NCBI GenBank assembly: GCA_031280435.1
Contig: JAITGS010000037.1
Location: 1-45,069, forward strand
Direction: 5' to 3'
DNA: 45,069 nt
Origin: Tannerellaceae bacterium
GTDB taxonomy: Bacteria; Bacteroidota; Bacteroidia; Bacteroidales; Tannerellaceae
This document shows, piece after piece, positions 1 through 45,069 of the stretch. The stretch's first letter is position 1; each line of letters opens with the position of its first letter. The notes under the pieces are model-generated. The model did no database searches. It saw nothing but the letters and a program-made list of their open reading frames with translations, and was not told the origin of the DNA. A program made the position numbers and the translations under genes.

Positions 1-288
1 CGCGAGATAGGCATACGCAAGGTTTTCGGCTCCACAACGGGCCAAATCCTGAGCCTCTTCAACAAGACCTACGTCTGCATCCTCTGCGTATGCTTCCTCC
101 CCGCCGCCATTCTCTCGCATACCATCATAAGCGAGTGGATGCTCAACTTCGCCTACCGCACGCCCATGCACTGGTGGGTCTATGCCGCGGCCTTCGGCTC
201 CGTAACGCTGCTGACCGTGGCCACCGTAAGCCTCCAGAACCGCCGCACGGCCTCCCTCAACCCCTCCCTCACCATCACCGAATCCTGA
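1..288 (+). CDS. FtsX/MacB-type ABC transporter permease, C-terminal end (cut by window edge)
   Basis: The window opens inside a reading frame that stops with TGA at 286-288. The visible 95 residues begin with REIGIRKVFGSTTGQIL, the conserved cytoplasmic motif before the last two membrane segments of MacB/FtsX permeases, and end in a short polar tail. The stretch aligns closely with the C-terminus of the complete permease at 1153-3522 (REIGIRKVFGATTGNIL; both then have HWWV before the last helix), so the two are tandem paralogues. Family members work with a separate ATPase and usually move or release lipids, lipoproteins, antibiotics or peptides at the inner membrane; the substrate cannot be told here. 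The N-terminus is outside the window. Confidence 0.85.
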   Translation, partial: REIGIRKVFGSTTGQILSLFNKTYVCILCVCFLPAAILSHTIISEWMLNFAYRTPMHWWVYAAAFGSVTLLTVATVSLQNRRTASLNPSLTITES

Positions 289-295
289 AGGAGGG

Positions 296-408
296 CGATG
301 CGATATGGGTACGCCCACAATACCGGCGCAGACAATGCGATGTGATACGACCGCGCTCACAATACGGGCGCAGGCAATGCGATGTGATACGACGAAGCTC
401 ACAATGCG
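296..408. repeat. Short direct repeat, about 42-bp step (array A0)
   Basis: Directly after the permease stop, ATGCGATGTGATACGAC occurs at 335 and again at 377, a 42-bp step, with a poorer copy at about 298. The spacer between copies (CTCACAATACGGGCGCAG) is also repeated. The last copy runs straight into the palindromic element at 409. The step matches the other arrays of this window, but the dyad symmetry of the core is weak. Confidence 0.6.
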
Positions 409-535
409 GGTCATTCCCGCGAAGGCGGGAATCTCCGATCGAAAGTTGGGACGATTGTGCTTGTATCATTGGATGGGAAACAATCCAATCGTAAGCCTTT
501 TTCGATCGGAGATTCCCGCCTTCGCGGGAATGACC
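409..535. mobile_element. MITE-like palindromic element, copy 1 (dRS3-like ends)
   Basis: A 127-bp element has near-perfect terminal inverted repeats of about 35 bp (409-443 and 500-535). Each arm contains the smaller palindrome ATTCCC-N8-GGGAAT followed by TCTCCGATCG. A second copy with the same arms and a partly similar centre (both hold GGGACGA and TTGTATCAT) lies at 22075-22201. No transposase is encoded inside. The small size, the long inverted arms and two copies in 45 kb suggest a non-autonomous element. The inner palindrome fits the Neisseria dRS3 consensus ATTCCC-N8-GGGAAT. Confidence 0.75.
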
Positions 536-757
536 TATGGTGCATGCGAATGTTCTTACACATGGCAACAGCGGAACGAAATTTGCGGAAGCAGCGTTGT
601 CAATTTCCCAAAATCCGTTGTCGATATTACTTGTCGCACTAAAATTTTTTTTCGCCCTTTCAGGAAGGAGATGTGCCTCGGACGGAGATGGGACAAGCCT
701 CTCCCGAACGGCATAAACAGCGGACGGAGATGGGCCGAATATTCCGGCATCGAGCCC

Positions 758-1065
758 AATGTCGTGCGACATTTATCCCCTTCACAGGAAAACGAGCCCA
801 ATGTCGTGCGACATTTATCCCCTTCACAGGAAAACGAGCACAATGTCGTGCGACATTTGCCCCATTCCGGGAAAACGAACACAATGTCGTGCGACATTTA
901 TCCCCTTCACAGGAAAACGAGCACAATGTCGTGCGACATTTGCCCCATTCACAGGAAAACGAGCACAATGTCGTGCGACATTTGCCCCAATCCGGGAAAA
1001 CGAACACAATGTCGTGCGACATTCATCCCATTCATAGGAAAACGAAGCCAATGTCGCATGACATT
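758..1065. repeat. Palindromic tandem array A, 8 units, 41-42 bp step
   Basis: The 16-bp core AATGTCGTGCGACATT starts at 758, 800, 842, 883, 925, 967 and 1008; a variant (AATGTCGCATGACATT) starts at 1050. Steps are 42, 42, 41, 42, 42, 41 and 42. The arms AATGTCG/CGACATT are perfectly complementary around a 2-bp centre. The linkers come in two forms (a longer one with CCCCTTCACAGGAAAACGAG, a shorter one with CCCCATTCCGGGAAAACGAA); the shorter one accounts for the 41-bp steps. The array ends about 90 bp before the start of the permease at 1153. Long open frames on both strands here arise from stop-free repeats and are not genes. Confidence 0.95.
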
Positions 1066-1152
1066 TACCTCAATCCGGGGAAAATGGGGCCGTCCGGGTT
1101 CCGAACGAGGATTTTTATGTTTTGAATTACAGTAAACTCTAATGATAATAGT

Positions 1153-3522
1153 ATGATGATTATGAAAAACATCCGCGGACTATTGCTCCGCAACCTGCCG
1201 GCAACGGCAATGAACGTGCTGGGGCTCTCGGTGGCCTTCGCTGCTTTTATGGTGATAATGATTCAGGTGGGATTTGAGACCGGTTTCGACCGTATGCATG
1301 CCGACGAGAAGCGCATCTTCCGCCTCGACATCGTAATGGGCGACGACTCGGAGCGCTCCTGCATCCTTGCCCGCGGAATGATAGACGCGGTGGACGCATC
1401 TTCGGCTTATATAGTTGAAAAGACTTTGCTGAATCCCTGGATCGGAGGTATTTACTTTACGGTGGGCGACAGCACGAACCTTCGCGGCTTCAACGAAACG
1501 GTCGTGACCTGCTACCCGAACATCACCCGCATCTTCGATTTCCGATTCAGCGAAGGTGAGCCCGACTGTCTTATCGACCCGGAAAAGGTGATAATACCGG
1601 CGAGCATGGCAAGGCGCTTTTTCGGCAACAATCCGGCCGTGGGGCAAAGCATCCGGGCCATGGAAAACGTGTGGACAAAGCGCGGGGACAGGCGCTTCAC
1701 CGTTGGCGGCGTATACAGGGATTTCCCGGCCAACACACAGCTCAATAATGCCGTTTACAGCGCCATCGACAACACCATGGAGGGCGATTGGTTGATGAGG
1801 AATTTTCTCTGCTACATAAAGACTTCGTCCGAATCGGAAGGAGGCAAACTTGAGGCGGAGCTGAACCGATCCTTCGACTTCGGGCCCGACCCTGCCCCGG
1901 CTGCGGCTCCGTCGGCTTTCAGCCTGCTTCCGCTGCGCGACATTTACTTCGGCCGGGGCGAATCGAACGCCGTGAAGACCGGCAATCCTGCCACCGTGAG
2001 GGTGCTGACGGCCATCGCACTGCTGCTTATCTTCATCGCGGCGGTGAACTTCACGAACTTCAGCATTGCCCTGGCCCCTATGCGCATGAAGAGCCTCAAC
2101 ACGCGCCTTGTTATGGGCAGCCGGCGGGCCGATTTGCGTCTGGGCCTCACATTGGAGGCAATAGCCTTAGCTCTAATCTCGTGGGGCGCGGCGGTGATTA
2201 TGGTTCATCTGCTTGGCGAGAACTCCCTGCTGCCTTTCATTGAGGCCGATGTGAGCCTGCTTAATGCGTGGCCGACGCTGCTCCTTACCGGGGCGGTGGC
2301 CCTTGGCACGGGTCTGGTTGCGGGTATTTATCCGGCTATGTATGCCACATCGTTCCAACCTGCCATGGCCCTGAAGGGGAGCTTCGGACTGTCGCCCGCG
2401 GGCCGCTCCCTGCGCACCTGGCTGACGGGTTTCCAGTACTTCATTTCTATCGGACTGATAATAGGGGCCATGTTCATACGTATCCAGGGCTCCTATATGA
2501 AAGGATTTGAGCAGGGCTTCGACAAGGAGCAAATCGCTGTCGCAAAGATTGGGGGCAATATGTTCAACCGCAACCGCGATGCGCTGACGTCCTTGCTGAA
2601 GCAGGATCCGGCCATAGAGGATGTGGCCTTCACGCAGCAAAAGCTGGGCGGGACGGATTCGTACAGCATGTACGAGTACAAAAGCCCGGACAACTCCATC
2701 TACGCCCAGACGCTGATTGTGACGCACAGCATACTGGACGTGATGGGCATAAAGGTGACGGAGGGCCGCACCTTCATGCCGAGCGAGGAGCATACTGGCG
2801 GGAGGCTGGCCTTTGTCATCAACAGGCTGATGAAGGAGAGGCTGAACCTCAATCTGGGCGACAAACTGCCCCTTCCCTGGGCGGAGGAGCCCGGCGAGGT
2901 GGTGGGCATAGTGGAGGCGCCGCACCTCAGCTCCGTGCGCTACGACACCGACCCCATGACCTTCGTGATCAATGCTCCCATAGCCTGCATCTACCTCTAT
3001 GCGCGCCTGAAGGCCGGAACCTCGCCCCATGCCGCGGCCGATCACATCCGCCGGAGCATTGCCGCCATCGACCCAAGCTACCCCGTCGACGTGGAGTTCT
3101 TCGACCGGCTCTACAAGCAGCTCTACGAGAAGGAGGAGAACCTGAACACGAGCATCACCATGCTGGCGGTGCTGGCGGTGATACTGTCGGTGACGGGGGT
3201 GTTCGGCCTTGCGCTCTTCGAAACCCAATACAGGCGCAGGGAGATAGGCATACGGAAGGTCTTCGGCGCTACAACGGGCAACATCCTCTCCATGTTCAAC
3301 CGAACCTACCTGAGGATAGTCTGCATCTGCTTCGTGCCGGCCTCGCTGACGGCCTGGTATGCCGTGAGCAGGTGGCTCGAGGGCTTTGCGTACAAGACCC
3401 CGCTGCACTGGTGGGTCTTTCCGGCTTCGTTCGGGATAATATCGCTCGTGACGGCCCTCACGGTGAGCTTCCGCAACTTAAGGGTGGCCGGCATGAATCC
3501 GGCGGAGAGCGTATCGAAGTGA
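1153..3522 (+). CDS. FtsX/MacB-type ABC transporter permease
   Basis: A 789-residue inner-membrane permease of the Bacteroidota MacB_PCD-FtsX double-module type. It has a first membrane helix at about 14-40, a large extracytoplasmic domain to about 280, three helices (about 285-400), then a second module starting with a helix near 420, another extracytoplasmic domain and three C-terminal helices. The motif RRREIGIRKVFGATTGNIL at about 693-711 marks the conserved cytoplasmic loop. Such proteins pair with a separate MacB/LolD-like ATPase, which is not in the window; it may lie upstream with the paralogue that ends at 288. The start chosen is the first of several closely spaced ATGs (1153, 1156, 1162) and is uncertain by a few codons. 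A terminator follows at 3548. Confidence 0.9.
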   Translation: MMIMKNIRGLLLRNLPATAMNVLGLSVAFAAFMVIMIQVGFETGFDRMHADEKRIFRLDIVMGDDSERSCILARGMIDAVDASSAYIVEKTLLNPWIGGIYFTVGDSTNLRGFNETVVTCYPNITRIFDFRFSEGEPDCLIDPEKVIIPASMARRFFGNNPAVGQSIRAMENVWTKRGDRRFTVGGVYRDFPANTQLNNAVYSAIDNTMEGDWLMRNFLCYIKTSSESEGGKLEAELNRSFDFGPDPAPAAAPSAFSLLPLRDIYFGRGESNAVKTGNPATVRVLTAIALLLIFIAAVNFTNFSIALAPMRMKSLNTRLVMGSRRADLRLGLTLEAIALALISWGAAVIMVHLLGENSLLPFIEADVSLLNAWPTLLLTGAVALGTGLVAGIYPAMYATSFQPAMALKGSFGLSPAGRSLRTWLTGFQYFISIGLIIGAMFIRIQGSYMKGFEQGFDKEQIAVAKIGGNMFNRNRDALTSLLKQDPAIEDVAFTQQKLGGTDSYSMYEYKSPDNSIYAQTLIVTHSILDVMGIKVTEGRTFMPSEEHTGGRLAFVINRLMKERLNLNLGDKLPLPWAEEPGEVVGIVEAPHLSSVRYDTDPMTFVINAPIACIYLYARLKAGTSPHAAADHIRRSIAAIDPSYPVDVEFFDRLYKQLYEKEENLNTSITMLAVLAVILSVTGVFGLALFETQYRRREIGIRKVFGATTGNILSMFNRTYLRIVCICFVPASLTAWYAVSRWLEGFAYKTPLHWWVFPASFGIISLVTALTVSFRNLRVAGMNPAESVSK

Positions 3523-3547
3523 AAGCCGGTCGGGCTGCCTGACAAGG

Positions 3548-3590
3548 AAAACCCCGTCGACATGGCTCTGAAGCCGTATCGGCGGGGTTT
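3548..3590 (+). terminator. Rho-independent terminator of the permease
   Basis: AAACCCCG at 3549-3556 pairs with CGGGGTTT at 3583-3590, starting 27 bp after the permease stop. The loop is long (about 26 nt) and partly self-complementary. Confidence 0.6.
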
Positions 3591-3698
3591 GTTGCTGATG
3601 AGGGATGAGTTTAGCGGAGATGGTATGCCGGCTTATATTTTTGCCTTGAACTCATGCAGGGTTATGATGTTTATGGAATCAACGGAGGTTTGCATGGT

Positions 3699-3917
3699 TC
3701 ATTTATAAGGCGTCCTGATGTGGGTGTTGAGTATCTCCTCCAGCATTTCGTTGCTCATGTTCTTTTCTTCCCAGAGCCGTCGCCCTTCTGCGTCCAATTT
3801 TTTGCGGACATGTTCGAGCCATACCGCTTTCAATTCATTCAGGCTTTCTTCATCCTTATGATATGCGAATATGCGCAGAAGATGCAACTGTGTAGGGTTT
3901 AATTTAGTCGATTCCAT
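3699..3917 (-). CDS. Small Bacteroidota-type hypothetical protein, 72 aa
   Basis: The 72-residue product begins MESTKLNPTQLHLLRIFAY and ends RTPYK. It is highly charged and predicted helical, without signal peptide or membrane segment. From memory, short proteins of this pattern (Q-LHLL-F near the N-terminus and a terminal RTPYK) are common in Bacteroidota, often next to small toxin-like genes, so an orphan antitoxin-like role is possible but not shown. No complete partner is visible: only a 20-codon frame (MQTSVDSINIITLHEFKAKI, 3633-3695, minus) follows it. The gene is convergent with the permease. Codon composition and the clean ATG start support it as real. Confidence 0.6.
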   Translation of the reverse strand: MESTKLNPTQLHLLRIFAYHKDEESLNELKAVWLEHVRKKLDAEGRRLWEEKNMSNEMLEEILNTHIRTPYK

Positions 3918-4014
3918 TATATTTTATTTTTGATTAATATGCAAGATACGTAATCCGCATCAATAGAAGTTTATGCAGGCAGTGCATGCCAAGCCTTAGG
4001 CAGGGAACGAACAG

Positions 4015-4044
4015 TTGGACGTAAGCCTCGAATGGCTATCTTTA
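4015..4044 (+). promoter_or_regulatory. Bacteroidota sigma-type promoter for the 4070 gene
   Basis: TTG at 4015-4017 and TATCTTTA at 4037-4044 are separated by 19 bp, matching TTG-N19/21-TAnnTTTG except for the last base. The leader to the ATG at 4070 is about 20 nt. Confidence 0.6.
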
Positions 4045-4069
4045 CGCGCATAAAAAATTAATACAAGCC

Positions 4070-5146
4070 ATGAAAGCAAACTACGTGCATAAAAGAGATA
4101 CCGGTATAGACATACTCCGGGGCATAGCCATACTGATAATGCTGGGAGCCAACGTGCTCGGATACGTCACCTCCTGCGATTTACATCCCCTTTGGTTCAA
4201 CATATTATCGTCCATAGCGGCGCCATTGTTCATAATGCTGTCCGGGTATATGGCGGCTCACAATGCGGCGGGCAAAAACCGTGGCCTTAATTACTATCTT
4301 ATTCGCGGGGGGATGCTGCTGCTGACCGGTATTCTGGTCGATGCCTTCATCTGGAGGATAATCCCGGGCGCGTCATTCGACGTTCTGTATCTGATAGGCC
4401 TTAGCCTTCCCCTGATTTATATCATACGTAAGGAAAGCCTGAAGACGCGGGCCGTGTACATGGGCCTTGTGCTGCTGATAGCCTTTGCCCTTCAGCGGCT
4501 GTGCCCGTATGCGGAATATCCGGTGGAGATAGAATACGGCACGGGCCGGGTTGATCTGTCGGAATATACGGCGGTCAATGCTTTACGTGGAATATTTCTC
4601 GACGGATGGTTCCCCGTCTTCCCCTGGATTGCAATGGCTGTTGCCGGGAGCATCTTTGCCTCTATCAGGCCCCGTATGGCCAAGGGCTTTGCCGACCGGC
4701 GCATAGTTCTGTCGGGCGCAGTTGCAATGATAGCAGGCTTTGCCGGAGTTTATATCTTTTACAGCGCAGAGGCCCCCTTCGACCTCCTGATGCACCGCGA
4801 TCCCTACGGCGAGATATTCTACCCGGCCACTCCGCTCTTCATCATGGGAGGAATGGGCGCATGCATACTCCTGACGGCTTTGGTCGACGCCACCCGGAAC
4901 TCCAGGCTGTGGACGCCGCTCACCATTATGGGCCAAGCCTCACTGTTCAACTACATCCTTCACCTGGCTATAATCAGCTATCTGATATACCCGGCCTTTG
5001 ACGGCAACAAGCAGCCGCTATCGACAGGATGGCTGGTCTATGCAGCTCTCACTGCGGTTTGCCTGGCGGCATCCCTGGGCGTATCGGCCATGAAGAAGAA
5101 GGTGAAGAGCAAGAACTTCTACTACAAATTCTACTTCGGAGGATGA
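4070..5146 (+). CDS. Multi-pass membrane protein, HGSNAT/DUF418-like acyltransferase family
   Basis: A 358-residue protein with about ten hydrophobic helices. The N-terminus (GIDILRGIAILIMLGANVLG) is the signature of the heparan-alpha-glucosaminide N-acetyltransferase-like/YeiB (DUF1624, DUF418) superfamily, where R-GIAI lies in the first helix. A C-terminal stretch GQASLFNYILHLAIISY fits the last conserved helices of the same group. Family members are thought to acylate sugars or lipids across the membrane, but most bacterial ones have no proven substrate. It ends in a basic cytoplasmic tail (KKKVKSKNFYYK). It stands alone behind its own promoter. An assignment to acyltransferase family 3 is the main alternative. 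Confidence 0.75.
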   Translation: MKANYVHKRDTGIDILRGIAILIMLGANVLGYVTSCDLHPLWFNILSSIAAPLFIMLSGYMAAHNAAGKNRGLNYYLIRGGMLLLTGILVDAFIWRIIPGASFDVLYLIGLSLPLIYIIRKESLKTRAVYMGLVLLIAFALQRLCPYAEYPVEIEYGTGRVDLSEYTAVNALRGIFLDGWFPVFPWIAMAVAGSIFASIRPRMAKGFADRRIVLSGAVAMIAGFAGVYIFYSAEAPFDLLMHRDPYGEIFYPATPLFIMGGMGACILLTALVDATRNSRLWTPLTIMGQASLFNYILHLAIISYLIYPAFDGNKQPLSTGWLVYAALTAVCLAASLGVSAMKKKVKSKNFYYKFYFGG

Positions 5147-5299
5147 AGCAATCCGAGCCGGAACCGCCTCCGGTTCGGCAGCAAACAGTAGGACGGCAGC
5201 CGGCTCGGCAGAGGCTACAACCGGCGCCTGTGCATATACAAATAGGATCTCTCGGCTCAAAGACCTAACTTTACGACCAAAACAATACATCACATTCTC

Positions 5300-6010
5300 A
5301 TGAAAGCAAAAATAGATCTCTCTAACGCGGCCGATACTTATTACAACCAAGGTTTAAATTACGCCGCTGATACCTACTTTGCCAAGGGCCTGGAAGATTT
5401 CAGGATTCTACTGGAAAAAGATCCCTCAAACCCGGAAACATATTCGCAGCTCGGGATACACTTCATCAAGTGCGAGAACTATGTAGATGCGATTATTGCC
5501 ATACGGGAGGCCATTCGCCTCAGTCCGCAATCTCCCGAATACTACATGCATGCCGGCGTGGCCTACTACAAGCAGGGCAACTACCTCCAGGCCATCAAAC
5601 TGTTCAGAAAGGCCACATCCCTGAAGCGAGACTACGTAGAGGTTTATTTCAGATTAGCTCACTGCTACGAAATGCTTAACGATCCGGAACTGATACACAA
5701 AGCATGCGCAGCTTATCGTCAATATCTTTATTATCAGCCCAACGAGGTAGTCGCAATGGTTGCCTTGGGAACAACTTACGGCATGGCAGGCCGGTACGAC
5801 CAGTCGATCGCAACCTTTGAACGTGCGGAGGAGCTATGCTTGGATGATCCGTTTCTGAATTATAACAAGGGGAACAGCTACTACCATAAAGGAAACTACA
5901 TGAAGGCAATGATGGCGTATGAAAAGGCTCTCGAACTTCTTCCCGAATTTGAGCAGGCTCAAACTAACCTCGAACTTGCCCGGAAGGCCTTCAGGAACAG
6001 AGGCAAATAA
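5300..6010 (+). CDS. Tetratricopeptide repeat protein, 236 aa
   Basis: The protein is made almost entirely of TPR units (about six, residues 30-225), for example YYMHAGVAYYKQGNYLQAIKLFRKA and NYNKGNSYYHKGNYMKAMMAYEKALEL, with the usual spacing of G/A and Y residues in 34-residue helix pairs. No signal peptide or membrane helix is evident, so a cytoplasmic protein-protein adaptor is likely; the partner is unknown. A possible -7 element TAACTTTA lies at 5266-5273 without a convincing -33. The RNase R gene starts 28 bp after the stop, so the two probably share a transcript. Confidence 0.85.
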   Translation: MKAKIDLSNAADTYYNQGLNYAADTYFAKGLEDFRILLEKDPSNPETYSQLGIHFIKCENYVDAIIAIREAIRLSPQSPEYYMHAGVAYYKQGNYLQAIKLFRKATSLKRDYVEVYFRLAHCYEMLNDPELIHKACAAYRQYLYYQPNEVVAMVALGTTYGMAGRYDQSIATFERAEELCLDDPFLNYNKGNSYYHKGNYMKAMMAYEKALELLPEFEQAQTNLELARKAFRNRGK

Positions 6011-6038
6011 TATCAACAGATAACAAACGGACAATACT

Positions 6039-8219
6039 ATGAGTAAACGCAGAACCAAATCGGATCAGAACAAACCCGACGGCAGCAGAAGCAAGAAACG
6101 CAGGATGAAAAAATCACAGATGGCCTCGGCCATACTTGAGGTCTTCCGCAGCGAACCGAGGGAGATATACAATTACAAGCAGATAAGCCGGCGGATAGGT
6201 ATTGAGGCGCAGGTTCAGAAACTAATGATTGCCGATATACTTGCCGATATGGCCCTTGAGGGTATGCTGGGCGAAGTCGAACGTGGCCGCTACCGTTTCA
6301 ACAATCTGGGAACAATGGCGGAGGGGATCTTCCAGCGACGAAGCAACGGCAAGAACATGTTTGTGCCCGACGACGGCGGCCCTTCCATCTTCATTGCCGA
6401 GCGCAACTCGAAGAGGGCCATGGACGGCGACAAGGTTCGCGTACAGATATTCGCCCGCCGCAAGCGCTCGCAGCCCGAAGCCGAAGTGACCGATATACTG
6501 GAGCGTGTGGAGCGAACCTTCGTCGGCAAGCTCGAAGTTGCAAAAGGATACGCCTTCCTGATCACGGAAGATAAGACCCTGGCCAACGATATATTTATCC
6601 CCAAAGACAAGCTGCGCGGAGGCAAGAACGGCGACAAGGCCATAGTGCGGATCGTGGACTGGCATGCACATGCCAAGAATCCGCTGGGCGAGGTTGTAGA
6701 CGTGCTCGGACAGTCGGGAACCAACACGGCCGAGATGCATGCCATACTGGCTGAATACGGGCTCCCCTACAAGTATCCCGTAGCCGTTGAGAAGGCTGCC
6801 GCCAAAATACCGGACAGGATTGAGGCAAAAGACATGGAGGACAGGGAAGACTTCAGAGGCGTCCTGACATTCACCATTGACCCTGCGGATGCCAAGGACT
6901 TCGACGATGCTCTATCGGCCCGCAAGCTGCCCGACGGAAGCTGGGAGGTAGGTGTCCACATAGCAGATGTTACCCATTACGTCAGGCCGGACACAACGAT
7001 AGACAAGGAAGCACTGGAGCGGGCCACATCGGTCTATCTCGTCGACAGAACCATACCGATGCTGCCCGAACGGCTCTCAAACGGGATATGCTCGCTCAGA
7101 CCGGATGAGGACAAGCTCTGCTTCGCCGTGATTTTCGTTCTCGACGCTAATGCCGGGATAAAGTCGAGCCGGATTATACGCACCGCAATCCGTAGCGATC
7201 GCCGATTCACCTACGAAGAGGCTCAGGCGGTTATAGAGAGCGGCCGGGGCGATTGCAGCAACGAACTCGCAGCCCTGAACAGACTTGCAGCTAAGCTGCG
7301 CGAGGCCCGATTCCGCAACGGAGCCATCAACTTCGATCGCTATGAGGTTAAGTTCGACATAGACGATACGGGCCGACCTACCGGCGTATATTTCAAAGAA
7401 GCAAAGGAGGCCAACAAGCTTATAGAGGAGTTTATGCTGCTTGCCAACAAGGCCGTTGCGGAGTATATAGGCAAGCGATCGGACAAGCGGCAGGCCAAAA
7501 CCTTTGTGTATCGCATCCACGACCTGCCCGATCCTGAGAAGATGGAGCACTTCTCCCTTTTCGTCCGGCGCTTCGGATACAAGCTCAAGGCCGACGGCGA
7601 GGGCGCCGAGCTGTCGAAGGGAATCAACAAGCTGCTCGATACCGTAAAGGGCCGCCCGGAGGAGAACCTGATCGAGACCCTGGCCGTCCGGGCCATGCAG
7701 AAGGCGCGCTACTCCACCGTCAACGCAGGCCACTACGGACTTGCCTTCAAGCACTACACACACTTCACCTCCCCCATACGCCGCTATCCCGACATGATGG
7801 TGCATCGACTCCTTGAGCGCTACATGAAGGGAGGCCGAAGCGTGCTGAAGGAAAAGTACGAGGAGATGTGCGAGCATTGCTCCAGGATGGAGCTCGTTGC
7901 GGCCGGAGCCGAGCGCGCTTCCATCAAATACAAGCAAGTGGAATTTATGTCGGAACGCCTCGGCATGACCTTCGACGGAGTAATATCCGGAGTGAACGAA
8001 TGGGGCATATACGTGGAGCTGAACGAAAACAAATGCGAAGGCCTTCTGCCTATCCGCGACCTGCACGACGACTATTATGAGTTCGACGACAAGAACTACT
8101 GCCTGTCCGGACGCCGACGGCACAACGTCTTCCGCCTTGGCGATCCTATCAAAGTGCGTGTGGCGCGGGCCAACCTCGAGCGCAAGCAACTCGACTTCGC
8201 CCTTGTCGACTCCGATTAG
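6039..8219 (+). CDS. rnr: Ribonuclease R (3'-5' exoribonuclease)
   Basis: A 726-residue RNase R/VacB. A lysine-rich N-terminus (1-25) is followed by a winged helix (about 28-90), two cold-shock domains (about 95-250), the RNB catalytic domain (about 275-595) and a C-terminal S1 domain (about 640-720, GVISGVNEWGIYVELNE). The RNB motif DPADAKDFDDALS near residue 280 holds the aspartates that bind the catalytic magnesium. RNase R degrades structured RNA processively and takes part in rRNA/tmRNA-linked quality control. It follows the TPR gene at 28 bp. Its TAG overlaps the stop of the convergent TPR gene by four bases (8216-8219). Confidence 0.97.
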   Translation: MSKRRTKSDQNKPDGSRSKKRRMKKSQMASAILEVFRSEPREIYNYKQISRRIGIEAQVQKLMIADILADMALEGMLGEVERGRYRFNNLGTMAEGIFQRRSNGKNMFVPDDGGPSIFIAERNSKRAMDGDKVRVQIFARRKRSQPEAEVTDILERVERTFVGKLEVAKGYAFLITEDKTLANDIFIPKDKLRGGKNGDKAIVRIVDWHAHAKNPLGEVVDVLGQSGTNTAEMHAILAEYGLPYKYPVAVEKAAAKIPDRIEAKDMEDREDFRGVLTFTIDPADAKDFDDALSARKLPDGSWEVGVHIADVTHYVRPDTTIDKEALERATSVYLVDRTIPMLPERLSNGICSLRPDEDKLCFAVIFVLDANAGIKSSRIIRTAIRSDRRFTYEEAQAVIESGRGDCSNELAALNRLAAKLREARFRNGAINFDRYEVKFDIDDTGRPTGVYFKEAKEANKLIEEFMLLANKAVAEYIGKRSDKRQAKTFVYRIHDLPDPEKMEHFSLFVRRFGYKLKADGEGAELSKGINKLLDTVKGRPEENLIETLAVRAMQKARYSTVNAGHYGLAFKHYTHFTSPIRRYPDMMVHRLLERYMKGGRSVLKEKYEEMCEHCSRMELVAAGAERASIKYKQVEFMSERLGMTFDGVISGVNEWGIYVELNENKCEGLLPIRDLHDDYYEFDDKNYCLSGRRRHNVFRLGDPIKVRVARANLERKQLDFALVDSD

Positions 8220-10423
8220 CGCTTCGGCCGGTTAATTCGGCCGGCTTTAAATTCAGCCCACATGATTCTCACCTTGTCGATCATGAGCGGAATCTCCTCG
8301 GGGCTAATTCCGGCTGCCAAAAGGTGAGGCGTATCCCGGTTGAACAAACGGAGGAATTCCTCGAATTCTATATGTTCGAAATATATACAATCCATATAGA
8401 GGGAGGCGGCCCGCTCCGGTTGCCCGGCTGCCCAGGCTGCATGCCCGTAACGGACGAATTCTACGGCGTCAGGCAAGTCATTGTCTACTTCGCCGGCTAA
8501 TATCTTAGCGTAATATACCAAAGCATCTTCGTAGCGTCCGGCAAGGAAGAGGCACCATGCAAGCGCCTTCGGTGCAAGTGTGCCGGTGCTGTCGAGGTAT
8601 TCTACCTTAAAGTAGTATTTGAGAGCCTCGGTGTATTCGCCCTGCTCGAGCAGGCAGTGGCCTATGCCGAGCGGAACCGACAGGTTGTCGGGGCTCAATG
8701 ACTCCAGCCGCAGGTAATACGGCAGTGCCTTGTCGGGCTGTCCGAGGGCGCGGTAGCATACTCCTATCCGCTTGGTGAGCCATTTGTTGTCGGTGTTGAT
8801 AAGATCGGCGCGGAGATAGGCTGTCAGGGCTTCGGCTGTTTGTCCCAGCATCTGGTGGCAGTATCCAATCTTCTGGTACAGCATATCGTCCTTGTGATTT
8901 GCCTTGCTCAGGCGTTGGAACAGGGCGAGGGCATCTTCGAAACGGTTCTTCTTCAGATAATATTCGGCAAAAATAGAGAGGCTTTCGTTGTCGCTGAGGT
9001 ATTCGCCTATGAAAGGCATGTCGTAGAAGTCGAGCTTCCATTCGAAAATGTCGCTGAAGTCTCTCGCGAACTGATAGAGCTTGAAGAAACGGTACAGATC
9101 CTGAACATACTGCCCGACTATCATCTCAAAGTTTCTTTGATTGCTCACCATATCATTACGGTTTTGCTCCATCACCTCATGCATCTGATCGAAGAACTGA
9201 CCGATTAGCTGGGTGTTGCCCGCCTGCGGTTGCCGCATCAGGCTTAAGGCAAAAGAATACTTGTCGGAGTTGCACAGGAAGGCCAGCGCCGTGGTCAGCT
9301 TCATCACCGTCTGCCGTATTTCATCGTTCACAAAGTAATTTAAACGCGAATGATCCGGCATGAAGGGCAGGAACCAGTTGCCGATCTCGCGGAAAAAGTC
9401 GTAGTTCTTCAGGTGGGTAAAGGTATGGTGCATCACGTCGGCGCCTTCGGAGTGCAGCCGGTTGTACTCCTCAAGCCGGCGTTCCATATCCTTGTTGGAA
9501 AACAGTTTTTGCCATTCCGGATTCACTTCTGAGAATATTTCGGGATCAAAATCCATATTGTGCCTCGACATCAGGTTCGGCACAATGTTGGCCATGGCGG
9601 GTATAATATCATTCTTCAGTTTGTCGGTGATTCTCTCCGTCTCTTTGGCAAGGATGAACCTCAGCATGATGATGCGCAGTTTTTGTACGAATCCCTGTTG
9701 GTCGGCCAGGGCTGCCAGGCGATCGCCTATCTGCGGATAAAGGCTCAGGCGCGCCCGGTACATGTACATGATGATGAGGGCTCCGGTGATGGCGCGCACC
9801 CTGACCTCCTCATTGCCTCCATGATCGAAGGCGTCGAGCATGAGCATGAGCTTCCGAATGTCAAAATAGCTCATCTGGCTAAGGAACAATGCCGATACTA
9901 TCTGGCATCCCGCCACGTACGGCACCTGAGCATCCGAAAGCACTGCCGACAGGGCCTGAACATCTTCCGGACTAAAGGGATCCGAGAGCCAGATTTTGTT
10001 GAACAGCATGAAAACCGTTTCCTCTATATCCTTACTGCCCGTATGCGCAACTATCAGTTGCTGCAAAAGCGTGCCTATTGATACGCCGGGAATGGCCCGC
10101 CACTTTTTGCGGTAGGCGAAATACATGGGCGCGCCGTCGCAGGTGGAGGTTATCTGCAGCCTTAGCTTGTCGGACAGCTCGTAGGTAGCCGTCAGTACAT
10201 CACGATATATGACGCTCTGCATAGGATCTTTCACGCCCTCTATAAAGTAGTTCAACAGATTGCAATAAGTTTCGTTTATAATATTCAATGCATTCTCGGT
10301 TTCGGGAGCCTTAGCGTGCGGAAGTAGCTCCCGGATTGCCTCGAAAGCGAGATACAGTTCCTTATTGTCGAGCAGTTTCGTGATATGCTCGAAGGAGTGA
10401 CGAATTTGTTGCTGTACTATCAT
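8216..10423 (-). CDS. Large TPR-containing protein of unknown function, 735 aa
   Basis: I start this gene at the ATG at 10421-10423 (MIVQQQIRHSFEHI) rather than at the TTG at 10447. A -7-like element TATTTTTG lies at 10452-10445, which would give a short leader; no -33 is well placed. The N-terminal two thirds are alpha-helical without recognisable repeats; the C-terminal third (about residues 480-690) holds TPR units such as MLYQKIGYCHQMLGQTAEALTAY and PLGIGHCLLEQGEYTEALKYY. There is no signal peptide. I do not recognise a named family. It is convergent with rnr with overlapping stops, so the two transcripts must be complementary at their 3' ends. Confidence 0.85.
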   Translation of the reverse strand: MIVQQQIRHSFEHITKLLDNKELYLAFEAIRELLPHAKAPETENALNIINETYCNLLNYFIEGVKDPMQSVIYRDVLTATYELSDKLRLQITSTCDGAPMYFAYRKKWRAIPGVSIGTLLQQLIVAHTGSKDIEETVFMLFNKIWLSDPFSPEDVQALSAVLSDAQVPYVAGCQIVSALFLSQMSYFDIRKLMLMLDAFDHGGNEEVRVRAITGALIIMYMYRARLSLYPQIGDRLAALADQQGFVQKLRIIMLRFILAKETERITDKLKNDIIPAMANIVPNLMSRHNMDFDPEIFSEVNPEWQKLFSNKDMERRLEEYNRLHSEGADVMHHTFTHLKNYDFFREIGNWFLPFMPDHSRLNYFVNDEIRQTVMKLTTALAFLCNSDKYSFALSLMRQPQAGNTQLIGQFFDQMHEVMEQNRNDMVSNQRNFEMIVGQYVQDLYRFFKLYQFARDFSDIFEWKLDFYDMPFIGEYLSDNESLSIFAEYYLKKNRFEDALALFQRLSKANHKDDMLYQKIGYCHQMLGQTAEALTAYLRADLINTDNKWLTKRIGVCYRALGQPDKALPYYLRLESLSPDNLSVPLGIGHCLLEQGEYTEALKYYFKVEYLDSTGTLAPKALAWCLFLAGRYEDALVYYAKILAGEVDNDLPDAVEFVRYGHAAWAAGQPERAASLYMDCIYFEHIEFEEFLRLFNRDTPHLLAAGISPEEIPLMIDKVRIMWAEFKAGRINRPKR

Positions 10424-10567
10424 GTTTGTCGGATTTGAATTGTTCAAAAATAAAGCTTTCCCGGGAATATAGGAAATACAGCCGGCAAGAGGCGACAGTT
10501 ATAAGCTCTGAAGCCGGCTTGCCTCCAAAGCATTTCGGTTTGCTTCCCTGAGGTCGGGCCGGAGCCG

Positions 10568-11003
10568 TTTGAACGTTCAAACGGAGAACCCCCCGCTTTT
10601 CCCGAGGCTATTCTAAGGTTCAAACGGAGTGAATTCGTCTTTTTTGAAACCGATCTAAGGTTTAAAGGGGGCAAATCCGGCTTTCCTGAGGCAATTCTAA
10701 GGTTCGAACGGACTGAATCGGGGCTCCCGCAAGCAATTCTAACGTTCAAACGGGGCAAATCGGGCTTCCTGGAGGCAATTCTAAGGTTCGAACGGCCTCA
10801 GTAAGCCCGATTTTGCCCGATTTCAAGCTTAAAACGGCTTGCGAGCTTTCGATTTGGCCCAATTCTAAGGTTCAAACGGCTTCCGCGAGCTCAAATTCAC
10901 TCAATTCTAAGGTTAGAATTGCTTCCGGGAGGCTGATTCGGACCATTCTAACGTTAGAACGGCTTCCGGGAAGTCGGACGGAATCCGTTCTAACGTTCGA
11001 ACG
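10568..11003. repeat. Palindromic tandem array B, 11 units, 42-bp step
   Basis: Eleven cores start at 10571, 10614, 10656, 10698, 10740, 10782, 10824, 10866, 10908, 10949 and 10991 (steps 43, then 42 except one 41). Cores are versions of TTCTAACGTTAGAAC or TTTGAACGTTCAAAC, usually followed by GG. Units 1, 9 and 10 are near-perfect palindromes; others combine one left arm type with the other right arm type. Linkers are GC-rich and share segments such as GCAAATCGGGCT or GCTTCCGGGA. The array fills the gap between the ugd terminator and the TPR gene. Apart from it and the terminator I see nothing else here. Confidence 0.92.
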
Positions 11004-11040
11004 AAGTCGGCGATCCCTCGTCCGCCATCTTATACCCGAA

Positions 11041-11079
11041 AAAGAAAAAAGGCCACCGGCGATTGAACGTCCGGCAGCC
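11041..11079 (-). terminator. Terminator of the DUF47-pit-ugd operon
   Basis: Read on the minus strand, GGCTGCCGG (11079-11071) pairs with CCGGTGGCC (11059-11051), including two G-T pairs, and runs into TTTTTTC (11050-11044). It lies about 35 bp after the ugd stop. Confidence 0.75.
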
Positions 11080-11113
11080 TGGCATTTATATAGGAGAAAG
11101 ACTGGTTGCTCTT

Positions 11114-12427
11114 TTATCGGCCTATGCGGTAGTAAGCAAAGCCGTGGTCTTCCAGTTCGGCAATGTCGTAGATGTTACGGCCGTCGAGTACGAGCGGAAC
11201 GTTCATCAGTTTCTTTACGGCCGGCCAGGAGGGGAGGCGAAATTCCTTCCATTCGGTCACAAGGATGAGGGCGTCGGCATCAACCACCGCATCGTAGATG
11301 TCCTTGGCATAATAGAGGCTGTCGCCCATACGGCGTTTGGCCTCAGGCATAGCCACCGGATCATAAACCCTGAGGCTGCAGCCCGCCTCCAGGAGTTTGT
11401 CAATCAGCACAAGCGATGTGGCCTCCCGCATATCGTCGGTTTCAGGCTTGAAAGCCAGTCCCCAGATTGCTATGCGCTTGCCGGAGAGCTCCCCCTCGAA
11501 ATATTTGTTCAGCTTGCGGTAGAGCAGGGTTTTCTGATCCTCGTTCACCTCCTCCACGGCTTGCAGCAGTCGCATGTTGTATCCGTTTCGCTTGGCCGTC
11601 TGTATGAGGGCCTTCACGTCTTTGGGAAAACAGGAGCCGCCGTATCCGCATCCGGGATAGAGGAAGTTGCTGCCTATGCGGGTATCTGTCCCTATGCCTT
11701 TGCGAACCATGTCGACGTTGGCGCCCACGAGCTCGCAGAGGTTGGCAATATCGTTCATGAAGCTGATGCGGGTGGCCAGCATAGAGTTGGCCGCATACTT
11801 GGTCATCTCGGCCGAAGGCACGTCCATGAATATCACCCGGAAGTTGTTCAGCAGGAAGGGCCTGTACAGTTTGCTCATAAGCTTCTCGGCCTGCTCCGAT
11901 TCTATGCCGACCACTACCCTGTCGGGGCTCATGAAGTCTTTGATGGCTGCTCCTTCCTTCAGGAATTCGGGATTGGAGGCTATGTCGAAGGGGATATCGA
12001 GTCCGCGCTTGTCGAGCTCCTCGCGTATGGCCTGCTTCACCTTGGCGGCTGTGCCCACGGGTACGGTGCTCTTGGTGACTACAAGGATGTAATGGTTCAT
12101 GCTGCGGCCTATTTCGCGGGCGACGTCCAGCACGTACCTCAGGTCGGCGCTGCCGTCTTCGTCGGGAGGTGTGCCCACGGCCGAGAACAGCACTTCCACC
12201 TCGTTGATGCACTCGGCAAGGTTGGTGGTGAATTTCAGACGGCCCGCCTGGAAATTACGCTCCACCATCTCCTCCAGCCCGGGCTCGTATATGGGCACTA
12301 TGCCCTTCTTCAGGTTCTCAATCTTGGCCCGGTCGATGTCTACGCAGTAAACTTCGGTGCCCATCTCGGCAAAACATGTACCGGTAACGAGGCCTACGTA
12401 TCCGGTTCCTACTATTGCTATCTTCAT
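11114..12427 (-). CDS. ugd: UDP-glucose 6-dehydrogenase
   Basis: A 437-residue cytoplasmic enzyme that oxidises UDP-glucose to UDP-glucuronate with two NAD+, supplying precursors for capsule, LPS or exopolysaccharide. The N-terminus has the Rossmann motif IAIVGTGYVGLVTG (3-16). The catalytic cysteine is C266 in GGSCFPKD, and K210 in AEMTKYAANS fits the conserved lysine. Length is typical. The start lies 16 bp after the pit stop, so it is the third gene of a DUF47-pit-ugd transcript. A UDP-ManNAc dehydrogenase assignment is possible in principle, but the overall sequence reads as UDP-glucose dehydrogenase. A terminator follows. Confidence 0.95.
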   Translation of the reverse strand: MKIAIVGTGYVGLVTGTCFAEMGTEVYCVDIDRAKIENLKKGIVPIYEPGLEEMVERNFQAGRLKFTTNLAECINEVEVLFSAVGTPPDEDGSADLRYVLDVAREIGRSMNHYILVVTKSTVPVGTAAKVKQAIREELDKRGLDIPFDIASNPEFLKEGAAIKDFMSPDRVVVGIESEQAEKLMSKLYRPFLLNNFRVIFMDVPSAEMTKYAANSMLATRISFMNDIANLCELVGANVDMVRKGIGTDTRIGSNFLYPGCGYGGSCFPKDVKALIQTAKRNGYNMRLLQAVEEVNEDQKTLLYRKLNKYFEGELSGKRIAIWGLAFKPETDDMREATSLVLIDKLLEAGCSLRVYDPVAMPEAKRRMGDSLYYAKDIYDAVVDADALILVTEWKEFRLPSWPAVKKLMNVPLVLDGRNIYDIAELEDHGFAYYRIGR

Positions 12428-12443
12428 AACTATTTGTTGTATG

Positions 12444-13508
12444 TTACAGGAATATATTAATGATATAAAAGAATGTCATAGCCATTATGGCGCTGATGGG
12501 TATGGTCAGGATCCAGGCCACGAGCAGGTCTTTGGTGACGCCCCATCTAACGGCCGACAGCCTTTTGATTGCTCCCACGCCCATGATTGCTCCCGTGATG
12601 GTGTGGGTGGTGCTGACGGGAATCTTCACTATTTCGGTAAAGAACAAAGTGATGGCGCCGGCCGTTTCTGCTGCGACGCCTTCGAGCGATGTCACCTTGG
12701 TGATGCGCGATCCCATAGTCTTGATGATGCGCCAGCCGCCCGACATGGTTCCTAAGGCTATCATGGTGAAGCAGGCCAGCGGCACCCATGCCAGATTGTT
12801 TTTCTCGGCCATCTCTGAGGCTGTCGTCATGTGCATCCAGTCGGGCATGGAGGGATAGATGGCCGGATCGTTGGTGGCGGCAATAAGGGCGGCTCCGACT
12901 ATCCCCATAACCTTCTGCGAATCGTTCAGGCCGTGGCCTATGCTGAACAGGCCGGAGGATACCAGCTGAAGCTTCTTGAACCAGTTGTTGGCCTTGTAGG
13001 GATGAGTCTTGCGGCATATCCAGAAGATGAGCATCGTAAGCGAAGACGATACTATCATCCCCAATAGCGGAGCCAGAATGATGAAGGATGCTATCATAAT
13101 CACCCCTTTCGGCCCTTCCCAATGGATTACATCGGCATGGAAGGCGCTGGCCAGGGCTGCTCCCGCGAAGCCTCCTATCAAGGTGTGCGACGACGACGAG
13201 GGAATGCCGAACCACCACGTTATAAGATTCCAGGTTATGGCGGCCAGCAAGCCGGCCAGAATAACTTTGAGCGTTATAAACTCCTCGACGACGACCTTGG
13301 CCACCGTATTGGCTATCCCAAATTCTCCTATAATAAACTTGGCTATGAAAAATGCGGCGAAATTGAACATTGCCGCCCAGAGGACAGCCTGGAAAGGAGT
13401 GAGAACTTTGGTGGAGACAATGGTGGCGATGGAGTTGGCTGCGTCATGAAAACCGTTGATGTAATCAAAAATCAGCGCGAGTGCGATGATAGTTATCAGT
13501 AGTGTCAT
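12444..13508 (-). CDS. pit: Low-affinity inorganic phosphate transporter, PiT family
   Basis: A 354-residue inner-membrane permease of the PHO-4/PiT family. The family signature is visible twice, as expected from its inverted duplication: FDYINGFHDAANSIATIVSTK near residue 15, and GHGLNDSQKVMGI in the second half. About ten membrane helices are predicted. Proteins of this family carry metal-phosphate with protons or sodium. It lies 28 bp downstream of the DUF47 gene, a common arrangement in which the PhoU-like DUF47 protein controls the transporter. The gene is intact. Confidence 0.93.
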   Translation of the reverse strand: MTLLITIIALALIFDYINGFHDAANSIATIVSTKVLTPFQAVLWAAMFNFAAFFIAKFIIGEFGIANTVAKVVVEEFITLKVILAGLLAAITWNLITWWFGIPSSSSHTLIGGFAGAALASAFHADVIHWEGPKGVIMIASFIILAPLLGMIVSSSLTMLIFWICRKTHPYKANNWFKKLQLVSSGLFSIGHGLNDSQKVMGIVGAALIAATNDPAIYPSMPDWMHMTTASEMAEKNNLAWVPLACFTMIALGTMSGGWRIIKTMGSRITKVTSLEGVAAETAGAITLFFTEIVKIPVSTTHTITGAIMGVGAIKRLSAVRWGVTKDLLVAWILTIPISAIMAMTFFYIINIFL

Positions 13509-13536
13509 TTCAGGCGTTTGAGGTGAATATCTTCCG

Positions 13537-14181
13537 TTAAGCGAATTTGACTATGACTGTTTTGAGCCTTTTCCCAACCGCTTGAGCGGCGTCGGCAGCA
13601 CGCTCGAGTTCGTGAAGTATGTCTTTGAGCTTGATGATTTCTATGGCGTCACCGGCGTTCTCGAAGAGGTTGATGAGGAAGTGTTCGTAAACGTCGTCGG
13701 CCTTCTTTTCGGTCTCCTCTATGCTTGCGCAAAGCGACTTGATGCGCTCCGGACGCTTCTTGAAGGAGGCAAGCTCGTTGACGGCATCAAGCAGGTATCC
13801 GGCTGCTTCGCGAACGAGCAAGGCCAGCGTCACGGCGCTTTCGGGAATGTGCTTCGGATTGTAGAGCACTATGCGCTTGGCGCAGCTTGTGATCAAATCG
13901 ACTATGTCGTCCATAGTGGCCGACAGATCGTTTATATCTTCGCGGTCAAAGGGAGTAATGAAGGTGTTGTTAAGCGCCTCGAATATCTCGTTTTGAACTT
14001 GGTCGGCCTTATGCTCCAAATCTTTTATGGCCCTATAAAACTTCAGGGCATCGTCGTGATTGGAAACTTTTACGCAATCAATAATCTGGTCGGAAACAGA
14101 AATGATTATTTCCCCCATTTGGTGAAGCTGGTCGAAAAACTTGTCTTCCTTAGGCTTCATCTTTTCGAATAGATGTTTCAT
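13537..14181 (-). CDS. DUF47 family (PhoU-like) phosphate transport regulator
   Basis: A 214-residue all-helical protein of the DUF47/TIGR00153 family, related to PhoU. Acidic, metal-binding-type segments (for example DREDINDLSATMDDIVDLI and LEHKADQVQNEIF) are spread through it as in PhoU three-helix bundles. It is the first gene of the operon with pit and ugd and probably modulates the Pit transporter. Its ATG at 14179-14181 lies about 34 bp downstream of a well-formed promoter at 14215-14244. Confidence 0.92.
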   Translation of the reverse strand: MKHLFEKMKPKEDKFFDQLHQMGEIIISVSDQIIDCVKVSNHDDALKFYRAIKDLEHKADQVQNEIFEALNNTFITPFDREDINDLSATMDDIVDLITSCAKRIVLYNPKHIPESAVTLALLVREAAGYLLDAVNELASFKKRPERIKSLCASIEETEKKADDVYEHFLINLFENAGDAIEIIKLKDILHELERAADAAQAVGKRLKTVIVKFA

Positions 14182-14214
14182 GTTAATAATTTATTTTTGG
14201 AATAACTTCAAGCG

Positions 14215-14244
14215 CAAAAATAAGGAGATTTATCTTAAACGCAA
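14215..14244 (-). promoter_or_regulatory. Promoter of the DUF47-pit-ugd operon
   Basis: On the minus strand TTG (14244-14242) and TATTTTTG (14222-14215) are 19 bp apart, a perfect fit to TTG-N19/21-TAnnTTTG. Palindromic array C ends about 170 bp upstream of it. Confidence 0.75.
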
Positions 14245-14410
14245 GTATGGGCTGATGCAATCCGCAGGGGCAAACCGTTTAGAAGAAGGACGGCGCCTCC
14301 GGGCTGAGCCCGACAGGGGCTATGCCTCCCAAATCCTCAGGAACAGGCAGAGGCATTTCAGCACTAAAACCCTATCGCCGGCATTGCAGAAGATTTACAC
14401 ATGTAAATGG

Positions 14411-14678
14411 GCTGCGATAATTATCGCGAGCCGGCAAACTCAATTCAATGGCTGCGATAATTATCGCGAGCCGGCAAACTCAATTCAATGGCTTCCGATA
14501 ATTATCGCGAGCCGGCAAACTCAATTCAATGGCTTCCGATAATTATCGCGAGCCATCAAACACGATTCAATGGCTTCCGATAATTATCGCGAGCCATCAA
14601 ACACGATTCAGTGGGCTGCGATAATTATCGCGAGCCATCAAACACGATTCAGTGGGCTGCGATAATTATCGCGAGCCA
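14411..14678. repeat. Palindromic tandem array C, 7 units, 41-bp step
   Basis: The perfect palindrome CGATAATTATCG is inside every unit; the GATA of successive units starts at 14416, 14456, 14497, 14538, 14579, 14620 and 14661 (one 40-bp step, then 41). Arms extend in many units to GGCT..AGCC. Linkers change in blocks along the array: units 1-3 carry GGCAAACTCAATTCAATGG, later ones ATCAAACACGATTCA. Array G at 38565 is the same family in inverse orientation. The array lies between the terminator of the giant surface protein gene and the DUF47 promoter. Confidence 0.95.
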
Positions 14679-14700
14679 TTGAATTCGATGCTCCCCTCAC

Positions 14701-14742
14701 AAAAAATGGGCCGGAGAGCTGCTTTGCTATTCCTCTCCGGCC
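14701..14742 (-). terminator. Terminator of the giant surface protein gene
   Basis: On the minus strand GGCCGGAGAG (14742-14733) pairs perfectly with CTCTCCGGCC (14718-14709), followed by CATTTTTT (14708-14701). It lies about 145 bp after the stop of the gene at 14888. Confidence 0.8.
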
Positions 14743-14887
14743 TCGCGCTAACACATAGGTAAATTTGGCGTAAGTATCAAAAAATCTAATGTATTGCTAA
14801 CGTTTTGGCAGCCGGCAAAAAGATAACATATTGCCGGCCTGCCTTAGCACACAGAATTTTTAATCATATGGCAGCTGGTTAAATGTC

Positions 14888-17800
14888 TCACTTCACTGAA
14901 ATTTTTTCTACCTGGGTTTCGCTTCCAAGCATTGCCTTTAAGATGTACAAGCCGCCGGCTACCGGGATTCTCACTGTGCCGGACAGCTTGGACGAGCGGT
15001 ACACGGAGCGGCCGGAGGCATCGAATACATCGAGCGAGCTCACCGTTTCGCTTACCGAAACATTGATATATCCCGGCCCTGAGGTCACTTTAAGCAGTGA
15101 GCTTTTTACGTCCTCGGTCGCGGTCGGGCCGAAGCCTATGCCGCTGCCGGTGTATTTGAGGTATAGCTTGAAGCGGTCGTTCACTTCTATGGAACCGGAG
15201 CCGTGGGGCTTGATGAGGGTGAAGGTGTAGCTGTCGGAAGCGGAGGTGATGTCTACGCGCTTGTTCAGGGCCATGTCCATGAGGCTCACTTCGTGGCCGA
15301 AACTATGCAGCCCTTCGAAGCTCAAGCTGTACTCGCCCGGCTCCTCGGCTATGATGCCGAGGCTGACGGGGAGCATGTCCAAGGTGGAGCTGGCGTTGAT
15401 CACCAAGGGCGAGAGGTCTGCGGAGAAGGTGTAAAGCGAAAGGGGTTTTTCGTCATCTATTGTGTATGTAACAGCCGGCATGTCTATGTGATCCCGCTCG
15501 AAGTTGCTCGTTCCGGGCTCGTAGACCAAGGCCGCCGAGGCTTGCTTGTCTGCGCCCGAAAGGGTGACGTTCAGCACTCCGCCGGACTGCACGCCGGCCC
15601 GGAGCGTATAGGAATCGACGGGCTTGGTGGTTGTCCAGGCTCGCGACATCTTCAGCGTTCCCAGAGTGCTGTTTACATTCCGTTTTGCCACGAAGAAGGA
15701 TTGCAGCGGAGCTATATATCGGGGAGTAGCTACACGGGGGATGCCGATGTTGGCTACTATGCGGTTGTTCTGATTGCCTCCATTCGTGGTGGCAAAGGCA
15801 TGAACCTGCACGTCGTTGCCCACCTCGCCGTCCCAGATGTAGTATCCGGTCTGAATGGCTGTGGTATTGCTGAAGTTACCAAAGAAGGCGTTCATGTCGA
15901 GATAGGCCATATAGGGGTTCACCACCTGCACGAGCGTGGAGCCGATTATGCCGCCGGAAACAGGCATATCGTATGGATCCGGCGTCTGATGGCTGTCGGT
16001 GATGAAGCGGCCGGAGTTTGTTCGGTCGAGCGAGAGCACAGGGCCGCCGGCAGGATCTGTATATCCGGTTTCGCTGCGCGGGAAGCGCAGGAGGCTGTCG
16101 CGGGTGACGCTTGTGCTCATAACCTTCAGGTTGAAGGCCCTGCCGAGCGGGAGCGCTACGTTAGGATTGGCGAAGGTGGCCGTGAATCGGTTGGGTACGG
16201 CTGTGCCGTGACTCGGATCGGGATTGTTAATCTGAAAGAAGTTCATGAAGGCATCGCCAACGAGCGTACTCCCCTTCCTGAAATGATAGTCGCCGGAGTA
16301 CATCTGCTGCAATGGAGCCGACCACATCACGAAGCGGTTCATCTCGGCCGGCTTCATCTTGAGCTCCACTGAGGCCGCCGTATACTTCAGCACATGCGGA
16401 TTCTTCAGCATCGCCCGGTCGAGCATACGGATATTATGGCACCTGGCGGTATCCGTTCCGAGCTCCGGGAAGTTGTCTACGCTCGAAGAGATAGTCACAT
16501 CCGTGCAGAGGCCGGGGAGGAAGGTAGCCGGCGATTCGCCGACCGATCGTACCACAACCCAGTTGGCCGGGTTATTCCAGTCGCTGCTGATGTGGCCCGT
16601 CCAGCGCATCTGCTCGCCGGCCGGGGAGGCATGGATGGTGAAGGAGCCGAAGGGGAAGCCGCCCGCTGCGTTCCATGGCAATGCTGCTTCGCCTACGTTC
16701 TTGGGCTGTACAAAGCACGACCAGTTGCCTAATAGTACGCCGGTAGTGTAGGTGACGGTATTCAGCGCGAGCACTGCATCCGGCAAACTTGCGAACCAGT
16801 CGAAGGTGGTGCCCGAAGGAAGGGCTTTCAGCTTAGCTGTGTAGGCCTGGCCCGTGCAAGCGGTTGCTCCGTTCAAGTCCTCCAATATATATATGTATAC
16901 GGTGGCGGGTAAGGGGGTGCGACCGTCGGGCATGCGGATGCGATATACGAAGGAGTCGATGGGATTAACCGTCAGACTGTCCGTCCCCTCGTTAACATAG
17001 ATAATCTTTGATGCAGCGCCGGAGCCTGTGCCGACGAGCTTGCCGTTCCTTGGCTGCAGTATGACGGAATCAATGAGGCTGAAAGCCGGCAGGCCTGCTA
17101 TCCATCCTGAAGGAAAGAGGTCGTTGCCCAGTACGTTTATCTCTGTGCTGAAGAACTTCTGCACCGTTTGGGTATCGTCGTCCAGGCCGCTATCCCTCAG
17201 CTTCCTCAGGCTCACGCCGAAGCGGTTGGTGGTGTAGTCACATTCCTGTTGCTCCCATGCGAGGGTGCTGCTGTTGCGGTTCACATAAACGATTATGCTG
17301 TCGGTGGCCGCGAGGTCAAGGGCGGCAATGCCGGTTAGCTTGATATGCTGCATTATTGAGCTGCCTGCTTCAAGCGGCGAAGTGATGGTCTGGTTTTCCT
17401 TCAGGGTTTCCACTCCGCCCTTCTTGGTATAGACATCTACCCTTATGGGCGAGCGGAGCTGGGTTTCGCCTATGTTGGCAATGCTGATGTCGAGCGCTAT
17501 GGAATCGCCGAGGCCATAGTATTCGTAGTCCACACCCGATATGGCGGCGTTGGGCAGCCGCCAGTAGGGTTTGCCTTGCATGTTGAGATAGGTTTGCTGC
17601 TGAAAGAAGTTATTGAAGGGCTGGGTAGCAGGCGGGCCGGAAAACTCGTATGCCGAGTTGAGCTGGTGCGAAGGTACCGTAAGGTCTTCGTTAATGTTCA
17701 CCGAGTTGTACATGTACTGGTTCCATACCTTGCGGGCGGGGGCCCAGGGAGTGCCGTTCGACTTCAGGATTTGCAGCTTCCAGTTTCCGCAAGCAACTAT

Positions 17801-20800
17801 CTCCGCCGCACCGTCGCCGTCCACATCGGCCACTACCGGTACCTGCGACTGAGTAACCTGGCTAAATGCGAAAGACGGTGTGAGCTCTGCTTTGGTTATG
17901 CCATCGAAGATTCTTACGGCGCTCTGGTCGGTGAGCAGTAATTCCAGTGAGCCGTCGAGATTGAAGTCGAATGCTGAGGCCGTGTTTGAATAGGAATCCT
18001 CATCGGGCTGGAAACCCCAGGTATAGGTGAAATGCAGGGCTGACGGATCAACTTCAAAAAGCAGGAACTGATTATTATCGGTACTCCGGTATCCAGTCCC
18101 ACCGTTGCCCAGCATATAGATTCCAAAGCATTGAATCAAAACATCGAGCTTACCGTTATTGTTGAGGTCTGTAATCAAAGGAAAGCTCTTTCCGGGGTAG
18201 TCTGTAGATATCTCGACGGCCGGACCGGTCACATTGTTATACACGTCGTGTATGTACATGTAAACGTTTGCATAAAGCGCAGGACTTTTTCTTACGGAGA
18301 TGAGGATGTCGAGATGGCCGTCGTGGTTGAAGTCGGCAACTTGCGGATGGCCGTCGGCACCGGGCGAGAAATTGGGAGACATAAAGGTTCGCAGCTCGGT
18401 TGCGTAGTTTAGCGCGGCATTGCCGACGTTGTTGCGGTCTATCTCTATTCCGTATATGCGGTTGCCGAGTATCAGTTCGAGATTGGACTGTTCGTCGCCC
18501 CACACATTGGCCGCAACAGGCGAAGATAACTTACGTAGAGCGGGGTCGCTCCCCATGTGACTAATCGCCCCGTATGTGGAGCCCGTATACGTTCCGTCGC
18601 CTACTATGAGTAGCAAGGCGCCTGATTCGGCATCGTAAATCCTGTTTCGTGCATACACTTCCGGATAGCCGTCGTGGTTGAAGTCGGCAAAGCCCGGATG
18701 GAGGTTGGCGTCAAGGCGAGCAAGGCTGTTCAGGTCTGTCCTGTCCGTGTATGGCTCCGAAATCCATAGGGGAATTGCCGGGTTGATTGCGTCGGACGAT
18801 GCAAGGGTATAGGCATGCAGCCTGTAGTCGCTGCATGCAACCACTATGAGCCCTTGTCCGCTCGGGGTCCGTACAAGCCCGAAAGGATTCATCTGAAAAG
18901 CACTCATATATAATTCGTTGCCGGGGCCGGTATCGCTGGTGCCTGTACCGTTGGACAGCTTTATGGTTGCCTTGACGTTTGAAAGATCGCGGCCGTCGTA
19001 AACTAATATGGTTCTGACGCGGAGTTCGGCCAGATACCCTTGAGTACCGTCCAAGGCGGACGCACCCTCTAAGCCGAAAACCACTATTTCCGGAAAGCCG
19101 TCGCCATCGAGATCGCCCACAAGGGGAGAAATGTTGTGCGCTACGGTCTCACCCTCGGTTGTCTTGTCAACTTTGATGCTCCATGTAGTCGGCAAGGCTT
19201 CGTCGGAACAAAACGGGTAGTGAATATTATCCGTCAGAAACTCACAGATTATATACACCTTGCCGCTCTTGGTGAGGCCGCCGCAAGTGACGTCATACAC
19301 AATGGTATCGCGACCTATATATCCTGCAGTGGGCGTGTAGGTTATTTTCAGGCCATTCCTGACGGCAACGCCATGCTTGGGACTGCCGCCGGAGGCTATA
19401 TCCATGACGACGGCGCCTACGCCCACGCTTGGGCAGCTCGTGAAGTCGTTGGCCAGAACATCTATCTCGACAGAGGACTTATAATATGGAATTCCCACCC
19501 AGTCGTCATTCACAATGAAGGGAGCGTCGAGAATAATGTCGCGGTCGGGATGATTGCAGGCGTCCTGAGCATCAGAGCCGCTGCCGGCGTCGTTCAGGCG
19601 AACGGCAATGTTGGCGGAGCCCCACTGGGAGCGGTAATTAGGGATGCGCATAGTGATAGCGGCCGTGGAATCGGGCCTGATTACGGCAGCAGCATGCGTA
19701 TCCGTATACTTGATGCTGTTCCCAACCGCGTCTTTGTAAGCCGTCACACTCAGCGGAAGAGAATAAGCCTCGCCCGCGTTACTGACCCTGAAGTTTAGCG
19801 TCATCACATCGAGATAAGCATTGTATGAAAACGATGCCGAGCCCGGCACATGCCTCAAATCCGGCAAAGGCCACAAGGGCACGCCCGAAACGTTCAAGAG
19901 CGTTTGCTGCTGGAAGAAGTTATTGAAAGGCCTGAGGCTTCCCAAAGTTCCGGCCGGGCCGAACATGGTCTGCGGAATACTCAAGTCGTTATTGACGTTC
20001 ACCGAATGATACATTCCCTGATTCCATACCTTGCGGGCCGGAGCCCAGCGCCCGCTTTCCGTCGATGCGTTTAATACCGTCATCCTGCCGTCATTAATGC
20101 CTCCCGAAATAAAAACAATGTCGGCCGAGCCGTCGGCGTTGACGTCGGCAACAATGGGGAACTGCATCACGGTGTGACACGAACCGAAGCTTAAGAGGAG
20201 TTCCTTAGTCGAACCGTCGAATATCCTCAAACCGGAGAGTGTCAGGAAGAGGACTTCCATAGGGCCGCTCTGGTCGAGGTTGAAGGCCGTTGGGGCAACG
20301 GAGACTACGTCTTCGCCGGCCAAGGTGAATGTCGACATCGACTCCAAAGTGAGGTCAAGCCCACCGACTGCACATTCGTAAATACTGATCCTGTAAGCGG
20401 TTGCTCCCAGCTCCAGAACGATTTCCAGGTTGCCGTCGCCGTCTATATCGGCAATCAGCGGAATAGCCTTGCCCACAAGATTCATCGGTATGGTACGCAA
20501 AGCGCCTCTTGCGCCCGTGGAAGGCTTGTAGATATACATATATGTGTTGCCTGACGTAGTCTGATCCCTTTTGGTAACAAGGACTTCAAGCTCGCCGTCG
20601 CCGTCGAAGTCGGCCACCTGCGTGTGCCCGTCGGCCACGGCTCCTGTCGGAGGAGTAACGCTGGCGGAGCTGTTCCTGGTTATAGTGCTGGTGCCGGACG
20701 GCACAATGTTCACGTCGTACACCTGGTTGCCGAGTATCAGCTCCAGCGGGCTGCTGCTGTTGCCTACAACATTTGCCGCAATGGGCGCCGAGAGCATACT

Positions 20801-21526
20801 GCCGCTATATATATAGTTGGCGTCTGATATATAGGCATAAGACGAAGCCGTGTTTGTTCCGCCGCTTGCGGTGGCGAGCAGAGCTCCCGTGGCGGCATTG
20901 AATATCTTGTTGCGGACGTATATCTCCGGCGTGCCGTCGTGGTTGAAGTCGGCAAAGCCGATGTTGACGTCCAGGTCACGGCGCTTGTCGTGGGTGTCGC
21001 CGCTAACGTCGGAAAAGGGAGCCGTCGACGTCCATACGCAATATTGCTGCGCCGGATCGCCGTTCACAATGTCGTAGGCCCGCAGCTTGTAATCGGAGCA
21101 GGCAACCACAATCAGCCTGGCGGCGCCAACCTTCACAAGCCCGTAAGGCACGGCCCCGAAAGCCTGCACATAGATGCCGCCGGCGCTAACATCGCCCGAA
21201 AGTGGAACCGACAGTACAGGCGTGGTTACATCCCGGCCGTCGTATATAAGCATTGTGCGGACGCGAGGCGATATGGTGGAAGAGCCGCCGTCGAGGTTCT
21301 CCGCCCCTCCGTCGAGGCTCCATGCCACGATCTCGGGGACGCCGTCGCCGGTGAGGTCGCCCACAAGCGGCTGCACATGGCTGGCAACCCGGTTGCTACT
21401 CGACTGCGAAAGCGTTTGCAGGCCCCAGCTCGAGATGCCCGGAGCCGTGCCGGCACAATAAGGATCTATAACGTTATCGGGCAGGCTCTGCCCTTGCACC
21501 ATTAAAGGCAGCAGACAAATCGCCAA
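14888..21526 (-). CDS. Giant FG-GAP/VCBS-type surface protein with T9SS sorting tail
   Basis: An open frame of about 2212 residues. It contains many calcium-loop FG-GAP-like repeats (for example GDLTGDGVPEIV, ADFNHDGTPEIY, ADIDGDGNLEIV) arranged as two homologous blocks of roughly 650-700 residues (from about 25 and about 775). Cadherin-like linker segments follow each block (NDDWVGIPYYKSSVEIDVLANDF is one). The last 75 residues end DVFDASGRSVYR...GGLYILKAML...EKISVK, the pattern of a type A T9SS sorting domain, so the protein is probably secreted across the outer membrane and anchored at the surface. The only in-frame start is a TTG at 21526 giving a truncated signal peptide (AICLLPLMVQGQ). 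The natural N-terminus seems to lie upstream, beyond a G9 tract, in another frame. Confidence 0.85.
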   Translation of the reverse strand: MAICLLPLMVQGQSLPDNVIDPYCAGTAPGISSWGLQTLSQSSSNRVASHVQPLVGDLTGDGVPEIVAWSLDGGAENLDGGSSTISPRVRTMLIYDGRDVTTPVLSVPLSGDVSAGGIYVQAFGAVPYGLVKVGAARLIVVACSDYKLRAYDIVNGDPAQQYCVWTSTAPFSDVSGDTHDKRRDLDVNIGFADFNHDGTPEIYVRNKIFNAATGALLATASGGTNTASSYAYISDANYIYSGSMLSAPIAANVVGNSSSPLELILGNQVYDVNIVPSGTSTITRNSSASVTPPTGAVADGHTQVADFDGDGELEVLVTKRDQTTSGNTYMYIYKPSTGARGALRTIPMNLVGKAIPLIADIDGDGNLEIVLELGATAYRISIYECAVGGLDLTLESMSTFTLAGEDVVSVAPTAFNLDQSGPMEVLFLTLSGLRIFDGSTKELLLSFGSCHTVMQFPIVADVNADGSADIVFISGGINDGRMTVLNASTESGRWAPARKVWNQGMYHSVNVNNDLSIPQTMFGPAGTLGSLRPFNNFFQQQTLLNVSGVPLWPLPDLRHVPGSASFSYNAYLDVMTLNFRVSNAGEAYSLPLSVTAYKDAVGNSIKYTDTHAAAVIRPDSTAAITMRIPNYRSQWGSANIAVRLNDAGSGSDAQDACNHPDRDIILDAPFIVNDDWVGIPYYKSSVEIDVLANDFTSCPSVGVGAVVMDIASGGSPKHGVAVRNGLKITYTPTAGYIGRDTIVYDVTCGGLTKSGKVYIICEFLTDNIHYPFCSDEALPTTWSIKVDKTTEGETVAHNISPLVGDLDGDGFPEIVVFGLEGASALDGTQGYLAELRVRTILVYDGRDLSNVKATIKLSNGTGTSDTGPGNELYMSAFQMNPFGLVRTPSGQGLIVVACSDYRLHAYTLASSDAINPAIPLWISEPYTDRTDLNSLARLDANLHPGFADFNHDGYPEVYARNRIYDAESGALLLIVGDGTYTGSTYGAISHMGSDPALRKLSSPVAANVWGDEQSNLELILGNRIYGIEIDRNNVGNAALNYATELRTFMSPNFSPGADGHPQVADFNHDGHLDILISVRKSPALYANVYMYIHDVYNNVTGPAVEISTDYPGKSFPLITDLNNNGKLDVLIQCFGIYMLGNGGTGYRSTDNNQFLLFEVDPSALHFTYTWGFQPDEDSYSNTASAFDFNLDGSLELLLTDQSAVRIFDGITKAELTPSFAFSQVTQSQVPVVADVDGDGAAEIVACGNWKLQILKSNGTPWAPARKVWNQYMYNSVNINEDLTVPSHQLNSAYEFSGPPATQPFNNFFQQQTYLNMQGKPYWRLPNAAISGVDYEYYGLGDSIALDISIANIGETQLRSPIRVDVYTKKGGVETLKENQTITSPLEAGSSIMQHIKLTGIAALDLAATDSIIVYVNRNSSTLAWEQQECDYTTNRFGVSLRKLRDSGLDDDTQTVQKFFSTEINVLGNDLFPSGWIAGLPAFSLIDSVILQPRNGKLVGTGSGAASKIIYVNEGTDSLTVNPIDSFVYRIRMPDGRTPLPATVYIYILEDLNGATACTGQAYTAKLKALPSGTTFDWFASLPDAVLALNTVTYTTGVLLGNWSCFVQPKNVGEAALPWNAAGGFPFGSFTIHASPAGEQMRWTGHISSDWNNPANWVVVRSVGESPATFLPGLCTDVTISSSVDNFPELGTDTARCHNIRMLDRAMLKNPHVLKYTAASVELKMKPAEMNRFVMWSAPLQQMYSGDYHFRKGSTLVGDAFMNFFQINNPDPSHGTAVPNRFTATFANPNVALPLGRAFNLKVMSTSVTRDSLLRFPRSETGYTDPAGGPVLSLDRTNSGRFITDSHQTPDPYDMPVSGGIIGSTLVQVVNPYMAYLDMNAFFGNFSNTTAIQTGYYIWDGEVGNDVQVHAFATTNGGNQNNRIVANIGIPRVATPRYIAPLQSFFVAKRNVNSTLGTLKMSRAWTTTKPVDSYTLRAGVQSGGVLNVTLSGADKQASAALVYEPGTSNFERDHIDMPAVTYTIDDEKPLSLYTFSADLSPLVINASSTLDMLPVSLGIIAEEPGEYSLSFEGLHSFGHEVSLMDMALNKRVDITSASDSYTFTLIKPHGSGSIEVNDRFKLYLKYTGSGIGFGPTATEDVKSSLLKVTSGPGYINVSVSETVSSLDVFDASGRSVYRSSKLSGTVRIPVAGGLYILKAMLGSETQVEKISVK

Positions 21527-21653
21527 GCAGAGCGCGAGCGATTTGTGGAATTGGGGGGGGGAAATGTAAATAAGAGATTCGTCTTATGCTCCGCAACGAT
21601 TTACGGAGCTCAGATTTGATTGTTTGAAGAAAGCAGTAAAGCAGAATTTTCAT
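21474..21653 (-). other. Out-of-frame 5' start segment of the giant surface protein gene
   Basis: An ATG at 21653-21651 opens a frame with no stop up to the homopolymer (MKILLYCFLQTIKSELRK...). With nine Cs (minus strand) it goes on out of frame and stops after 59 codons at 21474. With eight, it would join the 2.2-kaa frame exactly (distance 21653 to 21526 is 127, one more than a multiple of three). It would then supply FHKSLALCLAICLLPLMVQGQ-type residues as a proper basic-hydrophobic signal peptide. It is probably the true 5' end in an off state or a sequencing slip. Confidence 0.6.
21553..21561. promoter_or_regulatory. G9 homopolymer: candidate phase-variation tract
   Basis: Nine consecutive Gs on the plus strand (C9 in the sense of the gene) lie within the predicted signal-peptide region of the giant T9SS protein. 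Loss of one base, or gain of two, would fuse the upstream ATG frame with the main frame. Homopolymers of this length slip readily in replication. Confidence 0.65.
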
Positions 21654-22013
21654 TTGAATTTAAACATTAATCGTGTTTTTTGTTCATTAAATTGTCGCCG
21701 CAAATATCGGCTTCCTCCAATCACATTCGCAATGGTCAAAATTTGAGACCCCGGCAATGAAAATCAAAAAATTTGGATTTTCATTGGCCGATTTCGCATT
21801 TTTAGCATGTTGTAGGCCCACAAAAAAGTATCAGTCAATTTCTAAATTGATTGGAAGTTCTCCGTTTTTGGCCCCGCATTAATACGCATTAAGTCCGAAA
21901 CAGACCCGCGAAAGCAAGTCCGCCGCCTTTTTTGGGGGCTATTCCGCTTGGGATATTTGCGATAGCGAGATGCAAAAAAGGAATTACGCCTGCCCAAATA
22001 ATGTGCCAAAAAG

Positions 22014-22040
22014 GTAGAGACGGATGCATCGCGTCTCTAC
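22014..22040. repeat. Isolated perfect hairpin
   Basis: GTAGAGACG (22014-22022) and CGTCTCTAC (22032-22040) form a 9-bp stem with a 9-nt loop. There is no T-run on either side, so it is not an obvious terminator; it may be a REP-like sequence. The stretch 21654-22013 before it is AT-rich and shows no gene. Confidence 0.5.
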
Positions 22041-22074
22041 GCACAACGTGTCAAAAGCCTTCACGCTCGAACGA

Positions 22075-22201
22075 TGGGTCATTCCCGCGAAGGCGGGAAT
22101 CTCCGATCGAAAAACGGGACGAATGTAGTTGTATCATATAAAAACACATACAATCGTCCCAGCTTTCGATCGGAGATTCCCGCCTTCGCGGGAATGACCC
22201 A
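22075..22201. mobile_element. MITE-like palindromic element, copy 2
   Basis: The arms TGGGTCATTCCCGCGAAG (and on through TCTCCGATCG) are perfect inverted repeats of about 37 bp at both ends. The centre resembles copy 1 at 409-535 (shared GGGACGA and TTGTATCAT) and is itself partly palindromic. No coding capacity. Array D starts within 35 bp of its right end. Confidence 0.75.
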
Positions 22202-22235
22202 TTTGGGCAGGCGAAGCCCTTCGCCCGAAAAAAAT

Positions 22236-22515
22236 ATCCGTCACGCAGCTTGCGGGGAGCTTCGGTTAAAAAAATTATCCGTCTCGCAGCTTGCGGGGAG
22301 CTTCGGTTAAAAAAATTATCCGTCACGCTGGCTGCGACGAGCTTCGGTTAAAAAAATTATCCGTCCCGCAAGTTGCGGGGAGCTTCGGTTAAAAAAAATA
22401 TCCGTCTCGCAGCTTGCGGGGAGCTTCGGTAACAAAAATTATCTGTCCCGCTGGCTGCGGGGAGCTTCGGTTAAAAAAATTATCCGTCCCGCTGGCTGCA
22501 CGGAGCTTCGGTTAA
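22236..22515. repeat. Palindromic tandem array D, 7 units, 41-bp step
   Basis: Units begin with ATCCGTC (one ATCTGTC) at 22236, 22277, 22318, 22359, 22400, 22441 and 22482, exactly 41 bp apart. Each runs CCGTCTCGCAGCTTGCGGGG, then AGCTTCGGTTA and an A-rich run. The inner CCGCA-GCT-TGCGG type palindrome varies (CAGCTTG, CTGGCTG, CAAGTTG) around a constant frame. Array F at 36012 is the same family, inverted. The array lies just downstream of the HhH barrel gene that ends at 22563. Confidence 0.95.
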
Positions 22516-22562
22516 ATAATTATGCTTTTGATTCAGAGCCCCCTCGAGGATATGAACCCCCC

Positions 22563-24611
22563 TCAGAACAGTTGGCGCAGCAGTAGCTTGATTTCGGTTT
22601 TGCGGCGGCCTGCTATTTCTTCAAGGTCGGAGCCTATGGTCTCGCCTTCGGCATAATGAGTGTCGCCGGCCTTGAGGTGCAGCGAGGTGCCGGGCCTTAC
22701 GTCCCAGCGTGCAACGAGGGCGAGGCGAATCCCCTTGCCGTAGAGCTGACTGAAGCCGTAGGTGTATTGCATGTTCTTCTCGTAGGTCGTAAGCCGGCTG
22801 TTGTAGTCGTCGGCATCGAACAGGGCGGCGTAGAGGCTTATGCGGAGGGGTAGGGCCTCCGGCGTCCAGTCGGTTCGGTGGGATAGCATGAGGCCTCGGC
22901 TGCGGAGGCTCTCTTCTTCGCAGAGCACCGCGCTTGCCGACGATTGGAAGCTGAGCCTGAGGCTCTGCAAAGCGTATTTGGCATATATGCGCAGGCGGTT
23001 ATGCGAGTAGCCGACCGGCTCCGGCATGCTCACCTCCGCCCTTGAGTTCTTTTCCTTTCGCCTGTACCTGTACCTGACATAAAAGGATGCGGCGGAGGGA
23101 TCAACATAGTCCGCCTGCAAGCTGTAATCCCTGCCCTCCGACGGAAAGTCTATGCCGTAGGCCGGCCACGGCAGGGCAAAAACGTCTGCCGAGGCCGACA
23201 GGCTCAGCCTGTCTATGGGCGAGAAGCAGGCCGCCATGTAGAGCCCCTGCTCGTTCTGCACGGCGGAGTTACGTCCGAAGGCGTTGCCGAGGAAGGCATG
23301 ATAGGCCTTGTCGTAGCTCCTGTGCAGAACCAGCAGGCGCATGCTGCCCGAAGGCGTATAGAGCAGGGCGTTGATGGTGGCTATGGCCTTGTTGGAGGAT
23401 GCAGCCGTCTCGCCGTAGAAGGTGAGGCGATGATGCGCCATGCGATAATCCAGGCTTATGTTCATGTTGGAATGTCCGCGGAAGTAGTGCAGGTTGTAGA
23501 GCCAGGCCTGCGGCATGAGGGGATAGTTGAGGAAGCTGTTGCTCACGAGGGTCATTCCGGCGGAGAAGCCCCGGAGGGCGTAATTCAGGTTGGCGCCTAA
23601 GCTCTGCATGTTCAGGCGGGAGGCCTTTTCGAGTTCGCGCGGAAGGCGATGCAGCCCGTCGGTCTTGACTGATGTAGCGACGCTGTCGGCTATGGTGGCG
23701 TCGAGCTTGCGGTACGAGTAAAAGGCGCTCAGGCTGAGGTTGCCCAATGCGGCCGTGAGCGCTCCTCCGCGGAAGAAGCCGTACTCGCCGGTCGAGCCGT
23801 GTCGGGTGAATCCGCTGCTGCGTCGTTCGGGATTGACGGGCGAGAGCATCTGCACCGGGAAGCTTCCGTAACCTACGGCCAGTCCTTGCCCGAAGGATGC
23901 CCTGTAATCGCCCAGCACAAGGGTTTTCAGACGGCTGATGTTTCGGAGCAGAAGATGGAAGGAATAGAAGTCGTAGCCCTTGCGGAAGGATTCGCCGGCA
24001 TCCTTCTCGGCTGCCATGCCCGCCTGTATCTTATCTCCGAAGGAAAAAGAATACTTGAGCGAATGATAGAAAGGCTCACCGAGGTAGCGCTTGTTGGGGG
24101 AGCCGGCGGCAGTGTCGGAAGGCAGAGGGCGATAGCCTGCCTTGGTTTGCAGGCAGCGGTCGTAGCGCAGTTGGAGCTCGTGCCTGCCCTGTGCGGCAAT
24201 GTTCCGGGCGGTTGGGAATGAGGGTTCACGGCTGTCGTAGTATGGCCGGGCCACGTAGACGAACGGCAGCAGCAGCTCTATGGTGGGAAAGTCCAGGCCT
24301 TTGATATCCTTCAGCTCATAGATACTCATCATAGCCCCGTAGCTGATTCGGTGGGCTATAATCAGGCGAATCTGTTCGTCGGAAAGGAAAGGGATGCGCC
24401 TGAGCTCGTCGGCCGTGGCCCTGTTGAGGTTGACGGGTTTGTCGGCCATGCGATGCAGCTCGTCGGCAAGCTCCTCGGCTCCGCTCTCATCCTCGCGCTC
24501 AAGTATAATCTCCTCCAGATACTCTTTCCATCGCTCATTATCCAAGCCATGCTGAGCAAAAAGCCGACAGCTGCAAACGAGTAGCGCAAGTATAACATAA
24601 AGCTTCTTCAT
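22563..24611 (-). CDS. Helix-hairpin-helix domain protein with C-terminal outer-membrane-type barrel
   Basis: I use the ATG at 24609-24611 (MKKLYVILALLVCSCRLFAQ, a clean signal peptide), giving 682 residues; a longer in-frame start at 24797 lies inside the upstream gene and is unlikely. Residues of about 40-120 carry ComEA-type HhH motifs (VNLNRATADELRRIPFLSDEQIRLII and IYELKDIKGLDFPTIELL). The rest is rich in alternating aromatic strands typical of an outer-membrane beta-barrel, ending in KLLLRQLF. It starts 4 bp after the stop of the PorV/PorQ-like gene, so the two are translated together. HhH motifs bind DNA non-specifically in ComEA; a role in DNA handling at the envelope is only a hypothesis. 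Confidence 0.8.
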   Translation of the reverse strand: MKKLYVILALLVCSCRLFAQHGLDNERWKEYLEEIILEREDESGAEELADELHRMADKPVNLNRATADELRRIPFLSDEQIRLIIAHRISYGAMMSIYELKDIKGLDFPTIELLLPFVYVARPYYDSREPSFPTARNIAAQGRHELQLRYDRCLQTKAGYRPLPSDTAAGSPNKRYLGEPFYHSLKYSFSFGDKIQAGMAAEKDAGESFRKGYDFYSFHLLLRNISRLKTLVLGDYRASFGQGLAVGYGSFPVQMLSPVNPERRSSGFTRHGSTGEYGFFRGGALTAALGNLSLSAFYSYRKLDATIADSVATSVKTDGLHRLPRELEKASRLNMQSLGANLNYALRGFSAGMTLVSNSFLNYPLMPQAWLYNLHYFRGHSNMNISLDYRMAHHRLTFYGETAASSNKAIATINALLYTPSGSMRLLVLHRSYDKAYHAFLGNAFGRNSAVQNEQGLYMAACFSPIDRLSLSASADVFALPWPAYGIDFPSEGRDYSLQADYVDPSAASFYVRYRYRRKEKNSRAEVSMPEPVGYSHNRLRIYAKYALQSLRLSFQSSASAVLCEEESLRSRGLMLSHRTDWTPEALPLRISLYAALFDADDYNSRLTTYEKNMQYTYGFSQLYGKGIRLALVARWDVRPGTSLHLKAGDTHYAEGETIGSDLEEIAGRRKTEIKLLLRQLF

Positions 24612-24615
24612 CTTC

Positions 24616-25425
24616 TCAGAAAATATAAGATACGCCCACTCCATAGCTGAATCCCAACATAGGGTGGTATACCGCAGCCGCATCCACCGCCAGCGGAGCC
24701 CATTCGTATCCCAGGCCGAAAGCAGGCAAAAGCGACGGCAACTCCATCCCGCCCCTGAGCTCCAAACACTCGAAAGCCCTGTAAGCCATTCCCGCATGCA
24801 GGCCGACCGTACGGAAGCGGGCGCAGTCCAGCGTTGCAGCCAGAATCAGATCGTCGCCGGCCTGCCATCGCACCCCGACCTGTATGCGGGGAGGCATAAA
24901 CTCCCTTTGCCGGCTGTCGCTGTCCGCAGAAATCACAGCCGAAGGATAATTCATCAGCAACAAACCGAGGCTCAAGCCCTCGACAGGCTCTAAGCTCAGC
25001 CCCACATCTACCGACAACTGTGCCGGCTGCTCATCGTACAGCTCCGTTTGCAAAACGGCATACTGAAGGCTGAGGCCGAGCGCCAAGCCGTCGCTCAAGC
25101 TTTTGCCCAGCGCCAGCCGAAACATGCTTTCGCGCCAGGCATCATATCCGAACGAAGCTATATGAATCCCGCCCGAAAGGGCCGGCTGCCTAAGAATAAG
25201 GAGCCCGCTTGCAAGGCCGAGCTCCTTCATCGCATAGCGGTTAAAATAGTTGAGCTGCAAACTCGGCGGCTCCCCAACCGTCAGAGCCGGATTGAACATG
25301 GGCGAAAACGTCACCTCGTTGCCTCCAAGCGCCAAGCAGCGAACGTCGGCCGAACGAAGATAATCGGTAGCGGAAATGATGTGAGGAATGAGAAGGTAAA
25401 GGAAAGCGATAAGGCCCGGTTTCAT
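24616..25425 (-). CDS. Outer-membrane beta-barrel protein, PorV/PorQ-like
   Basis: A 269-residue protein with an N-terminal signal peptide (MKPGLIAFLYLLIPHIISA) and a series of amphipathic strands. The early segment LALGGNEVTFSPMFNPAL resembles the N-P-A region of PorV/PorQ/UPF0164 barrels, in which a G-x-A-x-x-x-x-x-NPA pattern follows the signal peptide. It ends in YGVGVSYIF with a terminal aromatic, as expected for BAM substrates. It is the first gene of a two-gene unit with the HhH barrel protein. PorV-type proteins shuttle T9SS cargo, but many paralogues have other unknown roles, so the function is open. Confidence 0.6.
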   Translation of the reverse strand: MKPGLIAFLYLLIPHIISATDYLRSADVRCLALGGNEVTFSPMFNPALTVGEPPSLQLNYFNRYAMKELGLASGLLILRQPALSGGIHIASFGYDAWRESMFRLALGKSLSDGLALGLSLQYAVLQTELYDEQPAQLSVDVGLSLEPVEGLSLGLLLMNYPSAVISADSDSRQREFMPPRIQVGVRWQAGDDLILAATLDCARFRTVGLHAGMAYRAFECLELRGGMELPSLLPAFGLGYEWAPLAVDAAAVYHPMLGFSYGVGVSYIF

Positions 25426-25744
25426 ATATATAATAATGAGTGGTTAAGGGTTTGAATTAAAAGCCCGCAAAAATATAGCCTTGAGCTTATAAAACCAAAT
25501 GTATGTGGGGAAGCGGGTAGGGGGAGGCCGTGACCTGATGCCTGTTTTGGAGATTTGAAGTTCTGTATTGGAATTATGTTTGCGCAATATTCTTTTTGTG
25601 TGATTCAACCGATATAACATCCGGCATAGCATTATTCTCAGAGAATAGGAAGCTGTGATAGAAACATTCATGGAGCAAAAAGACAGCAAAGCGGGGTAAG
25701 GAATGACGTTTTATTCGCGATTCAAGAAGAAAACATCTAAAAAG

Positions 25745-25773
25745 TTGGAAACTCAAAATATTCTTTATCTTTG
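25745..25773 (+). promoter_or_regulatory. Strong Bacteroidota promoter upstream of array E and the DUF6261 gene
   Basis: TTG at 25745-25747 and TATCTTTG at 25766-25773 are 18 bp apart, close to the consensus. The nearest large plus-strand gene is DUF6261 at 26493, so the transcript would have an approximately 710-nt leader containing the whole of array E. Confidence 0.65.
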
Positions 25774-25797
25774 CCCACATTAAAATATCTAATAGAA

Positions 25798-25917
25798 TGA
25801 AGTTCCAAACAAGTACATCTTATACATATTATATAGTACATCGTTGCCGGCCATTCGGCAGTGGGACTTCGCATTTTCACCCCCCCATATTTACATTTCT
25901 CTTGGCGACTGCGTAGA
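25798..25917 (+). CDS. Possible 39-aa leader peptide
   Basis: An ATG 25 bp after the promoter opens a 39-codon frame (starting MKFQTSTSYTYYIVHRC, ending FTFLLATA). It is the first frame of the leader that carries array E. There is no homology I recognise and no clear ribosome-binding site; it may be chance. Confidence 0.2.
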
Positions 25918-26002
25918 CGATCCCTTTTTATTTTTCGGTACAATAATTCAGCCTTTACGAACAAGTTCGGATGGGCTACTTTTTTGCTTTTGCGCAGCCT
26001 GC

Positions 26003-26420
26003 GCAAGTCTGATCAGGTTCGCGGGCAGACTTGCGCGCGCCGCGCAAGTCTGTCGGGATTTTCCGTGGAACTTGCGCACGCCGCGCAAGTCTGTCGGGAT
26101 TTTCCGGGAAACTTGCGCGCGCCGCGCAAGTCTGTCGGGATTTGTCGGCAAACTTGCGCGCGCCGCGCAAGTCTGTCGGGATTTGTCGGGAAACTTGCGC
26201 GCGTCGCGCAAGTCTGTCGGGATTTTCCGGGAAACTTGCGAGAGCTGCGCAAGTCTGTCGGGATTTGTCGGGAAACTTGCGAGAGCTGCGCAAGTCTGTC
26301 GGGATTTGTCGGGAAACTTGCGCGCGCCGCGCAAGTCTGTCGGGATTTGTCGGGAAACTTGCGAGAGCTGCGCAAGTCTGTCGGGATTTGCCGGGAAACT
26401 TGCGCACGCCGCGCAAGTTT
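26003..26420. repeat. Palindromic tandem array E, 11 units, exact 41-bp step
   Basis: GCAAGTCTG (GCAAGTTTG in the last) starts at 26003, 26044, 26085, 26126, 26167, 26208, 26249, 26290, 26331, 26372 and 26413, always 41 bp apart. Each core has arms ACTTGCGCG and CGCGCAAGT around a 3-nt centre. Some units have a changed left arm (CTTGCGAGAGC), shortening the stem to about seven pairs. The linker TCTGTCGGGATTTGTCGGGA is nearly constant. The repeats contain no stop codon in most frames, so overlapping spurious frames of 140-200 codons appear on both strands. Confidence 0.97.
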
Positions 26421-26492
26421 GGATCGAGCGCCCCAAACTATAACACACATTATTATATATACTAAATATTAATCATTAATTCTACTCAAGAC

Positions 26493-27395
26493 ATGGATGA
26501 AACAAGATTGCAAATGACAACATTAGGCCATTTGAATAATGGCGAACTGTTCGAGCTCGTATTGTCAATTACCCAGGGTGCCGAACCCTTTATAAGCGAT
26601 GCTCCTCGGCTGCAAATCAGGTTCAATACCCTGAAAGACGTTTTTGTGATTTTCGACAACGGCTTCAAGAGGCCTCTCAGCGCGCCTGAAACAGAGGAGA
26701 TAAGGACGTTCGACATGCAGCGTCGCGGAGTATTTACCCTGCTCGACGACTCTGTCAAGAAAAATGCCCGCTACTCGGTCATACCGGAAGTGAAGGCCGC
26801 CGCCGCAGGGCTTTTGCCTGTTTTCGACAACTACGCAGGCGCCCCCGACGCCGAATATGAGGCCGAAACTGCCTTTTATGTAAACCTCCTCCAGGAGCTC
26901 CGGAAGCCCGAAAATGCTGCCCGCATTCAGCGTCTGGGGCAGACGGAAAACGTGACAGCCCTGGAGCAAATCAACGTAGAGTTTCAGACCTTCTACCAAA
27001 CCCGGCTGAAAAACCGCTACGATTTCAAGCAGGAGGGCACCACCCGCCAGCGCGGCAAGAATCTGATAGACGAGCTCGTGAAGTTCACGCGCGCCGTCGA
27101 CGGCCTGCTGCTGAGCGCCTCAGCCCCCGACGAAATCGCCGCCCTGAATGGGATCATCGCCAACATCAACGCCCTCATGGAGCAGTATACGATCATAGTG
27201 CACCGTCGCATCGGCGTCAAGTCGAAAAAGAAAACCGACGACAAGAAGGACGAGGAAACTCAGGCGCCGGATACTCCTACGGAGACGCCCGACACAACAA
27301 ATCCGGAGGATACGAACAACACTCCCCCCACCCAGAATCCCTCCGACGAACCGCACCACCTCGATCCGGGTGAGCATCCGGCTGCAGGGGAGTGA
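26493..27395 (+). CDS. DUF6261 family protein
   Basis: A 300-residue soluble protein. Residues 1-250 are mostly helical, with the start MDETRLQMTTLGHLNNGELFELV typical of DUF6261, a family seen in many Bacteroidota and often in several copies per genome. The last 50 residues form a low-complexity acidic Pro/Thr/Asp tail, predicted disordered. No signal peptide. Function is unknown. It sits behind the leader that contains array E and is divergent from the PorV-like gene. Confidence 0.7.
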   Translation: MDETRLQMTTLGHLNNGELFELVLSITQGAEPFISDAPRLQIRFNTLKDVFVIFDNGFKRPLSAPETEEIRTFDMQRRGVFTLLDDSVKKNARYSVIPEVKAAAAGLLPVFDNYAGAPDAEYEAETAFYVNLLQELRKPENAARIQRLGQTENVTALEQINVEFQTFYQTRLKNRYDFKQEGTTRQRGKNLIDELVKFTRAVDGLLLSASAPDEIAALNGIIANINALMEQYTIIVHRRIGVKSKKKTDDKKDEETQAPDTPTETPDTTNPEDTNNTPPTQNPSDEPHHLDPGEHPAAGE

Positions 27396-27453
27396 AGAAA
27401 CTGGCATAGACTCTGGTTAGACGTAAAAAATCAACTAAATAATAAATATCAAA

Positions 27454-28437
27454 ATGAGAAAAACATTTCAATATGCAGTATTTATCGCTTTAGGCGGTAG
27501 TATTTTGTTTGCTTGTAAAGGCAAGAAGGAAAATGAACTTACGCTTGCTGATGCAAGTGTTGTTTGGTGGATGGCTCCCGGCAGTATTGCTCAACAAGAC
27601 AGTATTTATGAGAAAAACGGGCTGAACGTAACGGCATTTAGCCTTCAAACGGGGCTTCAATCTAAAAATGCAGTAATTTCTGGTGCCGCAGATATTGGAT
27701 TAACTGCGACAACGCCTTTGGCAATGGGTGCGTTTAATAAAGAAAATCTTATCGTTCTGTGCAGTTATATGGAATCAAATAGTCTGCTATCGCTGCTTAC
27801 ATCAGCACAAACTAATTCTTCACAATTCCCGGAGCCGGAACGGCCTGTTGCAATAATAAGAGGGACAATTTCCGAACTGTATTTCTACAATTATTTACGG
27901 ACATATTATCCTAATGTTCGTATTGATGATGCGAAACAACTGAGTATAACGCAGCCTGCTGATGCGCTTAATGTTATGAGAGGGGATAATGCAAAGTCTG
28001 TTGTTATTTGGGAACCGTTTGCTACTATATTATCCGAGAAAATGCCGAATCTAAAAGTTTGCAGAGCGGAAGATGTTTATACCCATAGAATGTATATCGT
28101 TACTACGCCGGAAGTACTGGATAAAAAGAGAGTTGCCGTACAGAAATTTCTCAAGTCATTTGAGCAGGCATGTGAATTGTTGAATACAAATCCTGCAAAA
28201 GGGAAAGCAATTCTTAAAGCAATTTTTCCACAGCAAGAATCGTCAATGAATATGCTGTGGGACAAAGTGAACTTTTCATTGCAGTTTGATTACGACGCGA
28301 TGAAAGAATTGATACTGAAAGACGCCCAAACCGCTTTTGAACTGGGGCAAACTCCCAAAGATAAATTAGGCCAACTACGTCAGCTCAAAGAGGAAGATTT
28401 ACAGCATTATTTTAACTATGATTTTAAACCGAATTGA
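27454..28437 (+). CDS. ABC transporter substrate-binding lipoprotein, NitT/TauT (NMT1/SsuA-like) family
   Basis: A 327-residue protein with a lipoprotein signal (lipobox SILFA-C21). The fold pattern is that of NMT1/SsuA-like periplasmic binding proteins: ASVVWWMAPGSIAQQDSIYEKNGLNV starts the first lobe, SGAADIGLTATTPLAMGA is the usual G-x-A-D-I-G segment, and VIWEPFATIL the W-E-P segment of the second lobe. Such proteins bind taurine, sulfonates, nitrate or thiamine pyrimidines; the ligand here is unknown. It is the first gene of a five-gene operon; the radical SAM gene starts 2 bp after its stop. The DNA here is visibly more AT-rich than its surroundings. Confidence 0.85.
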   Translation: MRKTFQYAVFIALGGSILFACKGKKENELTLADASVVWWMAPGSIAQQDSIYEKNGLNVTAFSLQTGLQSKNAVISGAADIGLTATTPLAMGAFNKENLIVLCSYMESNSLLSLLTSAQTNSSQFPEPERPVAIIRGTISELYFYNYLRTYYPNVRIDDAKQLSITQPADALNVMRGDNAKSVVIWEPFATILSEKMPNLKVCRAEDVYTHRMYIVTTPEVLDKKRVAVQKFLKSFEQACELLNTNPAKGKAILKAIFPQQESSMNMLWDKVNFSLQFDYDAMKELILKDAQTAFELGQTPKDKLGQLRQLKEEDLQHYFNYDFKPN

Positions 28438-28439
28438 AC

Positions 28440-29429
28440 ATGCTCGTATTAAATGCTCCTTTACTCTCTTGCTTAGAGACGGACGGGAAAGAGTTTGAAA
28501 CATATTATCAAAAAGCTGTCGAAATAACCGGCAAACATTTTGAAAACAAGAGGACATTGTTCAATCCGATATACGTGTCGGATGTTTGTCTTGCCGATTG
28601 CCCATATTGTGGCTTTAGGGGAACTAATGTTGGCTTTAAGAGGAAAACGCTAAAGCCGGAAGAAACGGTTAGGGAAGCTTTATTTTTGAAGGAGCGAGGG
28701 ATAAACTGCATTTTGATACTTGCCGGTGATTATAAACATTCAAAGTATGTTGAGATGCTGTATGACAACATTAAAGCCGTTAAAGAAGAAGTCAATCCGG
28801 GCTGGATAGGAATTGAAGTAGCAACACTGGAAATTGCAGAATATGCAAAACTTAGAGAGGCAGGTGCAAATTCAGTGACCGTATTCCAGGAAACCTATAA
28901 TCGTACCCGTTATTCATGCCTTCATCAAGTGAGATATAAGGGAGATTTTGACTTCCGGTTCAATGCTCAGAAACGGGCAATATTAGCCGGATTTGAAGAA
29001 GTGGGTTTGGGAGTGTTATATGGCATAGGTTTTTGGAAAGAAGATACGATTGCTATGGCAGAGCATGCTCTGAAATTGCGAGAGGAATTTCCAAATGTAA
29101 AATTCAGGTTTTCATTTCCAAGGTTGCAGTTAAGTAGAGGACAAGATAGAAGTTGTCGGACAGAACAAATGACTACTTCAGATTTAAGAAAGGCTATTAC
29201 AGGTATTCGCTTGACCTTTCCCCAAGATTCCTTAGTGTTAACCGGGCGGGAAACGGTAAAGTTTCTATGCAAAAGCGCCGCAGTAGTAGATACATTAGGC
29301 TATGCAGGGCAAACGACAGTAGGTGGATATACATTGAATGTCAATGGGAATAATCAGTTTAAGTTGAATAAAACTTATGCATATGATTATTTCATTAATG
29401 AATTAAAAGAAAATGGTTGGCAAGGCTAA
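28440..29429 (+). CDS. Radical SAM aromatic amino-acid lyase-type enzyme, ThiH family
   Basis: The ATG at 28440 gives 329 residues. The radical SAM cluster motif is C50-x3-C54-x2-C57 (VCLADCPYCGFRGTN). It is followed by KRKTL, the FQETYN segment, GLGVLYGIGFW and SFPRLQLSRG, all in the order found in ThiH (KRKTL, YQETYH, GLGALIGL, FPRL). C-terminal TGRE and VGGY also match ThiH. ThiH cleaves tyrosine to dehydroglycine for thiazole synthesis; HydG and NosL are relatives, but the HydG C-terminal cluster extension is absent. No thiG, thiS or thiF is nearby, so the role is uncertain. It overlaps the next gene by 17 bp. Confidence 0.85.
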   Translation: MLVLNAPLLSCLETDGKEFETYYQKAVEITGKHFENKRTLFNPIYVSDVCLADCPYCGFRGTNVGFKRKTLKPEETVREALFLKERGINCILILAGDYKHSKYVEMLYDNIKAVKEEVNPGWIGIEVATLEIAEYAKLREAGANSVTVFQETYNRTRYSCLHQVRYKGDFDFRFNAQKRAILAGFEEVGLGVLYGIGFWKEDTIAMAEHALKLREEFPNVKFRFSFPRLQLSRGQDRSCRTEQMTTSDLRKAITGIRLTFPQDSLVLTGRETVKFLCKSAAVVDTLGYAGQTTVGGYTLNVNGNNQFKLNKTYAYDYFINELKENGWQG

Positions 29430-30450
29430 AAAACAGACTATAATATGGAGTGTATTAGCCATAGTTGTGACATCTTATTGTGCATTTTTATGCAGCTATC
29501 CCCTCATTTACCCTCGCTTATATTACCCTCAATTTTTGCTTGTGCTGCCAATAAGTTGGTTTCTTTACCAAGCAATGAATGTTTTATATGAGGAACTAAG
29601 TAAGAGTAAAACAGTCCCAATAATGGCTATTACTTATATGCTAATATCCTTTATTTGCATATTGGGATTTACAACAAAAGGTTTTCAGTTGTTACTCGGC
29701 ACTAATGAATTTCTTTTAAGAGAGTTGTTCGCAAAGCATAGGCTCGATGTTGATCATCCCAAATTCTATATAGACATTATGAGAATTTTCATAATTCTTG
29801 TTTTTATAGCATTCGTATGCAATTTCTTCAAGTCTTTTGTTACTTTGATTTCATTAGAATATGGGAAACTTCCTGTCGGAAAGACCATAAAAGGTTTACT
29901 AAGTAGATGCCCCAACATACTGAAGATTTGTCTATTCGCAATAATAACAGCACTACATATCGTAATCGCAATGCTCTTTGTTCTTGTTGAACAGGAATTG
30001 TCAGGAAATATTGGAGATCTTGCAAAAAAGTTTTTTAACGACAACATATTTGCCTGGTTTCACCTCCCTTCCGTCACAACCAGTAGCATTGCTGCTCCTT
30101 TCACGAATAAGTTCCATAATCTTGGAAAGTTTGCTATTGGATTATATACAGCCTTGTTGATTTGGTTGTTTTTCATTTGGATCTTTGGAAAGAAAGAATT
30201 TTCTAAGAAATGGTTATTGCCAACTATAGTTCAGTTCGTTTGCGGGATCTTGATTGGAGTAATTTTGTGGAAATTAACTGATTTCTATGCCAAGGTCAAT
30301 GAAACTGGCAATATGCGGTCTGAGATAGTGGATTTTCAATTTTATTTTGGTTTAATGCTTGTAGTGCCTGCCGTTGCACTTATAAGTATGTGTGTGAGTG
30401 AATATGCCGCTTATTGTAGAATACAAAAACTAAAGGAAGAACCGTCATAA
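29413..30450 (+). CDS. Multi-pass membrane protein of unknown family
   Basis: A 345-residue protein with about eight hydrophobic helices. The start (MVGKAKKQTIIWSVLAIVVTSYCA) overlaps the radical SAM gene by 17 bp, indicating translational coupling, and the permease starts 17 bp after its stop. I recognise no domain; it lacks the EAA loop of ABC permeases. Its position inside the transporter operon suggests a partner of the importer or of the ThiH-like enzyme. Confidence 0.75.
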   Translation: MVGKAKKQTIIWSVLAIVVTSYCAFLCSYPLIYPRLYYPQFLLVLPISWFLYQAMNVLYEELSKSKTVPIMAITYMLISFICILGFTTKGFQLLLGTNEFLLRELFAKHRLDVDHPKFYIDIMRIFIILVFIAFVCNFFKSFVTLISLEYGKLPVGKTIKGLLSRCPNILKICLFAIITALHIVIAMLFVLVEQELSGNIGDLAKKFFNDNIFAWFHLPSVTTSSIAAPFTNKFHNLGKFAIGLYTALLIWLFFIWIFGKKEFSKKWLLPTIVQFVCGILIGVILWKLTDFYAKVNETGNMRSEIVDFQFYFGLMLVVPAVALISMCVSEYAAYCRIQKLKEEPS

Positions 30451-30467
30451 CCCTCAGCTTTACAATA

Positions 30468-31124
30468 ATGAGCGAATTAAATATCACAGACATTTTGTTG
30501 AGCTCCCTTCGATGGTCAATCGGATTATCCATCGGGTGTTTTGCCGGTCTTATTATGGCTTTGATTGGCAGCTACAAGCCGTCATCATTTATCTTCAAAA
30601 TCATCAATGATTTTCTACGGGCAATCCCAATTATTGGACTTGTCCCGGTTGTTCAAATGAATATAGGAGTTAATGAGTACGGGAAAATAGGTTTAATTGC
30701 ATGGGCAGTTATTTTTCCAGTGTGGATTACTGTGCGCAATGCTATTGAAAAGAATCTCGAAAATTCACAGCTTGTACTCAAAGCCGCAGATATTTCCGGA
30801 TATAATCTATTCAAATATTTCACTTTCCCTAAAATCTTAGGTGGATTTGTACGAGGCATAGAACTTGCTGTTGGCATAGCATGGTTGGCAGTAGTTGCAG
30901 CAGAATGGGTCGGTACCTACACAAAGGGGTTCTGGTCCGGAGGACTGGGGTATAAGATGCTTATTGGCTATGAATTGAATGACTGGATAACAGTTCATAT
31001 AAGTTTACTGTTGTTCGGTGTATTGGGATTAATAACTGCCTATATTTGGAGGCTGTTAATGAACCGTATTTTTGAAAGAAGTAAATCATTTAATCCGATT
31101 GTTAAAGAAATAATGCAAGCATAA
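30468..31124 (+). CDS. ABC transporter permease, NitT/TauT type
   Basis: A 218-residue BPD_transp_1 permease with about six helices. The segment around residues 100-145 (AADISGYNLFKYFTFPKILGGFVRGIELAVGIAW) is the EAA-like cytoplasmic loop that docks with the ATPase, and WLAVVAAEW follows it as in SsuC/TauC. It is slightly shorter than the usual 250 residues. The ATPase gene begins on the next base after its stop codon. With the lipoprotein at 27454 and the ATPase it forms a complete importer. Confidence 0.88.
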   Translation: MSELNITDILLSSLRWSIGLSIGCFAGLIMALIGSYKPSSFIFKIINDFLRAIPIIGLVPVVQMNIGVNEYGKIGLIAWAVIFPVWITVRNAIEKNLENSQLVLKAADISGYNLFKYFTFPKILGGFVRGIELAVGIAWLAVVAAEWVGTYTKGFWSGGLGYKMLIGYELNDWITVHISLLLFGVLGLITAYIWRLLMNRIFERSKSFNPIVKEIMQA

Positions 31125-31838
31125 ATGCAGAACTCAATTATTGAAATAGAAAACTTAAATCTAAAAATCAAGGATAGTGACTTGCTTTCCGGTTTTTCCT
31201 TCCAAATGAAGGAACGCGAAAGGGTGGGTATTACAGGGCCATCAGGTTGTGGAAAGTCAACACTGTTGAAATCAATAGTCAAAGGATTTTTTCCCGATGG
31301 ATCTCATGTGGATAGATTTCAAAAAAATAGAGCCTTACGCTATGCTTATGTCCCTCAAACAAATGGTTTATTGCCGTGGTATTCACTTCGCCGCAACTTG
31401 GATATTTTCAAAAGAAGCGAAGCGCTATATATTGAAACTCTCGAGCAATTTAAACTAACCGATTGTATCGAAACCTTTCCCCATCAGTTATCCGGCGGAG
31501 AATATCAAAGAAGTATTCTGGCATCAGCCATTATAAATCAGCCCGATGTGTTCTTTTCTGATGAACCTCTGACCGAATTGGACATCGTAAACAAATGGAA
31601 ATTATTGGCATTTTGGAGTGAAAAAATTGAGAGTTCAAATGCGGCGTTATTGTTAATTTCTCACGACATTGAAACCTTACTTTATTTGTGCGACAGGATC
31701 GTTGTACTATCTGATAAGCCGGCAAATGTTTTACAGGAATTTGAAATAGACACTCCACATGTACGAGATGCTGATTTTCTTGTATCTGAAAGTTTTATTG
31801 AATCAAAAAAACAATTACTTGGGTCAATACAGAGGTAA
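31125..31838 (+). CDS. ABC transporter ATP-binding protein, NitT/TauT type
   Basis: A 237-residue ATPase. Walker A is GPSGCGKST (38-46), the Q-loop glutamine is in YVPQTNGLLPW (Q78), the signature is LSGGEYQRS (122-130), and Walker B is VFFSDEP (142-148). The D-loop (LTELD) and a switch histidine in LLISHD are present. It starts directly after the permease stop codon (31122-31124) and drives import of the ligand bound by the lipoprotein at 27454. Confidence 0.92.
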   Translation: MQNSIIEIENLNLKIKDSDLLSGFSFQMKERERVGITGPSGCGKSTLLKSIVKGFFPDGSHVDRFQKNRALRYAYVPQTNGLLPWYSLRRNLDIFKRSEALYIETLEQFKLTDCIETFPHQLSGGEYQRSILASAIINQPDVFFSDEPLTELDIVNKWKLLAFWSEKIESSNAALLLISHDIETLLYLCDRIVVLSDKPANVLQEFEIDTPHVRDADFLVSESFIESKKQLLGSIQR

Positions 31839-32093
31839 AACTTTTTTCAATCGCATTTTATGCATTAGCGAAAAAATATTTAGAATTTACCATATATGGC
31901 ATTCATTCTGCTCTAACGCAACCTGTGATTTTCCACCTGACTTTGACGGTCTCACACCTGCTACATCCTCTCCTACCTCTGACTTTAAGGAAATTGCCTT
32001 CCATGTCTTATGGAAATTGCTTTTAAATAGACGACGGAATCAAATGGCTTATTTGCTTTTAGAAAATGATAGAGGCTCAATATTTTTTGTGCC

Positions 32094-32192
32094 ATGTTTG
32101 TAAGGACACGCGAACGGCATAACGGTAAGGTCACTATTATGATAGTTGATAGTATCCGTGAAAACGGCAAGGTTAAAACAGAAGACCATTAG
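32094..32192 (+). pseudogene. IS transposase N-terminal fragment (IS1634-like)
   Basis: A 32-codon frame reads MFVRTRERHNGKVTIMIVDS... and stops at 32192. The start resembles the N-terminus of IS4-superfamily/IS1634-type transposases (M-F/Y-V-R-x-K-x-N-x-x-G-x-x-x-V-x-I-V-D). The rest of the gene is missing. The interval 31839-32093 between it and the ATPase gene shows no other gene. Confidence 0.5.
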
Positions 32193-32288
32193 CCCTACGC
32201 AGTATGTGTAAAAGGGTGGAGCTGCCTCCTGTCCAATAGGGGAAGCCGGCAAGGGGTGGCTTTATCCGTCTCATTATATATACCACAC

Positions 32289-32316
32289 AAAAAAGAGGGC
32301 CTACGCCCTCTTTTTT
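32289..32316 (-). terminator. Terminator after tRNA-Val
   Basis: GAGGGC (32310-32305 read on minus) pairs with GCCCTC (32300-32295) around CTAC/GTAG, followed by a T-run on the minus strand. The hairpin is symmetric with T-runs on both sides and may also work on the plus strand. Confidence 0.7.
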
Positions 32317-32317
32317 G

Positions 32318-32392
32318 TGAACTGTGCCGGGCTCGAACCGGCGACCTCTGCCCTGTCAAGGCAGCGCTCTGAACCAACTGAGCTAACAATTC
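32318..32392 (-). tRNA. tRNA-Val (anticodon GAC)
   Basis: The minus strand folds as a full cloverleaf: acceptor GAATTGT/ACAGTTC, D stem GCTC/GAGC with AGTTGGTTCA loop, anticodon stem CTGCC/GGCAG with loop TTGACAG (anticodon GAC), variable loop AGGTC, T stem GCCGG/CCGGC with loop TTCGAGC, discriminator A. CCA is not encoded. A terminator follows at once. Confidence 0.93.
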
Positions 32393-32634
32393 TGCTTTGC
32401 GGGGGCAAATATAAACAGAAAATCGTGGGAGGCAAGAGGTCGGCTACAAAAAAATCTCCCGCACTGACCAAATTTGACGTCTACGGCTTTTGTATTTAAG
32501 AGTAATCGTATCATAATCCTGCATTTTGACAATATTTAAGAGTTTCATATATCTGTAATTTAAAAAAAGATTTGAAAATGGCATATATTTGTTTCCGAGA
32601 TTTTTAATTCTATTACGAAATACCAGTCAGCAAC

Positions 32635-32874
32635 ATGAATCATTTTTCAAACAAACAGAATCCGGCCCTGCGGGTCATCAGATTCTACATCGAAGGCTTC
32701 CGCAGCATGACGCTTGGGAAGACATTATGGCTGATCATACTGATCAAACTGTTCATCATGTTTTGTGTTCTGAAGCCATTCTTTTTCCCCCGGTTCCTGG
32801 GTCAATTCGGCAGCGATGAGGCCAAGCAGGAGTACGTTACCGACGAACTTGTTCAACGCGCCATTATTCCTTAA
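32635..32874 (+). CDS. DUF4492 family small membrane protein upstream of cydAB
   Basis: A 79-residue protein with one strong membrane helix (TLWLIILIKLFIMFCVLKPFFFP, about 30-52). DUF4492 proteins lie directly before cydA in many Bacteroidota and are thought to be small accessory subunits of the bd oxidase, by analogy to CydX; this is inferred from context. cydA starts 11 bp after the stop. A -7 element TATATTTG at 32584-32591 precedes it, without a well-placed -33. Confidence 0.85.
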   Translation: MNHFSNKQNPALRVIRFYIEGFRSMTLGKTLWLIILIKLFIMFCVLKPFFFPRFLGQFGSDEAKQEYVTDELVQRAIIP

Positions 32875-32885
32875 ATATTATAACT

Positions 32886-34454
32886 ATGATCACAAGTATT
32901 GAAACTTCTTTAATTGACTGGTCGAGGGCGCAATTCGCTCTGACGGCCATTTACCATTGGCTCTTTGTACCACTCACATTAGGCCTTGGAGTTATTCAGG
33001 CGATTATGGAGACGATCTACTACAAAACCGGGAAAGAGTTCTGGAAGACTACGGCTCAGTTTTGGATGAAGATTTTCGGCATCAATTTCGCCATAGGCGT
33101 AGCAACCGGTTTGATTCTCGAATTTGAGTTCGGAACGAACTGGTCAAATTACAGTTGGTTTGTGGGCGACATATTCGGAGCTCCGCTTGCCATCGAAGGT
33201 ATCCTGGCTTTCTTTATGGAAGCCACGTTCATCGCCGTCATGTTTTTCGGGTGGAACAAGGTGAGCAAGGGCTTCCACTTGGCCTCGACCTGGCTAACGG
33301 TAGGCGGCGCAACCATCTCGGCCATCTGGATTCTGGTTGCAAACGCATGGATGCAGTATCCTGCGGGCATGGAGTTTAATCCGGCCACGGGTCGAAGCGA
33401 GATGGTCGACTTCTTTGCCGTAGCCCTATCACCCGTAGCCATCAACAAGTTCTTCCACACGGTGCTGTCGGCATGGATAGTGGGTGCTGTGGTGGTGATA
33501 GGTATCAGTAGCTGGTATTTGCTTAAGAAGCGCCATGCGGAATTTGCCGTAGCGAGCATCAAGATCGCTGCCGTATTCGGCCTCGTAGCCTCCCTCCTCA
33601 CCGCCTGGACAGGCGACGGTTCGGCCTACGAAGTTGCACAGAAGCAGCCCATGAAGCTGGCCGCAATGGAAGGCCTGTATGATGGAGGCAGTGGCGTAGG
33701 GCTCGTCGGCATAGGCGTATTGTCGCCCTCGAAAGTGAGCTACGACGACGGCGCTAATCCCTTCCTCTTCAAGATAGAGCTGCCCAAGCTCCTGTCCTTC
33801 TTCGCCCAGCGCGACCTCAATGCCTACGTTCCCGGCATGGCCAACATCATCAAAGGAGGCTATACCCTGCCCGACGGAAGCATAGCGATCTCGGCCAAGG
33901 AGAAAATCGAAAAAGGGAAGCTCGCCATCCAGGCCTTCGGAGCCTACCGCAAGGAATTCGACAAGCCCGAAGGCCAGCGCGACCTTGCCCTCATGGAGGC
34001 AGCCGAAGCTACTATGAAGGCCAACTTCAAGTATTTCGGGTACGGATACATCAAGAACCCGGCCGACCTCATTCCTCCCGTTGCGCCAACGTTCTACTCC
34101 TTCCGCGTGATGGTCATCCTGGGCGGCTTCTTTATACTGCTCTTCGTTGTTGCCGTATGGTATTCCTTCAAAGACAAGTTCGAGAAGGCCGGCTGGCTCC
34201 AATGGATTTGCCTGTGGTCCATTCCGCTTGTCTACCTGTGCAGCCAGGCCGGTTGGGCCGTAGCCGAGATGGGCCGTCAGCCCTGGGCCATACAAGACAC
34301 CTTGCCCGTAGGCGCAGCCGTGTCGAAGCTATCGACCTCATCGGTTCAAATCACCTTCTTCATATTCCTCATTCTGTTTACCGTCTTGCTGATAGCAGAA
34401 TTGGGCATCATGATCAAAACAATCAAACAAGGCCCTGCCGCCAAGGCAGAATAA
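32886..34454 (+). CDS. cydA: Cytochrome bd ubiquinol oxidase subunit I
   Basis: A 522-residue subunit I. H24 in FALTAIYHWLFVPLTLG is the high-spin heme axial ligand position, H191 in NKFFHTVLSAW and the methionine of AEMGRQPWAIQ near residue 460 are the heme b558 ligands, and the GRQPW motif is intact. EFEFGTNWSNYSWFVGDIFGAPLAIEG is the conserved quinol-oxidase core. The enzyme reduces O2 to water with quinol at high affinity, supporting growth at low oxygen. The stop is followed 18 bp later by cydB. Confidence 0.98.
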   Translation: MITSIETSLIDWSRAQFALTAIYHWLFVPLTLGLGVIQAIMETIYYKTGKEFWKTTAQFWMKIFGINFAIGVATGLILEFEFGTNWSNYSWFVGDIFGAPLAIEGILAFFMEATFIAVMFFGWNKVSKGFHLASTWLTVGGATISAIWILVANAWMQYPAGMEFNPATGRSEMVDFFAVALSPVAINKFFHTVLSAWIVGAVVVIGISSWYLLKKRHAEFAVASIKIAAVFGLVASLLTAWTGDGSAYEVAQKQPMKLAAMEGLYDGGSGVGLVGIGVLSPSKVSYDDGANPFLFKIELPKLLSFFAQRDLNAYVPGMANIIKGGYTLPDGSIAISAKEKIEKGKLAIQAFGAYRKEFDKPEGQRDLALMEAAEATMKANFKYFGYGYIKNPADLIPPVAPTFYSFRVMVILGGFFILLFVVAVWYSFKDKFEKAGWLQWICLWSIPLVYLCSQAGWAVAEMGRQPWAIQDTLPVGAAVSKLSTSSVQITFFIFLILFTVLLIAELGIMIKTIKQGPAAKAE

Positions 34455-34472
34455 CATCAAAAGACAAATATT

Positions 34473-35621
34473 ATGGATACATATATTATATTACAGCACT
34501 ACTGGTGGTTTCTCGTATCACTGCTCGGAGCGCTGCTCGTGTTCCTGCTTTTTGTCCAGGGCGGACAGTCGCTGCTCTTCACCATAGGCAAAACGGAGCT
34601 CCAGCAAAAGATGCTCCTCAACTCCACCGGTCGCAAATGGGAATTTACGTTCACCACGCTGGTAACATTCGGCGGAGCCTTCTTCGCCTCCTTCCCGCTC
34701 TTTTATTCAACGAGCTTCGGAGGCGCATACTGGGTATGGCTTCTGATACTTTTCTGCTTCGTTCTGCAGGCCGTCTCCTACGAATATCAGGCAAAGAAGG
34801 GCAATCTGCTCGGCAAGAAAACCTATCAGATATTCCTTATCATCAACGGCGTCCTTGCCCCTGTGCTCATAGGCGCCGCCGTGGGGACATTCTTCAACGG
34901 AGCCAACTTCATAGTTAACAAAGCCAACCTTGCCGACCTTGGGATGCCCGTCATCTCCAGTTGGGTAGAATATCACGGCGTGCAGCTTCACGGCCTCGAA
35001 GCCGCCCTCAATCCCTGGAACCTGGCGCTCGGCCTTGCCGTATTCTTCCTCGCAAGAATCCTGGCTCTGCTATACTTTATAAATAACATTGCCGATGAAG
35101 ACATACACTCAAAGTCGCGCCGTCAGCTGTGGATTGAAACGGCCCTGTTCCTTGTATTCTTCCTCACCTTCCTCGTTCACCTTCTGCTTCAGAAAGGATT
35201 CGACACGAAGGCTATGGACTGGGTTGCCTACAAATATTTCACAAACCTGATTGAGATGCCCTACGTGCTGGCTATACTCCTGGCGGGCGTAGTAGGCGTG
35301 CTGTTCGGCATAGTGAAAACCCTGCTTTCGGCCGAATGGAACAAAGGCATCTGGTTTGCCGGAACAGGAACAGTGCTCACCGTGCTGGCCCTCCTCCTGC
35401 TTGCCGGCTGGAACCACACGGCATACTATCCCTCTCTTGCAGACGCCCAAAGTTCGCTGACGCTTGAGAACAGCTGCTCCAGCTTTTTCACACTAAAAAC
35501 CATGAGCATCGTTTCCATCCTCGTTCCCTTTGTACTTGCCTACATCGTTTACGCATGGCGCGCACTCGACCTCCGCAAGATCAACGAGAAAGAGATGACG
35601 GAAAACGAACACACTTACTAA
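34473..35621 (+). CDS. cydB: Cytochrome bd ubiquinol oxidase subunit II
   Basis: A 382-residue subunit with eight to nine membrane helices; the start YIILQHYWWFLVSLLGALLVFLLFVQGGQ and the central VLAPVLIGAAVGTFFNGANF fit CydB. It completes the bd oxidase with cydA 18 bp upstream. No cydCD follows. A terminator lies 40 bp after the stop. Confidence 0.96.
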   Translation: MDTYIILQHYWWFLVSLLGALLVFLLFVQGGQSLLFTIGKTELQQKMLLNSTGRKWEFTFTTLVTFGGAFFASFPLFYSTSFGGAYWVWLLILFCFVLQAVSYEYQAKKGNLLGKKTYQIFLIINGVLAPVLIGAAVGTFFNGANFIVNKANLADLGMPVISSWVEYHGVQLHGLEAALNPWNLALGLAVFFLARILALLYFINNIADEDIHSKSRRQLWIETALFLVFFLTFLVHLLLQKGFDTKAMDWVAYKYFTNLIEMPYVLAILLAGVVGVLFGIVKTLLSAEWNKGIWFAGTGTVLTVLALLLLAGWNHTAYYPSLADAQSSLTLENSCSSFFTLKTMSIVSILVPFVLAYIVYAWRALDLRKINEKEMTENEHTY

Positions 35622-35660
35622 AAACATACATTAGGAATTTTAACTGAGCCTGCTCAATGA

Positions 35661-35700
35661 AAAGCAGGGGGATGCCCAAAGCATTTCTCCCTGCTTTTTT
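35661..35700 (+). terminator. Terminator of the cyd operon
   Basis: AAGCAGGG (35662-35669) pairs with CCCTGCTT (35689-35696), with a second inner stem (GATGC/GCAT), followed by TTTTTT. Confidence 0.85.
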
Positions 35701-35804
35701 AGTTTGGCAAGTAGCCTCCGATGAAGATTGCGTAAGCACTCCCTTTCTGCTTCCCGCATATTATATTTCATCCCTTTCGGACAGGCGCCGGAGGGCTTTT
35801 TTTG

Positions 35805-36010
35805 GTGTGCCGGGCATGACATCACTTGGAGGTATCCACTACGGGGGTAGATAGTTGCCAACCCTTAGCCGAACAGCAAGGCTGTCCTTCGCGAGGGGGA
35901 ATCCGAAAGATCGGCAAGAGTGATGTTTCTCGAAAGGATAGCTGCAAACAACATCTAAAGGAGTCAGGCGCGGAACCGCCGTGTACCGCAGGGTGGTGGT
36001 GGGAGGTCTC
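35805..36010 (+). mobile_element. Internally deleted group II intron-like remnant, copy 1
   Basis: The segment begins GTGTGCCGGGCATGACATC, matching the GUGYG 5' end of group II introns, directly after a hairpin-plus-T-run (GGAGGGCTTTTTTTG). Near its right end GGAACCGCCGTGTACCGC then GGTGGTGGTGGGAGG resembles a domain V/VI 3' end in which the distal part of the domain V stem is lost. The intervening intron body and any reverse transcriptase are absent. The first 80 bp are repeated almost exactly at 36258, with the copies' identity starting precisely at the GTGTG. Confidence 0.5.
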
Positions 36011-36011
36011 T

Positions 36012-36255
36012 AACCGTAGCTCCCCGCAGTCAGCGGGACGGATATTTTTTTTAACCGAAGCTTCCCGCTGTCAGCAGGACGGATAATTTTTTTAACCGAA
36101 GCTCCCCGCAGCCTGCGGGACAGATAATTTTTTTAACCGAAGCTCCCCGCAGTCAGCGGGACGGATAATTTTTTTAACCGAAGCTCCCCGCAGCCGGCGG
36201 GACGGATATTTTTTTTAACCGAAGCTCCCCGCAGCCGGCGGGGAGCTTCGGTTAA
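36012..36255. repeat. Palindromic tandem array F, 6 units, exact 41-bp step
   Basis: AACCG starts at 36012, 36053, 36094, 36135, 36176 and 36217, 41 bp apart. Units run AACCGAAGCTCCCCGCAG, a variable centre, GCGGGACGGATAATTT and a T-run; this is array D inverted. The last unit is a perfect hairpin: TTAACCGAAGCTCCCCGC at 36215 and its exact complement ending at 36255, with a 5-nt loop. The array lies between two intron-like remnants. Confidence 0.95.
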
Positions 36256-36257
36256 CG

Positions 36258-36480
36258 GTGTGCCGGGCATGACATCACTTGGAGGTATCCACTACGGGGG
36301 TAGATAGTTGCCAACCCTTAGCCGAGCAGCAAGGCTGCGTCTTCGCGAGTGGGAATCCGAAAGCAGCTGTAAGCAAAGTCCTGAACTGAAGAACACGAAC
36401 AACATCAGGTACAAGCCTAAGGTTGATTATGAAGGCGAAAGGACTAATCTTGTAAGCATAGTCCGGGATTTGGAGGAGCG
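36258..36480 (+). mobile_element. Group II intron-like 5' fragment, copy 2
   Basis: It repeats the first 105 bp or so of copy 1 (35805) from GTGTGCC onward, with few differences, then continues with AACACGAACAACATCAGG and similar domain I-like sequence that copy 1 lacks. It starts 2 bp after the perfect terminal hairpin of array F. The right end is not defined; it is lost before or within the 3' end of the gene at 36498. Confidence 0.45.
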
Positions 36481-36497
36481 GCTCACGTCCTTCCGCC

Positions 36498-38234
36498 TTA
36501 TCTTACAACAATCTTTTGGGAATGGCTTGCTGCCGTCACTATATAGAAACCGCTTGGTGCGAAAACACTTTTTTGTCCCATTACATGGACTTGCGCATAT
36601 AGTTTCCCCGTAGGCGTATATATATCTACCGTTTGGGGAATGGCTGTCGCTATGTGAATGAAATTTGAAGTTGTTGTCACCTTCATTTCGTTTTTCAGAA
36701 CGGGAAGGGTTGCACTGCCTCCGGACAATTGCCAGGCTCCTATGGTGATGCTGCCTTCACGGCGAGGCTGATTCAACTGGTCGGTGACGACGGGAGTGAT
36801 GTTTTCAAGGTAGGCAGGATTTGTTTCCTCATTTCCATTCGGCAAAAACCATTTGCCCTCTTCCTTATAATATACGTCACTCAATATTCCGGCCAATACT
36901 CCGGTTCGATCGGCAGGACCGCCTGATTTTACTTTCAGCACATGGAGGTTGTCATCCGGGCTAGGGTTAGGGTTGCCGAATACTTCTTCGACGGTAGACA
37001 CAGTACTGTGGTAATTCCTTATGAAGTCGGATTGCACGTCATGGTAGATGCTGTAAAGCATTGATAATGTAAAGCCGGTAGAGAAAACATCGAAGGCATC
37101 TCTTCCTTTGTTGCCCGTCAGGATGCTGTTTATCAGCGTAACCCTGCCTCCGTAGATGCCTCCTCCGCTACGCGCCGCTTCATTGGCCGTAAAGCTGCAA
37201 TGGATGGCTTCACAATGAGCATAGATCCCCGAATAAACGCCTCCTCCTTCTTCCGCCTTGTTGCCGTAAAATGTAGAGTTGACGAGCTTTACGGAGCCGG
37301 CGGAGATGGCGCCGCCTTGGATAGCCTTGTTGTTTGCAAAGAGGCTGTTGTAAACTCGGAAGCCGGTGGTGGCGGAAGAAATGGCTCCACCGGAGGCATA
37401 ATTTCCGTTAGCCGAATCCATACCGACTTCATTGTCCCAAAACTTGCAATTTTCAATATGCAAGGTTGCGTGCTGTCCATGCGTTGTATTTATAGCTCCG
37501 CCACGACCGATAGCTTTGTTGTTCACAAAGTCGGTGTTACGTACCGCATCGGTATAGCCTCCGAAATTGGTATCAAGGACATCAAAATGTATGGCACCTC
37601 CGCTACCCTTGCTTTCATTTTCGGAAAAGAGGCAGTGATCTATGACTATTCTATTGTGGGTATAAATGGCTCCACCCTCGTTGGATTCGGATTCCCCGTC
37701 GGCTCTGTTCCGGGTAAATGTAGAATGGCGTATTCCGGTAGCAGCTCTTCCCCAAATGGCTCCTCCCTTGGTTGCCCTGTTGTTTGAAAATGTACAGTGA
37801 TCGACGATAAGCGTGTCGGCTACATTAGTTCGTTCATCACGGATTGCTCCTCCTTCATTGCCATTACCGCCGGATAAAGTCAGGTTGGCAAATGTAACCG
37901 AGTATTCGGGTGTTCCGTATTCAGGCCTTGCAATGCTAAACATGCTGCGCTTTATGCCGGGAGCGCCGGCCGTCCCCGCCTCAATGGTCACGCCGCCGGC
38001 TTCTCCGTCAATAACAAGCGAACCTGCAATCGCCGGCAAAGCTTCCGTCAATACTATATGCTTGACGTTGCGGAACAGAATTGTGTCCGGAGCCGGCGTG
38101 GCATTGGCCGTTTGAATGGCTTCGCGCAAGCTTCCTGCCCCGGCATTGGCGGTAGATGTTACCCTAATCTTTTCGGCATGAACGGCAAGACTGCCTGTGA
38201 TGCAGATAAAAATATAAAAAGCTCTGAGTTTCAT
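36498..38234 (-). CDS. Right-handed beta-helix surface protein with T9SS sorting tail
   Basis: A 578-residue secreted protein. A signal peptide (MKLRAFYIFICITGSLAVHA) is followed by VTSTANAGAGSLREAIQTANA, the typical start of CSLREA/choice-of-anchor Q parallel beta-helix proteins, and many coils of the type HCTFSNNRATKGGAI, HCLFSENESKGSGGAI and NSTFYGNKAEEGGGVY between about 90 and 400. The C-terminal 80 residues (VDIYTPTGKLYAQ...GFYIVTAASHSQKIVVR) form a T9SS type A-like sorting domain. The helix may bind or cleave a polysaccharide, or act in adhesion; no catalytic set is evident. It is convergent with the cyd operon. Confidence 0.85.
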   Translation of the reverse strand: MKLRAFYIFICITGSLAVHAEKIRVTSTANAGAGSLREAIQTANATPAPDTILFRNVKHIVLTEALPAIAGSLVIDGEAGGVTIEAGTAGAPGIKRSMFSIARPEYGTPEYSVTFANLTLSGGNGNEGGAIRDERTNVADTLIVDHCTFSNNRATKGGAIWGRAATGIRHSTFTRNRADGESESNEGGAIYTHNRIVIDHCLFSENESKGSGGAIHFDVLDTNFGGYTDAVRNTDFVNNKAIGRGGAINTTHGQHATLHIENCKFWDNEVGMDSANGNYASGGAISSATTGFRVYNSLFANNKAIQGGAISAGSVKLVNSTFYGNKAEEGGGVYSGIYAHCEAIHCSFTANEAARSGGGIYGGRVTLINSILTGNKGRDAFDVFSTGFTLSMLYSIYHDVQSDFIRNYHSTVSTVEEVFGNPNPSPDDNLHVLKVKSGGPADRTGVLAGILSDVYYKEEGKWFLPNGNEETNPAYLENITPVVTDQLNQPRREGSITIGAWQLSGGSATLPVLKNEMKVTTTSNFIHIATAIPQTVDIYTPTGKLYAQVHVMGQKSVFAPSGFYIVTAASHSQKIVVR

Positions 38235-38564
38235 GATTCATTTTGTATTAAGTGGTTGAACAATACATTCGCTAATATGGATAATTGTAAAGCTCTATTA
38301 ATTGCTGCCGCGGCTTTGCTCCGTTCACAGCGTAATTTGCTGTTAACATATATATGCCGTTTGCGGCAGCAGCAGTACATTCGGGCCATGCAGGCGTCAC
38401 GGCCGGTACAATCCCGTTTGATTCGTTAATTTCCATGATTTTAATTGCTTTAAGTGTTTAATAAACCATAGCAAATATAATGAAAGTAATCACTGCAGCC
38501 GATTCCCCCGACACACATACCGGCAGCGCGGAAATACATTTGCGAGCCATTCACACGTGTCAAC

Positions 38565-38670
38565 GGCTCGCGATAAATATCGGAAGCCACTGAATTGAGT
38601 TTAACGGCTCGCGATAAATATCGGAAGCCACTGAATTGAGTTTAATGGCTCGCGATAAATTCCGCGAGCC
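38565..38670. repeat. Palindromic tandem array G, 3 units, 41-bp step
   Basis: GGCTCGCGATAAAT starts at 38565, 38606 and 38647. Each core runs to GGAAGCC or GCGAGCC, an imperfect palindrome; linkers are ACTGAATTGAGTTTAA-like. On the opposite strand the units match array C (GGCTTCCGATAATTATCG). It lies between divergent genes, about 35 bp before the promoter at 38706. The remainder of 38235-38560 shows no gene. Confidence 0.9.
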
Positions 38671-38705
38671 ATTGAATAAAGTTTGATGCGATTCTCCCCG
38701 GCCCC

Positions 38706-38737
38706 TTGCGGCAAGGTATTCTAATTTCTTATCTTTG
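38706..38737 (+). promoter_or_regulatory. Promoter of the DUF2582 gene
   Basis: TTG (38706-38708) and TATCTTTG (38730-38737) are 21 bp apart, a full match to TTG-N19/21-TAnnTTTG, 28 bp before the ATG. Confidence 0.8.
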
Positions 38738-38765
38738 CCCAATTAATAAACCTAAGAGTTGAATT

Positions 38766-38966
38766 ATGGTAGAACAAATCGGAACTAATGCCGGCCTCGT
38801 TTGGAAATCATTGAACGATGGAGGCAAACAAAGTGTTAAAGAACTGAAGAAGGCCACTAAGATTAAAACCGAAAAGGATGTTTATGCAGCCTTAGGTTGG
38901 CTGGCCAAAGAAGGAAAGGTTGCTTTTGAAGAAAGCGCAACCGACGTGAACGTATGGCTCCTGTAA
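38766..38966 (+). CDS. DUF2582 winged-helix protein, 66 aa
   Basis: A 66-residue protein (MVEQIGTNAGLVWKSLNDGG...), matching the small winged-helix DUF2582 family frequent in Bacteroidota. The fold has a helix-turn-helix (KELKKATKIKTEKDVYAALGWLAKEG) and a C-terminal beta-wing (KVAFEESATDVNVWLL). DNA binding is likely by fold but no target is known. It has its own strong promoter and terminator. Confidence 0.85.
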   Translation: MVEQIGTNAGLVWKSLNDGGKQSVKELKKATKIKTEKDVYAALGWLAKEGKVAFEESATDVNVWLL

Positions 38967-39003
38967 TATTCAAGGGGGAGCTATGAATCTGAAATTTTAA
39001 GAG

Positions 39004-39038
39004 AAAGCTGCCTGGTTGAAAAACTGGCAGCTTTTTTT
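39004..39038 (+). terminator. Terminator of the DUF2582 gene, overlapping the next promoter
   Basis: AAGCTGCC (39005-39012) pairs with GGCAGCTT (39026-39033), followed by a T-run to 39038. The -33 of the M28 peptidase promoter lies in its loop. Confidence 0.9.
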
Positions 39039-39047
39039 CTATCTTTA
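39016..39047 (+). promoter_or_regulatory. Promoter of the M28 peptidase gene
   Basis: TTG (39016-39018) and TATCTTTA (39040-39047) are 21 bp apart. The -33 sits in the loop of the upstream terminator and the -7 begins just after its T-run. Confidence 0.65.
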
Positions 39048-39108
39048 CCGCATCAATTTAGTCAAAAGATTATTAATTACATTTTAACAAGGAAGGAGTA
39101 TTTTCCAA

Positions 39109-40674
39109 ATGAAAACAAAGCTGATTTTATTTTTTGTTGCTTGCTGCATGATTATGAGTTTGCAAGCCCAAACGCGCCTGCCCGACGAGGTTGCTTATCG
39201 CATCAAGAACGAGGCATTTACCAAATCAAAGGTTGAAGAGATGTCGCTGTGGATCACCGATTTTCTCGGCCCCCGCCTCACCGCATCCAAGAACGGACTG
39301 CGAGCCGAGCAGCTTGCCAAAGACAAGCTCACGGAATACGGCCTGAGCAATGCGCGAGTTGAATACGCCGTGGGATTCGCCCGAGGCGGATGGGAAAACA
39401 AGCGCACCTACATTGCCATGACCGAGCCGTATTACACACATTTCTACGCCACGCCGCGAGCATGGTCGGGAGGAACGTCGGGTGCGGTAGCGGGCGAAGT
39501 TGTTTACTTTAACGTTGAGAAGGCCGACGACCTGGATGCCTACAAGGGCAAGCTGGCCGGGAAAATCGTGCTGATGCCTCCCATCTCGCAGTACAGCATC
39601 AACTTTGAGCCGCTGGCTTCGCGGCGCACGCAGGAGTCGCTCGACGAGCTGGCCAAGGATCCGCGTCCGCAGGCTTCCGACTATCGCCGCCGTATGATGG
39701 TGATGTCGCCACTGATGACCGACCCCTCTTTGCGCCTTAAGGCAACGCAGATGCTGAAAGACGAAAAACCGCTGGCCGTGATCTACGGTAGCGGCACCTT
39801 CAACGTGCCCATGTCGCAGGGCTTGCAGTACAAGGCCGGCGATCCGGAGCCTGCGCCCGAAATCAACCTCCCCACAGAGGCGCACAACAGAATGGCGCGG
39901 CTTGCCCTTAAAAATATTCCCGTAAAGATGGAGCTCGATATTCAGAATACGTTCCATCCGGGGGATACATTAGTTAATAATATCATTGCCGAAATTCCCG
40001 GCGTCGATCCCAAGCTGAAGAACGAGGTAGTGCTCATCGGCGCTCACTTCGACTCCTGGCACGGCGGCACCGGAGCGGCCGACAACGCATCGGGCTGCAT
40101 CGTTATGATGGAAGCCATGCGGATAATCAAGGCGCTGGGCATCTCTCCCAAGCGCACCATCAGGCTGGCCCTCTGGGGAGGCGAGGAGCAGGGACTGTTC
40201 GGCTCGCGCGGATATGCTACGAACAACCTTTACAATCGCAGCACGCATACCAAGCTGCCCGGCTACGATCAGTTTACACTCTACCTGAACATGGACAACG
40301 GCTCCGGACGCTTCCGCGGCATTTATCTTGAGGAAAACGACATGGCCGTGCCCTTCTTCAAAACCTGGATGCAGCCTTTCGAGTCGCTCGGATTCAGCAC
40401 CATCAGCCTGCGACGTACCGGCAGCACCGACCATGTTTCCTTCAATTCCCTCGGCCTTCCGGCCTATCAGTTCATACAGGATCCGCTGGAATACGGGCGC
40501 ACCTATCACACCAACATGGATACCTACGAGCGCCTTTCGCTCGACGACCTCCGCGTTAATGCAGCCATCATTGCCTGGTTCGCCCTCAATGCCGCGCAAG
40601 ACAATGCCCGCATCCCCGTCAAGCCCGGAGTGCTGGAGGCCCTGAAGGACGCAACCGTGCCGTCCTATTTCTGA
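39109..40674 (+). CDS. M28 family zinc metallopeptidase
   Basis: A 521-residue secreted or periplasmic peptidase with a signal peptide (MKTKLILFFVACCMIMSLQAQ). A PA insert domain (about 130-260) precedes the catalytic domain. Probable zinc ligands and catalytic residues are H313 (GAHFDSWHGG), D325 (AADNASG), E359/E360 (GGEEQG), D396 (NMDNGSG) and H442 or H467 (STDHVSF; YHTNMD). This layout fits the carboxypeptidase Q/aminopeptidase branch. It probably releases amino acids from oligopeptides. No T9SS tail is present. Confidence 0.93.
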   Translation: MKTKLILFFVACCMIMSLQAQTRLPDEVAYRIKNEAFTKSKVEEMSLWITDFLGPRLTASKNGLRAEQLAKDKLTEYGLSNARVEYAVGFARGGWENKRTYIAMTEPYYTHFYATPRAWSGGTSGAVAGEVVYFNVEKADDLDAYKGKLAGKIVLMPPISQYSINFEPLASRRTQESLDELAKDPRPQASDYRRRMMVMSPLMTDPSLRLKATQMLKDEKPLAVIYGSGTFNVPMSQGLQYKAGDPEPAPEINLPTEAHNRMARLALKNIPVKMELDIQNTFHPGDTLVNNIIAEIPGVDPKLKNEVVLIGAHFDSWHGGTGAADNASGCIVMMEAMRIIKALGISPKRTIRLALWGGEEQGLFGSRGYATNNLYNRSTHTKLPGYDQFTLYLNMDNGSGRFRGIYLEENDMAVPFFKTWMQPFESLGFSTISLRRTGSTDHVSFNSLGLPAYQFIQDPLEYGRTYHTNMDTYERLSLDDLRVNAAIIAWFALNAAQDNARIPVKPGVLEALKDATVPSYF

Positions 40675-40703
40675 TCTATGCTTGTTACAAATTAAAATGT
40701 CGG

Positions 40704-40742
40704 GACGCCTCTCTAATGTTTGGAGAGGCGTCGGACTTTGTT
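40704..40742 (+). terminator. Hairpin after the M28 peptidase gene
   Basis: GACGCCTCTC (40704-40713) pairs perfectly with GAGAGGCGTC (40733-40742). The following GGACTTTGTT is only weakly T-rich, so termination may be partial. Confidence 0.65.
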
Positions 40743-40767
40743 ATAATCAATAAATCTTTTTAATACG

Positions 40768-43515
40768 ATGAACATGAAAAAACAGTTCTTCATTTACATG
40801 CTTTTAGTGGCCGCCCTGACGGCCTGCCAACAGTCGCCGCGTGTTGCAGTCGGCGAGCTGCGCTGCGAAGGATTGGACGATCCGATGGGGATAGATTTTG
40901 CGCCGCGGCTGAGCTGGCAGCTCGAATCCGAAGCGCGCAATGTCTTCCAAACCGGCTATCACATCCTCGTTGCATCCACAGCCGAAAAGCTCCAAGCCGG
41001 CGAGGCCGACCTGTGGGATTCGGGCCCGGTGGAGTCCGACAAATCCGTCAACGTGCGCTTCGGAGGCAATGTCACTCCGCGGGCCACTTATTTCTGGAAA
41101 GTAAAAGCCGTCACAACCCTCGGCGAAACCCCGTGGAGCAAGCCGGCCAAGTGGACGGCAGGGCTCATCACCTCCTTCGAATGGAAGGCGCAATGGACGG
41201 GCCTCGACGCAAGCTATCCCGGCGATGTGCTCGAAGGCAAAACCCGCCTGGCTGCACGATACTTCCGCAAGGAATTTAAGGTTGAACCGAAGCGGATAGA
41301 GAAGGCTACGCTATACATCAGCGGCCTCGGCCTGTACGAATGTACCGTCAACGGCAACCGCCTCAGCAATCAGACCCTCTCGCCTACGCCGACAGACTAC
41401 TCCAAGGTCGTTAAGTACAACACCTTCGACGTGACCGGTATTATAACAGGAGAACATAATGCCATAGGAGTGGCGCTGGGCAACGGCCGCTTCTTCTCGA
41501 TGCGTCAAACGGGCGTGCGCCACTTCGGCTTCCCCAAAATGATCCTTCAGCTCGAAATCATCTACGCCGACGGCGCCGTACAAACCATAATGAGCGACAC
41601 CTCCTGGAAGGTCACAGCCAACGGCCCCATCCGCTCCAACAACGAGTTCGATGGCGAGGAGTACGACGCCCGCATGGAAATGCCCGGATGGGACACGGCC
41701 GGATTCGACGACAGCGCCTGGGAGCAGGCACAGGCCGTTGAACCTCCCGGAGGAACGCTCGAAGGGCAGGTCAACCCCAACATCGCCCGCATGGACTTCG
41801 TTCGCCCCGCGGCAATCAAGGAGCTCAGCCCCGGAACGTTCATCATGGACATGGGTCAAAACATGGTAGGCCGCGTAGCCATGCAGGTGCAGGGAGCAGC
41901 AGGGCAGGAAGTGAAGCTCCGCTTTGCCGAAACGCTCAAGGACGACGGATCGCTATACCTCGACAACATACGCGGAGCCCTCGTAACCGACAAATACACC
42001 CTGAGCGGCAAAGGCCTCGAGAGCTGGGAGCCCGTATTCACCTACCACGGCTTCCGCTACGTCGAGATAAGCGGCTATCCCGGCACGCCCACCGTAGAGA
42101 ACTTCAGCGGCCAGGTGGTATACGACCAAATGGAGATAACCGGCTCGTTCGAAACCTCCGACGCCACCATCAACCAGATATACCGGAATGCCTACTGGGG
42201 CATACGCGGCAACTATCGCGGCATGCCCACCGACTGCCCGCAGCGCGACGAGCGCATGGGATGGCTCGGCGATCGCGCCGTAGGTTCGCTGGGCGAGAGC
42301 TTCATCTTCGACAACAATAACCTTTATGCCAAGTGGCTCGACGACATAGAGCAGGCACAGCGAGAAGACGGGGCCGTACCCGACGTAGCCCCCAACTACT
42401 GGAGCGTATACACCGACAACATGACATGGCCCGGAGCATACATCATCATCGCCGACATGCTCTACCGCCAGTACGACAACATTGAGCCCATAGCCAAGCA
42501 TTACGCCTCCATGAAAAAGTGGCTCCATTACATGCGCGACAACTACCTCAAAGACGGCATCATGACCAAAGATACCTACGGCGACTGGTGCATGCCCCCC
42601 GAACTCCCCGAACTCATCCACTCCAAAGACCCGGCACGCAAAACCGACGGCGCCGTGCTCAGCACCACCTTCTATTACCGCCTCCTGAGGCTCATGGAAG
42701 GATTCGCCGGCCTTCTCGGCAAGCCGGACGACGTCAGAGAATTTGCCGGCGAAGCCGACAATATACGCCAGGCCTTCTACGATAAATACTTCAACAAGGA
42801 AGGCGCATACTTTAGCAACAACACCGTCACCGCCAACCTCCTCGCCCTCTGCTACGGCATGGTGCCCCAGGAATATGTAGACAAAGTATTCAAGAATATT
42901 GTAGACAAAACCCTCGGCGAATTTAACGGGCATGTAAGCACCGGCCTGGTAGGAATCCAATGGCTGATGCGCGGACTAAGCTTCTACGGACGCCCCGACA
43001 TCGCCTACCGGATTGCCACAAACCGTACATACCCAAGCTGGGGATACATGGCCGAAAAAGGCGCAACAACCATCTGGGAGCTCTGGAACGGAGATACCGC
43101 CGACCCCGGCATGAACTCGCACAACCACGTCATGCTGCTGGGCGACCTCATCGTGTGGTACTACGAAAACCTGGCCGGCATACGCAACGATCCCTCCGGC
43201 ACAGGTTTCAAGCGGATAGAGATGAAGCCCAATGCCGTAGAAGGCCTCGAATGGGTCAACGCCTCGTATGAATCCGTTTACGGACGCATCGAGAGCTCCT
43301 GGAAGAAGGAAGGCGGAGGCTTCGCCTGGGATATCACAATACCGGCCAACTCCGCCGCCCTCGTTTACCTCCCCATGGAATTCGGAACCGTCATACGCGA
43401 AAGCGGGCAGGAAATCAGCGCCGTAAAGGAGATACGCTCCATAGGCGAAGTCTACGGCCACTTTGCCCTTGAGATAGGCTCCGGAACCTACAAGTTCAGC
43501 GTGCAGGACAAATAA
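40768..43515 (+). CDS. Alpha-L-rhamnosidase, GH78, lipoprotein
   Basis: A 915-residue glycoside hydrolase with a lipoprotein signal (LTA-C20). An Fn3-like domain (about 30-135), two beta-sandwich rhamnosidase N domains (about 160-455), the (alpha/alpha)6 catalytic domain (about 460-800) and a C-terminal beta-sandwich follow in order. The GH78 acid is in DCPQRDERMGWLGD (E495) and the base candidate is E771 in ATTIWELWNG. The enzyme removes terminal alpha-L-rhamnose from plant or bacterial glycans. No SusCD pair or other glycan genes are next to it, so it is not an obvious PUL. The start at ATG 40768 or 40774 is equivalent. Confidence 0.95.
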   Translation: MNMKKQFFIYMLLVAALTACQQSPRVAVGELRCEGLDDPMGIDFAPRLSWQLESEARNVFQTGYHILVASTAEKLQAGEADLWDSGPVESDKSVNVRFGGNVTPRATYFWKVKAVTTLGETPWSKPAKWTAGLITSFEWKAQWTGLDASYPGDVLEGKTRLAARYFRKEFKVEPKRIEKATLYISGLGLYECTVNGNRLSNQTLSPTPTDYSKVVKYNTFDVTGIITGEHNAIGVALGNGRFFSMRQTGVRHFGFPKMILQLEIIYADGAVQTIMSDTSWKVTANGPIRSNNEFDGEEYDARMEMPGWDTAGFDDSAWEQAQAVEPPGGTLEGQVNPNIARMDFVRPAAIKELSPGTFIMDMGQNMVGRVAMQVQGAAGQEVKLRFAETLKDDGSLYLDNIRGALVTDKYTLSGKGLESWEPVFTYHGFRYVEISGYPGTPTVENFSGQVVYDQMEITGSFETSDATINQIYRNAYWGIRGNYRGMPTDCPQRDERMGWLGDRAVGSLGESFIFDNNNLYAKWLDDIEQAQREDGAVPDVAPNYWSVYTDNMTWPGAYIIIADMLYRQYDNIEPIAKHYASMKKWLHYMRDNYLKDGIMTKDTYGDWCMPPELPELIHSKDPARKTDGAVLSTTFYYRLLRLMEGFAGLLGKPDDVREFAGEADNIRQAFYDKYFNKEGAYFSNNTVTANLLALCYGMVPQEYVDKVFKNIVDKTLGEFNGHVSTGLVGIQWLMRGLSFYGRPDIAYRIATNRTYPSWGYMAEKGATTIWELWNGDTADPGMNSHNHVMLLGDLIVWYYENLAGIRNDPSGTGFKRIEMKPNAVEGLEWVNASYESVYGRIESSWKKEGGGFAWDITIPANSAALVYLPMEFGTVIRESGQEISAVKEIRSIGEVYGHFALEIGSGTYKFSVQDK

Positions 43516-43552
43516 TCCTGAAGCTATACCGGGGCAACAGCCCTGCAATCCG

Positions 43553-43592
43553 AAGGGGAGCGTCACGGCAAGCGGCGCTCCCCTTCCCGTTT
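43553..43592 (+). terminator. Terminator of the rhamnosidase gene
   Basis: AAGGGGAGCG (43553-43562) pairs with CGCTCCCCTT (43576-43585), followed by CCCGTTT. Confidence 0.75.
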
Positions 43593-43602
43593 CATCCCCG
43601 CC

Positions 43603-43647
43603 GGCCCACCGATAAACTCATTTGAGCCGGGGAAAACGATTTGGAGC
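43603..43647. repeat. Single unit of the array H family
   Basis: ACCGATAAACTCATTTGAG followed by GGGGAAAACGATTTGGAG matches a unit of array H (44858-44986). It lies alone after the rhamnosidase terminator, about 1.2 kb before the array. The rest of 43648-43840 shows no gene. Confidence 0.75.
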
Positions 43648-43840
43648 TAAGCCCGGGCATAGTCGATGAGGGCATAGCTGCATTGAACGGTCAACCCTAT
43701 AAATCTCCCGTTCCTTCAAATTATTTCGGAGCTTTTGGACAACAATAATATAGTACAAACCGTTCATGCTCTGTGATGCGCCCTCTTACGACTTGACAAG
43801 AAGGCTGTCATTGTAACAAAACAGTTTTGAATTTTAGATT

Positions 43841-44800
43841 ATGAATAAACAAGAAATGAAAAAGCTTTTCCTCGTACTGCTCGTTGCAATCGGTACGATA
43901 ACAGGCTGCATGGAGAATAATCGTCAGCCCGTTCTTCCTGAGGTATCCGATTCGTCAATCAATTTCATTGTGGCGAATGATTTGGGGCGCAACGGCTACT
44001 ACGAACAGAAAACGGTTGCCCATCTGATGGGATACGTAGCCGAGAACATGGACATAGAAATGGTCGCTGCGGCCGGCGATATTCATCATTTTGGAGGGGT
44101 AGCAAGCGTTAGTGATCCTTTGTGGATGACCAATTACGAGTTGATCTACGACCACCCCGATTTGATGATCGACTGGAATGCCATTTGCGGAAATCACGAG
44201 TACAGAGGCAATACGCAGGCCATGCTGGATTATTCAACAATCAGTCGTCGCTGGCAGATGCCGGCTAAGTATTACACCAAAGTAATCACTTCCTACGACG
44301 GCGCCACATGTCGACTCGTCTTTATAGACACCGCTCCGCTGATTGACAAATACCGTAAAGATTCTATTACTTATCCCGACGCCTGCAAGGAAGATGCATC
44401 AGCACAGCTTCGATGGATTGATTCCGTACTGGTTCATGCGGCGGAGAAGTGGAAAATCGTGATTGGTCATCATCCTGCATACGCCGACACAAAGAAAAAC
44501 GAAGACGAAAGGAGGGATATGCAACAGCGTTTGGCACCTCTGCTGGAAAAACACGGCGTCGATGTATATTTCTGCGGACATATCCACAACTTTCAGCACA
44601 TTCGTCCCGCATCATCTAAAGTGAATTATGTTGTCAACTCCTCAGGCTCGCTGGCGCGTAAGGTGAGCGCCATCGACGGAACAATATTTTGCAGCTCCGA
44701 CGCAGGATTTACGGTTTGCTCGGTAGATAATCAATCCTTCAAATTTTTCTTCATCAACCATAAGGGCGAAACCATATATAGTTATGCTGTTGTCAAATGA
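43841..44800 (+). CDS. Calcineurin-like metallophosphatase lipoprotein (purple acid phosphatase type)
   Basis: A 319-residue lipoprotein (signal ending TG-C23). Metal-binding motifs are complete: D47 (ANDLGRNG), GD80-I-H82 (GDIHHFGG), GN118H119E (CGNHEY), H in IGHHPAY and GHIHNF near residues 207-251. The order and spacing resemble tartrate-resistant/ACP5-type phosphatases. The ATG at 43841 is followed by an in-frame ATG at 43856; either leaves a working signal. The product probably releases phosphate from organic phosphate in the periplasm. An alternative is a phosphodiesterase of the same superfamily. Confidence 0.9.
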   Translation: MNKQEMKKLFLVLLVAIGTITGCMENNRQPVLPEVSDSSINFIVANDLGRNGYYEQKTVAHLMGYVAENMDIEMVAAAGDIHHFGGVASVSDPLWMTNYELIYDHPDLMIDWNAICGNHEYRGNTQAMLDYSTISRRWQMPAKYYTKVITSYDGATCRLVFIDTAPLIDKYRKDSITYPDACKEDASAQLRWIDSVLVHAAEKWKIVIGHHPAYADTKKNEDERRDMQQRLAPLLEKHGVDVYFCGHIHNFQHIRPASSKVNYVVNSSGSLARKVSAIDGTIFCSSDAGFTVCSVDNQSFKFFFINHKGETIYSYAVVK

Positions 44801-44857
44801 GCAACAAAGCGATTCATATTGATTCATTCATTTGGGGAAATCTTGAATTGTTTTCTT

Positions 44858-44986
44858 CGGTGGCTCCAAATCGTTTTTTGGAGCCACCGATAAACTCAGT
44901 TGAGCCCGAAAAAACGATTTGGGCCCACCGATAAACTCAGTTGAGCCCGGAAAAACGATTTGGAGCCACCGATAAACTAGGTTGAG
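44858..44986. repeat. Palindromic tandem array H, 3 units, 41-bp step, with capping hairpin
   Basis: CCACCGATAAACT starts at 44884, 44925 and 44966 (steps 41, 41); units contain ACTCAGTTGAG and a CGATTTGG linker. The left end is a perfect hairpin: CGGTGGCTCCAAA (44858-44870) and TTTGGAGCCACCG (44877-44889) around a 6-nt loop, so the array begins with an inverted half-unit. The rest to 45069 has one degenerate relative (GAGCTTATCGGTG) and no gene. Confidence 0.9.
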
Positions 44987-45069
44987 GCAAAACAGGCCTT
45001 TTTGGGGCAATTTGAGCTTATCGGTGATGAAAAAAAATGGTTTTGAGAGGAAGCAGGTCTCTCATTCGG

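Follow-up and report, generated by a model that had tools for sequence, protein, structure and literature searches.

Intergenic minisatellite arrays of near-constant period and variable sequence in a Tannerellaceae genome

Several gaps between the genes of a 45,069-nucleotide contig from a Tannerellaceae bacterium hold tandem arrays that differ in sequence and step at nearly the same length, raising the question of what fixes a repeat period when the repeated sequence itself is free. This stretch, hereafter the window, is contig C39 of a 143-contig, 3.06 Mb genome that is 83% complete. The host is presumably a gut bacterium related to Tannerella, with MAG sample names pointing to termite guts. 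Its closest named relative as judged by UDP-glucose dehydrogenase is the Tannerellaceae MAG Pc512_bin80 (89%).

Arrays of the window and their periods across the genome

TRF returned ten intervals of period 41-42 in the window, corresponding to nine arrays once two adjacent intervals (10575-10795 and 10808-10891) had been merged (Table 1), one more than the eight of the first-pass annotation. They represent seven unit families, the array at 38562 joining the 14406 family and that at 36011 the 22228 family as reverse complements, roughly in line with the at least six unrelated families proposed earlier. Array C stands out in that its linkers occur in two orientations, with a minus left arm and a plus right arm. 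The family of array F has four further arrays and one short match in the genome, and units similar by eye to those of array I recur elsewhere with a period of 40; in the genome survey array I was entered at its smaller TRF period, 22. Array G is flanked by two repeated segments, one of which overlaps an Rfam group II intron match. A phage origin was considered for array D and dropped, as no match was found.

Table 1. Repeat features of the window (positions on the 45,069-nucleotide contig)
Feature	Position	Strand	Description
Array A	311..405	.	2.3 units of 42 bp (TRF)
Array B	751..1067	.	7.6 units of 41-42 bp, AATGTCGTGCGACATT dyad
Array C	about 10565..11004	.	11 palindromes of 20 bp, steps 41-43 bp, mostly 42
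Array D	14406..14679	.	6.7 units of 41 bp, CGATAATTATCG dyad
Array E	22228..22523	.	7.3 units of 41 bp
Leader beside array F	25530..25989	.	common to C12 copy (from 25530), partly C52 (from 25761)
Array F	25990..26418	.	10.5 units of 41 bp, CTTGCGC/GCGCAAG dyad
Array G	36011..36242	.	5.7 units of 41 bp; reverse complement of family E
Array H	38562..38688	.	about 3 units of 41 bp; reverse complement of family D (by eye)
Array I	44877..44986	.	2.7 units of 41 bp (TRF)

A survey of 680,539 bp, representing 22% of the genome, recovered 143 tandem arrays (TRF, score 60, period 18 or more, overlapping rows being resolved in favour of the smaller period), 111 with a period of 39-42 and 21 with a period of 21-23. 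By single lengths, 39, 40, 41 and 42 bp account for 1, 14, 60 and 36 arrays, respectively, 21, 22 and 23 bp for 10, 4 and 7, and other lengths for 11. Exact 8-mers in 333,672 bp of intergenic DNA recur at 19.5, 37.5 and 17.2 per 1000 at lags 40, 41 and 42, and at 4.0 and 6.4 per 1000 at lags 21 and 23. Further peaks are present solely at multiples of 40-42, 21 and 23, with recurrence staying below 0.6 at lags 24-39 and 43-62, except at 46 (twice 23), and with a median over lags of 0.05. The weaker recurrence in called coding sequence (4.2 at lag 41) stems, by our reading, from ORFs made of repeats. Three 50-kb stretches of E. coli K-12 (150 kb), serving as control, contained no array, and the excess of periods 39-42 is not chance. 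Arrays make up 4.1% of sequence as measured over 288,603 bp. Tandem-repeat and 8-mer recurrence scans of the genome sample thereby show a sharp excess at 40-42 over many families, close to the 41-42 named in the first-pass annotation; the observation is confirmed and reaches well beyond the window. The single period of 41-42 claimed earlier holds as the dominant one here, with a second class at 21-23 beside it.

Periods of three turns (about 31) and five turns (about 52) are represented by none of the 143 arrays of the genome sample, the sole three-turn example being one 31-bp array in the congener G005. As both lengths are nearly missing, any whole number of turns cannot be the rule, which argues for a quantum of two turns or a dimer-sized footprint rather than for the matching of helix faces as such. 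We also considered the 42-bp units as doubled 21-mers, and rejected this, the similarity at a half-period shift (0.288) being no higher than at other shifts (0.294).

Placement was assessed using gene calls from a custom script that scores ORFs by hexamers. Of the gaps measuring 100-300, 300-500 and 500-3000 bp, arrays occupy 5 of 70, 13 of 34 and 61 of 78, respectively, ORFs consisting of at least 30% array having been excluded beforehand. When gaps of at least 300 bp are split by gene orientation, arrays occur in 35 of 53 for tandem, 28 of 40 for divergent and 11 of 19 for convergent genes, with no clear preference. No hexamer-scored gene overlaps an array of the window, so the earlier statement that none lies in a gene stands there. 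For the genome it holds for most arrays, as 9 of 135 arrays of period 20-45 lie mostly inside such an ORF and 4 of 135 partly. Counting any open frame of at least 160 codons, 33 of 135 lie mostly inside; open frames running through repeats are expected. Confinement to intergenic DNA is thus full in the window and applies to most arrays elsewhere.

Turnover between related species

The two period classes are also found in relatives. In 12 other species of the genus (756,645 bp) they account for 62 of 72 arrays, 47 at 20-24 and 15 at 40-44, the remainder being 3 at 25-39, none at 45-62, 4 at 15-19 and 3 above 62. At least one array in the two classes was present in each of 13 sampled congeners, and in most of them 20-24 outnumbers 40-44, the reverse of this genome. 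Outside the genus arrays are rarer, with 16 in 358,877 bp, of which 8 fall into the two classes, and among 80 other Bacteroidales loci (941,024 bp) the classes hold 30 of 50 arrays, or 11 of 17 at period 15 or more and a stricter score. Array F has weak matches in 2 of 39 relatives, and the C palindrome, allowing up to two mismatches, is absent from all 17 congeners searched; unit sequences are little shared among relatives.

The closest congener, G009, is 89% identical in RNase R (others 75% or less) and allows comparison gap by gap; its contigs were partly picked for their repeat matches, and its array density is biased for that reason. Array A and the adjoining MITE are missing in G009, where both flanks align. 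The gap of array B, again with both flanks aligning, instead houses an unrelated 42-bp array, and the genes adjoining arrays C and E are accompanied by unrelated arrays of 41 and 42 bp, respectively, with one flank comparable in each case. Alignment of these G009 arrays with those of the window is no better than for shuffled sequence (p 0.11, 0.81 and 0.26). No array was found in G009 beside the gene adjoining array D, the D family being present there at other places, and beside the gene adjoining array F just a weak 24-bp TRF interval is detected.

Another 20 kb (L016) shows a similar picture. A C-type array here faces other 41-bp arrays by the same flanking genes in G009, an 8-unit 23-bp array is missing in G009, and a 41-bp array at 12701 has no counterpart there. 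One 41-bp array is common to both species, with 8.3 units here and 6.1 in G009 and with all steps 41. Its units are 97% identical within this species, 81% within G009 and 79% between the two; homogenisation is clear here and slight in G009, and the length is constant. At this one shared site compared, the arrays show what defines minisatellites, tandem units of 10-100 bp that differ in copy number. Bacterial minisatellites or VNTRs in general consist of tandem units whose copy number varies between species; the present ones are unlike them in that the period is quantised across unrelated sequences. Aggregated, arrays differ in presence, sequence and copy number between the sister species at the sites compared, and the earlier claim of divergence between arrays with homogenisation inside them is supported in the genome sample, across the genus and against the sister species.

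Unit families, dyads and the C family

Unit sequences of the genome sample fall into 32 clusters. Units across clusters are nevertheless more alike than shuffled units (mean score 8.25 versus 7.05), and CGCAAG is present in 25 of 111 units versus 1.9 in shuffles. Because both values exceed the shuffles, the families, presented as unrelated by the first-pass annotation, are not wholly independent of each other genome-wide. No single recognition sequence is common to all families. In a shuffle test on consensus units, with 41-mers from intergenic DNA away from arrays as controls, dyads reached p<0.05 in 41 of 111 arrays versus 5 of 111 controls, and p<0.01 in 16 of 111 versus 1 of 111, leaving 70 of 111 arrays without a significant dyad; a smaller set gave 22 of 58 at p<0.05. 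Palindromes are hence a real trait, with an excess over controls that is confined to a minority, rather than the one dyad core per unit described earlier. Reversed copies lie near or within 15 of 111 arrays, 7 of these 15 belonging to the C family.

The C family comprises 12 arrays with 106 cores, retained from 19 candidate chains, of which seven (L013, L023, L200 17418, L208, L209, L211 and L218) were set aside as other families or chance. Its unit joins a palindrome of 20 bp (consensus CCATTCTAACGTTAGAACGG) to a linker of 22 bp (consensus CTTCCGGGAGGCCGAATTCAGC), and of 94 steps 78 measure 42, 12 measure 41 and two measure 43, with 40 and 46 once each. Information content is 23.7 bits for the 20 bp of core, compared with 12.6 bits for the 22 bp of linker. 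Within each half-site, TT and AA are 92-99% conserved, at positions that were also used in picking cores, and conservation at positions 3-18 is inflated since cores were picked by similarity there. No covariation was detected across the dyad, save for one marginal outer pair (38/2000 shuffles), and selection for an RNA hairpin in this family was rejected on this ground; the cores instead match two half-sites that are read separately, not a hairpin or selected stem. Every C-type match with at most one mismatch has, among the matches listed, another copy within about 45 bp, and the 15 neighbouring proteins are unrelated and lack a common theme, which together speak against an ordinary regulon of C-type sites.

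The linkers show a mean pairwise identity of 0.47 at nearly constant length. For those of exactly 22 bp (78 of 94), a model with two orientations reaches a log likelihood of -1712 versus -1909 for one orientation, and orientation switches 14 times in 66 neighbours versus 32.8 in shuffles. Nine of 10 loci, two of them copies of each other, run from a minus block into a plus block; two of the nine have plus linkers ahead, and some have later flips. Since the other strand reads the same order, this represents a consistent polarity. A fold-back mirror origin of the arms was also weighed and set aside, the signal being weak (mirrored linkers 0.53, non-mirrored 0.45, same-orientation neighbours 0.57). 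Unique spacers of the CRISPR type are lacking, as the C linkers fit one 22-bp consensus in two orientations and the other arrays of the window repeat the whole unit.

Parsimony on the same exactly-22-bp linkers counts 371 substitutions. Non-coding DNA of the sister species shows 48 gaps to 466 substitutions (deduplicated ratio 0.103), a ratio that predicts 38 indels in the linkers versus the 16 off-length steps found (Poisson P 4e-5). The difference loses significance if the indel ratio is set to 0.05 (P 0.33), and the evidence for a constraint on linker length is therefore moderate. Homogenisation is not what keeps the length, as the linkers have diverged to 47% identity with length kept.

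Origin of the period and relation to known elements

It can fairly be inferred that a common process fixes the length. For its nature we tentatively favour, as quite possible though short of probable, that these are fast-turnover intergenic minisatellites with a period kept close to two or four helical turns, serving as phased protein-binding platforms. The arrays form a genome-wide population, can be copied as blocks, as one case shows, and have lengths that place their period at about two helical turns (21-23 bp) or four (40-44 bp). Each array would present evenly phased sites to a dimeric or architectural DNA-binding protein, most likely the reason for the held period: spacing would be constrained, leaving most of the sequence free to drift and allowing entire arrays to supplant one another. 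In the C family such a pattern is visible, with conserved and independent half-sites and diverged linkers of near-constant length. A protein reading the pitch would, we infer, be what maintains it. The interpretation is weakened in several ways: matching of helix faces alone would not lead one to expect that three- and five-turn periods are nearly missing, 40 and 23 bp are not exact multiples of 10.5, the 42-bp units are not doubled 21-mers, the C-type sites form no ordinary regulon, the linker-length constraint loses significance at the lower indel ratio, and no sequence is common to all families, many arrays being devoid of a significant dyad.

The main rival to a protein platform is a generator with a built-in length, a mutational process such as slippage, template switching or rolling-circle copying that alone sets the period at about 21 or 41-42 bp, leaving functionless arrays that persist through long gaps and weak selection. 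We regard this as a serious possibility that we would not call probable. Sequences differ freely between arrays and species, the arrays lack gene context or a functional theme, and higher-order TRF periods of 82, 83, 123 and 125 within window arrays, as well as the near-identical units here of the array whose G009 counterpart has diverged units, point to slippage or unequal exchange. Against it, the C family keeps its half-sites and linker length despite the divergence of its linkers, and dyads exceed those of control DNA.

The first-pass annotation knew of no described element that fits, which is too strong. According to PMC4596501, P. gingivalis strain W83 harbours tandem direct repeats of 41, 23 and 22 nt; PgRS/MITE464 carries 41-nt repeats, two MITE types have roughly 10-20 copies with almost identical terminal repeats, and BrickBuilt is a 23-nt minisatellite within a MITE, one family at 19 places covering 0.44% of the genome. 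The present arrays resemble these P. gingivalis repeats in the order of bacteria, the period classes and the tandem layout, the 23- and 41-nt unit sequences being mutually unrelated as well, but differ in their many families of unit, in numbering 143 within the 22% of the genome sampled and in that no such terminal repeats were found at their flanks. They likewise resemble BrickBuilt in their imperfect tandem units and stem-loop potential and, for part of the arrays, in being intergenic or having a leader or tail, but 40-42 bp dominates over the 23-nt unit (111 of 143 at 39-42, 7 at 23) and the share of sequence is 4.1% as measured over 288,603 bp. A shared leader or tail of the BrickBuilt type is seen in part of the F family only, the leader being common to the window, C12 and C52 and the tail to C12 and C115.

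The Nelson 2003 genome paper is reportedly the cited source for those P. gingivalis tandem repeats. Among open-licence papers we found no literature on a sequence-independent period of 41-42 bp. The kind is thus already known from P. gingivalis, while for its generality over unrelated sequences, its density, the replacement at the same place and the two-armed C family no precedent was found.

We consider it unlikely that BrickBuilt- or PgRS-like MITEs carry these minisatellites and that an IS transposase spreads them through the terminal repeats. Besides the P. gingivalis MITEs with 23- and 41-nt tandem repeats (PMC4596501) and the leader or tail of some F-family copies, one C-type block copy is congruent with such spread: between the copies on C34 and C91, identity is 94% across 410 bp, with flanks that do not match. 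As the identity stops at the flanks, arrays can be duplicated whole, whether through transposition or through recombination of one array with another. This pair is the one instance of block copying. A MITE-like element (408-550 and 22009-22215) lies within 300 bp of an array at 21 of 37 places, one of these being an 18-bp array, yet was rejected as the carrier considering the 143 arrays of the sample. A search of 680 kb for two 12-base ends with up to 2 mismatches gave 31 near matches to the printed P. gingivalis terminal repeats near arrays versus 6.3 in shuffled controls. However, 24 of the 31 lie inside or touch units, and with only 7 outside, IS5-like terminal inverted repeats as in BrickBuilt were rejected as flanks. 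Matches on both sides occur for L013 16509-16740 only, facing opposite to the printed ends. The 41-bp period agrees with PgRS/MITE464, whose terminal repeat GAGACTGTTGCA was not found in the 680 kb as a flanking pair in the printed orientation. Moreover, 32 unit clusters would require many elements.

An RNA role, with strings of hairpins terminating or stabilising transcripts, appears very improbable: dyads occur in a significant minority of units, but the C dyads show no covariation beyond the marginal pair, no Rfam match falls within the window arrays, and convergent gaps show no excess (11/19 versus 35/53 tandem and 28/40 divergent). Least credible of all, and already disfavoured, is an origin as palindrome clusters of the REP/BIME type produced by a RAYT (Y1) transposase; BIMEs (PMC2817692) are palindromes in regular tandem clusters with two orientations, and the present arrays are partly like them, in the regularly spaced palindromes with two orientations of the C family and in species specificity, but unlike them in their many families, the 40-42 bp step and the missing RAYT, as a search of 18 genus genomes for Y1_Tnp (PF01797) found it in six and gave no match in this genome (83% complete), in G009 (60% complete) or in the array-dense G001 and G012.

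Returning to arrays as phased platforms for a protein, a common machinery, as the first-pass annotation had interpreted the period, is supported in part, by the shared period, the divergence and the homogenisation; its single class, universal dyads and lack of precedent do not hold. A further step, which we consider rather doubtful, would be a spacing code without a sequence code, in which interchangeable arrays in the gaps between genes would have a two- or four-turn pitch, read by an architectural protein, as their only conserved property, and unrelated arrays would replace each other between sister species with the pitch preserved. For these arrays, spacing may matter more than sequence.

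In bacteria, the unit length of tandem repeats is generally regarded as arbitrary. Here it is the length that is conserved and the sequence that varies freely, across 32 unit clusters, the sampled congeners and, by precedent, P. gingivalis. Whether a protein reads a non-coding pitch or a step of replication or recombination has a built-in length is a question testable in a culturable Bacteroidales; to our knowledge, either answer would be new.

Elements near the arrays

A MITE-like element with long inverted ends was recovered at 37 places in the 680 kb sampled, lying no more than 300 bp from a tandem array in 21 of these, and many matches to it, with identity of up to 96%, were also found in the sister species G009. 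Near matches to the IS5-type 12-base ends printed for P. gingivalis MITEs (PMC4596501; up to two mismatches allowed) flank one array on both sides (region 16375-16740 of L013, a sampled stretch outside the window), in the orientation opposite to the printed ends.

Features of the window (empty cell, no strand given)
Feature	Position	Strand
MITE-like element, ~150 bp, long inverted ends (GGTCATTCCCGCGAAGGCGGGAATCTCCGATCGAAA)	408-550 and 22009-22215	
2212-codon ORF, longest in the window	14888-21526	-
Repeated segments flanking array G on both sides	35804-35910 and 36257-36430	
578-aa protein, Chlamydia PMP-type repeats (PF02415)	36498-38234	-

Contig ends and array counts

Some contigs of the same genome end in or close to arrays (C5, 17246-17689; C12, near 77316). 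Thus, arrays may represent break points of short-read assemblies in these species, and too few of them may have been counted.

Array context and variation between sister species

Beside array G (5.7 units of 41 bp), Rfam detects group II intron D1-D4-3 at window 36339-36430 (41.9 bits), and the array may be placed between two intron fragments. Elsewhere in the genome, a 23-bp array of eight units (7053-7236 of L016, a sampled 20-kb stretch) is absent from the same gap of G009, with both flanks being alignable.
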